DNA from: Ectocarpus siliculosus
Lineage: Eukaryota; Sar; Phaeophyceae; Ectocarpales; Ectocarpaceae
Direction of reading: 5' to 3'
NCBI GenBank assembly: GCA_000310025.1
Contig: FN649748.1
Location: 1,319,345 to 1,383,344 of the forward strand
DNA: 64,000 nt
Position 1 is the first letter of the stretch; the number at the start of each line of letters is the position of its first letter. Positions 1 through 64,000 of this stretch are shown piece after piece. Under the pieces are notes generated by a model. That model searched no databases and was not told where the DNA came from. It worked only from the letters and a program-made list of their open reading frames with translations. The translations under genes were made by a program, and so were the position numbers.

Positions 1-1163
1 CGGCTAGGTACTGGACGTATTTCGAAGTCTTTTAAAGTCTATCCACTGATGAGTTATACCAGGGTGATAATATACACGCACTCTTTGGAGGCACCCCCCC
101 CCCCCCCCCGCCGTTGCTGGCGGCGGCAGCGGCTGTGTCTCGACGGCACCGCTCCCTGCAGCACCCACGCCCTCCCACCCTGACGCGACCTCCTCAACGG
201 CGGCGGCGGCGGCGGGCGACGCCAGCTGTGGCGACCAAGGCCAAGGCCGCTCAGACGGCTGCTGCTGCTGCTGCTGCTGCTCTCGCTGCCGCCTCTCTCT
301 GCTAGCTTCGTAGGAGGCCACCAGCGCGCCGAAGGTCACCTGGAAGAGGGCCAGCGGCGCCGGCGCAGCCGTCGCGGCGGCGCCCGCGGCGGCGCCCGCG
401 GCTCCTCCTTCTCCCGAAGATACTGGCGACGGAGTCGCCGCACTGGCAACGGTCGCAGCAGCGCCGGTGGTGGTGGCGGGTGTCGTCGTCGCCGCCGTCG
501 TTGTCTTGGAGGAAAAGAAGCCCGCCGGGATGGAGGTGTGTCCAAAGGGTTCTCGGAGCCAGCCCAGCATACACCTGGCGGGAATCAGCGACACCGCGGA
601 CAGCGCGTGCCGGGTCGCCCGCACAAATCATTGGAACAAGAGCAGAGAGGAGAGAACTACGGCAAGGGCGGCCGCATCGAGAGACACGGGAGTGGTGCTT
701 GCAGTTTTCGAAGTTTACGGGTGGTGGGAAAATTCCCGGTTGACTGAGGCGAGAACGTTGAAGGGATTCGGCTACAAGGCAAGCTCGGCAATGAAGCAAA
801 GGTGGTACTGTTCATCCTTCGTGTGTGCCACGATGTTCACGGACACAGTGAGGGGAAAGGCGGAAGCATACTGCAGCAGCGGCGATACGCAAAACGCAGG
901 TCATTACCATCCAAAACACGAGCTAGACGAGTGCACTTTCTGCGCTATGCATGCGTGAGCGCGCACCTCCGCCCATTCAACAACACGCTTTCATTTCACT
1001 CGACGAGTGTGCTCCAAACGTGAGGGAGTGAGAGTTTGCATGCGGACGATATATCCAAGAAAAGCTGTCTATTGTAGAAGTGATGTAACAACCAACGGCA
1101 GAGAAGAAGAAAAAACTTTTAGATACAATCGCAACATCATCAACATCATCAGCAACAACAAGC

Positions 1164-1215
<52 letters not shown>

Positions 1216-4200
1216 TAAGAACAACAACTCTGAACTCACTCGAAAAGCGAGGTGAGGCTGATGTTGATGTTGAAGGCGAACATCCACTCCCGCTGCTCGC
1301 GCTCGACGTGCAGCCGCTGCTGTCTCACTTGAGGGGCCATTTTCTGCAACGTCATGGGCGTGTGTGCCATCACGGCGCGTCGTGTCAAAAAAAAAAAAGC
1401 AATGCATGCAAGACCACACTACTACTCACGACCGTATCACGGCCCCAGGTCACGAGGTTTCCTGCAATTTTTTCGCCGCACAGACTGCCTGTGGGATCTT
1501 GTCGTTAGCCAACCAGCTAAACAGCGCGTTAGACGATTTCTCCGCGGAACATACACGACAAGTTCAACTTCATCGTGCAGGGCCCACTTTTTCGTTTCTT
1601 TTCCCCCCCCGGAGGGAGGATACGCCCGTCATCGGCCCTTCCACTATTCACAACCAAAAGTTTCAAACTTTGGAGAGCCAAAAAGCGCCAGGTATGTTAT
1701 ACAGCCATCGTTCTAACAAACAAACAAAAAAAACAATGAAAAAAGAAGCAAAGGGGAAAACAAGGGGAAGCGATGTCCGCGATGTCAACTCAAGTACTGA
1801 ACACGTAAGTTGCACCCTTTGCTGGAAATCCTCGGCATCGGTCTGAGGTAAGGAGCGTTGGCAGTCATTGGTCTGGACGTCTAGACAAGACCCCGCCCCC
1901 CCCCCCCAAAAAAAAAAAAAACATCGCACCTGCACCATGAGTAGAACCTTGATCCACTCCGTGAAGCACGCCCTCAGGAAACGCTGCGGAACTCCCTCGA
2001 TGTTCAAGACGCACTTGAGGTCGGCCGCGATCGGGTTGTACCGGCGGTGCTCCAACACGCTGTGGGAGGCGCTCAGCACCATCTTGCCATCTGCGCGACG
2101 GTGATGGAGGTTGAGAGGGCAAGATGGGGGTGAGTGGGTGGGAGGGCATGGACATCATCGGTAGTTGGCGGCCTTCAAAGAGAGAGCGGGAGGGTCCACA
2201 ACGAGTTTAGAACCCATTGGTTCGGGTTTCAAAGAGGATAGGGGGACATGGAGCCGGGGGGGGGGGGGGGCTTGCAACGATCGCGCCCCCGGGGGAGACA
2301 TACAAAAGAGAGCAACGCGGGGAAACAAAGAAATGGAGGCTGCATCAAAGGGCAGGGTTCCACCACATTGAACCCTTATCGCACCAGTGCATTCTTGGGT
2401 GTGTGCAGAGTGCAAGGTCCTTGGGTGAGTGGGTCCGTGTAGTGAAATAATTCTCTTGGGGTGAGCCTCCACTGCTAGTAGACAAGAGGCATCCATCGCA
2501 CCATCCCACCCCTCGCTCAAGAAAAACACAAGACAAAAGCACCAACAAAGTGAAAAGCGATGCTGCCAAATGAAGATTTCGGCACCACCGTCGCCGCCGC
2601 CGCCGCCCACGTCAAACAACAACGACGGCCACTATCCCACGACAATGGCAAAACACCGAGAACATCAACAGAATCAACAACGGCGAAAACAACATCATCA
2701 CATAAATTATCATCATCAACAACAACAGCAGCAGCAGCAGCAGCAGAAACAACAGCAAAAACAACAACAACGACGACGACGACAACGACAACAGCAACAA
2801 CAGCGAAACAACAAGTCTGACCTCGATTCCCGGGGGCGCCGCCCCTGGCAGGCTGCCTCTGACAGGCGCGCGAGAGGGTCGACAGGAGACAGCCGGCGAG
2901 AATCTGCAGGAGGTGGTGCTTCTCGACGAGCTTCTTGACGAAGGCCGACCGGTTCAAGAACTGTACGCTCAGCGTGTAGAGCCTGTTGACCACCAGCCCC
3001 ACCGTTCGGCCGGAAAAGCCCGCCCCCCCCCGCCGATCCGTCCGAGGATAGCAAGACACGGGAGGGAGCAAGGGGTATTCGCCGTAGGATTCGATGCACG
3101 ACACACGGGCAGATCCGGTCGCAACATAACGGAGCGCGGGCGGGGAGGAGAGCAGGAGAGAGTCGGCGAAAGAGAGAGAGGGAGAGAGGAAACGACACAG
3201 ACAGACAAGACAGAAAGGCCCAGAAAGCAACGCCCGCGGGCGGTTACGATACAATCTGACACGTGTGAGGATTGTCGCATATAGATGCATGGAGACGATA
3301 GCCCATCACGTCGCCCCCCTCGGTTCCGGATGGCAAGCCGAGGCAATCGAGAAAAACAGATAATCGAGGAGTAAAAAAAAGTGGCACGATACCTGATGTT
3401 GGTGGCGTGAACGAGGTCATTTATCCTTTGGGGGCCCAAAACACCATCGTGGGCGCTGCCGCCATACCCATGCATACGCTCCAACACAAAAAACAAGCAC
3501 GAAGAAAAGAGCCCACCAGGCGGTGTACAAGACGGCTGGAATAAAAGCGAACGGTTAAACCAACAAAGAGGAACAGCAACAGCAGCAGCAGCAGTGTTTG
3601 ACCCTCTTACAGTACGAAGAGCGAACGAACTGCACGGGAGACGTTCGGGACTCCGCTGCGAAACTAACAGTGTCTTGCCCCGCACAACAACGTACACAGG
3701 ACGACGACCTCGGCACAAAAAAAAAAAAAAACTTACGCGTGTTCCGCGGTGCCGACACCTCGAGCGTAGTTGGCCGTGACGGCGGGGAGGGCGCGGACGT
3801 AGGCCGCCGCGATCCTGGTCTTGAAAGGCTGGTCCGCCATCAGCGCCAGGTATAGGTCGTGCAGCGCACAGGCCAGCGGCTTCGGCAGGTGGGTGTCCGC
3901 CTGCCGTAGTAGAAGTACGCGCACGCGGCCATCGACGTGCCGATGGTTGTGATTCAGGTTGGGGTGCAAGTACGTACTTTTCCGAGCACATGGCGCGTGC
4001 GGTTCTGCAGCTGACGCCAAGGGAAAGCCGTGCGCGAGGTACTTTTCGAAGAGAACGGCCCGTTGCTTGTCCAACGTTTCTTGTCGGCAAACGCCGGGGC
4101 CGGGGACACTTGCATTTGCAACGATGACAGTTGCAGTGCAGGCCAAACGGCAAGCACGCGGTATTGTGCAACTCAGCGCGGCAGGCGCGGCAAAGTGAGA

Positions 4201-5754
4201 ATCGGCTACACGGTGACCACGCCCACACGGTGACCAAGCTCACACCGAGTACGCGCAAGACCCATGATTCGCGAATGCTTCAAGGCGATGAGAAACAAAA
4301 CAGACTCAGCCAAATCAGCACTGCTGGAGAGGGAACACCCAGTATAGTGGCGCTGAGCCGCAGTTAAAAGTACGGGAAAAATGGTGTTCGAGGAAGCTAG
4401 GAACGGACATCTTCCTCTTCGAGCGAGTGATGCACCGCAACTTGAGCTCTAGTCAACACCCAACTCAACTGCGTGAGCGTCACGCGTCAAGGCGCGAAGT
4501 TTTGGTCAAGACTCACCACCACGAGCCTCATGCGAATACCCCTCAAATAAGGTCAAACCAAGGCTCATCGGTATGCATGGCGTGAGAGCACCAAGTCGAA
4601 GGCTCAACCCCGATGAGCGTGGTGGTATCATGTCAGGCGTCCGAGCTTATGGTCATGACTCATGCCATGGCCACATAGGGAGAATAACCTCTGAAGCACG
4701 CGCGTTTCTCTTCGACAGAGAAGCCCCGGGCAAAAAAGTCATCCCATCGGTCGTCTCGCACTACTCTACACACCCTCAGCATACCCTGAGCTTGAGTGGG
4801 GCCTCCCCCTCAACTCGACACAAACATTAAACTCCTCTTCGGCTCTCAAGAGGCAAAGAACAGCCGAGAGCGGCCACGCGAAACGGCCAGACCAAACGCC
4901 GGGGGTCTCTCTCACCTCCATGAGGGCGACCAGCGTGGGCACGTCGAGCATCTCGCAGACCAGGCGGCAGCAGCCGTCCGACAGGGTGGACACCGCGTGC
5001 AGCCACCTCACCACGTCCTGGGAGCGCTTCAGCCGCTCCTGGAGTTCGTGGGTGCGAACCTGGTCGGTGTCCACACGTTTCATCACCATGTTTCTGTCAT
5101 TTTCTTGGTTTGTTGTCAGTACTGCTGGTGCTGGTGCTGGTGCTGGTGCTGCCGCTGTCTCTGTCTCTGCTGCTGACACTGAAATCCGCTGCAATGTAGT
5201 GTCAGCTCAATGTTCCTTGCTGGATACCACAAAGCTTGACACACAGCACCATATGCCACACGTTCAAGCACGCGGGGGGGGGGGGGAGAGGAGGGGGTCC
5301 CTCCCAAGCAGGGTCCCGGAAAGTGCGGGGCCTCATCCCGCTGTAGTACTGCTGACGACACAGCTCTGGCGTTGTGCATAATCACCTTGGCGGGGACCTC
5401 AGGGGCGCTGAGGGATCTCCCCGCTACCACTGCTGTTGCTTAGGCCGGGCTACCCCGCACAGACTACAACGCGTTCGAAGGACTCCGAAGTAGGACGGTC
5501 CGCACGAAACGCAACGCAACGCAACGCAACGCAACGCAACGCAACGCAACTCACCGAGATCAGCAGCCCCCGCTTCGCCAGCGCCCGCGCAACGTCCAGC
5601 AAGCGCTCCAATTCCCTCGCCTCCCGCTCCCTCTCAGGGTCCGCGGCTCCGTCGCCCTCACCGCCGCTGACAACAGCAGTATCACCAGCTACAGCAGCAG
5701 CAGCAGCACCATCATCACCAGTGGAAGCAGCAGCAGCACCATTATCACCAGTGG

Positions 5755-5792
<38 letters not shown>

Positions 5793-6413
5793 GGAGCACC
5801 GGCTGCAGCACCCGGTCCAGCGGCAGCGGCGCCGAACGGAAAAGAAGGGAAGGACAAAATCTCCGCTTCCTCCGCGCTGCCCGTCGCCAATATGTAGCGG
5901 ATCTATGGGTGGTGTTTGTTGCAGCAAGAATCAGCCATAAACATCAACAGACAGTGGTTTGTCTTAGGGCAACGAAGGGTTCATTTTTTCGTCCATCACA
6001 GTAAATCTCCACCGGGAAAAAAAGCGTCCGGACGGCAGTCCTCCCTGCCTGCGGGTAAGCGAAGGAGAGATACATATATCAAGGCCTTCCGAAAGCGTTT
6101 GCGCTAGGAAAACCGGAAAACATGCACATGAAGTAGCTTCCCAAATACACCCGATGTACATACACGCCAGAAAAACCCCACACGATGAACGGCAGATCGT
6201 TGCGACTACAGACGGCTCAGTTCACGAGAGGCTAGAGCAAGTAGGCCTCCAGTTGATGTTTCGTTCTGCGAAACGCTCCATACGGGCAAGGGTTTTTAGT
6301 CTTACTTGGTGCACGTTCGCCATGCCGAGGTTTGCCACCGACCCCAGGGCCTCGTACACTTGGTTTTCCTCGTAGAGGCTCTGGTGGACTATCATCGACA
6401 CGCTCTGAGAGAA

Positions 6414-6450
<37 letters not shown>

Positions 6451-7505
6451 CGGAAGGAACGACAGCGGTGGTGGCAGTATCAGCAGAAAGAACGACAGCA
6501 TCAGCATCAGCATCGGTAGCGCGATGGAAAAGGACCCAGCGGGGACAACGCCAGAAAACCCCAAAATAAACCAACGGCATACCAGCAACCTCGCCGCCAA
6601 ATCGGCGTGGTTCTAAAGCAGTATCGGCAGCAGAACGAATGGCATGGAGGAATGTACCTCCCCCTAACACCAAGCAATATAGTAATACAGAGAGTTAGCT
6701 CTTGCCTTCTCAATATCCTTCCTGCCTCTTGGGGATCTACAAAAAAAAACGCACATCTTGGCAGGCCAGTGACCACTTTGTCTCCCCTCTCCAACCGCTC
6801 TATCTTCCTACTCTACGGATACGCACTTCAAACAACAATGCACGAGTTTGAAGCACGAGCGGCGCAATAACTGTCCCGAGAACCGTTGTTCGGACCGCGG
6901 ACGGAACTGGATCCCCTTTCCCCCAAAACACCACGCCCACGAAAACATTGATCCGCGGGCGCCTGATCTGTCGGAGGCTTCCGAATTTCCACAGGAGGGG
7001 TAGTGACACACGGCGACGATCAACATACCCACATAGGTCACGTACACCGCAACACCCGGGACCCCTTTCTCCTGTCGCGTGAAGCTCGCAAGAACATAAG
7101 CACGCTAAGAAACAGCAAAAGCTTCGCAACGCGTGCTGAATCGTTGCCTTGTCAACGCTCCTTCCTTCCGCCTTTCTGTACAACAGTTGGGCAACATCCC
7201 AACGCAAATTCTCCGCCACACAGCGCTTCCCGAGAATCGTCCGGCCCGACGATACATATACTCCCACAGGACATTCGGTCTACACATGGAGAAGGGGAAG
7301 TTTCGAAGGGTAATAATGTAGCTGCCACGCACCTTGGGCGGGCGTCCTCCGCTGGTGTTCCACGGCTTGGCGAGGTCGAAAGATTGCACCACGGCCTTGG
7401 ATGTCTCGAGCAAGAACGTCTGCACAGCCGCCATCACGGTCGACCCCGCCGTTATCAGTCCTGGAACGCCCGTTGTTGTCCATGGTTAGGGAGAAAGGGA
7501 GCATG

Positions 7506-7568
<63 letters not shown>

Positions 7569-9152
7569 CATGAGAAAACCATGAAGGGAAAGATGTACTG
7601 CGAGACGAGGGACACCATCTGTCGGTAGACGAGCGACATTGGTCAACCAAGAGAAAGACCTCATGCGATACGCCTCTTGACATGGCGCTTTTTGAAACGA
7701 ACGCAGCTGCCGTTGCTAAATAAAGAACGCTGCTACTTGTTACCGTTTCTTCCTCCTCGGCTCCTGTTTTGCCGCTGCCAAGGCTGCCACTGCTACTGCG
7801 ACGACTGCTGGTGCTACTGCTACTGAATTGCCGCGACTTGCTGGTGCTACAGCTACTACACTGTCGTTGCTTCTCCTGCTGCTGCTGCTGTTGTCGCGGC
7901 TACTGCCAAGACTGCGGTTGGGTCCGACCTTGGGGGAGTTCCAGCAGGGGGTCGCGGTTGTCCAGCCCGTGGTGACGGCAGAACCCCCGGTAATCCCAAG
8001 CGTCAGGATCGCCGCAGTCGCAGCACCCACCCGCCTGGTGCGTTCGTGTGCGTGTTTGTGTGGATGAGAGAGAGGGACATTGCTTGTGCAATGCGGGACC
8101 AACACTAGAAGACAATACTCTGTTCAGGACTTCGCGCCACATCCTAAAGGAGCATGCACCCATCGGTGATATTCGTGGAGAGCGCCGAAGGTGAACCACC
8201 GCAAGGTGAGGTTTGATCGTACACAGCACTGCGAGCAATCCTTGCTCTCGCCGTGCGTACTCGACAAACCGAAAACCACAAAGATGGAGCGCCAGCATCA
8301 GCGAACGAGGCAGGCAAAAAAGGGGAAAATATGGAGCCAAGAAGGCGGGGGAAACAAAGAGAATCATGCGCGTCGTACCGGTACCTGCGCGTGATAGAAG
8401 TACACCTCGTGACCCTCGTGGTCGCTGCTCCGGAAGCAGTCGTTGCACAACACGCACGTCTCGTCCGCCTGGCACTCCTTGCAGATCCAGACGATGTCGT
8501 TCTTCAGGAAGGCGTACTGGCACACCCGCCGCGGGGTGTCGGCCGGGAGCAGCTTCTGCTGGACGTCGGAGAGACTCGAGATGGAAACCAGGCTGTTACT
8601 GTGAGAAACATCACCACCACCGCCACCTTGGGTATCGTCGTGCCGTGCCCTACTCGAAGCCACCAGTGCATCCTTCGGCGTCGGAGAGGACCTCGGCTGG
8701 TGAGCGCTCTCCAGCTGCTGCAGCCTCAGCTGGTGGTGACCCGGCTGTCGCTGCTGCTGCCCCGCACCCCCCGCCGTCGCAGCCCGATCCGCCGCCCCCG
8801 CCAGCGCGGGCTGGCACACCTCGTCCGCCGCCAATAGACGGGTCAGCACGGGGAACACTCCGGGCGTTGTGTGCACCAAGCTCTGGTCCTGCTCCCCTCC
8901 TCCTTCCCCCGCCTGCTGTTGCAGCAACACCGCGCGGAGAATGCTTCCGAACAGCGGCGTCTCGCTCGGACGGCAACAGCTAGTGCTCGCAGGTTGAGGT
9001 ACCGTTGTCGTTGTTGCAGAGGGACTGCTGCTGCTGCTGCTGCTGTTGCCGCCCTGCCGCGAGGCGTCTCGCAGGGCCAGGAAGGTGAGATCAACCGAGA
9101 CCGACGACGCATCTCCTGGGTTTTCATCCGGTTCATCTGCAGGCATCTCCAT
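1..9152 (-). CDS. UBR-box E3 ubiquitin ligase (UBR1/UBR2-like N-recognin), partial, multi-exon
   Basis: UBR-family E3 ligases bind N-terminal degrons and ubiquitinate the substrate. Exons read with GT-AG borders and matching phase: 9152-8385, 8034-7929, 7460-7333, 6404-6306, 5902-5555, 5059-4916, 3900-3737, 2982-2822, 2090-1930, 1343-1240. An eleventh, tentative, starts near 443 and runs toward the left edge. Together the first ten encode about 727 residues. The UBR zinc box spans exons 1-2 (about residues 211-280): CQYAF, WICKEC, CVLCNDCF, DHEGHEV, then GGCCDCGDPDAW and GFCRHH, with all expected Cys/His ligands. Downstream, TLSVQFLN, HRRYNPIAADLK and REWMFAFNINISL resemble the conserved body of UBR1-type proteins. 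Exon 1 has a poly-Ser run and exon 5 a poly-Ala run. The start is the first Met after a Gly-rich stretch (M-E-M-P-A-D); an earlier Met in the same frame cannot be excluded. The RING and C-terminal parts lie outside the window. Confidence 0.88.
1165..1214. repeat. (CAG)n microsatellite
   Basis: About 17 uninterrupted CAG units, just downstream of the donor site of UBR exon 10, so intronic on the minus strand. Confidence 0.95.
2698..2812. repeat. CAA/CAG/CGA-rich low-complexity tract
   Basis: Mixed CAA, CAG and CGA triplets in the UBR intron following exon 8. All frames give homopolymeric peptides, so I treat it as simple repeat and not coding sequence. Confidence 0.8.
5508..5550. repeat. (ACGCA)n pentanucleotide repeat at a splice donor
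   Basis: About eight CGCAA pentamers. The tract abuts the donor site of UBR exon 5 (donor bases 5550-5554), so unit changes would move intron sequence right next to the splice site. Confidence 0.9.
5754..5791. repeat. (CAG)n coding as poly-Ala in UBR exon 5
   Basis: On the minus strand the tract reads GCT repeats in frame and gives a run of about twelve alanines inside exon 5, between two degenerate ASTGD-type repeats. Confidence 0.85.
6418..6449. repeat. (AGC)n microsatellite beside a splice acceptor
   Basis: About ten AGC units on the plus strand. On the minus strand they are GCT/CTG repeats upstream of the acceptor of UBR exon 4 (exon starts at 6404), so they form part of its pyrimidine-rich tract. 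Confidence 0.9.
7508..7566. repeat. (GA)n microsatellite
   Basis: About 29 GA units in UBR intron 2. On the minus strand it is a (CT)n tract about 50 bases before the acceptor of exon 3, so it may act as an extended pyrimidine tract. Confidence 0.95.
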
Positions 9153-9656
9153 CCCCCCCCCTCCTGTCCCTCTGTTGCTCCTTCCTCTTCTTCTTCCCCA
9201 CACCCCGCGCCGCCGTGCGGGTAAACGAACAGGCAACTTGGTTGCACCTGCAGGCACGAGACCCAGGGAAATAGTTTGCTGTTGTTTTCCGCTCTGTTGT
9301 ATACTGAAACCAAATAAACAAACAGATACTGCCCGAACAGCACCGGGTATGCCACCCGAACCCTGCGAAGGCTCTGTGCGCGCAGTACCGCACGCACGGG
9401 ACGCCCGCTTGTCTGTGTTGTGTCTTGACACGTGATCCTGCCAGCGAGAGAGGCTCCGCAGTATCAATCCATGGATGTACAAATTATCGACGGACCCCCT
9501 CCAGTCGATGGACGGTTTGAGCACCGCACACCGCACGGCAACAAGACAACGGGCAGCAAGAGAAACAAGAGCACACAACAAGTACGACAGCAAGCCCATC
9601 TTCGAGTGCTATTGAGCACACCACATTATCCCTGTGATAAACCGATTAGGGAAAAC
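9153..9656. promoter_or_regulatory. Shared intergenic region of two divergent genes
   Basis: About 500 bp separate the start of the minus-strand UBR gene from the plus-strand IGPS-like gene, so both promoters and 5' UTRs must lie here or in upstream non-coding exons. I see no convincing TATA box or other named element. This is a positional call only. Confidence 0.45.
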
Positions 9657-12600
9657 ATGCGGCGTTGCTGCGGCACGGCCGTAGCCTTTCTGTTGGCGAC
9701 GTGTGTTGAACATGCGGGCGGACTGTTGTCAACACCGTCGACGGCTTCCTCCTCCGCCTTATCTAGGCACGCGTCGTTCCCCCCCCGGAGCACCTACGCC
9801 GCCAGCGGCAGGAGAAGTACCAGGAGGCGCGGGCTAGGACAAGCGGGTAGTGGAAGAGAAAGGGCTTCTTCCTCGACAGCAACAACGACGATGGGAATCG
9901 CCTACAACCCGAACGACGAGCTCAGGGCGATCGTCCAGAGGAAGCAGCACGAGACCAAGAGCCTCCTGGCTGCCCACACTGCATCGGACGACCGCTTGCA
10001 GGTGCAGTGGTTCTGAGACGGGGGGGGGGGGGGGGGGGGGTCCTTTCCCCCCCCGGGGAAAGAAAACCCCGCGGGCCAAAAATTTTCCAATCCTGGGGGA
10101 AACCCCCCCCCCCCTTGGGAAAAACCCCCCCCCCCCGGGCTGGGGGGTTTGGGACCCCTTTTTAACAATCCTTTTGGGGGAATTCCCCCCGGAACCCACA
10201 AAAAACCGGGTGGGGGTTCTAAAAAAGGGAACCTTTCCTTTTTTTAAGTAACCCAACCCCTTTTTTTTTTGTTTCCTGCCCCCGGGGGGAAATTGTGGGC
10301 CCCATTTTTCCCAAAATCCCCTTAAACGGGGGGCCCCTTTTTTTTTCCGGGGGGGGGACCCCCTCTTCCCGGGGGGGGGGGTGGAAACCCGGGTACCCCC
10401 GAAAAACCCCCGGCCCTTCCCTTCCCCAACCCCCTTTAATGGGGTTTTTTTCCCCACCCCAAAAACCGGAAAGGGTTTTTTTGGTTTTTTTTTTCCCCCC
10501 CCTTTTGGGGCCCGGGCCCCCAAAAAGTTTTTCTTTTTTGGTTTTTTTTCCCCCNNNNNNNNNNNNNNNNNNNNNNNNNNNNNNNNNNNNNNNNNNNNNN
10601 NNNNNNNNNNNNNNNNNNNNNNNNNNNNNNNNNNNNNNNNNNNNNNNNNNNNNNTCTTTCCCCCCCCGAACCCCTTCCCCCCCCACCGCCAAAAAAATTC
10701 CCAGAAGCCCCGGGTTAGCACAACCGGTTATTGAAAAAAAAAGGTTTTTTTCCTCCCCACCAACAACACCAATGGAATTCCCCTCCACCCCAAACAACAA
10801 CCCCAGGCCATTCTCCCAAAGAAACCACCCCAAACCCAAAACCAAACTGCCTCCCCAAACCCCTTCGGAGGACCGTTTGCAGGTGAATTGTTTTTGAGAG
10901 GGGGGGGTGGGGGGGGGGGGCTACTTCACAGCACAGGGAATGATAACAGCAGCGGCAACAAATATTCCGATGCATGCTGTAAGCCGCCACAGCTCTCGGT
11001 AAATACTCCACTCTCAGTGCATGTGGCTGTTGGTACTGCTTTGTAGCAGTCATCATGGGCGATGTCCTCCTGACAGCAGCAAGAACCGAGCTGCGTGTAC
11101 TACAGTAGGACACCTTCCCTTTCTCAACGTACCACAACCGCTGTTTTGTGTGCTACGTGCCACGAGGGCGAACTGATGCGCGCGATTCTACCAGTAGTCA
11201 GCTAGACCGGGTGCACACTTGTAGTCTACGGGTGCGGTACCCGTACTACCTGGAGGCTGGCATGCAAACCTGGATACCACGTAGAACCACCAGCACCTAC
11301 CCTACCACAACCCCATCAACTGGGTACTCTTCCCCAACCACAATACCCGGAACGTCATATCATGCTCTTATTATCAGCCCACCTTTGAGGTCCGTGCGCT
11401 CGAACATGTTTTCATTTCTTGTTTGTTTTCTCCTGCGCTACGTGCAGATGCGGCTGTCGTACGGCGCCAGCGAGAGTTGTTACGCCCTGCGCAGCGCCCT
11501 CCGTAGGAACAAGGGTCAGGAGCAAGACCACCAGGCGGTGGTCGTGGCGGACATGAAGCGCCGCTCCCCTACGTCTGCGGAGCTCCCACCCGATGTGAAC
11601 GCCTTCGACGACCCCGCTGCCTGGGCGTCTCAGGTATACATTCCTCGCAGACATGTAGCATGTAGCGCTGGGACCCCGCCGGGGATATGGACATAGATAA
11701 CGGCGGGACCCCCCCGCCCCTACACCCAGCATGACGGAGTAGTCCATTCCGCAGCACGTGCGATATCTGTACGCAAGCAGAACAAGAATGTGACGTCGTT
11801 GGTACAAGACTGGCCCAAAAGCAGTTATTTTCCGGTGATACACAGCACCACAAATTGTTTTCGTTGCTGCAGTACGTGGGAGCTAAGACTTGCTGACGAC
11901 ACTCCCTTATGTCCTCAAGCAGTTTGTGACCGGGTATGTTTAGAACCCCACCTGAAAAACGGGGGTGAAAAGGGAATGAATAATTAATTCCCCCTGCCCG
12001 AGTACGGCCGGAGTACGGCCGGAGTTGTCGCCGAATTCTTCCCACAAATCCCTCGAGCGGGTCTAAGCTTTTCTTCTCGACGACTTGTCTTGTGCTGTTA
12101 CTTGCCGTCTTCCTCCACGAATGCGTACTTGTGGTACGAGCCATTTTATTCACGACTCGGTTGGTGTACTTCTACAGGCCAGTACTACAGAAGGAGGCAC
12201 GTTCCACTCAGAGTTAAGAAGGATCTTTTCGTAAACGACGTACGCGCACACACGCAAAGGATGGAGTATCGTTGGATACGAGAATCGAAACCGCGGCGTC
12301 CAATCCCTCATCCCTCGGGACGCGATACACTCCACTTTCGGTTGGTGGGCGCGTTGCGTTTTTCCATATTAGACTAGACCTGTTTTTTGACCGCAAAGTG
12401 CATGGGAACGCGATAACACACCCGACATCAGTTGGACCCTTTCTTTGTGCCAGTGTTGTCATGACAAGCCACCGGCTATCCGGCTGCCAGCGTGAGGCCT
12501 CCCCTTCCGGCACGCAGCCGATGCTCCCTCCCGGATTGATCCCCTCGCATATGTCGCCGCTTCGTGATTACCCCTGTACTCTTTTGAAAACGCTCCCGCC

Positions 12601-13537
12601 TCTTGCCCCCTCCCACCCCCAAACGCGCGCGCGTGTGTTTCTGCTTTGAACCCGCCCCTTCGCGAACAATCTGCCTTGGTTGGGGCGGCGGCGGCGCCGA
12701 ACGGTTATTGGCACCCGGCGCCCATACGCTTCCCTCGTGGCGCGACACGACCTGGGGGGATCGATCACCCCAACATATCGATGAAAAAATCGAATCGAAT
12801 GCAACGATCGGGTCTCCTCCAGCTGCACACGGCCGGCGCCAGCGTGCTCATGGTGAACACGGACGGGCCGGCGTGGGGCGGCAGCCTCTCCGATCTCGAC
12901 AAGGTCGTGGTGAGTCCGCGCCTGTCCACACGATGAACGCACGCACAGGGAGAACCTAGCGGTGAGGCTGCGTCACATGAAAGAAGTGCGTGATTTTTTT
13001 TTTTTGCAATTTGCGTGGAAACGAGTGGAGTGTGCGTGCGCGTGTGTAGCTCTCGACAGAACAGACAATGTTCTCTCGACAAAGCGTTTGAGTGATATCA
13101 ACCACACGTAGTACGAGGCGATGCTCTATCCCTCTCAATTGAGATGTGCAATCAGTGACCTCAAGTGATGTGGTTGGTGCAGCACAGCAAGTAACGATTT
13201 TGTACGCACACCCATCCACCCGCCCCCTTCCACCCCACACCTATCTTGCTATCCTTCCCTCCAGCTGCCGCGCCCGGACGGACCTCCGCCAATTGGTCGA
13301 CCGTCACCCCCCCTACGCGTGCTTACTCGCTGCCGCCCCCCCTCACCCCGTCGACGACGCAGGCGCATTTCAAGAAGCTCGGCAAGACGCCCCCGCCCAT
13401 CGTAGCGAAGGACGTTATCGTGCACCCGATGCAGATGGCGCAGGCGCTGGAGAAAGGGGCCGCGGGCACGGTGCTCATCGCTTGTGTGGTGAGAAAGACC
13501 GGAGGGCGGAGATGAAGAGAGAGGATGGGGAGATAAA

Positions 13538-13613
<76 letters not shown>

Positions 13614-14588
13614 GTGGGAGGTGGGCGTAGAGACGGACAGACATATCTCATATATCTCAACGTTTTCATCTTTTTGTAGTCATGGACAGCTCGGGCACGT
13701 ACGGGCTTGCATCTACACACTGGAACAAGGAAGCGTGGTGATTTGCGCAATCTCCCCCTCCAGCGCGCTCACCAAGCACTCCCGGGGCTCCGCAGCTCCT
13801 ACACGATGACAACCTGTCTCCATGTTGTCCCTGTTATGCGTGAAATGTTCACACCGCAGCTCGGGCCGGCCCTGTGCGACTTCATGGACGCGGCGACGAT
13901 GATGGGAACCGAGTGCATCGTTGAGGTGCACACCCCGGCGGTGAGTTAGATAGCTCCCCCCGCCGTCGGGCCCTCCCAAATAGTGCACGGAAACGACTGT
14001 TGCCCGGGAACTGCTCTCGTGTCCCGAAAGGTTGAATCCTCGGGCTTCTTTGTTGAACACGACCCCAGACCTTTTTTCGCACACCGTGTGGTTGGCTGGC
14101 GGTGTGTGGCGCTCAATATTGGGTCAGGTATATGTGAAACATGGCCCGGGGCACCTGCCGCGCCCAATCGCGGGGCGCATGAAGTGAGGTTCAAAGCAAG
14201 CACGCCAATTTTACAACATGCACTTCTATAAGCATTGTCTCCGTGAAGCTTGCCAGGGACAGTCATTGTGTTGGTTTCACTTGCCAAATTCATAACTAAC
14301 AAGTGTGGATGGAGCTCTCAGGGAGGCATCACACATGCGTGCTAGTAAACACTTTGTAGATACACATCTCGTGAAACTCTAAGTTTCTTGGCCCAAGCTC
14401 TAGGCTGCTTGTGGCTTAGGCGTGCGCGTGTGTACTGGCGGTGACGTGGCCTCGTGTGAACAGCCGCGACCGCGAACGTGTGCACCTCTTTTTTTTTTTC
14501 CTGGGCAGGCCGAACTCGATTTTTTTAGTAGTTTCTCTGATGTTGATCCTGTCAGTTGATGTTGTCGTCGTCGCCGTCGTTGTTTTCG

Positions 14589-14626
<38 letters not shown>

Positions 14627-16613
14627 GCCTCTGGTTACTACTGACACTGATGTTTCGTGAAGTGCGCCAGATTGAGCGCAAACCCTAGCGTGTGCTTTAA
14701 GCATTCCCTCCCCCCTTCGATGTTTGCCATCGGGGTTGGGTTTTCGTCCCTTGGCAACGACGTTGTAAAACAAGCCGCCCCCCCCGGGGTTTGCCATCGG
14801 GGTTGGGTTTTCGTCGCTTGGCAGAGATGTTGTAAAACAAGCCGATTCGTATGAGTACACCCCCCCCCCCGGGGTTTGCCATCGGGGTTGGGTTTTCGTC
14901 GCTTGGCAGAGATGTTGTAAAACAAGCCGATTCACTTCGTGAGCTCGGCAACCAGGTTACCACTTTTCTTTTTTGCGGTAACCATGAATGGTGGTCCAGT
15001 AGATTATTTTGTGCGGGATCGAGAACCCTCACTCCGCGCAAAGGGGATAATCGCACCACGTTGTGTTATATTGGTTAAACACCCTCGAGGCAGTTACTCA
15101 GAGCTTACAACTGTCTCTGGAAGTGAAAACACCAGAAAATACATTTAAGTCATATGCAGCTGTCATCCGTACGCAAGGAAGTAAGCACAAGATGCCGAAC
15201 ACCCTTACCAGGATGCAGCGCACCCTTCATGCGACTCGCCGAATACCTCACGGCGCTTCGCGCTTGGTGATGTGAGAGCCTGGTCCGGTGAGAACCCGGC
15301 GTGCTCCGTCCCGGCTTTGTAGGGATGCGAGGTCATGATCTAACGACTACGGCATGCACCCCCCCCTCGATTTTCACTGCGGAGGTCGGTCGTGGAATGA
15401 TTTCCCTTCCAAAGGAGCCAAGGGTGCGACGTAGACTCGGGTGTGAGAGCAACAACGTATCGTGGTTTCACGCACGCGCGTAGTCGTGTCTCTTTCTTTT
15501 TGCGGTGAGGTAAATTTCGCTTTCATCATCAACGGGCACGGTCGGCCGTCGCTCGCCCTTTCGTTGTCGTCGTCGGCTCTCTGTCGTGCTTCTATCTAAA
15601 CGACGGCTTGGGTGTGCGCGTGTGTGAATGTTGACGTTCTTCGTCACCGGCTTGGTGTTTTCGTCTGCTGTCGCTCGTGTGTGCGCGCAGGAGGTGGAAA
15701 AGGCCCTCGAGCACGGCGCGAGCGTCATCATGGTCAACAACTGGGACCGCATCACGGGCAAGCTGTACCCGAAGCAGGCGAAGGCCGTCCGCCACTTGAT
15801 ACCGGACCAGGTGAGAATTTGCGCATCACACATTGGATCAAAAGTAGCCGGGGTTGTTGTGCTGCTGCCGTTGCGCGGGTAGAAAGCTGTCACCGTACCG
15901 AAGAGCGGGGACTACCGGCGTAGGCCTCGCGCGTCTTCGCTACAACAGGAGAGATTGCTTTGGTGGTTTCGGTGGTCGACGCATCGGTTTTTTGGAGTTT
16001 TTTGGCGCGTTCGGGATCTTTTCGCTCACGTTGTCGGTACTCGAAGCTTTCGCCGGTAAGTACATGTTTCTCAGCTGGCCTCTTCTTTCTTGCTCTTGTG
16101 GCAGTCATGCACCCCTCTCCCACTTCCCCGCTGCCCTTGCCGCGAACACGTACTTAGTGCCAAGCGTGGCGGACGAGGGCAGCGAGCGCTCTCAGCGCCA
16201 ATCTGTTCGAAAGAAGCGGACGATGCGGTTCGTAATACAACCCGGTGCGGCCTTTTTTTGTCGAAATTGGTTGTTGGGTTCGAAACGATAAAAAAGAAAC
16301 TGAGGCGGAAGAGCGCGCGCCCCCCCCCCCCCCCTACCCGCTACCGCTGCTCTCCTTTCGCCTGTGCTTCTTGTTCTTCTCGCATACCATGCAGGTTCTG
16401 ACGATCGCATCGGGAGGTATCGACAGCGTGGAGCAGGCGGGGAGGCTAACCGACGAAGGGTACGATGCTGTCGTTCTGGGCAGGAGCTTGGTTTCAGGGG
16501 CTTCGGGACCGGAGCTGATCCGCGGGATCGTTGACAGGGTCGGGGTGCCCCGCAGCATGCTCGGGTGGGGGGTGAAGGCAGAAGACTTGGACTACGACCG
16601 AAGGAAGAGATGA
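9657..16613 (+). CDS. IGPS: Divergent indole-3-glycerol phosphate synthase-like protein, plastid-targeted, 7 exons
   Basis: Exons 9657-10001, 11448-11633, 12823-12909, 13363-13488, 13860-13940, 15691-15810 and 16395-16613 are all phase 0 with GT-AG borders and give 387 residues. IGPS closes the indole ring in tryptophan synthesis on a TIM barrel. The N-terminus has a hydrophobic signal peptide (AVAFLLATC) and then RHASF followed by a Ser/Arg-rich stretch, the bipartite plastid targeting pattern of stramenopiles. Barrel landmarks in order: ADMKRRSP (149-156), GGSLSDL, VAKDVIVHP (K222), IVEVHTP (E270), VNNWDR (N291), IASGGID (319-325) and VVLGRSLV. The residues matching K53, K110, E159 and N180 of archaeal IGPS are kept. 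E51 is D, R182 is W, and E210-S211 read S-G. The family call is firm; whether it is the tryptophan enzyme or a neofunctionalised paralogue is open. Confidence 0.85.
10018..10918. other. Low-quality assembly segment inside IGPS intron 1, including a degraded second reading of exon 1
   Basis: From the poly-G run at about 10020 to the poly-G at about 10918 the sequence is dominated by stretched homopolymers. Bases about 10698-10900 follow bases about 9829-10018 almost position by position (for example GACCGTTTGCAGGTG against GACCGCTTGCAGGTG), with scattered miscalls. It looks like a poor trace of the same locus placed in tandem. Any protein read here is noise, and the real first intron is probably about 0.9 kb shorter. 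Confidence 0.85.
10555..10654. other. Assembly gap (100 N)
   Basis: Exactly 100 N, the usual placeholder for a gap of unknown size. It lies inside the first intron of the IGPS-like gene. Confidence 0.99.
13540..13610. repeat. Compound (GATA)n(GA)n microsatellite
   Basis: About four GATA units run into about 28 GA units in IGPS intron 4, shortly after the donor site of exon 4. Confidence 0.95.
14585..14628. repeat. (GTT)n microsatellite
   Basis: Roughly thirteen GTT units in IGPS intron 5, preceded by GTC/GTT variants. Confidence 0.9.
14715..14935. repeat. Three-unit minisatellite in IGPS intron 5
   Basis: The phrase TTTGCCATCGGGGTTGGG begins at 14723, 14790 and 14875. Each time it is followed by a related TTTTCGTC...TTGGCA...GTTGTAAAACAAGCCG. 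Period lengths differ (67 and 85 bp) because C-runs and a short spacer vary between units. Confidence 0.9.
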
Positions 16614-18399
16614 AAGGGGGGTGGGAGCGATGGTGGTGGTGTGGATACCCACGGCGGTGTCGTGGAAAAATGGCGTATTTGAAGAAATGGCTGTCTCATG
16701 TGTCTGGAAAATGTGATGTTGGTGTTATTTGCCTTGGTCCAATGTAGGGATGAGGTTGGCGGCGATGGCAGGGCGGGTGGCGATGTTGGTCGTAGTTTTA
16801 CCCGCTGGGCATTCAGTTGTGGGTGTGATTAAGCGTGGTGCTGGTGTCACGGCGGCTCAACGCGGCGTTGATGAGATGATGTCTCAAGGAGAATTGGTGG
16901 TGATGATGTCCAAACGTTCACCTTGTCCCCTGTGAAACCGAGTAGTGATGCGGAGATAGATGCTGACACAGCTGTCCCGTGACAAGTTAATGTTGGTGTT
17001 GCGGTGGGGCATCTATATTGGTGTTTCCTGCCCTTGCCTGGCGAGACGGGGCCAAAATGTTGTTGTTTTCATTCGTGGGATGTCGTGCTGCTACAGCAGT
17101 TACGTGGTGGTCGTCTGCCACCGCCAGCACACAAGATGTGATAAGTGCGAGGACTGATTCTGTGGAGAGTGAATATTGTCTCGTCCGTATCTTTCCTTTT
17201 GCATCTTTTGCATCTACAATATGTATACGTACTAAATAGACTCTGAATAGGTGACGCTGTTTTCCAGTAGGCGGGTAAGTGCCGCAAGATCGTAGCAGCT
17301 CGGCGCTCACGGTAGTATGCACATACATGTTCGACGAAGAGGGGGCGCCAGATGCGAACGCTCAACAATTTCCGTTGTCGCTCGACCTTCTGAAACTCGA
17401 TGCAACTCCTCTCTAGACCTGCGGTAACATCCTCTCCTCCGTCCGCGTTTAATCTCACAACCTCACCCGTGCTTGGGAGTGCTGTACTCCGGAGCTCCGG
17501 AGTAGGAGTGCTGGTATGTATGCATATCTACGTGCTAGGGCTGTTGTTGCGGCTTGTCACAATGGCGCATTATTCCGAGTGGACATACAATACATGTACA
17601 GAGCTGGAATCCGTGGAGTGGGTTTGATTTACGTAGCGGGGAAACTACATATCCACAACTCCATCCAAGCAGGGGCATAATCATAGGCGAGTCAAGGAAG
17701 TGACAAGAACACATGAGATACGATGCTGCGATCGTCAACGAACTGGTACCGCGCAGTCCTCCAGCGGTCGTGCGGGGAGACGTGAGGGGAGAGAGACGTG
17801 AGAGGACACTGCAATGGTCTGCAGACAAGTGTTGGGACGTTGGGACAACTGGTATGCAGGTGGCGAGGACACCAGTGCGTAGCTGTCCGCAGGTAAAACC
17901 TTCTGATCCAAGAAATATCGCTGTGCATCATCCAGTACGCTGAGTAAACCGCGTCTATAGGAGACAGCCTTGGCCAACGGGAGAAGTGGAGTACTGTAGC
18001 CCCCGGCGACCAGGTTGAGAGAAAACAGCAGGGGAGGCGGAACCACAATTTAACTTCTGTCAAAAAGTGGGACACATCTGGCGTGATGCGATGGATCCAT
18101 CGTTGCTGCCGGTCCAGACTACAGCACAGCACCTCTCCAGCTACATAGAACCTCATGTAATGTTCGCCGACACCTCTTATGTCATTGGTGTAGAGAGCAG
18201 CCCTATTAGCAACCCTATTAGCACACCGTCCGCCCAATGCCGCTTGTCAATACGCACTGGTACTGACAGAGGGTTTGCCAACAGCTATCATCACCACAAA
18301 AAAGTTCCTCTCAAGGAACGTAAATAATTCTGTTCTGATTACATAACGAAGTACTCCAAAATTTCTGCCGAAAAACGGTTCGTGCACAGCACCAGTGAA
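16614..18399. other. Intergenic, no gene supported
   Basis: About 1.8 kb between the IGPS-like stop and the first sequence shared with the tandem array. The open frames present have no recognisable domain, splice context or protein-like composition. I see no RNA gene or mobile-element end. Confidence 0.5.
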
Positions 18400-19734
18400 A
18401 AGTCTGTGTTTTCTATCTGACGGATCTGCAGTACTTCTGGGCACTGAACGAGCAGCGCGTTCGTGTGAAGAGAGGACTGCCGTATTTCGTGCATCTTTAC
18501 GTTTGGACGTAGACTACGGTGTACCGCAACAACAGCAGGCGTACCAAGCTTGGGCGAACGAAAAAAAACTCTTCCTGGACGCAGTCCGCCAACGGCAAAC
18601 GGCCCTCTTGTTGGATCTTAGCTCAAGATCAAGAATTACGGTCGTGTTCCACCAGCCGCTTGCTGCTGACCCATCAAGGTCCACCACACACACTTCACTT
18701 GCTTCCCCCGCCGCCTCTCACACTATCCTCTCATCCTCTCACCCTGTCATCATTTCTTCAGTGCGCAGGATTGCTGTGTCTGCGGGATAAATCGGTGAGC
18801 ATATTCTCAACGGTGGTGCTTGTTGTCATTGGTGAGAGTCGTCGTGCACGTCCACCGTGTGCAATTTGCTTCGCAACGGAAACGCCTCTAATAGTTCATC
18901 CAGCATTTATTTCGTTGGACCTCAAAACATTAGGGAGGGTTGCTTATGCCTGGCGCCAGGCCATATAAGGAAGAATTGTGCTTGCTTATGGTGGAGTGTA
19001 GCCTTGCGGTTGTTTGCCATACCAACAACCAGCACGTACAATGCCTACTGCTGTAGACCGCAGGGATTTCTCTGCTGTTTGGCATACAGTCTACTGCTGT
19101 CGGAATTTTCTGCTCACAAAATCTGTTGATCGGAGTACGTTTCGTTGGAGGTGCCAGCAGCTGCCGTGCTCGTCGTACGAAACGGGACACACCCAACCTG
19201 TGTAGTATCTGGACAAAACTGAAGGTGTGTCTTTGAGCACTAATCGAAGCGGTGTATGTGTTTGAGCGTTCGGGCACGAATGAAATAATGGGCCCCAACG
19301 AGCTTCTTACACATTACCTTTACGATTTCGGATCGTTTTTAAAAATGATTTCAGTGCGTCCACGTCGTGTGATTTGTCAAATCAATTTCTAGCGTACAAT
19401 GTACAACGGAAAAATGAAAGTAGAATCTCGTTGCCTACGATATGTCGGAGAGCGCCCAAGAACGATGGAAGCTTGGTCGCCGCGCACGGAGACTCTTGTG
19501 CGGTTTCACCAAACATATCTTGTGCACATACGAGCGTTTTCTTAGACTCCGGTTGCACGTCGACGCTTTTTCAATGCGCGCCGTCGAGGGCTGCATTCGC
19601 GCTCGTCTTCGGTTTCAAGGGCAGTTGTCCAATGACGAGCAGGAAGGCTTGCCCAGACCGTTGAATGCACCTTATTTAACGACAGCTGTTCTCCTCTGCC
19701 CCCCCCTTCCGCCCGACCGGACAGGAGAGCCAAG
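18400..19734. repeat. 5' flank of array unit A (duplicon sequence)
   Basis: Shares ordered blocks with the regions before copies B and C. TTGTTGGATCTTAG at about 18609 matches about 26111 and 39278, and a CTGGGCAC...GTGAAGAGAG block recurs at about 18436, 25911 and 39125. The flank is more diverged from B and C than those are from each other. The promoter of copy A should lie at its right end. Confidence 0.7.
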
Positions 19735-22700
19735 ATGAACAAGTCATTCCTCTCGATGTGCGCCGGGCCGCTTCTGTTCGCCTTGGCCGTCAACGCTGCC
19801 GACTACAACGAGCCGGCCCCGACCCCATCCCCGACCTACTCGAGACCGGTCTCCAGGTACTCGGGCCCTACCCCAACATACTGGCCTGACTCCTCGGACT
19901 CCTCGGACTCCTCGGACGCCAACGCCGGTCCCAACGACGACTACACCTCGCCGGCCACGACCCCGTCCCCGACCACCGAGATCTACCCGGACTTGAATGA
20001 ATCCTACGAGGCGGAGGTGACTCCGGAGCCGGTCATGGACACCCCAGCGCCATCACCCGACATGGAGACCACGTCAGGGCCTACGGAGTACTACGTCGAG
20101 ACGACGGAGGATGGAGACATGGAGAAGGTGCCGACGTCGGACGGTGGGTCGAAGGAAGAGGAAAAAGAGGAAGAGGAACCGATCCCGATGGAGAACCCGG
20201 AGGATGGGATGTCCTGCTCCACATACGACGAGGATGTGAGTACCTGTAGACGCGGAGCATTGGCTTTCACCTGAAGACGCGGGGCACACGCTTACACCTG
20301 AAGTAAAATAATTTTTCTACTAAGTGGTATATTTTGCTGATGAACCAACATCGACCCGTTCCGGCTGGCTATGCTCACGCTGCCGACTCACTCTCAAGTG
20401 GTTTGGGTTTTGAAGACGTCAATACCCCAACCTTCTCGCTTCACAAGAGAATGGCCAAGCCCACGTTTTCGACAGCCTCCACCAACGATTCGAACCTTTC
20501 ATTATTTTCCAAAACCTAAACCCTCAGGTGGATGTGGCCACTATCCTCCCCGAGACGTGCGAATGGAACACCTACATGTGCTGCTGGACCGGCCACGACG
20601 GGTCCAAGGGCATGTACGGCAACGCCGATGTCTGCCGCGTGCTGGACTACCCCGAGGAGGGCGACGTCCTCGAACTGCCCCGTGACGATGAAGGCCCCGT
20701 CTACTGGTGCGTTGGTACCTGAGTGCTAAGGCGATGTCTGTGGCTTACAGAAATCTTCCTTCAAGGCTAAGCCACATCGAAGTAGTATTTGGCTGTTGAC
20801 AAGTACTGTATAATTTGTCTTGGCTGTTGACTGAAACGCGGAATCCTTGATTCGGTGCTGCAACATAGTTGTTCTGCTCTGCGCTGTGTTCCGGTGCTGC
20901 AACCCTGGGCGTGTGCTGGCAGCATTGCGTAGCCACCCTTGAATTTCACAGTCGTTTCCGAACAAGGGGGGGATAGGTGTAATAAGCTGACGATAGACAG
21001 CTAATCACTGCATGGCAACGGCGCCACCTCGCTCTCTTCCCCGACGTTGCTCCCGCCCCCCACCCCGCCCTCCCGTTGCGCATCGAATGGCATGTGCGCA
21101 TGTACTTGTATCGGACGAACCACAGCCACGGCTTCGCCTGGGCAGACGACGCGGACATCGACAGCCACATCCTCCCCCTGTACCACTACGTGACGAACGT
21201 GAACCGCACCGACGACGGGGGGTACTACGGAAAGTGAGCTCAAAGCATAAGTTTTCGTTCTTCTCGCAGCGGAATGGACGCCAAACGAAACAACGCAACA
21301 TCTGGTACATTCCGTAGTAGAATTGGTGGAGAAACCTGTGACCTCCTGACCGGCAAGACGATTGCTGTGCCAGCAGTGAGAACCTTGAGCTCGACGGGTT
21401 ATTCACCAGCGCTTGTTGACTGGAAAAGGCAAATACGTTGTAGTACTCGACCCCCTTGTTTCACGGCTGCCTAACTTCTATATTTCTCTGACTGTGTTAA
21501 GTGCGGCGAAGCATTGCAAGGTCGACTTGCGCGTCTACTCGAGATTACCCGTCCCGTCCCAACGACCAACAACCCTCTTCATCCCCCACCTGTGCTGGCA
21601 CTTGCAGCGTCGAGGGAGTGCCTTCGTGTGGATGTATCGAGGACATGCCGGTCGTGTCCGATGCGGCGTGCTCCAAGTGAGTTTGTTTTAACACTACTTG
21701 TACAGTAGTTCATTCGACGACTCCTGGATGGAACGTCGAACGACCCAATCTCACCCACTACTGACAGTTTTGTTAAACCGCGCATGGAACACGCATTGGT
21801 CTCCCATGGGCCGCCCATGGACACTTCCACCTAGAAATTTTCGCCACCAGCGCCAACCCTGTTCGTACGGTGTGGGCTTGGGGATAGGGTGACGGTTAGC
21901 GTTAGGGTTAGCCGCTATAGCGCCCTTTCCAAAGCAGACAAACTATTGTTTAGGAGTACGCTGGTTCGGTTGAAGGGCTCTCATTGGCCGCCATGGGCAC
22001 GCTCATGATGGGCTGCATGTCCATGGGTGACCCACGGGCTGCCCACGGGCCTAAACGGGGCGCCCATAGGCGGCCCATGAAGGGCCCATGGGTGACCCAT
22101 GGGAGTCTTATGGGTCGGTTGGGGAAGCTGTAGAATTGTGGGAGACCCGAACGACCCTACGCGTCGAGCATCAACGCCACCATGGTGCACGTGTAGTGTG
22201 CTTTCGAGTTTGGAGACGCTTCTTGTTGGCCTTGATTTTCGTATACGAACATGTGCTCGTGAAACAACCTCACAGGAAGGACCGTGCATGGGCCACTGTT
22301 GTTTATTGTTGTGCCCTTCGTGCGGGGGCAGCCGTTTTGAAGGTTGATAGTTCACAGGAGATAGTTGGTGTCATCAGTTTCGTTTCTCTCTCTAGAAAGC
22401 TTGGGCAAAACCTTTTTGTGTCACACTGCCATGTGAACGGATAGTCAAAGTCCCCCCCACCCTACGGGCTCCAATCCATATCCGACCCCCCCGAAAATCA
22501 GGTTCGGAGGCGAAGGGATCGAGCCTTGCTGGGACAACAGTCTTCGTTCCCAGTACAAGTACAAGCTGGACGAACCGAAGGGCGAGATGGAATACAACCT
22601 GGTCAGAGAGTGCGACAACGAGGATGTGCCCGACTACGACTTCCGCACCTGCAACCACAACACGTACATGTGCTGCTGGACGGAGAACGACGGCCAGGGG

Positions 22701-23571
22701 ATGGCCGACAACACGGTGAGATGCGGTGTTGGCCCTGCCTCATGATTCAACCCACTGGATAGCGATGCGTCATGTCGAGACCGGTCCTTGTTTCTGTGTG
22801 AACAATTTCTATCGTCGCAAGCTCGGTGTGCTCGCGAAAGCACTTACACGGTTGCTGTCGCCGAGGCTCTTATCACGAAAAAACACCTGTATTGAATACC
22901 AAAAACTGCTATTCACGTGTTGAACATCGTCTGCGTCAGGTCACCGTTAACGACCCCCGACCTTCTGTGATTCTATGATTGAACCAACGATGTAGGATGT
23001 GTGCCGAGTGATCGACTACCCGTCGATGGGCGAGACCACCGAGTACCCTGGAGAGAGCGAGGGAGAGGTGCACTGCCACGGGTTTGTGTGGCCGGAGGAC
23101 GCCACCGACAAGTACATCCACCTCCTGGCGCAGTTCGTGCAGCACTTCGACCACAGGGACAGGCGGGGCTACTTCGGAAAGTGAGCCTGGCTATTGTTGT
23201 GTGTCCTCGCGCTCTAAAAGGGGGGGAGGGGTATAGGGCAATCTGTTGTGCCCCACGGTACATTTCGCAACCTTTTGCTTTATCTTGGATGGCGCTCAAA
23301 TGTTCCCTATCACTGGCATTAACACCCCTGCCCTCCCTGACGTCATTGATTCCCCCTGCCGTTCAGCATCGAGGGTGCCCCCATGTGTGGCTGCATCGAG
23401 GAAATGCCGCAGGTTTCCGAGGCCGACTGCACGACGTACGACAACGAGCCGGGCCGAGAGGGCAAGTTCACGGCGTGCACCAACAACGACCTTCGCACCC
23501 GTTACGAAGAGGAGTACCCCATGGGCGAGCTTGACAACCTGGTCGGCGAGTGCGACAACGCGGAGGCTTGA
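19735..23571 (+). CDS. Array copy A: secreted acidic Cys-rich protein with duplicated module, 7 exons
   Basis: Exons 19735-20235, 20528-20706, 21126-21233, 21608-21676, 22502-22715, 22996-23180 and 23367-23571 join in phase to 486 residues. The N-terminus (MNKSFLSMCAGPLLFALAVNA) is a clear signal peptide. Residues about 23-160 are Pro/Thr/Ser- and Glu/Asp-rich (TPSPT, SSDSSDSSD, KEEEKEEEE). Two homologous Cys-rich modules follow. Module 1 has TCEWNTYMCCWTGHDG, DVCRVLDYP, CHGFAWADDADID, NRTDDGGYYG, VEGVPSCGCIEDMP. Module 2 has TCNHNTYMCCWTENDG, DVCRVIDYP, CHGFVWPEDA, RRGYFG, IEGAPMCGCIEEMP. Each module has eight aligned Cys plus two in a linker or tail (LRSQY...REC against LRTRY...GEC). An N-glycosylation sequon (NRT) lies in module 1. 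Likely secreted or wall-associated; function unknown. Compared with B and C it has a 43-residue insertion after the signal peptide. Confidence 0.85.
21747..22147. mobile_element. 401-bp insertion in intron 4 of copy A with 10-bp target duplication
   Basis: Intron 4 of A is about 390 bp longer than in B and C. The extra sequence is bounded by the 10-mer CGAACGACCC at 21737-21746 and again at 22148-22157, present once in B and C, as expected of a target-site duplication. The ends (TCTCACCCAC and, reversed, TCTCCCAC) may be short inverted repeats. The inside is non-coding and packed with CCCATGG/GGCCCATGG palindromes. A MITE-like insertion fits; the superfamily is unclear. Confidence 0.65.
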
Positions 23572-25349
23572 TTGTAACCCCGGGATGGTCTTGGCCTGCT
23601 GTTTTTTAAACGATGACACAGAGGTTCCCTATACTGCTGTCGTACGGCGTCTAGATGACGGGGTGACTCCCAACTGCGGGAACCTCGCGGTACAGCTTTA
23701 TATTTTTCATCCAGTCTGTTCCCCAGGTTGTAGATTCATTCGTTACACTGCTGTGTGCGTTTATAGTATGCTATCATATATATATTTTCAATTTTTCTTA
23801 ATATGACACAACGAATCCATCTCTTTTTCGATGCCAAGTATTTTACGTGTACAGGCACGCTCGATATGTTGGTGGCCGAATCTGGACAGTTGGCAAGTTT
23901 ATTTTGTTCGCATTGGGCGTTTGTCGAACCGTGTTGCGAATGCCGGGGTGGGGGCGGGGACCAGATTTTGAGATGCCAAGCTCTTCCTTAATTGCCCTCT
24001 CAATGATTGGAATTGGTTTCGAAGCTTTTGGGCGTCATTCCATTACGATGTGCGATGGGTGCTGGAAGCGACACGAACCCGTTCACCACTTTTGCTATAG
24101 TAATAGATTTATTTTTCATTTTGCTGCCTTCTTTCATTTACATATTTTTGTGTAGAATAGGGAGCAGCTGCTGTCTGCGAGATATTCTCTTGTTAATTTG
24201 CACTCTCGGGCCCTCTGTGGTCTATGTACGTTGGAATGGGATCCTTTGTGCATTTGAGTGAGAGCTATAGATAGTGCAGATATGGTGTAAATATCCGTCT
24301 GTTGTTCCTGAGCTGATGGGCTGCTACCATGGTTATTGCTTCGTTTCGGTTAGATGTGTTACTGCAGAGAGTGGATGATGTGGGGTGGCAGATTCTTCAG
24401 CAGTTTTTCTGTCCACATGTTTAAGTTACTGAATCGCCCAAGAACGTGTCACGTACGTACAGAGATTCGGCAGCGCCGGCTGCTAAATGCAGTACTACCA
24501 TCGCAAGATTCACTTCGACTACAGCAGACCAAGCCGCCCGTCGGCTCTTCATCGATGTCTATTTCGTTGGGCAGGATTCGGTAGGACAGGACGAGCTGTC
24601 ACGCCGTTGATTGTAACTATAACTGCGGGCATGCACACAGATCCAAATGCTCGACGCAGGTGCCGTCATGGTCGTTTGAAAATAGGCTGATTGTTTTGAC
24701 GTATGTATCCAGCGGGGCATCATCGGTGATGCGTATTCGCGCGCATTTTAATTTCGTCATGTAAAAACATCAAGGCACCTCGACCAATCAATAAGAAAAT
24801 CTAGGGATGAATGTAGGCATCTTTAATTTGGAAGTCTAGAAGGCCATGGACGCGTGCGTGCAGTCTGAAATCCACTGATGCATTCAAAATGAATGTGTTC
24901 GAGAGGCCATCGAAGCTTGTCATGTATTTGTGCTTGCTGCTGGCGAGTAAAATCTTCTGGTACACCAAGGTACACGGAGATGAGGTGCTGCTGTTGAAAT
25001 AAGGTAGGCTCAGAGGCGCTTAGTATGTACGTTGTGCGGTCTTGAGCTTTCACAACTACAACAGCAGAAGGACTTTCAGAGAAGTAAATGCGATATATTT
25101 CCCCTATATAACTGGGCTGTGCTTATAGCTATATCTGTGCGCTGTAGGGGTTCATTTCAGATCCATTCGATGGTGTGGAGGATACTGCTGTCTGTGTTCG
25201 TCGTGATATGTTTCAACTGGGATTGGATGCATATCCGGCCATGGCCTGTGTACAAGACAAGAAAGACACTTCGCCATTGACAACAACCACCGCGCATACC
25301 AGAGCGGTGAGATGAAAGCACACACCGCACAGTCTGCATGCATGCAACA
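23572..25349. repeat. 3' flank of array unit A
   Basis: Non-coding in my reading. It shares ordered blocks with the 3' flanks of B and C, such as GCCAAGTATTTTA (about 23834, 30641 and 43735) and GCAGAGAGTGGATGA (about 24365 and 31052), so the duplicated unit extends well beyond the stop codon. Confidence 0.65.
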
Positions 25350-27296
25350 ACGGCAGCACGACTAGTAGATGGCCTTCTCCTCCCTTAGAAACACTGTCAT
25401 ATTTGCACAGTATCCGAGTCCGGGTGTGTCCAGGAGACCACAGACATGCAGAGCAGACGATAGACCGAGGAGCGAGCCTCCCGGCGTTGAGTTAGAGAAA
25501 CGGGTCGCCAAAGCAGCTCTCGGTCGAGAGGGGGCATGGCAAAAAAGGGCGGAACAATACAATATTCTTGCTGTCAAGACATACTGTAGGTGCACATGGA
25601 TACAGATCGGTCTGCTTCTTGTGCATATCTACATGTACCTCCAGCTAAGCCTGTTCTTCGTTGCCGCAGCGTTGTCTGCAGCCGGCTTCAGCACGGCGTC
25701 CATTTTGCTGCTACCCGTGCTAACGGTGCTGTTTGCCAACAGCTCTCTCACATTTCTGTTCTGATACCCACCAAGAACAGGTACGCTATGGTTGTACAAG
25801 CACATCGCCCAAAGATGTCCCGTTGGGAAAGGCTTCTGTTCTGAAACTACAGCAGTCTTGTACATCCAATGCCATGTGCTTGTATCTGACGAGTCTGACG
25901 GGTGTACTACTGGGCACCGAGTGAGTAACAGTGCATTCTTGTGAAGAGAGCATTGGCGTCTTTGTGTGTATCTACTGTATCTGCTGTTGTGTTGGACAGC
26001 AGCCGTTGTGTAAGCTATGTACACGTATTTTATGTGCATGTGTTTTTTTTTGCGCCGAGAAAGGATTCAATCCGAATCTTCCTTTCTCATAGAGGGGCAA
26101 CCGACCTTCGTTGGATCTTAGACCCAAGGGTAACGGTCGTGTTTCACGCCGCTTGCTTGAGACAATCAACTCGCACCCACACCCACCCACCCATCATTCA
26201 CTTGCTCTCCTCTCATCCTCCCACCTTAGATACCATCACGTCTTCACGGCCATTGAGCAGTTTCTACAACAGTTTCGGGACGGCCGGAGAAATCGGTGAG
26301 CATGACCCGACGCGTTATTGTTACCGAGCGAGGTCGTGCCTCTCCGACATCTGTGCGAACGCACTATTGTTCTCACCGCCGTGTGTACCGCGAACGTTTA
26401 CAATTCAATGCATTGCAGAGCGGCATCTCGACGGGTCTCGGTACATGACAGGATGGGTTTAGCTACTACTGCAACCCGCTCCAGGCATCAATGTAGAGAT
26501 TGCCACTTTTTTGAGTATATACAAAATACAATGAAAAATTGTATGCATGTCATGATTACGTCCATCCGGCACCTGTGACAAACCCAACAGTTAATTGTAC
26601 CGGGGAGACGGCCAAGGATTTTTCGATCTCTTTGTCCCTGTGATACCCCGTGATATGTTCTCTGTCATGGTCGAAACGTGTTTCGTTGGAGTGGAACTGA
26701 AAAGGTCGACCTGTCGGCCACTCTTCACGCCAAACACGCCCGCCACGAAAATCTGGCAGTGTTCGGGCAGCATTTTTTTTTGGAACGCCTGTGTTGCTTT
26801 GTATATCTGAAAGTACAGGCGATGTGTAATTTTGAGCACGAAAGGGTAGTAGACACAAGATATATGTACTCTAATACGGGCCAGCGCACCGGACTTTTGA
26901 CGTGAAATTTTCTGATTTCGGATCGTTTTCATTAAATAGGGCGGATGAAGTTGTGCACCCCGTGACGGGTAGCGTAGACACTTTTGTATGGTACCATTTG
27001 TTCGCATGAACGCCGTATGTCCGAGAGCATGTGTGTGAACGATGGAATGTGGGCCGCCATGCACCGAGGCCCCCGCCTGTTAATTCACGTGCTCCCACGC
27101 GCACCTTCCCAGGCTACATCCGCGGCGCTTGTACTTATATTTGTGTTCCTACATAACGGCGACCACGAAAACGCAGGGACTCTTGCTGACACCGTTGCAA
27201 ACAACTAATCATGAATTGTTTCAATCGTTCTTCTAATGATAAATAGTTCCTCTATCCCCTCCTCTGCCTCCACCCGACCAACACAGACATTCCAAG
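25350..27296. repeat. 5' flank of array unit B
   Basis: Matches the flank of unit C in two separated pieces: about 31800-32500 before the retroelement and 39014-40409 after it. For example CCAACAGCTCTCTCAC at 25736 resembles 32258, and CTGGGCACCGAGTGAGTAAC at 25911 matches 39125. No gene supported. Confidence 0.65.
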
Positions 27297-30200
27297 ATGA
27301 ACAAGTCGGTCCTCTCGATGTGTGCCGGGCCGCTTCTGCTCGCTCTGGCTGCCAAGGCCGGTCCCAATGACGACTACAACCCGCCTGCCACGACCCCGTC
27401 GCCGACCACCGAGATCTACCCCGACTTGGGCGAATACTACGAGGCTGAGGTGACCCCGGAGCCGGTCGTGGACACCCCAGCGCCCTCACCCGACATGGAG
27501 ACCACGTCAGGGCCTACGGAGTACTACGTCGAGACGACGGAGGATGGAGACATGGAGAAGATGCCGATGTCGGACGGTGGGTCGGAGAAAGAGGAAGAGG
27601 AGGAAGAGGAACCGATCCCGATGGAGAACCCGGAGGACGGGATGTCCTGCTCCACATACGACGAGGATGTGAGACCCTTGTGGACACGGGGCAGCTCAAG
27701 CTTGCTTTCCTCACGCTGCGGACTCACTCTCACGCGCTTTTTCTAGTTTTGAAGACGTCAACACCCCAACCTTCTCGCTTCACATACGAATGACCACGCC
27801 CACGATTTCGACAGCCTCAACCAACGATTGGAACCTTTCCTTCTTTTTCAAAACCTAAACCCTCAGGTGGATGTGGCCAATATCCTCCCCGAGACTTGCG
27901 AATGGAACACCTACATGTGCTGCTGGACCGGCCACGACGGGTCCGGGGGCATGTACGGCAACACCGATGTCTGCCGCGTGCTGGACTACCCTGAGGAGGG
28001 CGACGTCCTCGAACTGCCCCGCGATGATGAAGGCCCCGTCTACTGGTGGGTTGGTGTCCCGAGATCATCTGAGATACCGTGATGTTGCTTAGTCGTTGTC
28101 CGTGCCCTGCAGCGCATTCGTTGAAGGCGTAGGAACATCGAACTATTTGGTCGTGACTGTTGACTAAGAAACGTAAGCTTGATCGGGGCTCAGGTATCTA
28201 ATGGTGCCGACCGCAAGCCGACCACGACGTGGCAATGGCGGCACCTCATTAACGTCGTTCTTCCCGACCCTTCGCCCCCGCCCGCCAACCCTCTCGTGCG
28301 CATGTAATTGTATCCGATCAATCACAGCCACGGCTTTGCTTGGGCGGACGGCGCGGACATCGACAGCCACATCCTCCCGCTGTACCACTACGTGACGAAC
28401 GTGAACCGCACCGACGAAGGGGGGTACTACGGAAAGTGAGCTCATAGCACTAGCATAGGTTTTCGCGTTCGTCTCGCAGCGGTAACGGTATGAACGCCAC
28501 ACAAAACAACGCATCATCTGGTACATACATTGGTATATTTGGCGGGAACACTTGTGGCCTACTAAGTGGGTAGGCGACTCCTGTGCAGTGTGCGTACTAT
28601 TATTGCATTTTTTCAGCAGTGAGAACCTTCTGGTCGACAGATTATTCGCCGACGCTGGTTGTTTCGAGTGGCAATAATACTCGGCCCCCTTGTTTCACGG
28701 ATGCCAATCTCCTTCATTTCTCTGACAGTGTTAACCGCCTCGAAGTCTTGCAACGTCGACTTGCGCGTCTACTCGAGATTGCCCGTCCCGTCCCAACGAC
28801 CACCAAACCCTCTTCACCCCCCACCTATTCTGGCACTTGCAGCGTCGAGGGAGTGCCTTCGTGTGGATGTATCGAGGACATGCCGGTCGTGTCCGACGCG
28901 GCGTGCTCGAGGTGAGTTTCTTAGTTATGCACATCTTTTCACCCGTTTCGTTCGGCGACTCCTGGATAGAAAGTCGAACGACCCGACCTCGAGCATCTTC
29001 GCCACCACGGCGCACCTGTGGTGTGTTTCGAGTTTCGAGACGCTTCTCGTTGACCTTGATTTCATTTTCGTATTCGAACGCGTGCTCGTGAAACAACCCA
29101 GAGGAAGGACCGTGCCTGCATGGGCCGCTGTGTTTGTGTTCCTGCCTTTCGTATGTCGCATTGTTGTAACTTGATGGGTTCAGACTACAGAGAGAGGTAG
29201 ATGTTGGTGTCATCAGTTTCGTTTTTCTTTCTAGCAACATTGCACAGACCTTTGTTGTCTAAAAACGTCATATGAGCGTATGATCAAAGTTGCTTGTGCC
29301 CTCCCCCCTCCCGCTTCAATCCACATCTGACCCCCCCGATAACTCAGGTTCGGACGCGAAGGTATCGAGCCGTGCGGGGCCAACAGTCTTCGTTCCCACT
29401 ACAAGAACAGGCTGGACGAGCCGAAGGGCGAGTTGGAATACAATCTCGTCAGAGAGTGCGACAACGAGGACGTGCCCGACTACGACTTCCGCACCTGCAG
29501 CCACAACACGTACATGTGCTGCTGGACGGAGAACGACGGTCAGGGGATGGCCGACAACACGGTGAGATGCGGTGTTGACCCTGCCTCTTCAATCAACATG
29601 CTGGAGAGCGATGCCTCATTTCGAGACTGGTCCTTGTTTCTGTGCAAACAAATTATGTTGGTCGTCGCAAGCTCCGTGTTCTTTCGAACGCGTTTATATG
29701 GTTGCTGTCGTTTAGGCTATACCGCGAAACACCTGTCTTGGCTAGAAAAAACGGTCATGCACGTGTTGAACGCTGTTTGCGTCAGGTCACCGTTAACGAC
29801 CCCCGACGTGATGTGATTCCATTATCTTACCCAACGATGCAGGATGTGTGCCGAGTGATCGACTACCCGTCGATGGGCGAGACCACCGAGTACCCCGGAG
29901 AGAGCGAGGGAGAGGTGCACTGCCACGGGTTTGTGTGGCCGGAGGACGCCACCGACAAGTACATCCACCTCCTGGCGCAGTTCGTGCAGCACTTCGACCA
30001 CAGGGACAGGCGGGGCTACTTCGGAAAGTGAGTCTGGCTTGAGTACCTATCCTGGCTCCCTATGTTTTGATATTTGTTCCCGACCTTTTGTTTTATGTTG
30101 CATGGCGCTCATTTTTCTCTTTCCTTCTCACTCGCATTCACACCCCTGTCCCTTCCTCCGGTTCATTTAATTCCGCCTGCCGTTCAGCATCGAGGGTGCG

Positions 30201-30392
30201 CCCATGTGCGGCTGCATCGAGGAAATGCCACAGGTTTCCGAGGCCGACTGCACGACATACGACAACGAGCCGGGCCGAGAGGGCAAGTTCACGGCGTGCA
30301 CCAAAAACGACCTTCGCACCCGTTACGAAGAGGAGTACCCTATGGGCGAGCTTGACAACCTTGTCGGAGAGTGCGACAACGCGGAGGCTTGA
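27297..30392 (+). CDS. Array copy B: secreted acidic Cys-rich protein with duplicated module, 7 exons
   Basis: Exons 27297-27668, 27867-28045, 28328-28435, 28843-28911, 29348-29561, 29843-30027 and 30188-30392 give 443 residues. Exons 2-7 have exactly the lengths seen in copy A (179, 108, 69, 214, 185, 205). Signal peptide MNKSVLSMCAGPLLLALAAKA, then a shorter acidic Pro/Thr region with a Glu run, then the two Cys modules. In the linker the Cys-Trp pair of A (EPCWDN) is EPCGAN. All splice sites are GT-AG. Coding and intron sequence are nearly identical to copy C, which points to recent duplication or gene conversion. Exons are GC-rich relative to the flanks. It looks intact; function unknown. 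Confidence 0.86.
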
Positions 30393-32500
30393 TTGTAACA
30401 CCGGCATGGTCTTGGCCTGCTGTTTTTTTGCCTTTACGATCACATCCGACAGACGACACTTCCTATATTGCTGTCGTACGGCATCTAGATGACGGGGTGA
30501 CTCCCATTTGCCATTTGCGGGAAACTCGCGGAACATGTTATATTTTTTACATCAGTCCCATTCCTAGGTTGTAGATTCGCTCGTTTCACCGTGTGCACGT
30601 ATGCTTTGATGTATATATAAGCTCGAACTTCTTTTCGACGCCAAGTATTTTATTTGTAGGCACGGTCCATTTGTTGGTGGCCGAATCTTTATACGTAATT
30701 TTCTCGTGGAGTTTAGGCTATCGGCACAATAATGATCCATGTTTGCGTTGATCGAACCGTGTTACGAACCGGACTCCTGGGTTTGGTGCGGGGATTGGGT
30801 TTCGAGATGCCGAGGTCTCTTCTTTTAATTGCCCTCACGTGGTGCATTGATTAGATTTTGGCGTCATTTCATCACGCATGTATAAACTAATATGCGCTGG
30901 AGGCTATGTCAAACAGTATTCATGCCTCTCTTGTTGTATTCATTTGTTACTCTTGTTTGTTGGCCATGGAAATCCCTTGTGCGTTGGGCTGCGGTAGTGA
31001 GCCGGCGCGATGCAGCCGTGCTGTTGCTGCATTTCGGTATTGTTGAGAACTGCAGAGAGTGGATGACGTGTGTGGTATTAGAATCCTTCACAGGTGATCT
31101 GTTGGGCTAATTTTGATGCGAAACGCACAAGAATTTTTGGTCAAGAGAGATTCGACAGCGCAGGCTACTACGTTCCACCATCTGATTGAACTCTGTTGAA
31201 GGCAAACCGCTCACGTCTCTTGATCGACGTCAGCCTCGTTGGGTAGTCTAGACTTCGGTAGGCCATGACGAATTCATTGCAGCGGCGGGCGGTCGTCCGT
31301 ATAGACTACAACGAATGCGCGGGCAACTTATCGTCATTTTGAAAAGAGGATGAAGATGTTGGCGTCCAACGGAGTATCGGTGATGCACTGCTGTCATGTA
31401 CGAACCAGTTTACACCACATGCGGTACCCAATGACATATGGACGAAGGAAATCTAATGAAAATTCACTGAGTGAATGACCATCGCGTCTTTGGTGACGCT
31501 TTTCTCGGGGACGATCTCTGCCGTGCAAACCGCGCTATCATTGTTTGATTCGTTTGAGAAAAGGAATTTTCGGTCATCCCCTATGTGGAGGAAGAGGCAT
31601 TCACTGGGAAAGGCTTGCAACACATATCGACACAAACTTTTGAGATGGGTAACGCTCACCGTAAAGTCCGCATGGCTGCATACAACATCACCAACCAGCA
31701 GTGGTTTGCCTTTGCGGTCTTGGTATTTTCCCAAGGAACAGCGCTGCTCATTCTCCCAATACACCAGGTAGTCCACGGTAGACTCCATTTCGGTCAGTCC
31801 TGAAGAAAATTCCCGTGTGCAAGTAGCATTACAGAGACAGGCCGTGCAGACTCTGACGTGGAGGTGTAGAGAGTCGGGCGGCCGAAGCAAGCAGCTCTAG
31901 GGCGAAATATGAAGTGTATGTGTGTGTGCTCGTCCCGTCTATTCTGGCGCCGGGGTACAGGCCTTCCGGCGAAAATTCGCGACGTATCAGCCGGGGTCAT
32001 ACAACAAGAGGAAGAGGATAAGGCACTTGGTCAACATGGAGCATTTTTCATTGGGCGGGACAACAATGAAGAAGTACTCGCCGTGCATGGACGCAGATCG
32101 TTCTGTTAATCTGCGTATCTGTAGTACCTCAAGCTACTACAGCAGTAGAAACTACGCCGTTCGTCGTTGCCACGTCTCAGTGTTGTAGATACTTCGGTGC
32201 AAGCATGTGGCCCGCTTCAGAACCGCTGATTGTAAGGTACCCATTTTGCCATTTGTCAACAGCTCTCTCACAATCTGTTCTGATACCCAAGGTATGTGCG
32301 TACCTAAATGGACGGCCGCGTCTACTGCTGTAGTCTGTAGATACTGTAAATGTAGGTTGTAGACGGGGCTGTTGAAGACAGATGCATCTACTTTCTACAA
32401 GAACGTACTCGAACGTTGAAAGAAGCACCGCCGAGAGATTTTCCCGTTGCAGAAAATGATTTCAAGTACGAAAGTTGTTATTTCACAAACGGTAAAACAG
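30393..32500. repeat. 3' flank of unit B running into the 5' flank of unit C
   Basis: The first part matches the region after copy C (GCCAAGTATTTTA, CCTTCACAGGTGATCTG). The part after about 31800 matches the region before copy B. No gene supported. It ends abruptly at the retroelement inserted at 32501. Confidence 0.65.
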
Positions 32501-32761
32501 GAAGGTTTGTTCGTCGAAGCAGATAGAATAAACTGGTGTTTATTTTGTAACAGTCGAATTAGAATTTGGCTTCATTTTCTACCGGAAACCCAGGGTCACG
32601 GTGTTTGGAATTATTAGTCTATAGTTGGGGGTGTCATTCCGTGATCGAGTCCACGCAGGGGCTGTAGCAAAGTCGGGTAACGTGTGACAGCTACAGAGCG
32701 CGTGAAGCAACGGAAGGACAGCAGCAGCCGCCTAACGCAGTAGCGGCGGCAGTTTAGAAAA
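32501..32761 (+). repeat. Split direct repeat A1
   Basis: Left-terminal repeat of the element, starting GAAGGTTTGTTCGTCG and ending GGCGGCAGTTTAGAAAA. It matches A2 at 38447-38707 over its full 261 bp. Confidence 0.9.
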
Positions 32762-32817
32762 GGGCGGGACGGGACACGGCGCAAGCATTGGGGAAGTGAC
32801 CAGCACGCGACTCTCCA

Positions 32818-32823
32818 TATAAA
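32818..32823 (+). promoter_or_regulatory. Candidate TATA box of the retroelement
   Basis: TATAAA lies 57 bp after the end of A1 in CCATATAAAGG, a plausible internal start for the element's transcript. Based on motif and position only. Confidence 0.35.
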
Positions 32824-33000
32824 GGTGTGTACTCGTGTCCAACATCCATCGTGTCGGCCGTGTTCCTATTCGCGTCCCGCTACTCTTGTGACCTCACCGC
32901 TGCGTGCATTTAGCACGAGGGGGGAGGGTGCAGTAAGATAAGCGGCGGCAAGCCAACGCAGTCTCGCTCGCCGCGCCGCTCAGATAGGTCCCTTCCCAAA

Positions 33001-33092
33001 CATGGGATGCGGTTCATCCCAACCGAGACGTACTCTCGCTGAAGAAAAAAAATGCGGTTCGTCCCAACCAGACGTACTCTCTCTGAAGAAAA
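33001..33092. repeat. Two-unit tandem repeat of about 45 bp
   Basis: ATGCGGTTCATCCCAACC...CGTACTCTCGCTGAAGAAAAAA is followed at once by ATGCGGTTCGTCCCAACC...CGTACTCTCTCTGAAGAAAAAA. It lies in the 5' interior of the DIRS-type element. Confidence 0.8.
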
Positions 33093-33911
33093 AATTCAAC
33101 GGCAAAAAGAAAGAGCGGGGCCTGTTGTATGGTCGCACGCTGACTTGTCGCGGTTGATAGCAGCCATTGTACTGCACGGGGTGGAGGAACCCTGCGGCAT
33201 CGGACATAACCAATCCACCCGCGGCAGTAGGGCATGATGCTGTCACGATTATGCACATGAGGCAGGTGCCTTGTTTTCTGTTTCCCCCGGCTTACTAGGG
33301 ACTACTTGCCGGTACAATCTTGTCTGTGCCGCGCACAGAGGGGCATATAGCTGAAGGAATCGACGATAATATGCCCACTCACGTAAGCAATCGTCTCCAC
33401 GGATGGTATTGACAAGTCCCCACTGATGGTATCGACAAGTCCCATGGCATACAAAGCGGCCGCATACGTAATCGGAAAGTGCATTCAACAGCATTCACGG
33501 GAACGGATAAAAGCAAAAACACATGCATGCGAGAGAAAGACTCAAAGAAAAAGACTGAAAAACAATGAAGACGAGGAAAAAAAAACGAGACAGCGAACTA
33601 CGTGCTGTATGCATAAGGAAAAAGAAGATGAGAAAAAAATAGGGGGGGGAGGTGGATGTGACACGCGAGGTTCGAACTCGCGAGGAACGTCAGGTAGCGG
33701 TCCATGTGAGTGCATCACGGTCTCGAGGGGCATCACGTCAAATTTATTGTCGCCGTGACACAAACCTTCTATAAGAATACGTCACGTCCATCGACGATTA
33801 AGCGACCAAAAACGCCCGGACAGCAATTGATGCATGCCAAAAACTCGTCAACCTGCCGTAGGATTGTCTATGCGGAAGTGATCTCAATGAAAAAAAAAAA
33901 AACAAGGACAC

Positions 33912-35665
33912 GCACCAGCACGGGACGCGCCAATAGTGGAAGCACTCGTCCGTGCTGTTGGCGAGTGGAAGTTAACCGATCTCAACGCAACGAAACACGA
34001 AGTCATACATGTATCAGCACGGGATGCGCCAATGAGTGGAAGCACCCGCGCTGTTGGCGAGTAGAGTTAACCGAATTCAACGCAGCGGTAGAAAAATACC
34101 ACAAATCATGCATCAGTACGGGACGCGCCAATGAGTGGAAGCACCCGTGCTGCATATGTGATGTCAGCCTCAGCACGGGACGCGCCAATGAGTGGAAGCA
34201 CTCGTGCGGTTGGTGAGTAGAGTTAACCGATCTCAAAAAGAAAGAACAAAACGCCGTACATGTATCAGCACGGGACGCGCCAATGAGTGGAAGCACCCGC
34301 GCTGTTGGCGAGTAGAGTTAACCGAATTCAACGCAGCGGTAGAAAAATACCACAAATCATGCATCAGTACGGGACGCGCCAATGAGTGGAAGCACCCGTG
34401 CTGCATATGTGATGTCAGCCTCAGCACGGGACGCGCCAACGAGTGGAAGCACTCGTGCTGTTGGCGAGTAGAGTTAACCGATCTCAAAAAGAAAGAACAA
34501 AACGCCGTACATGTATCAGCACGGGACGCGCCAATGAGTGGAAGCACCCGCGCTGTTGGCGAGTAGAGTTAACCGAATTCAACGCAGCGGTAGGAAATAC
34601 CACAAATCATGCATCAGTACGGGACGCGCCAATGAGTGGAAGCACCCGTGCTGCATATGTGTTGTCAGCCTCAGCACGGGACGCGCCAACGAGTGGAAGC
34701 ACTCGTGCTGTTGGCGAGTAGAGTTAACCGATCTCAAAAAGAAAGAACAAAACGCCGTACACGTATCAGCACGGGACGCACCAATGAGTGGAAGCACCCG
34801 CGCTGTTGGCGAGTAGAGTTAACCGAATTCAACGCAGCGGTAGGAAATACCACAAATCATGCATCAGTACGGGACGCGCCAATGAGTGGAAGCACCCGTG
34901 CTGTATATGTGTTGTCAGCCTCAGCACGGGACGCGCCAACGAGTGGAAGCACTCGTGCTGTTGGCGAGTAGAGTTAACCGATCTCAAAAAGAAAGAACAA
35001 AACGCCGTACACGTATTAGCACGGGACGCGCCAATGAGTGGACGCACCCGTGCTGTTGGCGAGTAGAGTTAACCGAATTCAACGCATCGAAAACGAAGTC
35101 GTACACGTATCAGTACGGGACGCGCCAATGAGTGGAAGCACCCGTGCTGCATATGTGTTGTCAGTTTCAGCAAGGGACGCGCCAATGAGTGCTGTTGGCG
35201 AGTAGAGTTAACCGATCTCAAAAAGAAAGAACAAAAACGCCGTACACGTAATCAGTACGGGACGCGCCAATGAGTGGGCGCACCCGTGCTGTTGGGCGAG
35301 TAGAATTAACCGATCTCCACGCATCGAAAACGAAGTCATACACGTATCAGTACGGGACGCGCCAATGAGTGGAAGCACCCGTGCTCATATGTGTTGTCAG
35401 TTTCAGCAAGGGACGCGCCAATGAGTGGAAGCACCCGCGCTGCGTACAAGTATCATCAGTGCGGGTCGCGCCAATGAGTGGAAGCACCCGTGCTGCATAT
35501 GTGTTGTCAGTTTCAGCGAGGGACGCGCCAATGAGTGGAAGCACCCGCGCTGTTGGCAAGTGGAGTTCACCGTATCCAACGCATCGAAAAAAAAAAAAAA
35601 CACGTATCAGCACGGGACGCGCCAATGAGTGGAAGCACCCGTGCCGATGGCGAACCGGGGTTCAC
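33912..35665. repeat. Higher-order satellite (about 250-bp unit) inside the retroelement
   Basis: A core close to GGGACGCGCCAATGAGTGG, usually followed by AAGCACCCG, occurs about 22 times. The cores are grouped in a higher-order period of about 250 bp (phase markers near 34012, 34262, 34513, 34763 and 35013). Each period holds three core-containing sub-units of unequal length (about 107, 58 and 85 bp). The right third is more degenerate. Reading frames through it are just the repeat translated. It lies between A1 and gag. Confidence 0.92.
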
Positions 35666-35968
35666 CGAATCCAAGAAAATATATATATAAAAAAAAAAAA
35701 AAAGAGAAACCATCGCTAGTGTTCCAAAGAGAGAAATATTCGGGATTGGTCGACGTCCGGTGACCGTAGCGTCAGCAGCAATAATCACTCCATTCAATCC
35801 ACAGGCGTCGAGAATGAACTAACGCGAGCTCGCGATATAACAACGCGTCGTTCTGGGCCCGACGAAAACCCACGTCAGATAGTTTCGCCCGAAGATAGGA
35901 TTTGTAGACCATTCTAACTGCAGATCCAGGCGCGCGATCGACTACGCCCACGATGAAGAGGAAAAGAA

Positions 35969-36916
35969 GTGTTCCCGCAACGCCGCCCTGACGCTCGCCC
36001 GCCGCCTGCCGCCGGTCCGCTGCTTATACGACTCCAACCGCGACCAGATGCCGACACGGGCCTCCACGCGGAGCGGCAGGGCAGCGGCTGGGCAAGCAGG
36101 GCGAGGTCGGGCGGCGACACCTTCGACACCACGCACGAGAGGTCTACCGCGCGATCGGTGGCGAGCTCGACGGCTCGCCCCTCGACGCGCAGCGGATCAC
36201 GTACTCCCGCGAGGCGTCGAGCGGTATCCTCCTCGCGAGCGCCAGGGACAGGCACCCGCGGCGACCCCCCCGCTGATGAGACTGAGCTCGCTTCTCTCCG
36301 CGGGCTGGTGGACGGCCTGAGGGAGGAGCTGCAGCGGAAGCGCGATGAGGCTGCCGGTGATCGCCAGCAGCTTCAAGCAACGATCGACGACCTGATCGCC
36401 ACCCAAGCAGCAGGACCTGGCCTTCCGGGGGGGGGTGCAACTTGTGGGCACAACCGCCCCACCATCGGCCTCTCGGGCCCCCGCTACACCCAGCGCCGAG
36501 GCGGCTAAGGCTACGGCAAAGGATAGAGCGCGGATGTGGGGGGACCTCCGCCGGGTAAAAGCGTGGCTCATCCTGGGGCGGCCCCCGGCAGTTTCAAAAC
36601 TGTCGCAGATGGAGTGGCAATCCTTGCTTCGCAAAGGCGTCCTGGTGACAGAGAAAGTGGCGGCATCGCTCGACACGCTCGTGGTTACTGCTTCGCCTTC
36701 AACTCGTCGTCCGGTTGCCATGATCGTAACTGCCCACACATCCACGCCCAGAACCCTTCCCACGCTAGGCGCGGAGCGTCCGAAACTCCGGCAACCGGCG
36801 CGCGCGGCGTTGGCCACGGCAACGGGGGAGGGCGCGGAGGAGAGGCGCGCGCCGCTGGCGAGGGCGGCGCGAGACCCAAGGCCGATGGCTTCTTCACCCA
36901 CGGGAAAGACAAATAG
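35969..36916 (+). pseudogene. Decayed gag-like ORF with CCCH-type zinc finger
   Basis: Coding sense moves between two frames: 35969 to about 36434 (ends with a Glu/Arg-rich coiled coil, LRGLVDGLREELQRKRDE), about 36435 to 36690 (MWGDLRRVKAWLILGR...WQSLLRKGVLVTEKV), then back to the first frame with GYCFAFNSSSGCHDRNCPHIH, a Cys/His finger of the kind found in gag of DIRS-type elements. The first switch sits at a G9 run at 36428-36436, which is also a likely site for a base-call error. Probable nucleocapsid-like protein. Confidence 0.6.
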
Positions 36917-37009
36917 GGGTGCGGGCTCTCCCGCGTAGCGGGGGGGCCTACCTCGGATGGCAGCGCACCTGCGGCTAAATCGAACGGCAGCACGCCGGTC
37001 TACACGAGG

Positions 37010-38165
37010 TTGGCTCCAGGGCTATCAGCAGGTTCAGGACCTGGGACAGGCAGGACGGGACTTTGTTACCGACGTCTTGGCATGCAGCTCGTCGAGCACT
37101 CAGTTGCGTCTTCGTCTAGAAGGACTTACACGTCAGGCTTCAACTCTTGGTGCACGTTTCGCAGGCTGACGGAGAAGCCCAAGTTCCTAGGGCAACGTGC
37201 CGGGGACCTTCATGTGTGGGAGTTGATAGACTTCGTAGCCTGGTGTTTCGAGTCTGAGGGTAATCTAGCGAGTACAATATCCGGAAAACTCACGGCTGTA
37301 CAACATTTTCATAGGCTGGAAGCTTCTGTCGAGCTAGACTTGTCGTCTCCGATGTTGAAATGTGCGCTAAGGGGGATTGCGAGGAACCACGTGGCTGTGG
37401 GGACGGTACGCCGTGTGCGCCTGCCTGTGTCTTGGCGTATGCTGCTGGACGGGGAAAGCGCAAGCCAGAACTGGGGGGAAGGGGGCAGAGTGATGTGGCT
37501 GTGTCTGTGCTTGTCCTATCTCTTTATCACACGGTCTGATGAGGTGTTCGCGAATGATGCGGGCAGGGTGCATGAGGCACACTGTCTTACGAGGGCGGAC
37601 GTAGCATTGTTTGCTGGCGAGACGCAATTAGTCTTTAGTCACTATCGTAGAGCAGACCGTGTCGAAATGAGGTTTAGAGGGCACAAGGCCGATCAAGAGC
37701 AGAAAGGAAACATACGGGTTCGTACGCGAGACGAAGTCACCGGACCGCAGTCAGGTGTGAGAGCACGCGGTGGCGCGGTGGCTCTTGTGGTGGAGCTGTT
37801 ATCGTGTCATGCGACGTTTCCCTGACTCCGCACCGTTGGCTTCGTACCGTAGTGGAAGAGCAGTGAGAGTAGTGAGGTATACTGCTGCCCTCCGTGCACT
37901 CAGAGAAGTGGTAGCGAGGTCGGGGCGTAACCCCCAGGAGTACGCGTTGCACTCGTTGCGAATTGGAGGCGCGACGGCTCTTGCATCGGGCGGAGACATC
38001 GCAGAACGAGTGATTCAGAGAGAAGGGAAGTGGAGGTCGGATGCATACAAGCCGTACGCGCGAAACAATGTAGAGGATTCGCGGCGAGTGTCACGGAAAC
38101 TTACAGACGGCAGTAGGATCGTATCGAGACAGCCGGGGGAGGGGACCGTCTGGGGGAACGGATAG
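37010..38165 (+). pseudogene. Tyrosine recombinase (YR) of the DIRS-type element, one frameshift
   Basis: The probable start is Met at 37082 (MQLVEHSVASSSRRTY). The first frame runs to a stop at 37823-37825. The second frame is open from 37770 to 38165 and continues the same protein after FPDSAPL, so a single-base shift lies near 37815-37822. The catalytic set is recognisable: Arg in LFITRSDEV, Lys in RGHKADQEQKG, His-x-x-Arg in HSLRIGGAT, then GKWRSDAYKPYAR with the Trp and the nucleophile Tyr. The enzyme would integrate the circular DNA intermediate. Fold and motifs are clear. The frameshift may be real decay or a sequencing error. Confidence 0.82.
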
Positions 38166-38206
38166 TTGACTTATTCGGTAGTCGTCCAGAAACTGACCTC
38201 GATGTG

Positions 38207-38444
38207 GGTGTTGTAGAATGGTGTGTACCATTTGAGGACTTGGTCAGTTTTGGGACTCCTGCGTTTGCAGTCGTAGTCCCCCGGCTAGTATTTGTGGGGA
38301 GAGAGATGGATTTGTAAGAGTTGACGCCGGCCTTTGCAGCTAACGCGGCCGGAGAGACGATGAGCGTTTCGTGCGTCTCTCTCCCCAACACGTAGCCTAG
38401 AAACCGAAGAAATAATGAAGCAATTCGAAAGAAAACAAAATAAA
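38207..38444 (+). repeat. Split direct repeat B1
   Basis: Starts GGTGTTGTAGAATGG, ends ACAAAATAAA, and matches B2 at 38776-39013 over 238 bp. It begins 41 bp after the recombinase stop. Confidence 0.9.
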
Positions 38445-38446
38445 AG

Positions 38447-38707
38447 GAAGGTTTGTTCGTCGAAGCAGATAGAATAAACTGGTGTTTATTTTGTAACAGT
38501 CGAATTAGAATTTGGCTTCATTTTCTACCGGAAACCCAGGGTCACGGTGTTTGGAATTATTAGTCTATAGTTGGGGGTGTCATTCCGTGATCGAGTCCAC
38601 GCAGGGGCTGTAGCAAAGTCGGGTAACGTGTGACAGCTACAGAGCGCGTGAAGCAACGGAAGGACAGCAGCAGCCGCCTAACGCAGTAGCGGCGGCAGTT
38701 TAGAAAA
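38447..38707 (+). repeat. Split direct repeat A2
   Basis: Second copy of the left-terminal repeat, joined to B1 through AGG. The B1-A2 junction should recreate the sequence formed when the element's two ends meet in a circle. Confidence 0.9.
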
Positions 38708-38775
38708 TCCCGCCCTCCCATCCCTTTTCTTTCGAAGGTGGGGGCATAAGTTCGGGAATATTCGGTATCTAGTCA

Positions 38776-39013
38776 GGTGTTGTAGAATGGTGTGTACCAT
38801 TTGAGGACTTGGTCAGTTTTGGGACTCCTGCGTTTGCAGTCGTAGTCCCCCGGCTAGTATTTGTGGGGAGAGAGATGGATTTGTAAGAGTTGACGCCGGC
38901 CTTTGCAGCTAACGCGGCCGGAGAGACGATGAGCGTTTCGTGCGTCTCTCTCCCCAACACGTAGCCTAGAAACCGAAGAAATAATGAAGCAATTCGAAAG
39001 AAAACAAAATAAA
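38776..39013 (+). repeat. Split direct repeat B2 (right end of element)
   Basis: Matches B1. Host sequence resumes at GGTATGTCC. A 68-bp spacer (38708-38775) separates A2 from B2. Confidence 0.9.
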
Positions 39014-40409
39014 GGTATGTCCTATTGTCTGGGAACCGCTTGTCTGAACTATTCGAAAGTATGCTATTTCGAAAAAAGTGACTGTTGAAGTGTTTGTATC
39101 TGGCGGATCTGATGGGCGTACCACTGGGCACCGAGTGAGTAACGGTGCATTCTTGTGAAGAGAGCATTGGCGTCATTGTGTGCTGTCGTGTTGGACAGCA
39201 GTCGTGTACGCGTATTTATGCGCCGAGATGTAATTGAAATCTGAATCTTCCTGTATTCCAGAAGCCCAACCGATCTTTGTTGGATCTTAGATCCAAGGGA
39301 AACGGCCGTATTCCACGCAGCTTGCTGACAATCAACTCCACACCAACACCCACCCATGCGTTCATTCATTCACTTGTCTCTTCTACATCATCACCTCTAC
39401 AGGGCCACAGCAGTCCCTCCAGTTCGGGAAGGCAAGAGAAATCGGTGAGCATAATCCCGATTAGCAAGAAAGGTCGCGCCCCTCCGACATCGGTGCGCAC
39501 GCACTACGTGCCTAAAACTCGTATGTACTGCTGTGTAGTTCGTGCGTGCGGCATCTCGATGGGTCTCACTACATGACAGGATTGGTTTATGTAGCTACCC
39601 CGCTCAAGGCGCCATAGAGATCGTCACTCTACGCTGTTGAGTATGTCACGTTCAGGTTCATCCGGTCATGCGGCACATGTGACAAACCCAACAGCGTAGT
39701 GTATCGTGTACATACAGCGGGGAGACTGGGAAGATTTTTTGACTCATCTCCACTGTCCCTGTGATACCTTGTGCAATAATGTTCCGGTTTCTGTTTCTGT
39801 CTCTTGTTCGGAACACGTTTCGTTAGAAGTGCTATTATAGAAAGCACAACTACCTGTCGGGCAGTCCTCACGCGTGATACGCCCCACAAGAAATACCACA
39901 AAACTGGCACATTGTTCGGCGCAGCAACACTTTGGGGAACAACGCTTCTGTGTTGCACAATAGTATCTGAAAGTGTTCAAGAGCTCGAAATAAAGGATCG
40001 GACAAAAATAGTCCTTACGGGCCAGCCCAAGCCACGGAATTCAGACTTGACTACAACAAACATCATCATCCTGATGCTTGATTTCGGATTGCTTTCAAGA
40101 AACAGTGTGTTGGAAGTCGAGCAATCGTCACGGGAAGCGTATGCATAGACTACGACATAACACTACTGCAAGAGTACAGTTCCTCGTATGTCTAAGAGCC
40201 GATACGAACGACCCAAGCTGGGCCACCATGCACCGAGGCCGTCGGCTGTGGTTTCACGAAACGCGTCCATCCGTGTACTTACGAGGGAGCGTGTCTACGT
40301 TAAGGAAGCGCTGCTGTCCCATGCGCACCTTCCCAGGCTGCATCCACGGCGCTCGCATATATTTCTGTGTTTCTAACTGCTCCCACCCGACTAACACAGA
40401 CATTCCGAG
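39014..40409. repeat. 5' flank of array unit C (right of the insertion)
   Basis: Continues the unit C flank interrupted at 32500 and aligns in order with the sequence before copy B. The CGACTAACACAGACATTCCGAG leader just before the ATG is nearly shared with B (27285), so the proximal promoter is conserved between the two. Confidence 0.7.
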
Positions 40410-43400
40410 ATGAACAAGTCGGTCCTCTCGATGTGTGCCGGGCCGCTGCTGCTCGCTCTGGCTGCCAAGGCCGGCCCCAATGACGACTACAACTCGCCTG
40501 CCACGACCCCGTCGCCGACCACCGAGATCTACCCCGACTTGGGCGAATACTACGAGGCGGAGGTGACTCCGGAGCCGGTCGTGGACACCCCGGCGCCCTC
40601 ACCCGACATGGAGACCACGTCAGGGCCTACGGAGTACTACGTCGAGACGACGGAGGACGGAGACATGGAGAAGATGCCGATGTCGGACGGTGGGTCGGAG
40701 AAAGAGGAAGAGGAAGAAGAGGAACCGATCCCGATGGAGAACCCGGAGGACGGGATGTCCTGCTCCACATACGACGAGGATGTAAGACCCTTGTGGACAC
40801 GGGGCAGCTCAAGCTTGCTTTCCTCACGCTGCGGACTCACTCTCACGTGTTTTTTTCTAGTTTTGAAGACGTCAACACGCCAATCCTGTCGCTTCACATA
40901 CGAATGACCACGCCCACGATTTCGACAGCCTCAACCAACGATTGGAACCTTTCCTTCTTTTTCAAAACCTAAACCCTCAGGTGGATGTGGCCAATATCCT
41001 CCCCGAGACTTGCGAATGGAACACCTACATGTGCTGCTGGACCGGCCACGACGGGTCCGGGGGCATGTACGGCAACACCGATGTCTGCCGCGTGCTGGAC
41101 TACCCTGAGGAGGGCGACGTCCTCGAACTGCCCCGCGACGATGAAGGCCCTGTGTACTGGTGAGTTGGTGTCCCGAGATCACCTGAGATAGCATGTTGCT
41201 TAGTCGTTGTCCGTGCCCTGCAGCGCATTCGTTGAAGGCGTAGGAACATCGAACTATTTGGTCGTGACTGTTGACTAAGACACCGAAGCTTGATCGGGGC
41301 TCAGGTATCTAATGGTGCCGACCGCAAGCCGACCACGACGTGGCAATGGCGGCACCTCATTAACGTCGTTCTTCCCGACCTTTCGCCCGCCCGCCAACCC
41401 TCTCGTGCGCATGTAATTGTATCCGATCAATCACAGCCACGGCTTCGCCTGGGCGGACGGCGCGGACATCGACAGCCACATCCTCCCGCTGTACCACTAC
41501 GTGACGAACGTGAACCGCACCGACGACGGGGGGTACTACGGAAAGTGAGCTCATAGCACTAGCATAGGTTTTCGCGTTCGTCTCGCAGCGGTAACGGTAT
41601 GAACGCCACACGAAACAACGCATCATCTGGTACATACATTGGTATATTTGGCAAAACACCTGGGGCCTCCTAAGCGGAGAGATGACTCCTGTGCAGTGTG
41701 CGTACTATTGTTGCATTTTTCCAGCAGTGAGAACCTTCTGGTCGACAGATTGTTCGACGACGCCGGTTGTTTGGAGTGGCAATAATACTCGGCCCCCTTG
41801 TCTCACGGATGCCAATCTCCTTCGTTTCTCTGACCGCGTTAACCGCCTCGAAGTCTTGCAACGTCGACTTGCGCGTCTACTCGAGGTTGCCCGTCCCGTC
41901 CCAACGACCACCAAACCATCTTCACCCCCCACCTGTTCTGGCACTTGCAGCGTCGAGGGAGTGCCTTCGTGTGGATGTATCGAGGACATGCCGGTCGTGT
42001 CCGACGCGGCGTGCTCGAGGTGAGTTTCTTAGTTTTGCACCTCTTTCCACCCGTTTCGTTCGGCGACTCCTGGATAGAAAGTCGAACGACCCGACCTCGA
42101 GCATCTTCGCCACCACGGTGCACCTGTGGTGTGTTTCGAGTTTCGAGACGCTTCTCGTTGACCTTGATTTCATTTTCGTATTCGAACGCGTGCTCGTGAA
42201 GCAACCCAGAGGAAGGACCGTGCCTGCATGGGCCGCTGTGTTTGTGTTCCTGCCTTTCGTATGTCGCATTGTTGTAACTTGATGGGTTCAGACTACAGAG
42301 AGAGGTAGATGTTGGTGTCATCAGTTTCGTTTTTCTTTCTAGCAACATTGCACAGACCTTTGTTGTCTAAAAACGCCACATGAGCGTATGATCAAAGTTG
42401 CTTGTGCCCTCCCCCCTCCCGCTTCAATCCACATCTGAACCCCCCGACAACTCAGGTTCGGACGCGAAGGTATCGAGCCGTGCGGGGCCAACAGTCTTCG
42501 TTCCCACTACAAGAACAGGCTGGACGAGCCGAAGGGCGAGTTGGAATACAATCTCGTCAGAGAGTGCGACAACGAGGACGTGCCCGACTACGACTTCCGC
42601 ACCTGCAACCACAACACGTACATGTGCTGTTGGACGGAGAACGACGGTCAGGGGATGGCCGACAACACGGTGAGATGCAGTGTTGACCCTGCCTCTTCAA
42701 TCAACATGCTGGAGAGCGATGCCTCATTTCGAGACTGGTCCTTGTTTCTGTGCAAACAAATTATGTTGGTCGTCGCAAGCTCTGTGTTCTTTCGAACGCG
42801 CTTATATGGTTGCTGTCGCTAAGGCTATACCGCGAAACACCTGTCATGGCTAGAAAAAACGGTCATGCACGTGTTGAACGCTGTTTGCGTCAGGTCACCG
42901 TTAACAACCCTCGACCTTCTGTGGTTCTATTATTTACCCCAACGATGCAGGATGTGTGTCGAGTGATCGACTACCCGTCGATGGGCGAGACCACCGAGTA
43001 CCCCGGAGAGAGCGAGGGAGAGGTGCACTGCCACGGGTTTGTGTGGCCGGAGGACGCCACCGACAAGTACATCCACCTCCTGGCGCAGTTCGTGCAGCAC
43101 TTCGACCACAGGGACAGGCGGGGCTACTTCGGAAAGTGAGTCTGGCTTGAGTACCTATCCTGGCTCCCTTTTGCTTTCATGTTTGTTCCCGACCTTTTGT
43201 TCAATGTTGCATGGCACTCATTTTTCTCTTTTCTATCCTCACTTGCGTGAGCACCCCGGTTCCTTTTCCCCGTTCACCGATTCCCCCTGCCGTTCAGCAT
43301 CGAGGGTGCGCCCATGTGCGGCTGCATCGAGGAAATGCCACAGGTTTCCGAGGCCGACTGCACGACGTACGACAACGAGCCGGGCCGAGAGGGCAAGTTC

Positions 43401-43502
43401 ACGGCGTGCACCAAAAACGACCTTCGCACCCGTTACGAAGAGGAGTACCCTATGGGCGAGCTTGACAACCTTGTCGGAGAGTGCGACAACGAGGAGGCTT
43501 GA
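40410..43502 (+). CDS. Array copy C: secreted acidic Cys-rich protein with duplicated module, 7 exons
   Basis: Exons 40410-40781, 40981-41159, 41437-41544, 41951-42019, 42456-42669, 42951-43135 and 43298-43502 give 443 residues, with the same exon lengths as B. The signal peptide is the same as in B. Few coding differences from B are visible: the linker reads FRTCNHNTY where B has FRTCSHNTY, NRTDDGG where B has NRTDEGG, and the end is DNEEA where B has DNAEA. Introns are also near-identical to B, with small indels. All splice sites are GT-AG, and exon 2 uses the best donor of the family (GTGAGT). The 5' flank is interrupted 1.4 kb upstream by the DIRS-type element, so distal regulation could differ from B. 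Function unknown. Confidence 0.86.
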
Positions 43503-45483
43503 TGTTGAGCCGGCATGGTCCTGGCCGACTCCGTTTTCGCTTTTTTTTATCTCATCGACAGACGACCCTTCCTTTTTTGCTGTACGGCACGTAGATGACG
43601 GGGGACTCTTTTTTGCGGGAACCTTGAGGTACAACTATTCATTTTTACACCAGTCCCTTCCCCAGGTGGTACCGTTCGTTTCACCGTGTGCACGTATACT
43701 ATGATATACATTTAGGCTCCAATTGCTTCTTGACGCCAAGTATTTTATGTGTAGGCACGCTCGATGTGTTGGCGACCAAATCGTGATAGTTTGCTCGTGA
43801 AGTTTAGTTGATCGGCATTACGCGTCGATCGCACCGTGTTACAAACCGGACTCCCGGGGTTGGGGTGGGGATCAGGTTTGGAGATGCCAAGCCCGTCTTT
43901 GATTCCCGTCACGGGGTGCATTTGTTGGATTGGTTTTTGAAGCTCTTTAGTGTCGTTCCATCACGCATGTGTAATGTGTGCTGGACGCTGCTCCAACCGT
44001 CATTGAAGGCTTTCCTCTTGTTGCAGTTATTTGCTGCTTTTGTTTATTGGCTATGGAACAACTGCTTGGGCGATATTATTGGTGATTTTTTACTCTCGGG
44101 CCCGCTGGTCTACCTTCGATAGAGTTTCGCGATCGATTGTGGACTGATTAGGGGCTAACAAGATGCCCTTTTGTGTTGGGCTGTGGTAGTGAGCCGGCGC
44201 GGTGCAGCCGTGTTGTTCCTGCATTTCGGGTTTGTTGTGGATGGCGTGTGGTATCAGACTCCTTCACAGGTGATCTGTTAGACGTATGTTGATGTTGTTG
44301 AAACGCAAGGAAGCTTGGTCAAGAGAGATTCGACAGCGCAGGCTACTATTACCTTTCACCAGCTGATGGAGTTCTGTTGAAGACAAACCGCTCATCCACC
44401 TCTTGATCGATGTCGCCCTCGTTGGGCGGGCTTGGGTAGATCATGACGAATTCATTGCAGTGGCGGGCGGTCGTCCGCATACATCGAAAACCCTCGACGC
44501 GGGTAACTTCATCGTCTTTTTGAAACGAGGATGATGGTGTTCGCATCCAACGGAGCATCCATAATGTAACATGCAATGTACGAACCAGTTACACCACATG
44601 CTGTTCGCAAAAACAACTGAACAATTGAAAGATCCAACGGGGAATGAATGGCCATCCCGAAGCGCAGTCAATATTTTTTGTTCATTCGAGTGTTTTTTTT
44701 CGGGGACGGTGGTTCGCGCAAATCGCGCGATATCATTGTTCGGTTCATTTGAGATAAGGATTCTCCGCCATCCCCCATGTGGAAGAAACATTCACTGTAA
44801 AGGCTTGCAACACATCACCTTCGAACGGGTAGTTGAAGTCAATCAAATGGCATCCATACTCCATTTCGCAAGAAAAGGCCAACGACAACAGCGGACCGTA
44901 TGTACAACGTCTGAGATGGGTAGCTCACACCGTGACGTCCGAATGCCTGCATGCATACGTACAACAGCAACACCCAGCAGTGTGGGTTACCTGCGTGGCC
45001 TATTGTTCTTCGTGTTCTTACTTTCCCAAGAAACAGGGCTTCTTATTATCCTAGAAAACCGGGTAGAGTAGTCCATGACATCATCATTCTGATGCCTGAT
45101 TTCGGATTGGTTTCGAAACTGAGTGTGTTAAAAGGTGAGCGACCGTCATGGAAAAGCGTATGCATGTAAGAGCACGTAACCTCGTGTGTCCGAGAGCCAT
45201 CACAAACGATGGAAGCTGCGCCGCCGTGCACCGAGGCCGTCTGCGTCGTTTCACGAAACGCGTCCATCCGTGTACATGCGAGCAAGCGTGTCTACATAAA
45301 GGAAGCACTGCTGTCCCATGCGCACACCTTCCCAGGCTGCATCCGCGCGTGCACTTTTGTATGCCTTTCCAACGGCGAGCACAGAAACGCTTGCCGACAC
45401 CGTTGCAAACATTCATTCATTCATTCGTTGTTTCAATCGTTTTTCTAATGAAAGCTCTTCCCCGTCCCCACCCAACTACCCAG
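43503..45483. repeat. 3' flank of unit C and 5' flank of unit D
   Basis: Left part aligns with the 3' flanks of A and B. From about 45070 it aligns with the region before copy C (CTGATTTCGGATTG and GCGTATGCAT recur near 40080-40145). No gene supported. Confidence 0.65.
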
Positions 45484-47121
45484 ACACGATCCTGAAGAAG
45501 TTGTTGAGCAGACTGCCAACGTCGGCCCCAACTACGACTACAACTCGCCTGCCACGACCCCGGCCCCTACCACCGAAATCTACCCGAACTTGAGTGAATC
45601 CTACGAGGCGGAGGTGACTCCGGAGCCGGCCATGGGCACCCCGGCGCCCACACCCGACATTCAAACCACGTCCGGGCCTACGGAGTACTACGTCGAGACG
45701 ACGGAGGATGGAGACATGGAGAAGATGCCGATGTCGGACGATGGGTCGATGAGGAATCGACGCCGATGGAGAACCCGGAGGATGGGATGTCCTGCTCCAC
45801 ATACGACGAGAGACGTTAGAACGTCTGGACGCGGGGCATGTGATGCATACGAGTTGATTATATCTGTCGATGCGCCCAACCTTCCTTCCCTCGCGCTGCG
45901 GACTCACTTTGGCGTGTTTTGGAAGACATCAGCACGCCAATCCTGTCGCTTCACAAGAGAATGACCGAGTCCACGTTCTCCATTGCCACAACCAACGATT
46001 CCAACCTTTCCTTCCTTTTCAAAACCAAAACCTCAGGTGGATGTGGCCAATGTCCTCCCCGAGACTTGCGAATGGAACACCTACATGTGCTGCTGGACCG
46101 GCCACGACGGGTCCGAGGGCATGTACGGCAACACCGATGTCTGCCGCGTGCTGGACTACCCCGAGGAGGGCGACGTCCTCGAACTGCCCCGCGACGATGA
46201 AGGCCCTGTGTACTGGTGGGTTGGTGTCCCGAGATCACCTGTGATACCGTGATGTTGCTTAGTCGTTGTCCGTACCCTGTAGCACATTCGTTGAAGGCGT
46301 AGGGAAATGGAAGAAAAGGCGACACTTCACTCACGTCATTCTTCCCGAGGTGCACTGCCACAGGTTCGCGTGGCCGGAGGACGCCGCCGACAAGTACATC
46401 CACCTCCAGGCGCAGTTCGTGCAGCACTTCGACCACAGGGACAGGCGGGGCTACTTCGGAAAGTGAGTTGTCTCCCTGGTTTGGTTTGCGTGTCTAGGGT
46501 TCTGCCCATTCTCGTTCCCTGGGTTTGGCATGGGGTTGCTCAACTTTTTCGTTTCGCCTCGCACACAACTCCCTTTTCTCTTTTCTACCCTCACACATAT
46601 CCTTTTCCAGATACTTCACAGGCAGTGACATTGTCTGGCCGGGGCCTATATGTTTATTGTTGCTGTCTTTTGTGGTTGCGTTTGTGGTTATTCTTCTGGT
46701 TTGTTTTCCATTGCTATGATTTTTTGGCGTGTGCACCCTTTCTTGGGAAGTCGGTCTGTGACCAAGAAAGACGTCCACGCCGGTGGGGCCCGTGCGGATT
46801 TTGCAAGGTATTGAGCATAGACTGGGACGGCGTTTTTATGTGAAACGCAAGAATATGCGACAACGCCAAACGTTCTTGTCCTTTTCTCCCGTTGTTTGTG
46901 TTGCCCTACCGTTCGGCATCGAGGGTGCGCCCATGTGCGGCTGCATCGAAGAAGTGCCGCAGGTTTCCGAGGCCGACTGCACGACGTACGACAACGAGCC
47001 GGGCCGAGAGGGCAAGTTCACGGCGTGCACCACCAACAACCTTCGCACCCGTTACGAAGAGGAGTACCCCATCGGTGAGCTCAGCAACCTCGTCGGTGAG
47101 TGCGACAACGCGGAGGCTTGA
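45484..47121 (+). pseudogene. Array copy D: broken copy of the secreted Cys-rich gene
   Basis: Homology to exon 1 starts near 45516 (GGCCCCAACTACGACTACAA) without the start codon or signal peptide. A deletion in the Glu-rich stretch near 45755 shifts the frame, and the exon 1 donor region is altered (ACGAGAGACGTTAG). Exon 2 (46037-46215) is intact. Intron 2 then runs directly into the middle of exon 6 (about 46347-46462), so exons 3, 4, 5 and the first part of 6 are gone. The last exon (46917-47121) is complete, but its acceptor AG has become GG (GTTCGG|CATCGAGG, against GTTCAG in A-C). It is a decayed, internally deleted copy, unlikely to make a secreted protein. Confidence 0.85.
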
Positions 47122-47704
47122 TTTTGACACCGGCATGGCCTTGGCCTGCTCTTTGGCTTAACCACGAGATAGATATGGCGGGGGTTGATGGTTTTTGCGA
47201 TCACAACGACAGGCACTACTACCCTAGCTGCCGATCGGAGTAGGAGCTCCAGGGCTCCCATTGCGAGAACCTCGAGGCGCAAGTTTCCATTTTTACATTA
47301 GTCCCCTCCCCAAGGTTGTGGATTAATTCGCTTCCTCTTTACGTACAGCGCTAGTATGTGCTATTTTTTCGCCCCAAACTGCATGTGACGCAAAAGGGTA
47401 CACGAGCGGGCCCGAGAGTGAAAGGCAGTTCCGTATGTATTCATTTTGAAAAAGTAAAGCAGCATTTGTAGTATGAACACTTCAACAGGGGAGGGTTGAC
47501 GTCACGACTTGTTGGTGGCCAGGTCTTGCACTGTTCGCTCGCCAAGTTCAGATGATGCCCACCAGCAATTGATTCGCACCGTGTTGGGAATCGGACTCCC
47601 GTGTAGTCTGGGGTAGGGGCGACAAGGATCAGTTTTTTATTTGGATGCGAGCTTTTTCCTTGATTGCCGCTTAGTGGGTGTCATACTGTAGTTTTTTGTC
47701 ACAG
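47122..47704. repeat. 3' flank of copy D
   Basis: Diverged match to the 3' flank of C (CGCACCGTGTT...CGGACTCCCG). No gene. It joins abruptly to an exon 3 fragment. Confidence 0.55.
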
Positions 47705-47812
47705 CCACGGCTTCGCCTGGGCAGACGGCGCGGACATCGACAGCCACATCCTCCCCCTATACCACTACGTGACGAACGTGAACCGTACCGACGAAGGGGG
47801 GTACTACGGAAA
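47705..47812 (+). pseudogene. Orphan exon 3 of the Cys-rich family (fragment E)
   Basis: A perfect 108-bp exon 3 with acceptor (CACAG) and donor (GTGAGC), reading HGFAWADGADIDSHILPLY, NRTDEGGYYG. The start of intron 3 (CTCATAGCACT) follows. No exons 1-2 precede it and none follow. It is either a remnant of a fifth unit or the piece missing from D. Confidence 0.85.
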
Positions 47813-50800
47813 GTGAGCTCATAGCACTGTCACAGGTTTTAGCGTTCGTGTCTCAGCGGACTTCCACCGTTCAGTGGGTCGACTCACCGTCATTGAAGGG
47901 TCTCTACTCCCTCAATTGTGTGCCCAAGATGCACAGTAGTTCATCTACGCAGCAATCGTATATTGTACCGTAGACAGTGCAGATTTTGTTGTCCTTTTTC
48001 TTCTTGGCCGAGAGGGAGCCTCTAGCAGTTTGGGCTAAATTTGGTTGAATTGTCTACGTTCACTTCGTGAAACTTGAGCTTGGCTTGTACAATACCGGGA
48101 CACATGTCAATGCGCCCTGCACCTCAGTGATTGTTGGTCAACACCTCAGTAAAAGTTGGTGATTGCAATGAATGGGTGGCGTTGAAAACCGACCTATGTA
48201 GACACGTAGCATGAGTCGACAAAAAAATCCAAACTGAAGCACACATCTTTCCAAATGAATAGCATTGTTTCCAGGAAAATGGGGAAAAACCTTCATCTTC
48301 AATCACGGCCGGAAGTCGCTCGTACATCAGAACAAAGAGTACCACCGCCAACAACCAGAGGGGGGAGTTCTTCTCAGATATAGTCTATATCACGCTACGC
48401 GCAAATTGTGCTTGGTATTCGTCCAATTTTCGAATTCTTGAGTAATCCACGGGCACGCGTGACGCTATTGTCACACGAAAAAGCAGAAGAGCTTCTTCAG
48501 GTGCAGTCAGCAGGTCCTTCAACCCACCCGATTGCGTAGCTCACGTGATTCAGAGGAAAATCAGGTGCGAAACTGCAGAATTGGTGACAAAGAACCAGTA
48601 CAACTCGGCGGTGGACGCAAGCCCACCCTTCTCCCACCTTCAAATGGGTGCCATACACTTGCGGGTTGGAGCGATCAATGGGCACGCTTTGTGGCTGATT
48701 CTTTGGACTGGTAGACTCCCGTTCCTTGGTATCTACAGGTGTGCGTCGAGGCGCGGATTGAGGTTGATCACGGACTACTACTTTTTGGGGGGAGCGCCCA
48801 GAAGGGTACATACTTCCCACGATGAATCGCGTCAGAGATATATAATCAGTTTCCTCACATTAGATGGGTGGGGTTGGACTTGGTACGCAACGTTGCGGTA
48901 GCTACTCCTCAATCTGGTCCGCTGGTCGCTACCCCACTCTCGTAGGCCGATCGTATCACCTCTGAACCTTAGTTGCTGTACGCACGAGGTGGTTCGGAAA
49001 TTGCGTGTAGCGCATTAATCACGCGCGACTGCTGTGGGGTCAAACCATCGGCGCAATGCCGGACAAGAGACCCGGTACCACGGGTTCCTGAGAACACGTG
49101 GAAGCTGCCCACGCCGCGAAATTTTGCGTTAAGTGACCTTGCAGGTTGTTTTCTTCTGTGTATTCCCGAACCCTCTGGGGCGTTCAGCAGCCACCGCAGC
49201 TCTGTCATTCAAATAATCAGGTGGAGCACGACTTGATATGTCCACGACATACATACATACTCGTCGGTGCCACCCTTGACACATTTGAGCACCAACCTGA
49301 CGCAACCGAGGCATGGCCGGGGTACGTTTCGGGAAATTGCTGGCCACGTGATGAACACCGTCGATCACGTATTTAGTTGGTATGTGCACCCACCTTCCTC
49401 CTCGGGCATCTCGACGGCTGGTGCGATTGGTGCTGCTGATGATGCCAGAACCTTCAGCTTCAGCACCAGCCCGTGATGGAACAACAGCGGCAGGCAGGCA
49501 TAGATGCTGCAGCATGTTTGGCATTGGGTTTCGAGTGCCGTGCTTTATCTTGTTGTGCGCTCTCAGCCCGAAGGGACTTGTCGAGGATCTCGATGGCCAT
49601 TATTGGTGCCTACACATACCAAGGTCAGAGTAGAGAAACAGGACCGGGGCGTGGGTCAAGGCATGTGGGCGGCGGCGATGTTCTTCCATAAAACGATTTC
49701 CTATATTACGATCGAGCGCGCGGCCGCCACCAAAGCAAAGCGTACAAGGAGGGCTGAATGCCAGCAACAGGATGTGACAACGTCACACGACAACCTCCCC
49801 AACCGAGAAGACGGACGGACGCCAAATGACAGCACTCACTGCTTACCACTATCGTATGTAGAGGCTTGGCCGAGGAGTTAATGAATGTTGATAAAAATTA
49901 CGGCACCTCCAATCATTGCGCTGCCGTTTGGTTGACCCCTGCGACCTAACCGCAGACGGTGGACAAAATAGATTTGCCCGAAGGTACATAAAAAGGTCTG
50001 GCAACACAAACTAATCGGTCAAGGGCATACCTCACGACCGGCGGGAAATTTTCTGATTCCAAGCCTACTTCGGCCGCCTCTACGGCTTCGACTGCCGTCT
50101 TTGGAGCTGATCATGCGGCAGTTGTTGCGGCGGTTCGAGGGATATTGAACATGTCGATCAAAGCATGCACGCATGACAATGTCTAGTGTTGCTGTTTCCC
50201 AGGTGAAGGGTAGGCCACAAAACAATATATATATATATATCCCTTTCGCTACTCCGATAGCTGTTCGTGTGATTGCGGCTGTAGTCGAATCTGTGGACGA
50301 GATGGTGTCCCGCACATAGGTATGCATGTGTAGTGCGACCAGAGGAAGACTTACGGAGCCCCCCCCACGTCAGCTGGCCTGCACATGGTACACGTGTTCG
50401 CGCCTATTGGAAAACTCCTACTTTTTTTATGCAGACATTACAAATCCTGGAATCGCATCGCGAAGCAGTTTTTCCGTGAGAGACTTTTACTTATTCTGCT
50501 ACAACTACTGTAACTCTCGCTGTGTACAGTAGTGCCGATCCCAGAACGTGCACGTCCTCTGTATTGTACGTTGCGCACACATCAAGACGCACACACACTC
50601 GTTTGTATCAGGTTTGGTTCACCACATTTATTTCCCGGCCAAACGGCGTGTAGGTCCATTGCGTGCCTCTATGGCTTGGATTGTCATAACAATGTTGGAG
50701 GTAGACTCATGATCGTGTTGGGGGGCCGTCTTGGATGGCTTGGTGCGCCCGGCGCAGTTGTAGACGGCAAAAATAAAAGAACCGCGCGGCGAGATTACCG

Positions 50801-52740
50801 GCAACGATAAAATACAGAAAACTGCCCGCGGGCGTGATAGCCCGCATCTGCGATGTACCGGAGCGTGGTAGCTCTGATATGATGACGCTGGTGGTGTGAT
50901 AGCTTTGCGATGGCGTGATAGCCGGGGAAAAGCCCTGATTGGAAAAGACGACGGGACAAGACGACTGGGCACGTGGGTCCACAACGCACAACAACCAACT
51001 CCTTGTAGGCACACACACACCCTACATCCAGAATTCCATAATAGGCGGTAGGCGGCAAAGTTGGTAACACCAAGCCCAATCGATATCATTTGCTGAACCC
51101 CCGAATTCTCCGCGCTCCATCGTCTGGGAAAAGTTCTCTGCTATGTCAATGCTGTGAGTACATCCAACAGCCCCCATTCTACCGCGCTGCGGACCACCCG
51201 AGTTTACCGACTTTCGCAGGTCAACTGTGATCGCTATAGTGGAAATCCCAAATCATGTACGGCATTCATCCGTTCTATGGTATTTTATCTCCGCTAAGGC
51301 GAAATGTATCGGTCGAATTAGAAGACCGTAGCAGCTGGTCAAATTGGATGAAAGTTGCTTCCCAAGATCTGAAAAAGTTGCGTGCAGCATCGAAAAACAG
51401 CTTCAATTCAGATGGGATCGTGAAGCATCTCTTCAGCCCAAAGTAAGATCAAACGGTAAAAAGTAGCTTTCCCATGGAGGGCATGACTTGCTTGAGGCGC
51501 CCGTCTGCTTTGATGGCACGTCAAGGTCTGCGTGAGGAGCACGGCAAAAGAACTGGACTACTGCTGTAGCCCATGTCCAATCAATCTGCGGAGGGGATGA
51601 AACCAAATTGACCCCTCTGAAACCTTTTCCCAAGTTCCCATAGGCGAACATGTGCAGTGGGCGCTACCCGCCCCTTCTTCCAACCCGGTGATTCAATAAA
51701 AGCGTGTTAAACAGCAAATATCCCTGAAATAATACGGGCAACCAAAATTCCAACTTCAACAGGGGCTACGTATGTGTATGTATGTGCTGCAAAGAGTCGC
51801 TTTCTTTCGCGTTCCGCAGCGCCGCAACAAGGTAGCAAAACCAGCACAGGGTTCCCCGTTCCACGGTGGGTCAGGGTTCCAGGGTGGGTCTGGTCACATG
51901 ACAATCCGATCGCTGTGTCTCTTTTGCAACCCCGACACTTCCATACGTTTGCATGGCACAGCACGACTCACCAAAGAAAGGGGGAGAGGGAGGTATGACA
52001 GCTCGTCCTCGATCTGCCGGAATTCCGACGCTACAGCGGGAGAGGAAGCCTTGTTCGGGTGGGTTTGTGCAGAGGGCTGCTCATGCGCTTGTGGAACCAC
52101 ATGAGTGCCACACCGATCAAACGATGTGAGAGCAAACATTCCCCTTTGGGCCAGCTATGTTCTCCAGGTGAGGTGCTCTGAACAACTCCTCTGTCGCCTG
52201 GGCTTAGGGGAAGGAGGCGTAGACGCAGCGCACCGAGAGAACACATTCGTCACGCCTTCGTCACGCCTTCTCTCGTTTTTTTGGGCACGGGCTGGAATGT
52301 TGACCTCAGCCAATCAGTGCCTCGCTCGACAGGAGGACACGCGCTCGACAGGAGGACACGGGCGAGGGTGCGAGGATACTCGATTAGCCGAGTGTCTGAG
52401 ATCGGTTGGCGCCAAGCTGCGTTCGTCTTCAACATCGTTTCATTCTTCTCTTCTTGCGCACCTCTGTGTCAACTCAAAGACCAGTGCCAACTCAACTTCA
52501 CGCTTTGTAACACGGACTTAGTTTTCGATCCCTCGAAACCAGCTCTCTCTTTGGTCTCCTCGGAACCGAAGCGTCGAAATTGTACATCCCCCGGTCGGTG
52601 ATTAAAGACGAGGCGCACAAGATACGAAACACCCGGGCAGCCCATAGAGCACATCGAGGGGGGTCTCCTTCTTTGTGTAAGGCCTGGGGGGATAGGGCAC
52701 ACCCCGATCGATTTAGACACCGGGTTACGGTCTTGCTAAA
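47813..52740. other. Intergenic, no gene supported
   Basis: About 4.9 kb without a recognisable domain on either strand. Small features only: an AT run at 50225-50240, degenerate GYGTGATAGC words at 50837-50930, and a direct 21-bp duplication at 52325-52362 (CGCTCGACAGGAGGACACG twice). Frames of 100-130 codons near 48545 and 49129 have no protein-like pattern that I trust. Confidence 0.45.
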
Positions 52741-52756
52741 AGGGCCGTTTTAATCG
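52741..52756 (+). repeat. Left terminal inverted repeat
   Basis: AGGGCCGTTTTAATCG, a perfect 16-bp inverted match to 58798-58813, with a weaker match continuing over TCCAAA. Confidence 0.8.
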
Positions 52757-52759
52757 ATG

Positions 52760-52916
52760 TCCAAAAATCCAAATTTTGTACAAATCTCCAAAAAAGCTCC
52801 AAAAATTTGGAACCCACCGCTCCAAATTTTTGACATAAATTTGGAACGAAGTCGGGCCCGAAAATTTGGAGCCACTAGCTTCCAAATTTTGGAAGCCTTT
52901 TTGGAGCACTTTCCAA
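52760..52916. repeat. Subterminal TTTGGA motif cluster
   Basis: At least eight copies of TTTGGA(G/A) or its reverse TCCAAA occur within 160 bp, in both orientations and often paired as short palindromes (CCAAAAATTTGG, CCAAATTTTGG). The other end of the element has the same motif. Confidence 0.75.
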
Positions 52917-53099
52917 ATCACCCTTACAGACGCACGCGCGGGCTGCGACGGCTGCAACACGAGTGCCCCTCACCAGCGACGTCTACAACACGAGTGCCCC
53001 TTACCATAGGAAGCCAGCTAGGGTTGTGTTTGGGGCATGGGCGACCATAGAAAGCGCGGCGCGGCTACAGAATGTAGTGGCTCCCTTCGCCCACGGGCA

Positions 53100-53888
53100 C
53101 GCGCTCGGCCAACACACACCCGGGATGTCCTCGACAAGCTCAAAGCAATAGCGGCGATTGTGCTGGTGCTGACTGTCGCCACATCGACTGTCGTTCAGCG
53201 CCTAACACCCAAGACGCGGCAACGTATCCACGAGCCGTGACGGCTGGTTTGGGACGAGCACTTAGAAGATGTGAGGCGCAGGAAGCTGTTCCGACGCATG
53301 TACAGGATGGAGGAGCACAGCTTCGACAAGCTCGCGGAACTTTTACGACCCATCCTCGAGCGCAACGACTTCTACGCAAGTAAGAGATATACCCACACAG
53401 GGTGCGTCCGCGCGTGAGGAAGAGCGAGTAGGGTTAGGTTTCGTCAGGGTTGTCTTGCCGTCGCGAACACAGCCGCCGGTTTGCACTTGTATTTGCTGCT
53501 CACCGCTGATGTCCGAAAGATGAATTGGCACCGCCAGGGACATCAGCAGCGCAGGAGACGCCTTGGAGATGGCATGTGCGCTGATGTCCGTCCGGCGATG
53601 CGCCTGACAAGTGCTTGGGCTTCGAATTTACCGGTACATCCATGCTTGTATTCTTGTTTGGTCGCGTGGTGCAGGGTTGCGCGCGAGCAGTGGAGCTGTG
53701 CCGGTGAAAATTCGGCTGGCAGTTGCGCTGTGCATGTTCGAGGGGCGTCATACATCGATGTCGGCTTGCTGTTCGGCATTTCGAAGGAGTCCGTCTTCCA
53801 CATCATGTGGCAAGTGGTGGACGCCATCAACAACACGCCGACGGTGGGGCCGTTCTTTTTTCCCCAGACACCAGAGGAGTGCTCCCGG
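53100..53888 (+). pseudogene. Harbinger-type transposase, N-terminal half, decayed
   Basis: A first block (53237-53379) reads FRRMYRMEEHSFDKLAELL, RPILERNDFYA and ends at a GTAAGA donor. An in-frame TGA at about 53238 separates it from upstream TPKTRQRIHEP. A second block (about 53705-53888) reads KIRLAVALCMFEG, then after a frameshift near 53742 GASYIDVGLLFGISKESVF, HIMWQVVDAINN, the helix-turn-helix-like segment found before the DDE domain in Harbinger transposases, and ends at GGTAAGC. I find no DDE catalytic part afterwards. Part may be hidden by the gap at 55559. Confidence 0.6.
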
Positions 53889-55540
53889 TAAGCGAAGGAG
53901 TGGGAGGTCGGTGCATGTTTGTTTGTATCATAGGTGTTGTACTTTAGTCGAACATCGTATGTGGTCTCCCATGCACTTCTACTATTGCGGGAAGGGGATC
54001 TCTGGCATTTTCCCCTGCATCCCCTCACTCAGCAACATGGAAGCGAACGTGTTGTGGAGTCCAAGAACGACTCTTACAGAGTGGGCGCCTGTGTGTTGCA
54101 TGACATTTCGTAAATACCCAGTCCTACACTCAAAATTCCGGACAACAGCACGCAAAATTCAACAGGTTACTACTGCCTACCTCCGGCCCCGTACGGCGGT
54201 AGACTAGTGCTGTAGATTTTTTTCACCCTCGCAATAGGTTGACATCAGACCCATAAACGTGGTCAAAACGCGCGCGTCCACCCTTACGTTGGGAAGGTCA
54301 GCAACATTTTGTTGCATGCGGGAGGCGCTATCGCCCCCGAACCTTCATTTCGCCCGCCGATAAGGTAGTAAGCTACACCACGGCTGTACGAACCGTCGGC
54401 CACGCTCTGATGTACTGTTGTGTGTTTAAGGGCGTCTGTCCTCACACTCCTACGAAAAGATTGTCACGTGTGTATGTCGACTCGGGTCATACAAGAGGGT
54501 AATGTGGAATAGCTTTGTTGTTGGAAAACGTACCTGCAAAGTAGGCTCGTGCGTTGCTAGAAAATGCTCGTTTATACCACACCAACCAGAGAAGCGCCGT
54601 GTGATTTCCAGAGAAGGGGTGTGTGTGTGATCATCAGCTACATACATCGCAGCCCAAGAAAAAACTTTCTCTGTTTGTTCTTCTCTCTGGTTGGAGCTTT
54701 GATCTATGCACTGTAGACAACTCCAAAGCGTGTGATTTGTGGTCAGACTAGCACACGGAAGGGACAGGCGGCACCCCAGGCCCTCGCACAAAAGTATGGA
54801 GAGGTTTACACATTGATCATCAATAGTGGTGTCTAGCCGCGTGTTGGTGTGCATCTTGTCCTCTCCCGCTTATGACGAAAACGCTGCCGCTCGCGAAACG
54901 CACAACACAACCAACGCTTCTTCTCGTCTCCTCTCGCTTCCTCCGCCGATAGCAAACAGCTGTAGAGTACAGGGCACACCCTCCCGCCTTGCTCTTCCGG
55001 TGGTGTGTGTGTGTCTCCCGCCCCCCATGTCCATCAGCCCTGTCTCTCTGTAGCGTGTGTGTTTTGGCACAGGAGCAGCAGCTGCTGCTGAGCACACCGA
55101 CCGGCGGAACAAAAAAAAATCACGCCTGCCTGTGATTTTGGGCGAGGACGCTTGGTTCTCTACTTCAATTTCGCCGCAGATGCTGTGCTAGCTCGATGCA
55201 CCGAGCACGGATTGAGCTGGAAGCAGTTGTGACAGCTCGGGCAAAATTCTACTTTTTGTGCACCAATCTTGAATTGCAATTTTGTGCCTAGATGGCGCAA
55301 TGGACTCGAGTCTCCTGTCTGTGTATTTATCGGCACACAGACACGGCCGGACACACTCGCTACGAACTGGCCCCCCTGTGCACGATTTTTTGCTTTTTCA
55401 CGTACGTACATGCACATCACGATCCCTCTAAACAGCTTTTTCTTGCAAAAAAAACAAACAATTGGGCCGCTCTTCATCAAAAATGCTATAACAACAGCAA
55501 AAAGCTACAGTACATCTCTCTAACTGTGGCTCGTTGTTCT
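53889..55540. other. Interior of the DNA transposon, no gene supported
   Basis: No DDE-domain motif or other recognisable protein. Composition resembles the flanking non-coding DNA. Confidence 0.4.
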
Positions 55541-55857
55541 CTACCCCCCCCGGCGACCNNNNNNNNNNNNNNNNNNNNNNNNNNNNNNNNNNNNNNNNNN
55601 NNNNNNNNNNNNNNNNNNNNNNNNNNNNNNNNNNNNNNNNNNNNNNNNNNNNNNNNNNGGAGGGGGCGGTACCTTGGGGTTTTTTTGGACTGGGGGTGGC
55701 TTCCCCCGGGGGGGAAAAACAGGATTTTTTCCCCTTCTTCGGGATGTTTTGGAAAATTTTTTTTTTTTTTTTTTTTTCCCCACGGCCCTGGGGGGCCGGG
55801 GGGGCGATCCCCCGGGTATCAGCCCGGGGGACCCCCCCCCCCCCCCCCTCAACTACG
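55541..55857. other. Assembly gap (55559-55658) with low-quality borders
   Basis: 100 N flanked by stretched C, G and T homopolymers. Sequence to about 55857 should not be translated. Confidence 0.9.
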
Positions 55858-56207
55858 TAGTTGGTGCTCCGTTGACTTCCGACGTCGGACGGACAAACGT
55901 TTTTTCGCACTCATGCACATTCATTCTGTTGGTAGCTTGCGGTGCGATGTTAGGATCAAGCGTGCGTGCCATCCGGCACGGCTGTGGGTGGGCCCTCTTA
56001 GTCTGTTCTTGTAGTAGGACTGCTTTATCTTATAATTGCGAAGCTACTGCTGTTGAAAGACAAAACAAAAAACGCTAGATGCTGTATTCAATCGTCAAGT
56101 GACCACATGCTTGCCGAAGCGAATAGTTCGCTCGCGTTCGATACAGCGGCCACACGACCTAAAAAAAAAAACACCCCCCAAAAAAGAAACTGCACAAGGA
56201 GAGCAGC

Positions 56208-56347
56208 GAGACACACAACACGGACGTTGTATGGACCACACAACTTTACAAGCTGGGAGTTACCTCCAAAAATAAACACACTACGTTTCCAGAAAATGCA
56301 CGATTTTTTTCAACGAGACACACAACACGGACGTTGTATGGACCATA
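56208..56347. repeat. Direct repeat of 33 bp, 107 bp apart
   Basis: GAGACACACAACACGGACGT and the following TGTATGGACCA occur at 56208-56240 and 56315-56347 with one difference. Not explained by a gene. Confidence 0.8.
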
Positions 56348-57322
56348 CACATAGCCATGCTGAATGGTCGTTCGTCAAACGGGCTACTACAGGGCAAAAA
56401 AAAAAGTCGCCGGGCATCGGTGTCAGGCCGAAGTATATTTTGGAGCATGGGATCAGCTCTCCTTCCTGCTCCGCAAAGTACGCACGCATGTGATGCTGCC
56501 CCAAACATTTTTGCACTTACATTTCAGCAGGTGTCATTCAATTCTTATGCAATTCTTATGCAATGCTTGTTTCCTTAAGAGGAACTTCACCTACAAATAT
56601 TTATTGCGTGTAGCACGCACAACGCAACGTACCAATGCTTTCTTCGCCTTTCACGAAACAAGTATCCCACGGTTTTACGAGTGGCGTGAAACAAAAAAAA
56701 AAAGTTGCCACCGTACCGTCCCCCCCGTCCTTTCAAACCTAGAATGGCAAGTGCTTCGGGCCTTCCAGGAACCACATCGACATGCATAACCAAGTACGAA
56801 TGCAAGGGACGCCAAAACCCGAAGGTATCGAAAACACGTTGTGCTAAACGAATGTGTCCCAGAAATATTTGGCGATGAAGCAGGTGCGCCACCTGGATCA
56901 CCCCCACAGCAACGAGCCCCCCCATATCCCCACCCAATTCCCTCTCGCTCTCATCCCTCCCTCATGCTGCGAGATATTCCTCCACCGCTCCGTCAACCTG
57001 CGACATGTTACCCGTCGCAAAAATAAGCGAGAAGGGCGATCGGGGGGGGACCGGGTGGTGGGCGGAAATTGCACGGCAATACTGCTACTGTATAACGATT
57101 TTTTTTTTTGCGCAAGCACTCGAGACAACGTAGCAACAACGTTGGCGGATGGCACACAACTATGATGGGGGCGTGGGATAGCTCAGAAAAGGCGGTTCCT
57201 TCCTACCGATGCCAGCGGAGAACAGGATTAAGATATCATCGTGCAAGCTCTTTCTGTGGCGAGAAGAAAAATCACAGGGGTTGGCTGCCTGAATCGATTC
57301 TGGCGTTCGGAGATCACCTTCA

Positions 57323-58560
57323 CTATTTCGTTCGTGAAGTCCTCCAGAATGCCGTAGTCGGTACCCCGTTTCTCCGCGCTGTATCCTCGTTGTCGAGCTC
57401 TGCTTTCGCGCCAGCTGAGTCCTGTGCTCTCAGGAAGGCCTTTCCTCTACCAGCCGTCCACTCGGTCACGCGAGGAAGACACCATTTCTTAATCTGCTCT
57501 TCCGGCTGCATTACGTGCGATCGCCCCCTGCAGCGGCTTTTTCGCCTTGAAGGCGTAAAAAAAGTGGCCACGTTGCGGGACGCTCAAGTCAAATTTTGTA
57601 GCATTCGCACCTCGAAAATTGGCGGGTGCGGGGCTAGCAGAGAGCGGTAGGTCTAGGATCAAACCTACCAGTATTTTTCTCGCTTCGTGGCCACGCACAT
57701 TTGTTGACGACAATAGCCGCAGGGTGGTGGAGGGTATTCTGACGAATACATTGTACTGCTGTACCAAACAATCCGCCTCCTGTCTCACAGGGATCGCACG
57801 CTGGCAGAATGGCTGCAGCTGTGGATAACACGCACAACGCATGACTGCGAAAATATAAAAATATGGTGCACAAATTGTGTACATAGTATTCATGTCAGAT
57901 TACCAAAAAAAACGATTTACCTATGCTGCCGACTTGACTGACAGATTACAGCAGGTTTCGGAGATAAGCAGTAGTTTCGGCGACGCAGAAGTAGTATGTG
58001 CCCAGGCAGACTACTGCTGTACACCGACGCAGTGGGTAACAGCAGCGCAGTGGCACCAGCATGCTTCGAAATGTAACGTACAGACAGAGTCAGAGGCCAT
58101 GATACAAGAAAAGCACACACGTGGGTACAGCAGGTTTTTGAACCAAGAATACCACCAGACACATGCGTCGATATGCAGTGCGAGACGAAGAGTTGGGTTG
58201 ATATTGCGGGTGCGCGAGTGGTGCGGCGAGACAAGAGAGCCGGGACGAGAGCGACACACACACACACACCGGGCGGCACACCAGGCGGACACACCAGGCG
58301 GACACACCAGGCTGACATACATAATCAGATGACGAGAGAGACAGAAAACTACTTCAGAAGTAGCTTCTCACACACCTGCTGCTGCAACCTCGAGGCCCGA
58401 GACATGATGGCTTCTCCTTTCAACAACCTGGCTGACGATATCCAGCAAGGAGGACATGCTCTCAGCATCTTGCTGCTTCGCCCTTGCTCGCCTTGGCCTG
58501 AGGTGTTGTCTGGCGGCCTGCCGAGCACGGAAAACCGAAAGCGGCTGGACCTACAGCAGC
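57323..58560 (-). pseudogene. Possible second ORF remnants of the DNA transposon
   Basis: Minus-strand segments have protein-like composition: MQPEEQIKKWCLPRVTEW, RAQDSAGAKAELDNEDTARR (about 57571-57365), and further upstream RARAKQQDAESMSSLLDIV (about 58480-58420). Harbinger elements usually carry a second, Myb/SANT-like ORF, but I cannot see that domain with certainty here. Frames are broken. Weak call. Confidence 0.25.
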
Positions 58561-58797
58561 GCCGTTAATCGCCCTGTTCGCTGCATCCAGCCGGGATTTG
58601 CCCTTGGTGACCACTAACTCTATCTATGTTGGGCCCTCCCGTGGTGTCGCGCGTGTGGGGACGTTGTCTGTGGAGTGCGTGGTGGGATTATAGGCGCATG
58701 CCCACTCGCCATCACACGCAGCGCGTTTGAAATGAATCTTGCTGGCTTCCAAATATTTGGAATCGTAATTTGGAAATTTGGAACAGAGATTTGGAAA

Positions 58798-58813
58798 CGA
58801 TTAAAACGGCCCT
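58798..58813 (-). repeat. Right terminal inverted repeat
   Basis: CGATTAAAACGGCCCT, the reverse complement of the left terminal repeat. TTTGGAA motifs precede it at 58758-58795. Confidence 0.8.
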
Positions 58814-58854
58814 AACTAGGACAGCCGGTGTCGCAAATAATTTTATTTACGAAG

Positions 58855-61115
58855 CTGCGCGCAATGCTTCGAAACCGCATTCTCTGTGTTTCTACGACTC
58901 TCAGCTGTCGCGCAAGCCCTTCGTCCCAGAGTGAACGGTGGTTGTCGAGCCATGGCCCACAATGATGTAAAACAACGCGGTGTCGTAAATTGACCTATTT
59001 TCGACACCGCGCGAAACGTTCCGAAAACACCTCCAATGGGCACGAAACTGAATGCGACGTGCTCCCACGACCCCCAGGTGCGGCAAAAGCCACCGTTTGA
59101 CCCAAATTGACACTTGGTTGCCGATATACATGTAGGCTCAAAGGAAGAAGGTATTGATCGTTGAAGAAGCTGAACTACACGCGGAAACAGGTTTCACGAA
59201 GTTCACTGATTTCATTCTTGCCCGTGGCATTAATCGGCTGGGTTTTCGGTGTTTCAAGTCCCTCTGTGGAACCGAGCCCCAACCCTTTCAAGACATGATG
59301 AATGGCTCCCAAGCCTTTTTTTAGCTTCACTTCAAATCAGCGCTCACCGCATGTATGGCGTTTTCTCCAACCCGTGGTCACACAGAAGGGATCCTCGCCT
59401 GCCTACCGCTCCTCCTGCGGTACTTTGCATTCGATTATTTATGCGAGAAGAGTGCAGCACTCTCTTCCCTCTGCGTACACACGAACTGTAGCGCTTTCCA
59501 CCCAGACCAGGAACGGAAAGCGAGAGAACAACTTACTTTGCAAGAAAAGCTCGCTTTCGCCGGAATTTGAACCCCTGACCCTGGCCACCAACTAGGCTAC
59601 CCGGGCGATCGACCAACCCTACGTAACAAATTTCACTCCTTCATTGTTGCCCATGGCAGTCATATCGAGGGTTTTCTGTGTCCGAAGTCCCGGTGTGAAA
59701 CCTAATCCTAACTCTCACGCACATGTTTCCCTGGTTGAATCGCATCACAAGTATGAAAACGCGGGGCAGGTCGTCGCCCAAGATCTGTTTCACTTGCGGC
59801 TTCGACGTGGCGTCCGCGCGACGTGGCGTCCGCGTGGAGGGAACCGATATGCATCTGATACCAACAATTCTGCAGTATCTGTAATCAGAAATACGACAAG
59901 GTTGAAGAGTTGGATGTGAACATTCTGAGAAGGCAATGTGATAGATAGTCCAAGGTAAAGGGATTGGTGTATAATTGGGGCTCATGGAAACGGGCCTGGC
60001 ATTTTTCACTCCATTTATCCATGACATTCACAATAGATTTCGGCGGTATTCAGAGTAGTGCCCTACACAAACTGTGACAGGCGAGCAAAATGACTATGTC
60101 ACCCCCCTTGCGCTTCCGCACTGTGGCCTTCCCCGAAATCTGTGCACCGTCGGAAGCAGTTTCCGACCCGCACGTGCACGCTTTTGCTGATGGTGCTCTG
60201 CTGCAGCGTTTCCGTCGCTGAGACCCTTCGGCGCGCTCGTTGAACGGGCTTTGGCTTTCCACCCTCCACGCTCCTTACATGCTTTGCTTGTGGACACTGA
60301 GGGTTGGCGTCTCCCTCGCCCCCGTAGGCAAGTGAGCCTACGTGGATCTAGTTTCGTGCTGCTGTGACCCATGCCCGAGGCCTTGGGGAAACCACCTGAG
60401 ACTACGCGGACGAAGTGTACGGAACAGGGGGCGTACCCACAGCTTGCGCCCCCACTTGTTCCGCCACTGAGGTTTACACTTATGTCTTGGTAGTCGGGAT
60501 CTTTCCCCAACGCATATTGACCTCTGGGTGCTGTGCGCTGACCGAAGGGCTGACCAAGAGGCTGGCCAACGTGTTCTGGTTTTCCATTCGTGTGTATGCA
60601 GCGATGGTGATGGTTTATTTCAGCCTGGCCACCCTGCGCCCTCGTTAGGCCGTCGAAAGAAAAGCAACATGCACTCACACCCTTGGGCCTTCATGTATAT
60701 CGGCAACCACGTGTGAGTTTGGGTCAAACGACCGCTTTCACGACAACTGGAGGCCGTGGGAACACAGCACGTTGAGTTTCAGGCCCACGGCAGGTTAATT
60801 CGGAACATTTCACGCCGTGTCAAAAATGTGGCGTGTTTACAACATCGCCGAGGTGGCGCTGTTGCCACGCTCTTGGCCGTATCTCGGGAACGTTAGGCCA
60901 GACAAGGGCTTCTGCCACAGTTGGGGGCCATTGGAGGCGATTTCGGAAAGTTTCGCGCGGTGTCCCAAATCTGATAACGTAGGACAACGCCGAGGTGGTG
61001 CTCTGATATAGGTTTGGGCCACATTTCGGCAAACACCGGTCACCATGGAACATACGAGGGCTTACACGACAGCTGAGCGCCGTAGGAACACGGCGAACGT
61101 GGTTTCGAAGCACTC
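58855..61115. repeat. Long imperfect inverted repeat (arms about 58855-59140 and 60690-61115)
   Basis: The left arm read backwards matches the right arm. TTGCCGATATACATG at 59116-59130 pairs with CATGTATATCGGCAA at 60691-60705. The TTGGGTCAAACG segment at 60719-60730 pairs with CGTTTGACCCAA at 59094-59105. GCTTCGAAACC at 58867-58877 pairs with GGTTTCGAAGC at 61101-61111. The right arm contains extra internal repetition (ACAACGCCGAGGTGG-type phrases at about 60840 and 60985). The arms enclose about 1.55 kb with no recognised gene. Confidence 0.65.
59559..59606 (-). repeat. tRNA-like fragment (possible SINE head or tRNA pseudogene)
   Basis: On the minus strand TAGCCTAGTTGG matches the pol III A-box consensus and GGTTCAAATTCC is close to the B box. 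The boxes start only 28 nt apart, too close for a full tRNA, so the anticodon arm is missing or reduced. It lies between the arms of the long inverted repeat. Confidence 0.4.
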
Positions 61116-62636
61116 TGTGCGGTATCGTAAGTTACCTGCGGCACCGGTGCCGTCAATAGCATTTTCGCACGTGATATTTTTGGTGGGATCCGAGACCAGG
61201 GATGTCAGCTCTTGTGGACACACCGTCGGAGGCAAGATCGAGATTCGAAGTGGAACTCACGGTTTGATGAATTGCCACACCCCGAGCAAGAGGGCAAAAT
61301 GGCGGCCGAGCCAACACCGCCAGGAGATCCATCTTGGCAGCCGCATATTCCAAGAAAGCCGCCCACCCCCCCCCAATGGTGGAGGAGAAGGACGACGAGA
61401 TGACAAAGCGGACTCCAACATCTGGTGCCGAGGAACAATATTTGGTGACGACCCCCCTTACACCGGTGGCCAACCGTTTGTGTGCAGAGGAAACCGGGAG
61501 CTATTGACGAGGATCGAGGCAATGAAACTCGACACGCTCAGCTCGTGGGGGAGCAACGCGGTATGACGAAACGAGTTCGAAAAGGAGAGGAGAGGACGAG
61601 AAAACATATCTTTGATTTGTATCATCCAGTGAACAAGTTCTGAGCAGACGCTGGCTCCCAGGTCCGTCAAAACGAAGCTGTCCTTCAATTGGGTAGATCC
61701 CTTCAAATCCTCGATCTTGGCCCTTGCAACACGGGGTTCGATGGCCGCCCTGTAGCTGACAATCGCCTGTTCTGGCACCTTGTCGGGGACAAATACAAGT
61801 TCTTCGTGGGTGGCCCATTGTTCCTGATGTATGCGACCAGTTTGACAATGCGGTTCATGCTTGCTTTCGCTGTCGTTTCCGTACCTCGTCATATGGACTT
61901 TCCGGTTCGGTCGTGAACTTGTTCTTCGCACTTATTCTTAGCGTTTCTCGAGTTTTTGAGGTGCAGGTGAAAATTATGAGGTCGCAGCAGCTTCTACATT
62001 GTCGGTTGCGATAAACCTCTAGATCAACTAGAGCCGTGGCGACGCATCTACGACCACTCACTCAGAGTCGGCTAGTGTTCTACTGCGGTGCCATGGTTAT
62101 ACAACCTGAAGTACTAATTAGACGGCATGGTAGAGATGCTGGAGTTGCACAGGGTCGTGTGTTTATCTGATTTCAGTTGGTTTAAATGTGTGCTGGTTGG
62201 ACTTCATGCCAAGTGACAGAAGGGTAAACCAAGACAAAGCGAAGAAAAGCGGCCACAACCTGCTGCACCGTCTGCCGTCGGACGACGTATGCACATAGCC
62301 CCGAAAATGATCCCGTCAACAAGGCAATGTCACCAAGCCTGATTGCCATCGCGCTGATATCTCAGTTCCACCGAAGGCGCGACACGTGTTATCTGCTGAC
62401 TTATATCGCTCCGTGTCTCCCTTCCCTATCCGGCCTGGCCCTCCAACCAAGATCTGTCTTGCCTTCGACCTACCGTTCCAAAACAGCTCAGTAGTTGAAG
62501 GAGCGCCGTGCCGTGTGGTGCAGACAAAGGATTGTAACCCTCCAGCGGCCACACTTAATGTGGAACACAAGAAGACCGGAGAATAACCCAACAGTCATCT
62601 TCATAGCTTAATTGCTCATCTCTATTCTCATCTCCC
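61116..62636. other. Intergenic, no gene supported
   Basis: Open frames on the minus strand (about 61931-61458 and 62591-62316) have ordinary-looking composition, but I recognise no domain and find no matching splice context. The latter could be a 3' exon of the membrane protein gene to the right. Confidence 0.35.
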
Positions 62637-64000
62637 TCATTCGACGGAGCAGCAGCAACAGCGGACCAAGCGCCACAGATTCTGGGCAACTACGGGGCGA
62701 CCGGTGCTATTGTCGTCGGGCTCGCAGGTACCAACACATTGTACAGCGCGACCCATTCCACGCGATACAAACAGTCTCAGCGCCCCTGCTACATACACCT
62801 GGCCGCGCCCATGCCCGTCACCACAAAGGACACAGTAGTCCAGTGTAGTTTCCAACTCTGAAGGGGAATTCACATGGCCGACCCTATCGCCATGGTGTCC
62901 CGTAGGCTTTGCGAGACAGAACGAAAGTGCGAGTCTTCCGTCTACGTCAGCGCACCTCGATCGGCGCACCCAGTCCCCTGCAAGGGCGAAGGGACAGCTC
63001 AAGGCCTCACCGGCTGCAAGGGCCGTTGCTAGTGACACCTTTGTGGAAACCAGCCCGTCACCTCCGTAGACTGGCTCATACCCTAGGAAACAAATGAAGT
63101 ATACACACGATACCACGACGATCGCGGACCACAGGGCCGTGACAAACCATCCGAACAACTTGACGCCTGGGACGGATAACTCGTACAGGACTTCCATCAC
63201 CGCCAACGTGAACGGCAAAAGAGGTGCCGACGATCTCCCTTTCTTGGGCATGGCATGCACGCCTCCCCAAACTGCTCTTATTGGTCCGACGAAGTTGTCC
63301 ACGTCTGCTTCCTCCAACCATCTTGCGTAGGCGACCAGAGCTGCAACCCAGTAGAACTTGCCCCAGCCGCTGTTTGCTGCCACGAAATGGACCGTCCACA
63401 GAGTCAGCAAACAACCCACTGCGTCCACAACCGAGAACCCTCTGGCCCATGCAAGGTGATCACCACCACGGGATTCGTCCATCAGAGCCTTGCAACCAGA
63501 TGCGTCCAGTAGTTGGTGAAATTCTTCCAAGTCTAGGTTCTTCAGATCGCCATAGAGCTGAGAGCCAGCAGGAGGCTTCTGTCGTGCTATGAAACATATG
63601 ATGCCCGGTCCCGAGAATACTTTCTCTCGGAATCTTCTCTACGCCCTCATCCACCACTATCCCCAGGACTTTCGCACGGTCTCCCCCTTTGTCACGACGA
63701 GAAAATTTCGATCCAGAAAATGAATACCGGCGCGCTGTCGGACTCCCCGTTGTCGGGTTCATGCTAAATTCTGCCAGTTGCATGACAGGCATAGGGTTTG
63801 GGAGGCTCACGCGGTCGCCGTCGCCATCATTTTCGTCTTCAAAAAAATACTGCGACGAGCCACCAACGCCCAGGTAGCCACGTCGAGACCTTCTGCCGTC
63901 AGCAGCGCGCATGCCTAGACGTATCGTCGAAAGAAACAGCCAGCACACAAACGTAATTCCACCCATTGCCGCAGTAATCACATGTCTGTTGGTGATCCCC
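62637..64000 (-). CDS. Multi-pass membrane protein of unknown family, partial
   Basis: Two overlapping minus-strand frames carry one apparent protein entering from the right edge. The first frame (64000 to about 63600) has a hydrophobic segment AAMGGITFVCWLFLSTI and an acidic loop (FFEDENDGDGD). The second (about 63600 to 62637) reads YGDLKNLDLEEFHQLLDASG and then hydrophobic stretches AVGCLLTLWTVHFVAA, FYWVAALVAYARW, LLPFTLAVMEVLYEL and WFVTALWSAIVVVSCVYFI. I could not place a convincing intron between the frames: either a splice junction near 63580-63680 or a frameshift joins them. The sequence after about 62960 no longer looks like protein, so the true exon probably ends there. No family recognised. 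Confidence 0.45.

Follow-up and report, generated by a model that had tools for sequence, protein, structure and literature searches.

To our knowledge, far less work has been done on the proteins of the cell coat of brown algae than on its polysaccharides. Chimeric AGP-like core proteins reportedly combine a signal peptide, a Pro/Thr/Ser stretch with [ASTV]P dipeptides and an attached folded domain. The backbone of classical AGPs consists of at least 50% Pro, Ala, Ser and Thr (PAST), and the EsV-1-7 motif is 35 residues long. Passages of PMC8307928 report both AGP-type and WSC-type wall proteins from brown algae, together with developmentally regulated chimeric AGP-like core proteins, for which PMC8307928 cites Herve et al. 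2016 (New Phytol.), and passages of PMC7457493 describe the Cys-rich EsV-1-7 motif family as expanded in brown algae. The window analysed here, a stretch of 64,000 nucleotides from Ectocarpus siliculosus (contig FN649748.1), carries a tandem array of genes for another type of Cys-rich protein.

The proteins of this family are like the chimeric AGP-like core proteins in having a signal peptide, a Pro/Thr/Ser stretch and an attached folded part. Unlike in those proteins, the stalk is acidic and its PAST content of 38-48% (six two-module genes) is below the 50% threshold for classical AGPs; moreover, the attached module is neither WSC nor any other Pfam domain. The family also resembles WSC-domain wall proteins (PF01822) in its Cys-rich module, WSC being among the brown-algal wall proteins mentioned in passages of PMC8307928. 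At least 102 WSC matches at E ≤ 0.001 are present in this genome (150 of 244 candidates scored; the last few of the 102 fall under the curated cut-off), and none of the 102 matches listed is placed on a family locus. EsV-1-7 repeat proteins (PF19114) are likewise Cys-rich and have at least 150 scored matches of 880 candidates in this genome, with motifs in tandem. However, the Cys/His pattern of the family differs from that of the 35-residue motif. Neither PF01822 nor, at E ≤ 10, PF19114 matched any of the members scanned, namely g1, its two modules, L033, L035 and the eight modules of A3 (whole g2 and g3 lay outside both scans).

Gene models of the array

Three intact genes are located on the + strand of the window, and their reading frames, rebuilt from the window DNA, are open, in agreement with the original prediction of a tandem array with seven coding exons per gene. 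These are g1 (19735-23571), g2 (27297..30392) and g3 (40410..43502), encoding proteins of 486, 443 and 443 aa, respectively. In g1, exon 1 (19735..20235, 167 codons) encodes the signal peptide and an acidic Pro/Thr/Ser stalk. Module 1 starts in exon 2 (20528..20706) with C-x6-CCWT and DVCRV, continues from CHGFAW to GYYG in exon 3 (21126..21233) and from EGVPSCGCIEDMP to ACS in exon 4 (21608..21676), and ends at ECDN within exon 5 (22502..22715), which also contains the C-x6-CCWT start of module 2. The remainder of module 2 is encoded by exon 6 (22996..23180), from DVCRV to GYFG, and exon 7 (23367..23571), from EGAPMCGCIEEMP to ECDNAEA and the stop codon. The corresponding coding exons are 27297-27668, 27867-28045, 28328-28435, 28843-28911, 29348-29561, 29843-30027 and 30188-30392 in g2, and 40410-40781, 40981-41159, 41437-41544, 41951-42019, 42456-42669, 42951-43135 and 43298-43502 in g3. 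Exons 2-7 are indeed identical in length in the three genes (179, 108, 69, 214, 185 and 205 nt), but exon 1 is not, contrary to what had been claimed: its length is 372 nt in both g2 and g3 but 501 nt in g1. The splice phases 0,2,2,2,0,2 are common to all three genes, and GT-AG boundaries are found at 46 of 46 introns in the ten intact models, of which three lie in the window and seven elsewhere in the genome.

Inspection by eye and hydropathy both agree with a signal peptide: the hydrophobic N-terminus is followed by mostly AxA/VxA-type cleavage sites. No later hydrophobic stretch was detected in any of seven proteins tested, a set without the three one-module proteins (highest 19-residue mean after residue 30, 0.26-0.74). 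The acidic Pro/Thr stalk, also foreseen, contains 21-31% Asp/Glu in the six two-module genes, where 6-12 [ASTV]P dipeptides per stalk are interspersed with acidic residues. In place of the stalk, only 7 residues are present in L031 and about 30 (by eye) in the one-module genes; the family can therefore do without a stalk.

A non-coding 5′UTR exon likely precedes each gene of the window by approximately 0.95-1.0 kb. The 14-base string composed of AAATCG followed by GTGAGCAT has three copies on the window's + strand, one ahead of each of g1, g2 and g3, and a similar donor is found upstream of L034. The final bases of the probable exon, AAATCG immediately before GTGAGCAT in g1, would be at 18789..18794 (g1), 26290..26295 (g2) and 39439..39444 (g3), all on the + strand. 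With this addition, g1-g3 probably have eight exons each, the first one being non-coding.

The fourth copy, g4 (45513..47812, + strand), is broken and shuffled. Its pieces resemble exon 1 (~45513-45812), exon 2 (46037-46215), part of exon 6 (46347-46462), exon 7 (46917-47121) and exon 3 (47705-47812), in this order, and self-comparison of the window revealed no exon 4 or exon 5 piece at 45513-47812. In g4, CHRF replaces CHGF and the exon-7 acceptor is CGG, not CAG. The longer spacing between g2 and g3 is due to a repeat-bounded insertion (32496..39013, no strand assigned) outside the genes.

The ten-cysteine module and its relatives

Each of the three proteins contains 22 Cys and two homologous modules, the latter as first proposed; the modules of g1 align with 77 of 154 positions identical (E = 6e-48). 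The duplicated module was originally given 8-10 Cys. It is Cys-rich, but the number is fixed: all 16 modules in the intact models have exactly ten, at the same ten places (broken copies not counted; DVY replaces DVC in the broken locus L038). Of the remaining two Cys, C9 belongs to the signal peptide, and the other (C161 in g1) immediately precedes module 1. CC, CxC and CHG are invariant in all 16 modules, and the module extends to a second landmark, C-x4-L ... CDN, missing from the earlier list of landmarks. Identity to g1 module 2 is just 49-54% for the module 1 types and for the one-module type. The net charge is -19 to -24 in 13 of the 16 modules and -7 to -8 in the three one-module genes. 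Exon 6 of g3 folded alone, a module fragment of 61 residues, yielded one helix with a mean pLDDT of 48.8 and a pTM of 0.20.

Intron positions provide some clues regarding the origin of the doubling. The phase-2 splice after GGAAA is present in both modules, consistent with the original suggestion that the module was duplicated with its introns. However, this is the sole position common to both: module 1 has two further phase-2 introns, one interrupting the Cys codon in CHGF and one following ACS, while module 2 has a phase-0 intron between NT and DVC. With one shared position only, copying of the module along with all its introns is rejected. In the one-module genes found elsewhere in the genome, the intron sites match those of module 2, which suggests that the one-module layout is older than the two-module layout. 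The family offers a traceable route from three-exon genes with a single module, by way of seven-exon genes with two, to tandem arrays.

The description of the family as unfamiliar stands. The profile check against Pfam revealed no significant match to the module, nor did NCBIfam (best E 0.45) or PDB sequences (best E 0.47). The PHROGs collection contains one weak match, between L033 module 2 and phrog_30870 (E = 8.7e-4 over 53 residues, unknown function); phrog_30870 was matched at E ≤ 1 by two of eight modules, and we judge this match to be probably due to chance. Scans for outside relatives covered viral, phage and prokaryote collections, with plasmids and E. coli genomes left out. Two scans of viral_contigs returned 2 and 19 pattern matches with no relatives by tblastn, and the scan of genome_contigs returned 23 with none. 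The DNA pattern for HCHGF[AV]W is present at 4 loci in viral_contigs and 64 in genome_contigs, and that for GAPMC[GA]C at 13 loci in viral_contigs; six-frame scoring of these 81 loci by the 16-module profile gave a best E of 0.015, versus 1.3e-27 for a true member scored alongside, and all 81 are judged to be chance matches. In the phage collection, g1 module 2 has no match at E ≤ 1. The strings CHGFAW and HCHGF were not found in the open-licence PMC literature, and among the papers listed there for such a family in secreted proteins, in diatoms or in brown algae, no title or abstract opening names it, although it may still be in print. In line with the original impression that similar modules occur in other stramenopile predicted proteins, CHGFAW-type proteins predicted from diatoms presumably carry a CCW ... 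HCHGFAW ... N[VI]PGAPMCGC-E-MP signature, with landmarks in the same order as in this module.

Copies across the genome and selection

Three contigs of the 189 Mb genome carry members of the family, at least 12 loci in all: six intact two-module genes, one locus (L031) cut down to module 1, three one-module genes and two broken loci (g4 and L038). Reading frames are intact at ten of the 12. Another candidate, C20:1076931 (E 0.925 in the genome search), was rejected by tblastn of the locus (best E 7.8e-4 over 45 residues, motif Cys absent).

Exons are more similar than introns in all seven pairs compared; in g1/g2, for example, 94.7% of aligned exon columns are identical versus 73.8% of intron columns. 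The close copies are under purifying selection, with dN/dS of 0.04-0.33 across the six pairs among g1, g2, g3 and L034. Given this difference between exons and introns and these ratios, the array structure is not a product of chance. Module 2 is the region with the lowest dN/dS (0.04-0.16) in five of these six pairs, the exception being g2/g3. Constraint is not uniform: module 2 reaches 0.57-0.70 in pairs with L032, and the stalk up to 0.51 (g1/L033) and 0.69 (L033/L032). A constrained, secreted-looking module that has no Pfam match and is both single and doubled in one genome is a defined domain for modelling, stramenopile searches and expression.

Possible roles of the proteins

Cell wall, adhesion and defence were originally named as candidate roles, and g1-g3 and their relatives may serve any of them. 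Our preferred, though tentative, reading is that the genes are functional and encode a secreted matrix glycoprotein, rich in disulfides, in which a stalk bears paired acidic modules. The signal peptide would direct export, and the acidic Pro/Thr/Ser-rich stalk would probably have an extended form and carry O-glycans. The two modules at the C-terminus, probably with five disulfides each, could act as paired, strongly acidic binding or packing units. The protein may be a soluble, two-headed matrix component, its stalk set in the polysaccharide gel and its modules cross-linking or decorating the coat through a bound partner, which could be another protein or, via Ca2+, a wall polymer; the one-module relatives would represent an older, single-headed form. 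Three observations are less easily reconciled with a matrix protein: the PAST content is under the classical AGP level, the stalk is dispensable in the family, and L032 pairs are less constrained. A broader and more doubtful proposal is that an undescribed ten-Cys extracellular domain is old enough to occur in both brown algae and diatoms, and that brown algae doubled it, joined it to a glycosylated stalk and amplified it as a cross-linking or signalling matrix component, among the protein parts arriving with complex multicellularity.

As an alternative to the matrix glycoprotein, the proteins may be secreted inhibitors or antimicrobials, their tandem copies kept for dose and variety. Such a defence role would fit secreted-looking, Cys-rich proteins encoded in tandem arrays in which copies have come and gone (g4 and L038 are broken, and L031 has one module left) and the faster change in L032 module 2 and some stalks (dN/dS to 0.70). 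It nevertheless appears rather unlikely: the ratios of 0.04-0.33 reveal no diversifying selection among close copies, and no inhibitor or toxin family in Pfam, NCBIfam or PDB sequences is matched significantly. The invariance of CC, CxC and CHG in 16 of 16 modules is also what would be expected if the conserved Cys and His held a metal instead of forming disulfides; however, the N-terminus is of the secretory type and the ten Cys are widely spaced, even in number and retained together, which makes a metal-binding or redox protein improbable. In Ectocarpus, a diffusible factor that induces the sporophyte is, according to passages of PMC8307928, a large molecule that may be related to AGPs; passages of PMC7457493 describe it too. 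The family proteins look secreted, stalked and soluble, as an intercellular signal or carrier such as an AGP-related core of this factor might be, but nothing links the genes to it and their PAST content is below that of classical AGPs, so that we regard this role as very improbable. Finally, although g4 and L038 are broken, a relic array consisting mainly of pseudogenes or mis-joined exons is scarcely credible, with intact frames at 10 of 12 loci, GT-AG at every one of the 46 introns, exons more alike than introns in each pair and dN/dS well below 1.

The ten-cysteine module and its genes

The three intact genes of the array, g1 (19735-23571; 486 residues), g2 (27297-30392) and g3 (40410-43502; both 443 residues), lie on the forward strand, and each encodes a protein with 22 cysteines. 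In all three proteins a signal-peptide-like start is followed by a stalk (97-140 residues, 38-47% Pro/Ala/Ser/Thr and 24-30% Asp/Glu) and then by two homologous modules. With module boundaries set at 156 residues each, module 1 and module 2 of g1 are 50% identical (E = 6e-48). Each module has exactly ten cysteines, the same ten in all 16 modules of the intact models, and the landmarks are, in order, C-x6-CC[WY], DVC, CHG[FI]xW, [YF]xGN, GxPxCxCxExMPxVS, C, C-x4-L and CDN. The landmarks of the original prediction, which ran from C-x6-CCWT to EG-P-CGCIE-MP with 8-10 cysteines, are present, but the unit extends beyond them by the last three. HCHGF[AV]W occurs eight times in the genome, every time within this family, and the reversed control motif does not occur. 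Net charge is -19 to -24 in 13 of the 16 modules, and -7 to -8 in one-module genes. At the end of exon 1, SCSTYDED (residues 160-167 of g1 and equivalents) resembles the module tail ADCTTYDN and may perhaps be a remnant of an earlier module.

Exons 2-7 have the same lengths in g1, g2 and g3 (179, 108, 69, 214, 185 and 205 nt), as do the splice phases (0,2,2,2,0,2); exon 1 is 501 nt in g1 and 372 nt in g2 and g3. Intron 4 of g1 (21677-22501) is 825 nt long, against 436 nt for its counterparts in g2 and g3, and holds four CCCATGG words; the extra length is apparently a small repeat insertion. A broken fourth copy, g4 (45513-47812), has exons 1 and 2 first, then part of exon 6, then exons 7 and 3, and no piece of exon 4 or 5 was seen in the window self-comparison. 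It reads CHRF for CHGF, and its exon-7 acceptor is CGG.

The window corresponds to C23:1319345-1383344 of a 189-Mb assembly (492 contigs). Genome searches, which scored the best candidates, give the family at least 12 loci, spread over C23, C33 and C13. Two-module intact genes are g1, g2, g3, L034 (on the minus strand of C23, about 178 kb ahead of g1), and L032 and L033 (C33). Also on C33, L035, L036 and L037 have one module each and three exons, and L031 (3878-5614 within C33:3860001-3869000) has a signal peptide and module 1 only, with the stalk nearly absent and an exon 7 relic immediately past the stop codon. The broken loci are g4 and L038 (C13), the latter with a stop in the signal peptide, an altered 3' end and DVY for DVC. 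A weakly scoring place on C20 is not counted as a member, as tblastn of the locus gave no module-like match.

Constraint and history

All 46 introns are GT-AG, and exon identity exceeds intron identity in all seven compared pairs, counting aligned columns only: 98.6% vs 95.0% for g2/g3, 94.7% vs 73.8% for g1/g2, and 93.0% vs 61.0% for g1/L034. In the six pairs of g1, g2, g3 and L034, dN/dS is 0.04-0.31 for the stalk, 0.05-0.33 for module 1 and 0.04-0.16 for module 2. Values of 0.57-0.70 for module 2 in L032 pairs, and of 0.51 (g1/L033) and 0.69 (L033/L032) for the stalk, count against uniform constraint. The family first spotted as unfamiliar and cysteine-rich is real, mostly constrained and apparently unnamed. 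An AG acceptor lies 10-14 nt upstream of the ATG in all seven genes examined, and a conserved donor, AATCG/GTGAGCAT, lies 0.95-1.16 kb upstream in four of them (g1, g2, g3 and L034); because of these two signals, a non-coding first exon is likely. No AATCG-type donor was found within 1.3 kb upstream of L031 and L033, or in the 1.04 kb covered upstream of L032.

The phase-2 site after GGAAA is the sole intron position common to the modules of all intact models. A phase-0 intron between NT and DVC is present in the one-module genes and in module 2, and absent from module 1. When the 16 modules are placed in a tree, unrooted, with no outgroup and with 7 of 12 inner branches unresolved, one branch (100/100) sets the seven module-1 rows apart from the module-2 and one-module rows, and another (100/100) has the three one-module rows on one side. 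We read the intron sites and the tree together as pointing to the doubling of a one-module, three-exon gene, after which the introns of module 1 would have changed. Alternatively, a two-module gene may have lost module 1; L031, left with module 1 only, is an example of module loss. Following the doubling, the tandem units (27264-30971 for g2 and 40377-44058 for g3, a 92% match) are read as having arisen later.

Search for relatives and possible role

Compared with Pfam, g1 and its modules, L033, L035 and the eight modules of one family alignment gave no match above cut-off; the best E values were 0.026 (a low-complexity match to the L033 stalk) and, for a module, 0.17. There was no significant match among PDB sequences (best E 0.47) or in NCBIfam (best E 0.45), none at E <= 1 in a phage collection, and none distinguishable from chance in viral and prokaryote contig scans. 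A single PHROGs family, of unknown function, was matched, and only weakly (E = 8.7e-4). Some diatom predicted proteins may carry the same landmark order. The EsV-1-7 motif has at least 150 places in the genome (150 of 880 candidates scored) vs none in 14 control genomes; expansion of that family in brown algae is reported in a passage of PMC7457493, and on this basis we take the genome to be brown-algal.

After the N-terminus, none of seven tested proteins has a long hydrophobic stretch. Our favoured, still tentative reading is a soluble, two-headed matrix glycoprotein, in which the paired acidic modules would probably be disulfide-locked. Exon 6 of g3, folded as a single exon by structure prediction, reached a pLDDT of 48.8. 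The stalk is similar in composition to arabinogalactan proteins (AGPs), with a lower share of Pro/Ala/Ser/Thr. Sections of PMC8307928 report AGP-type and WSC-type proteins in brown-algal walls, and developmental regulation of chimeric AGP-like core proteins in fucoid embryos. The rival explanations are a role in defence or in intercellular signalling.

The insertion and other features of the window

Spacing is 7.6 kb between g1 and g2 and 13.1 kb between g2 and g3, the latter being wider because of an insertion at 32496-39013. This carries direct repeats A1 (32496-32761), B1 (38207-38444), A2 (38442-38707) and B2 (38776-39013), A1/A2 being 99.6% and B1/B2 100% alike, and a tandem array with a unit of about 250 bp (33916-35674). 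The split A1-B1-A2-B2 layout is what we take to be that of PAT/Ngaro-type DIRS retroelements. An ORF at 36917-37825 looks like a tyrosine recombinase, but Pfam matches nothing in it at E <= 0.1. Both the PAT and Ngaro groups are listed for Ectocarpus in PMC12477816.

Elsewhere in the window, an ORF on the minus strand (8367-9608) matches PF02207, the UBR-box zinc finger (E = 1e-11), and may be one exon of a ubiquitin ligase of the N-recognin type. At 10555-10654 and 55559-55658 the sequence consists of exactly 100 N, each run probably marking an assembly gap.
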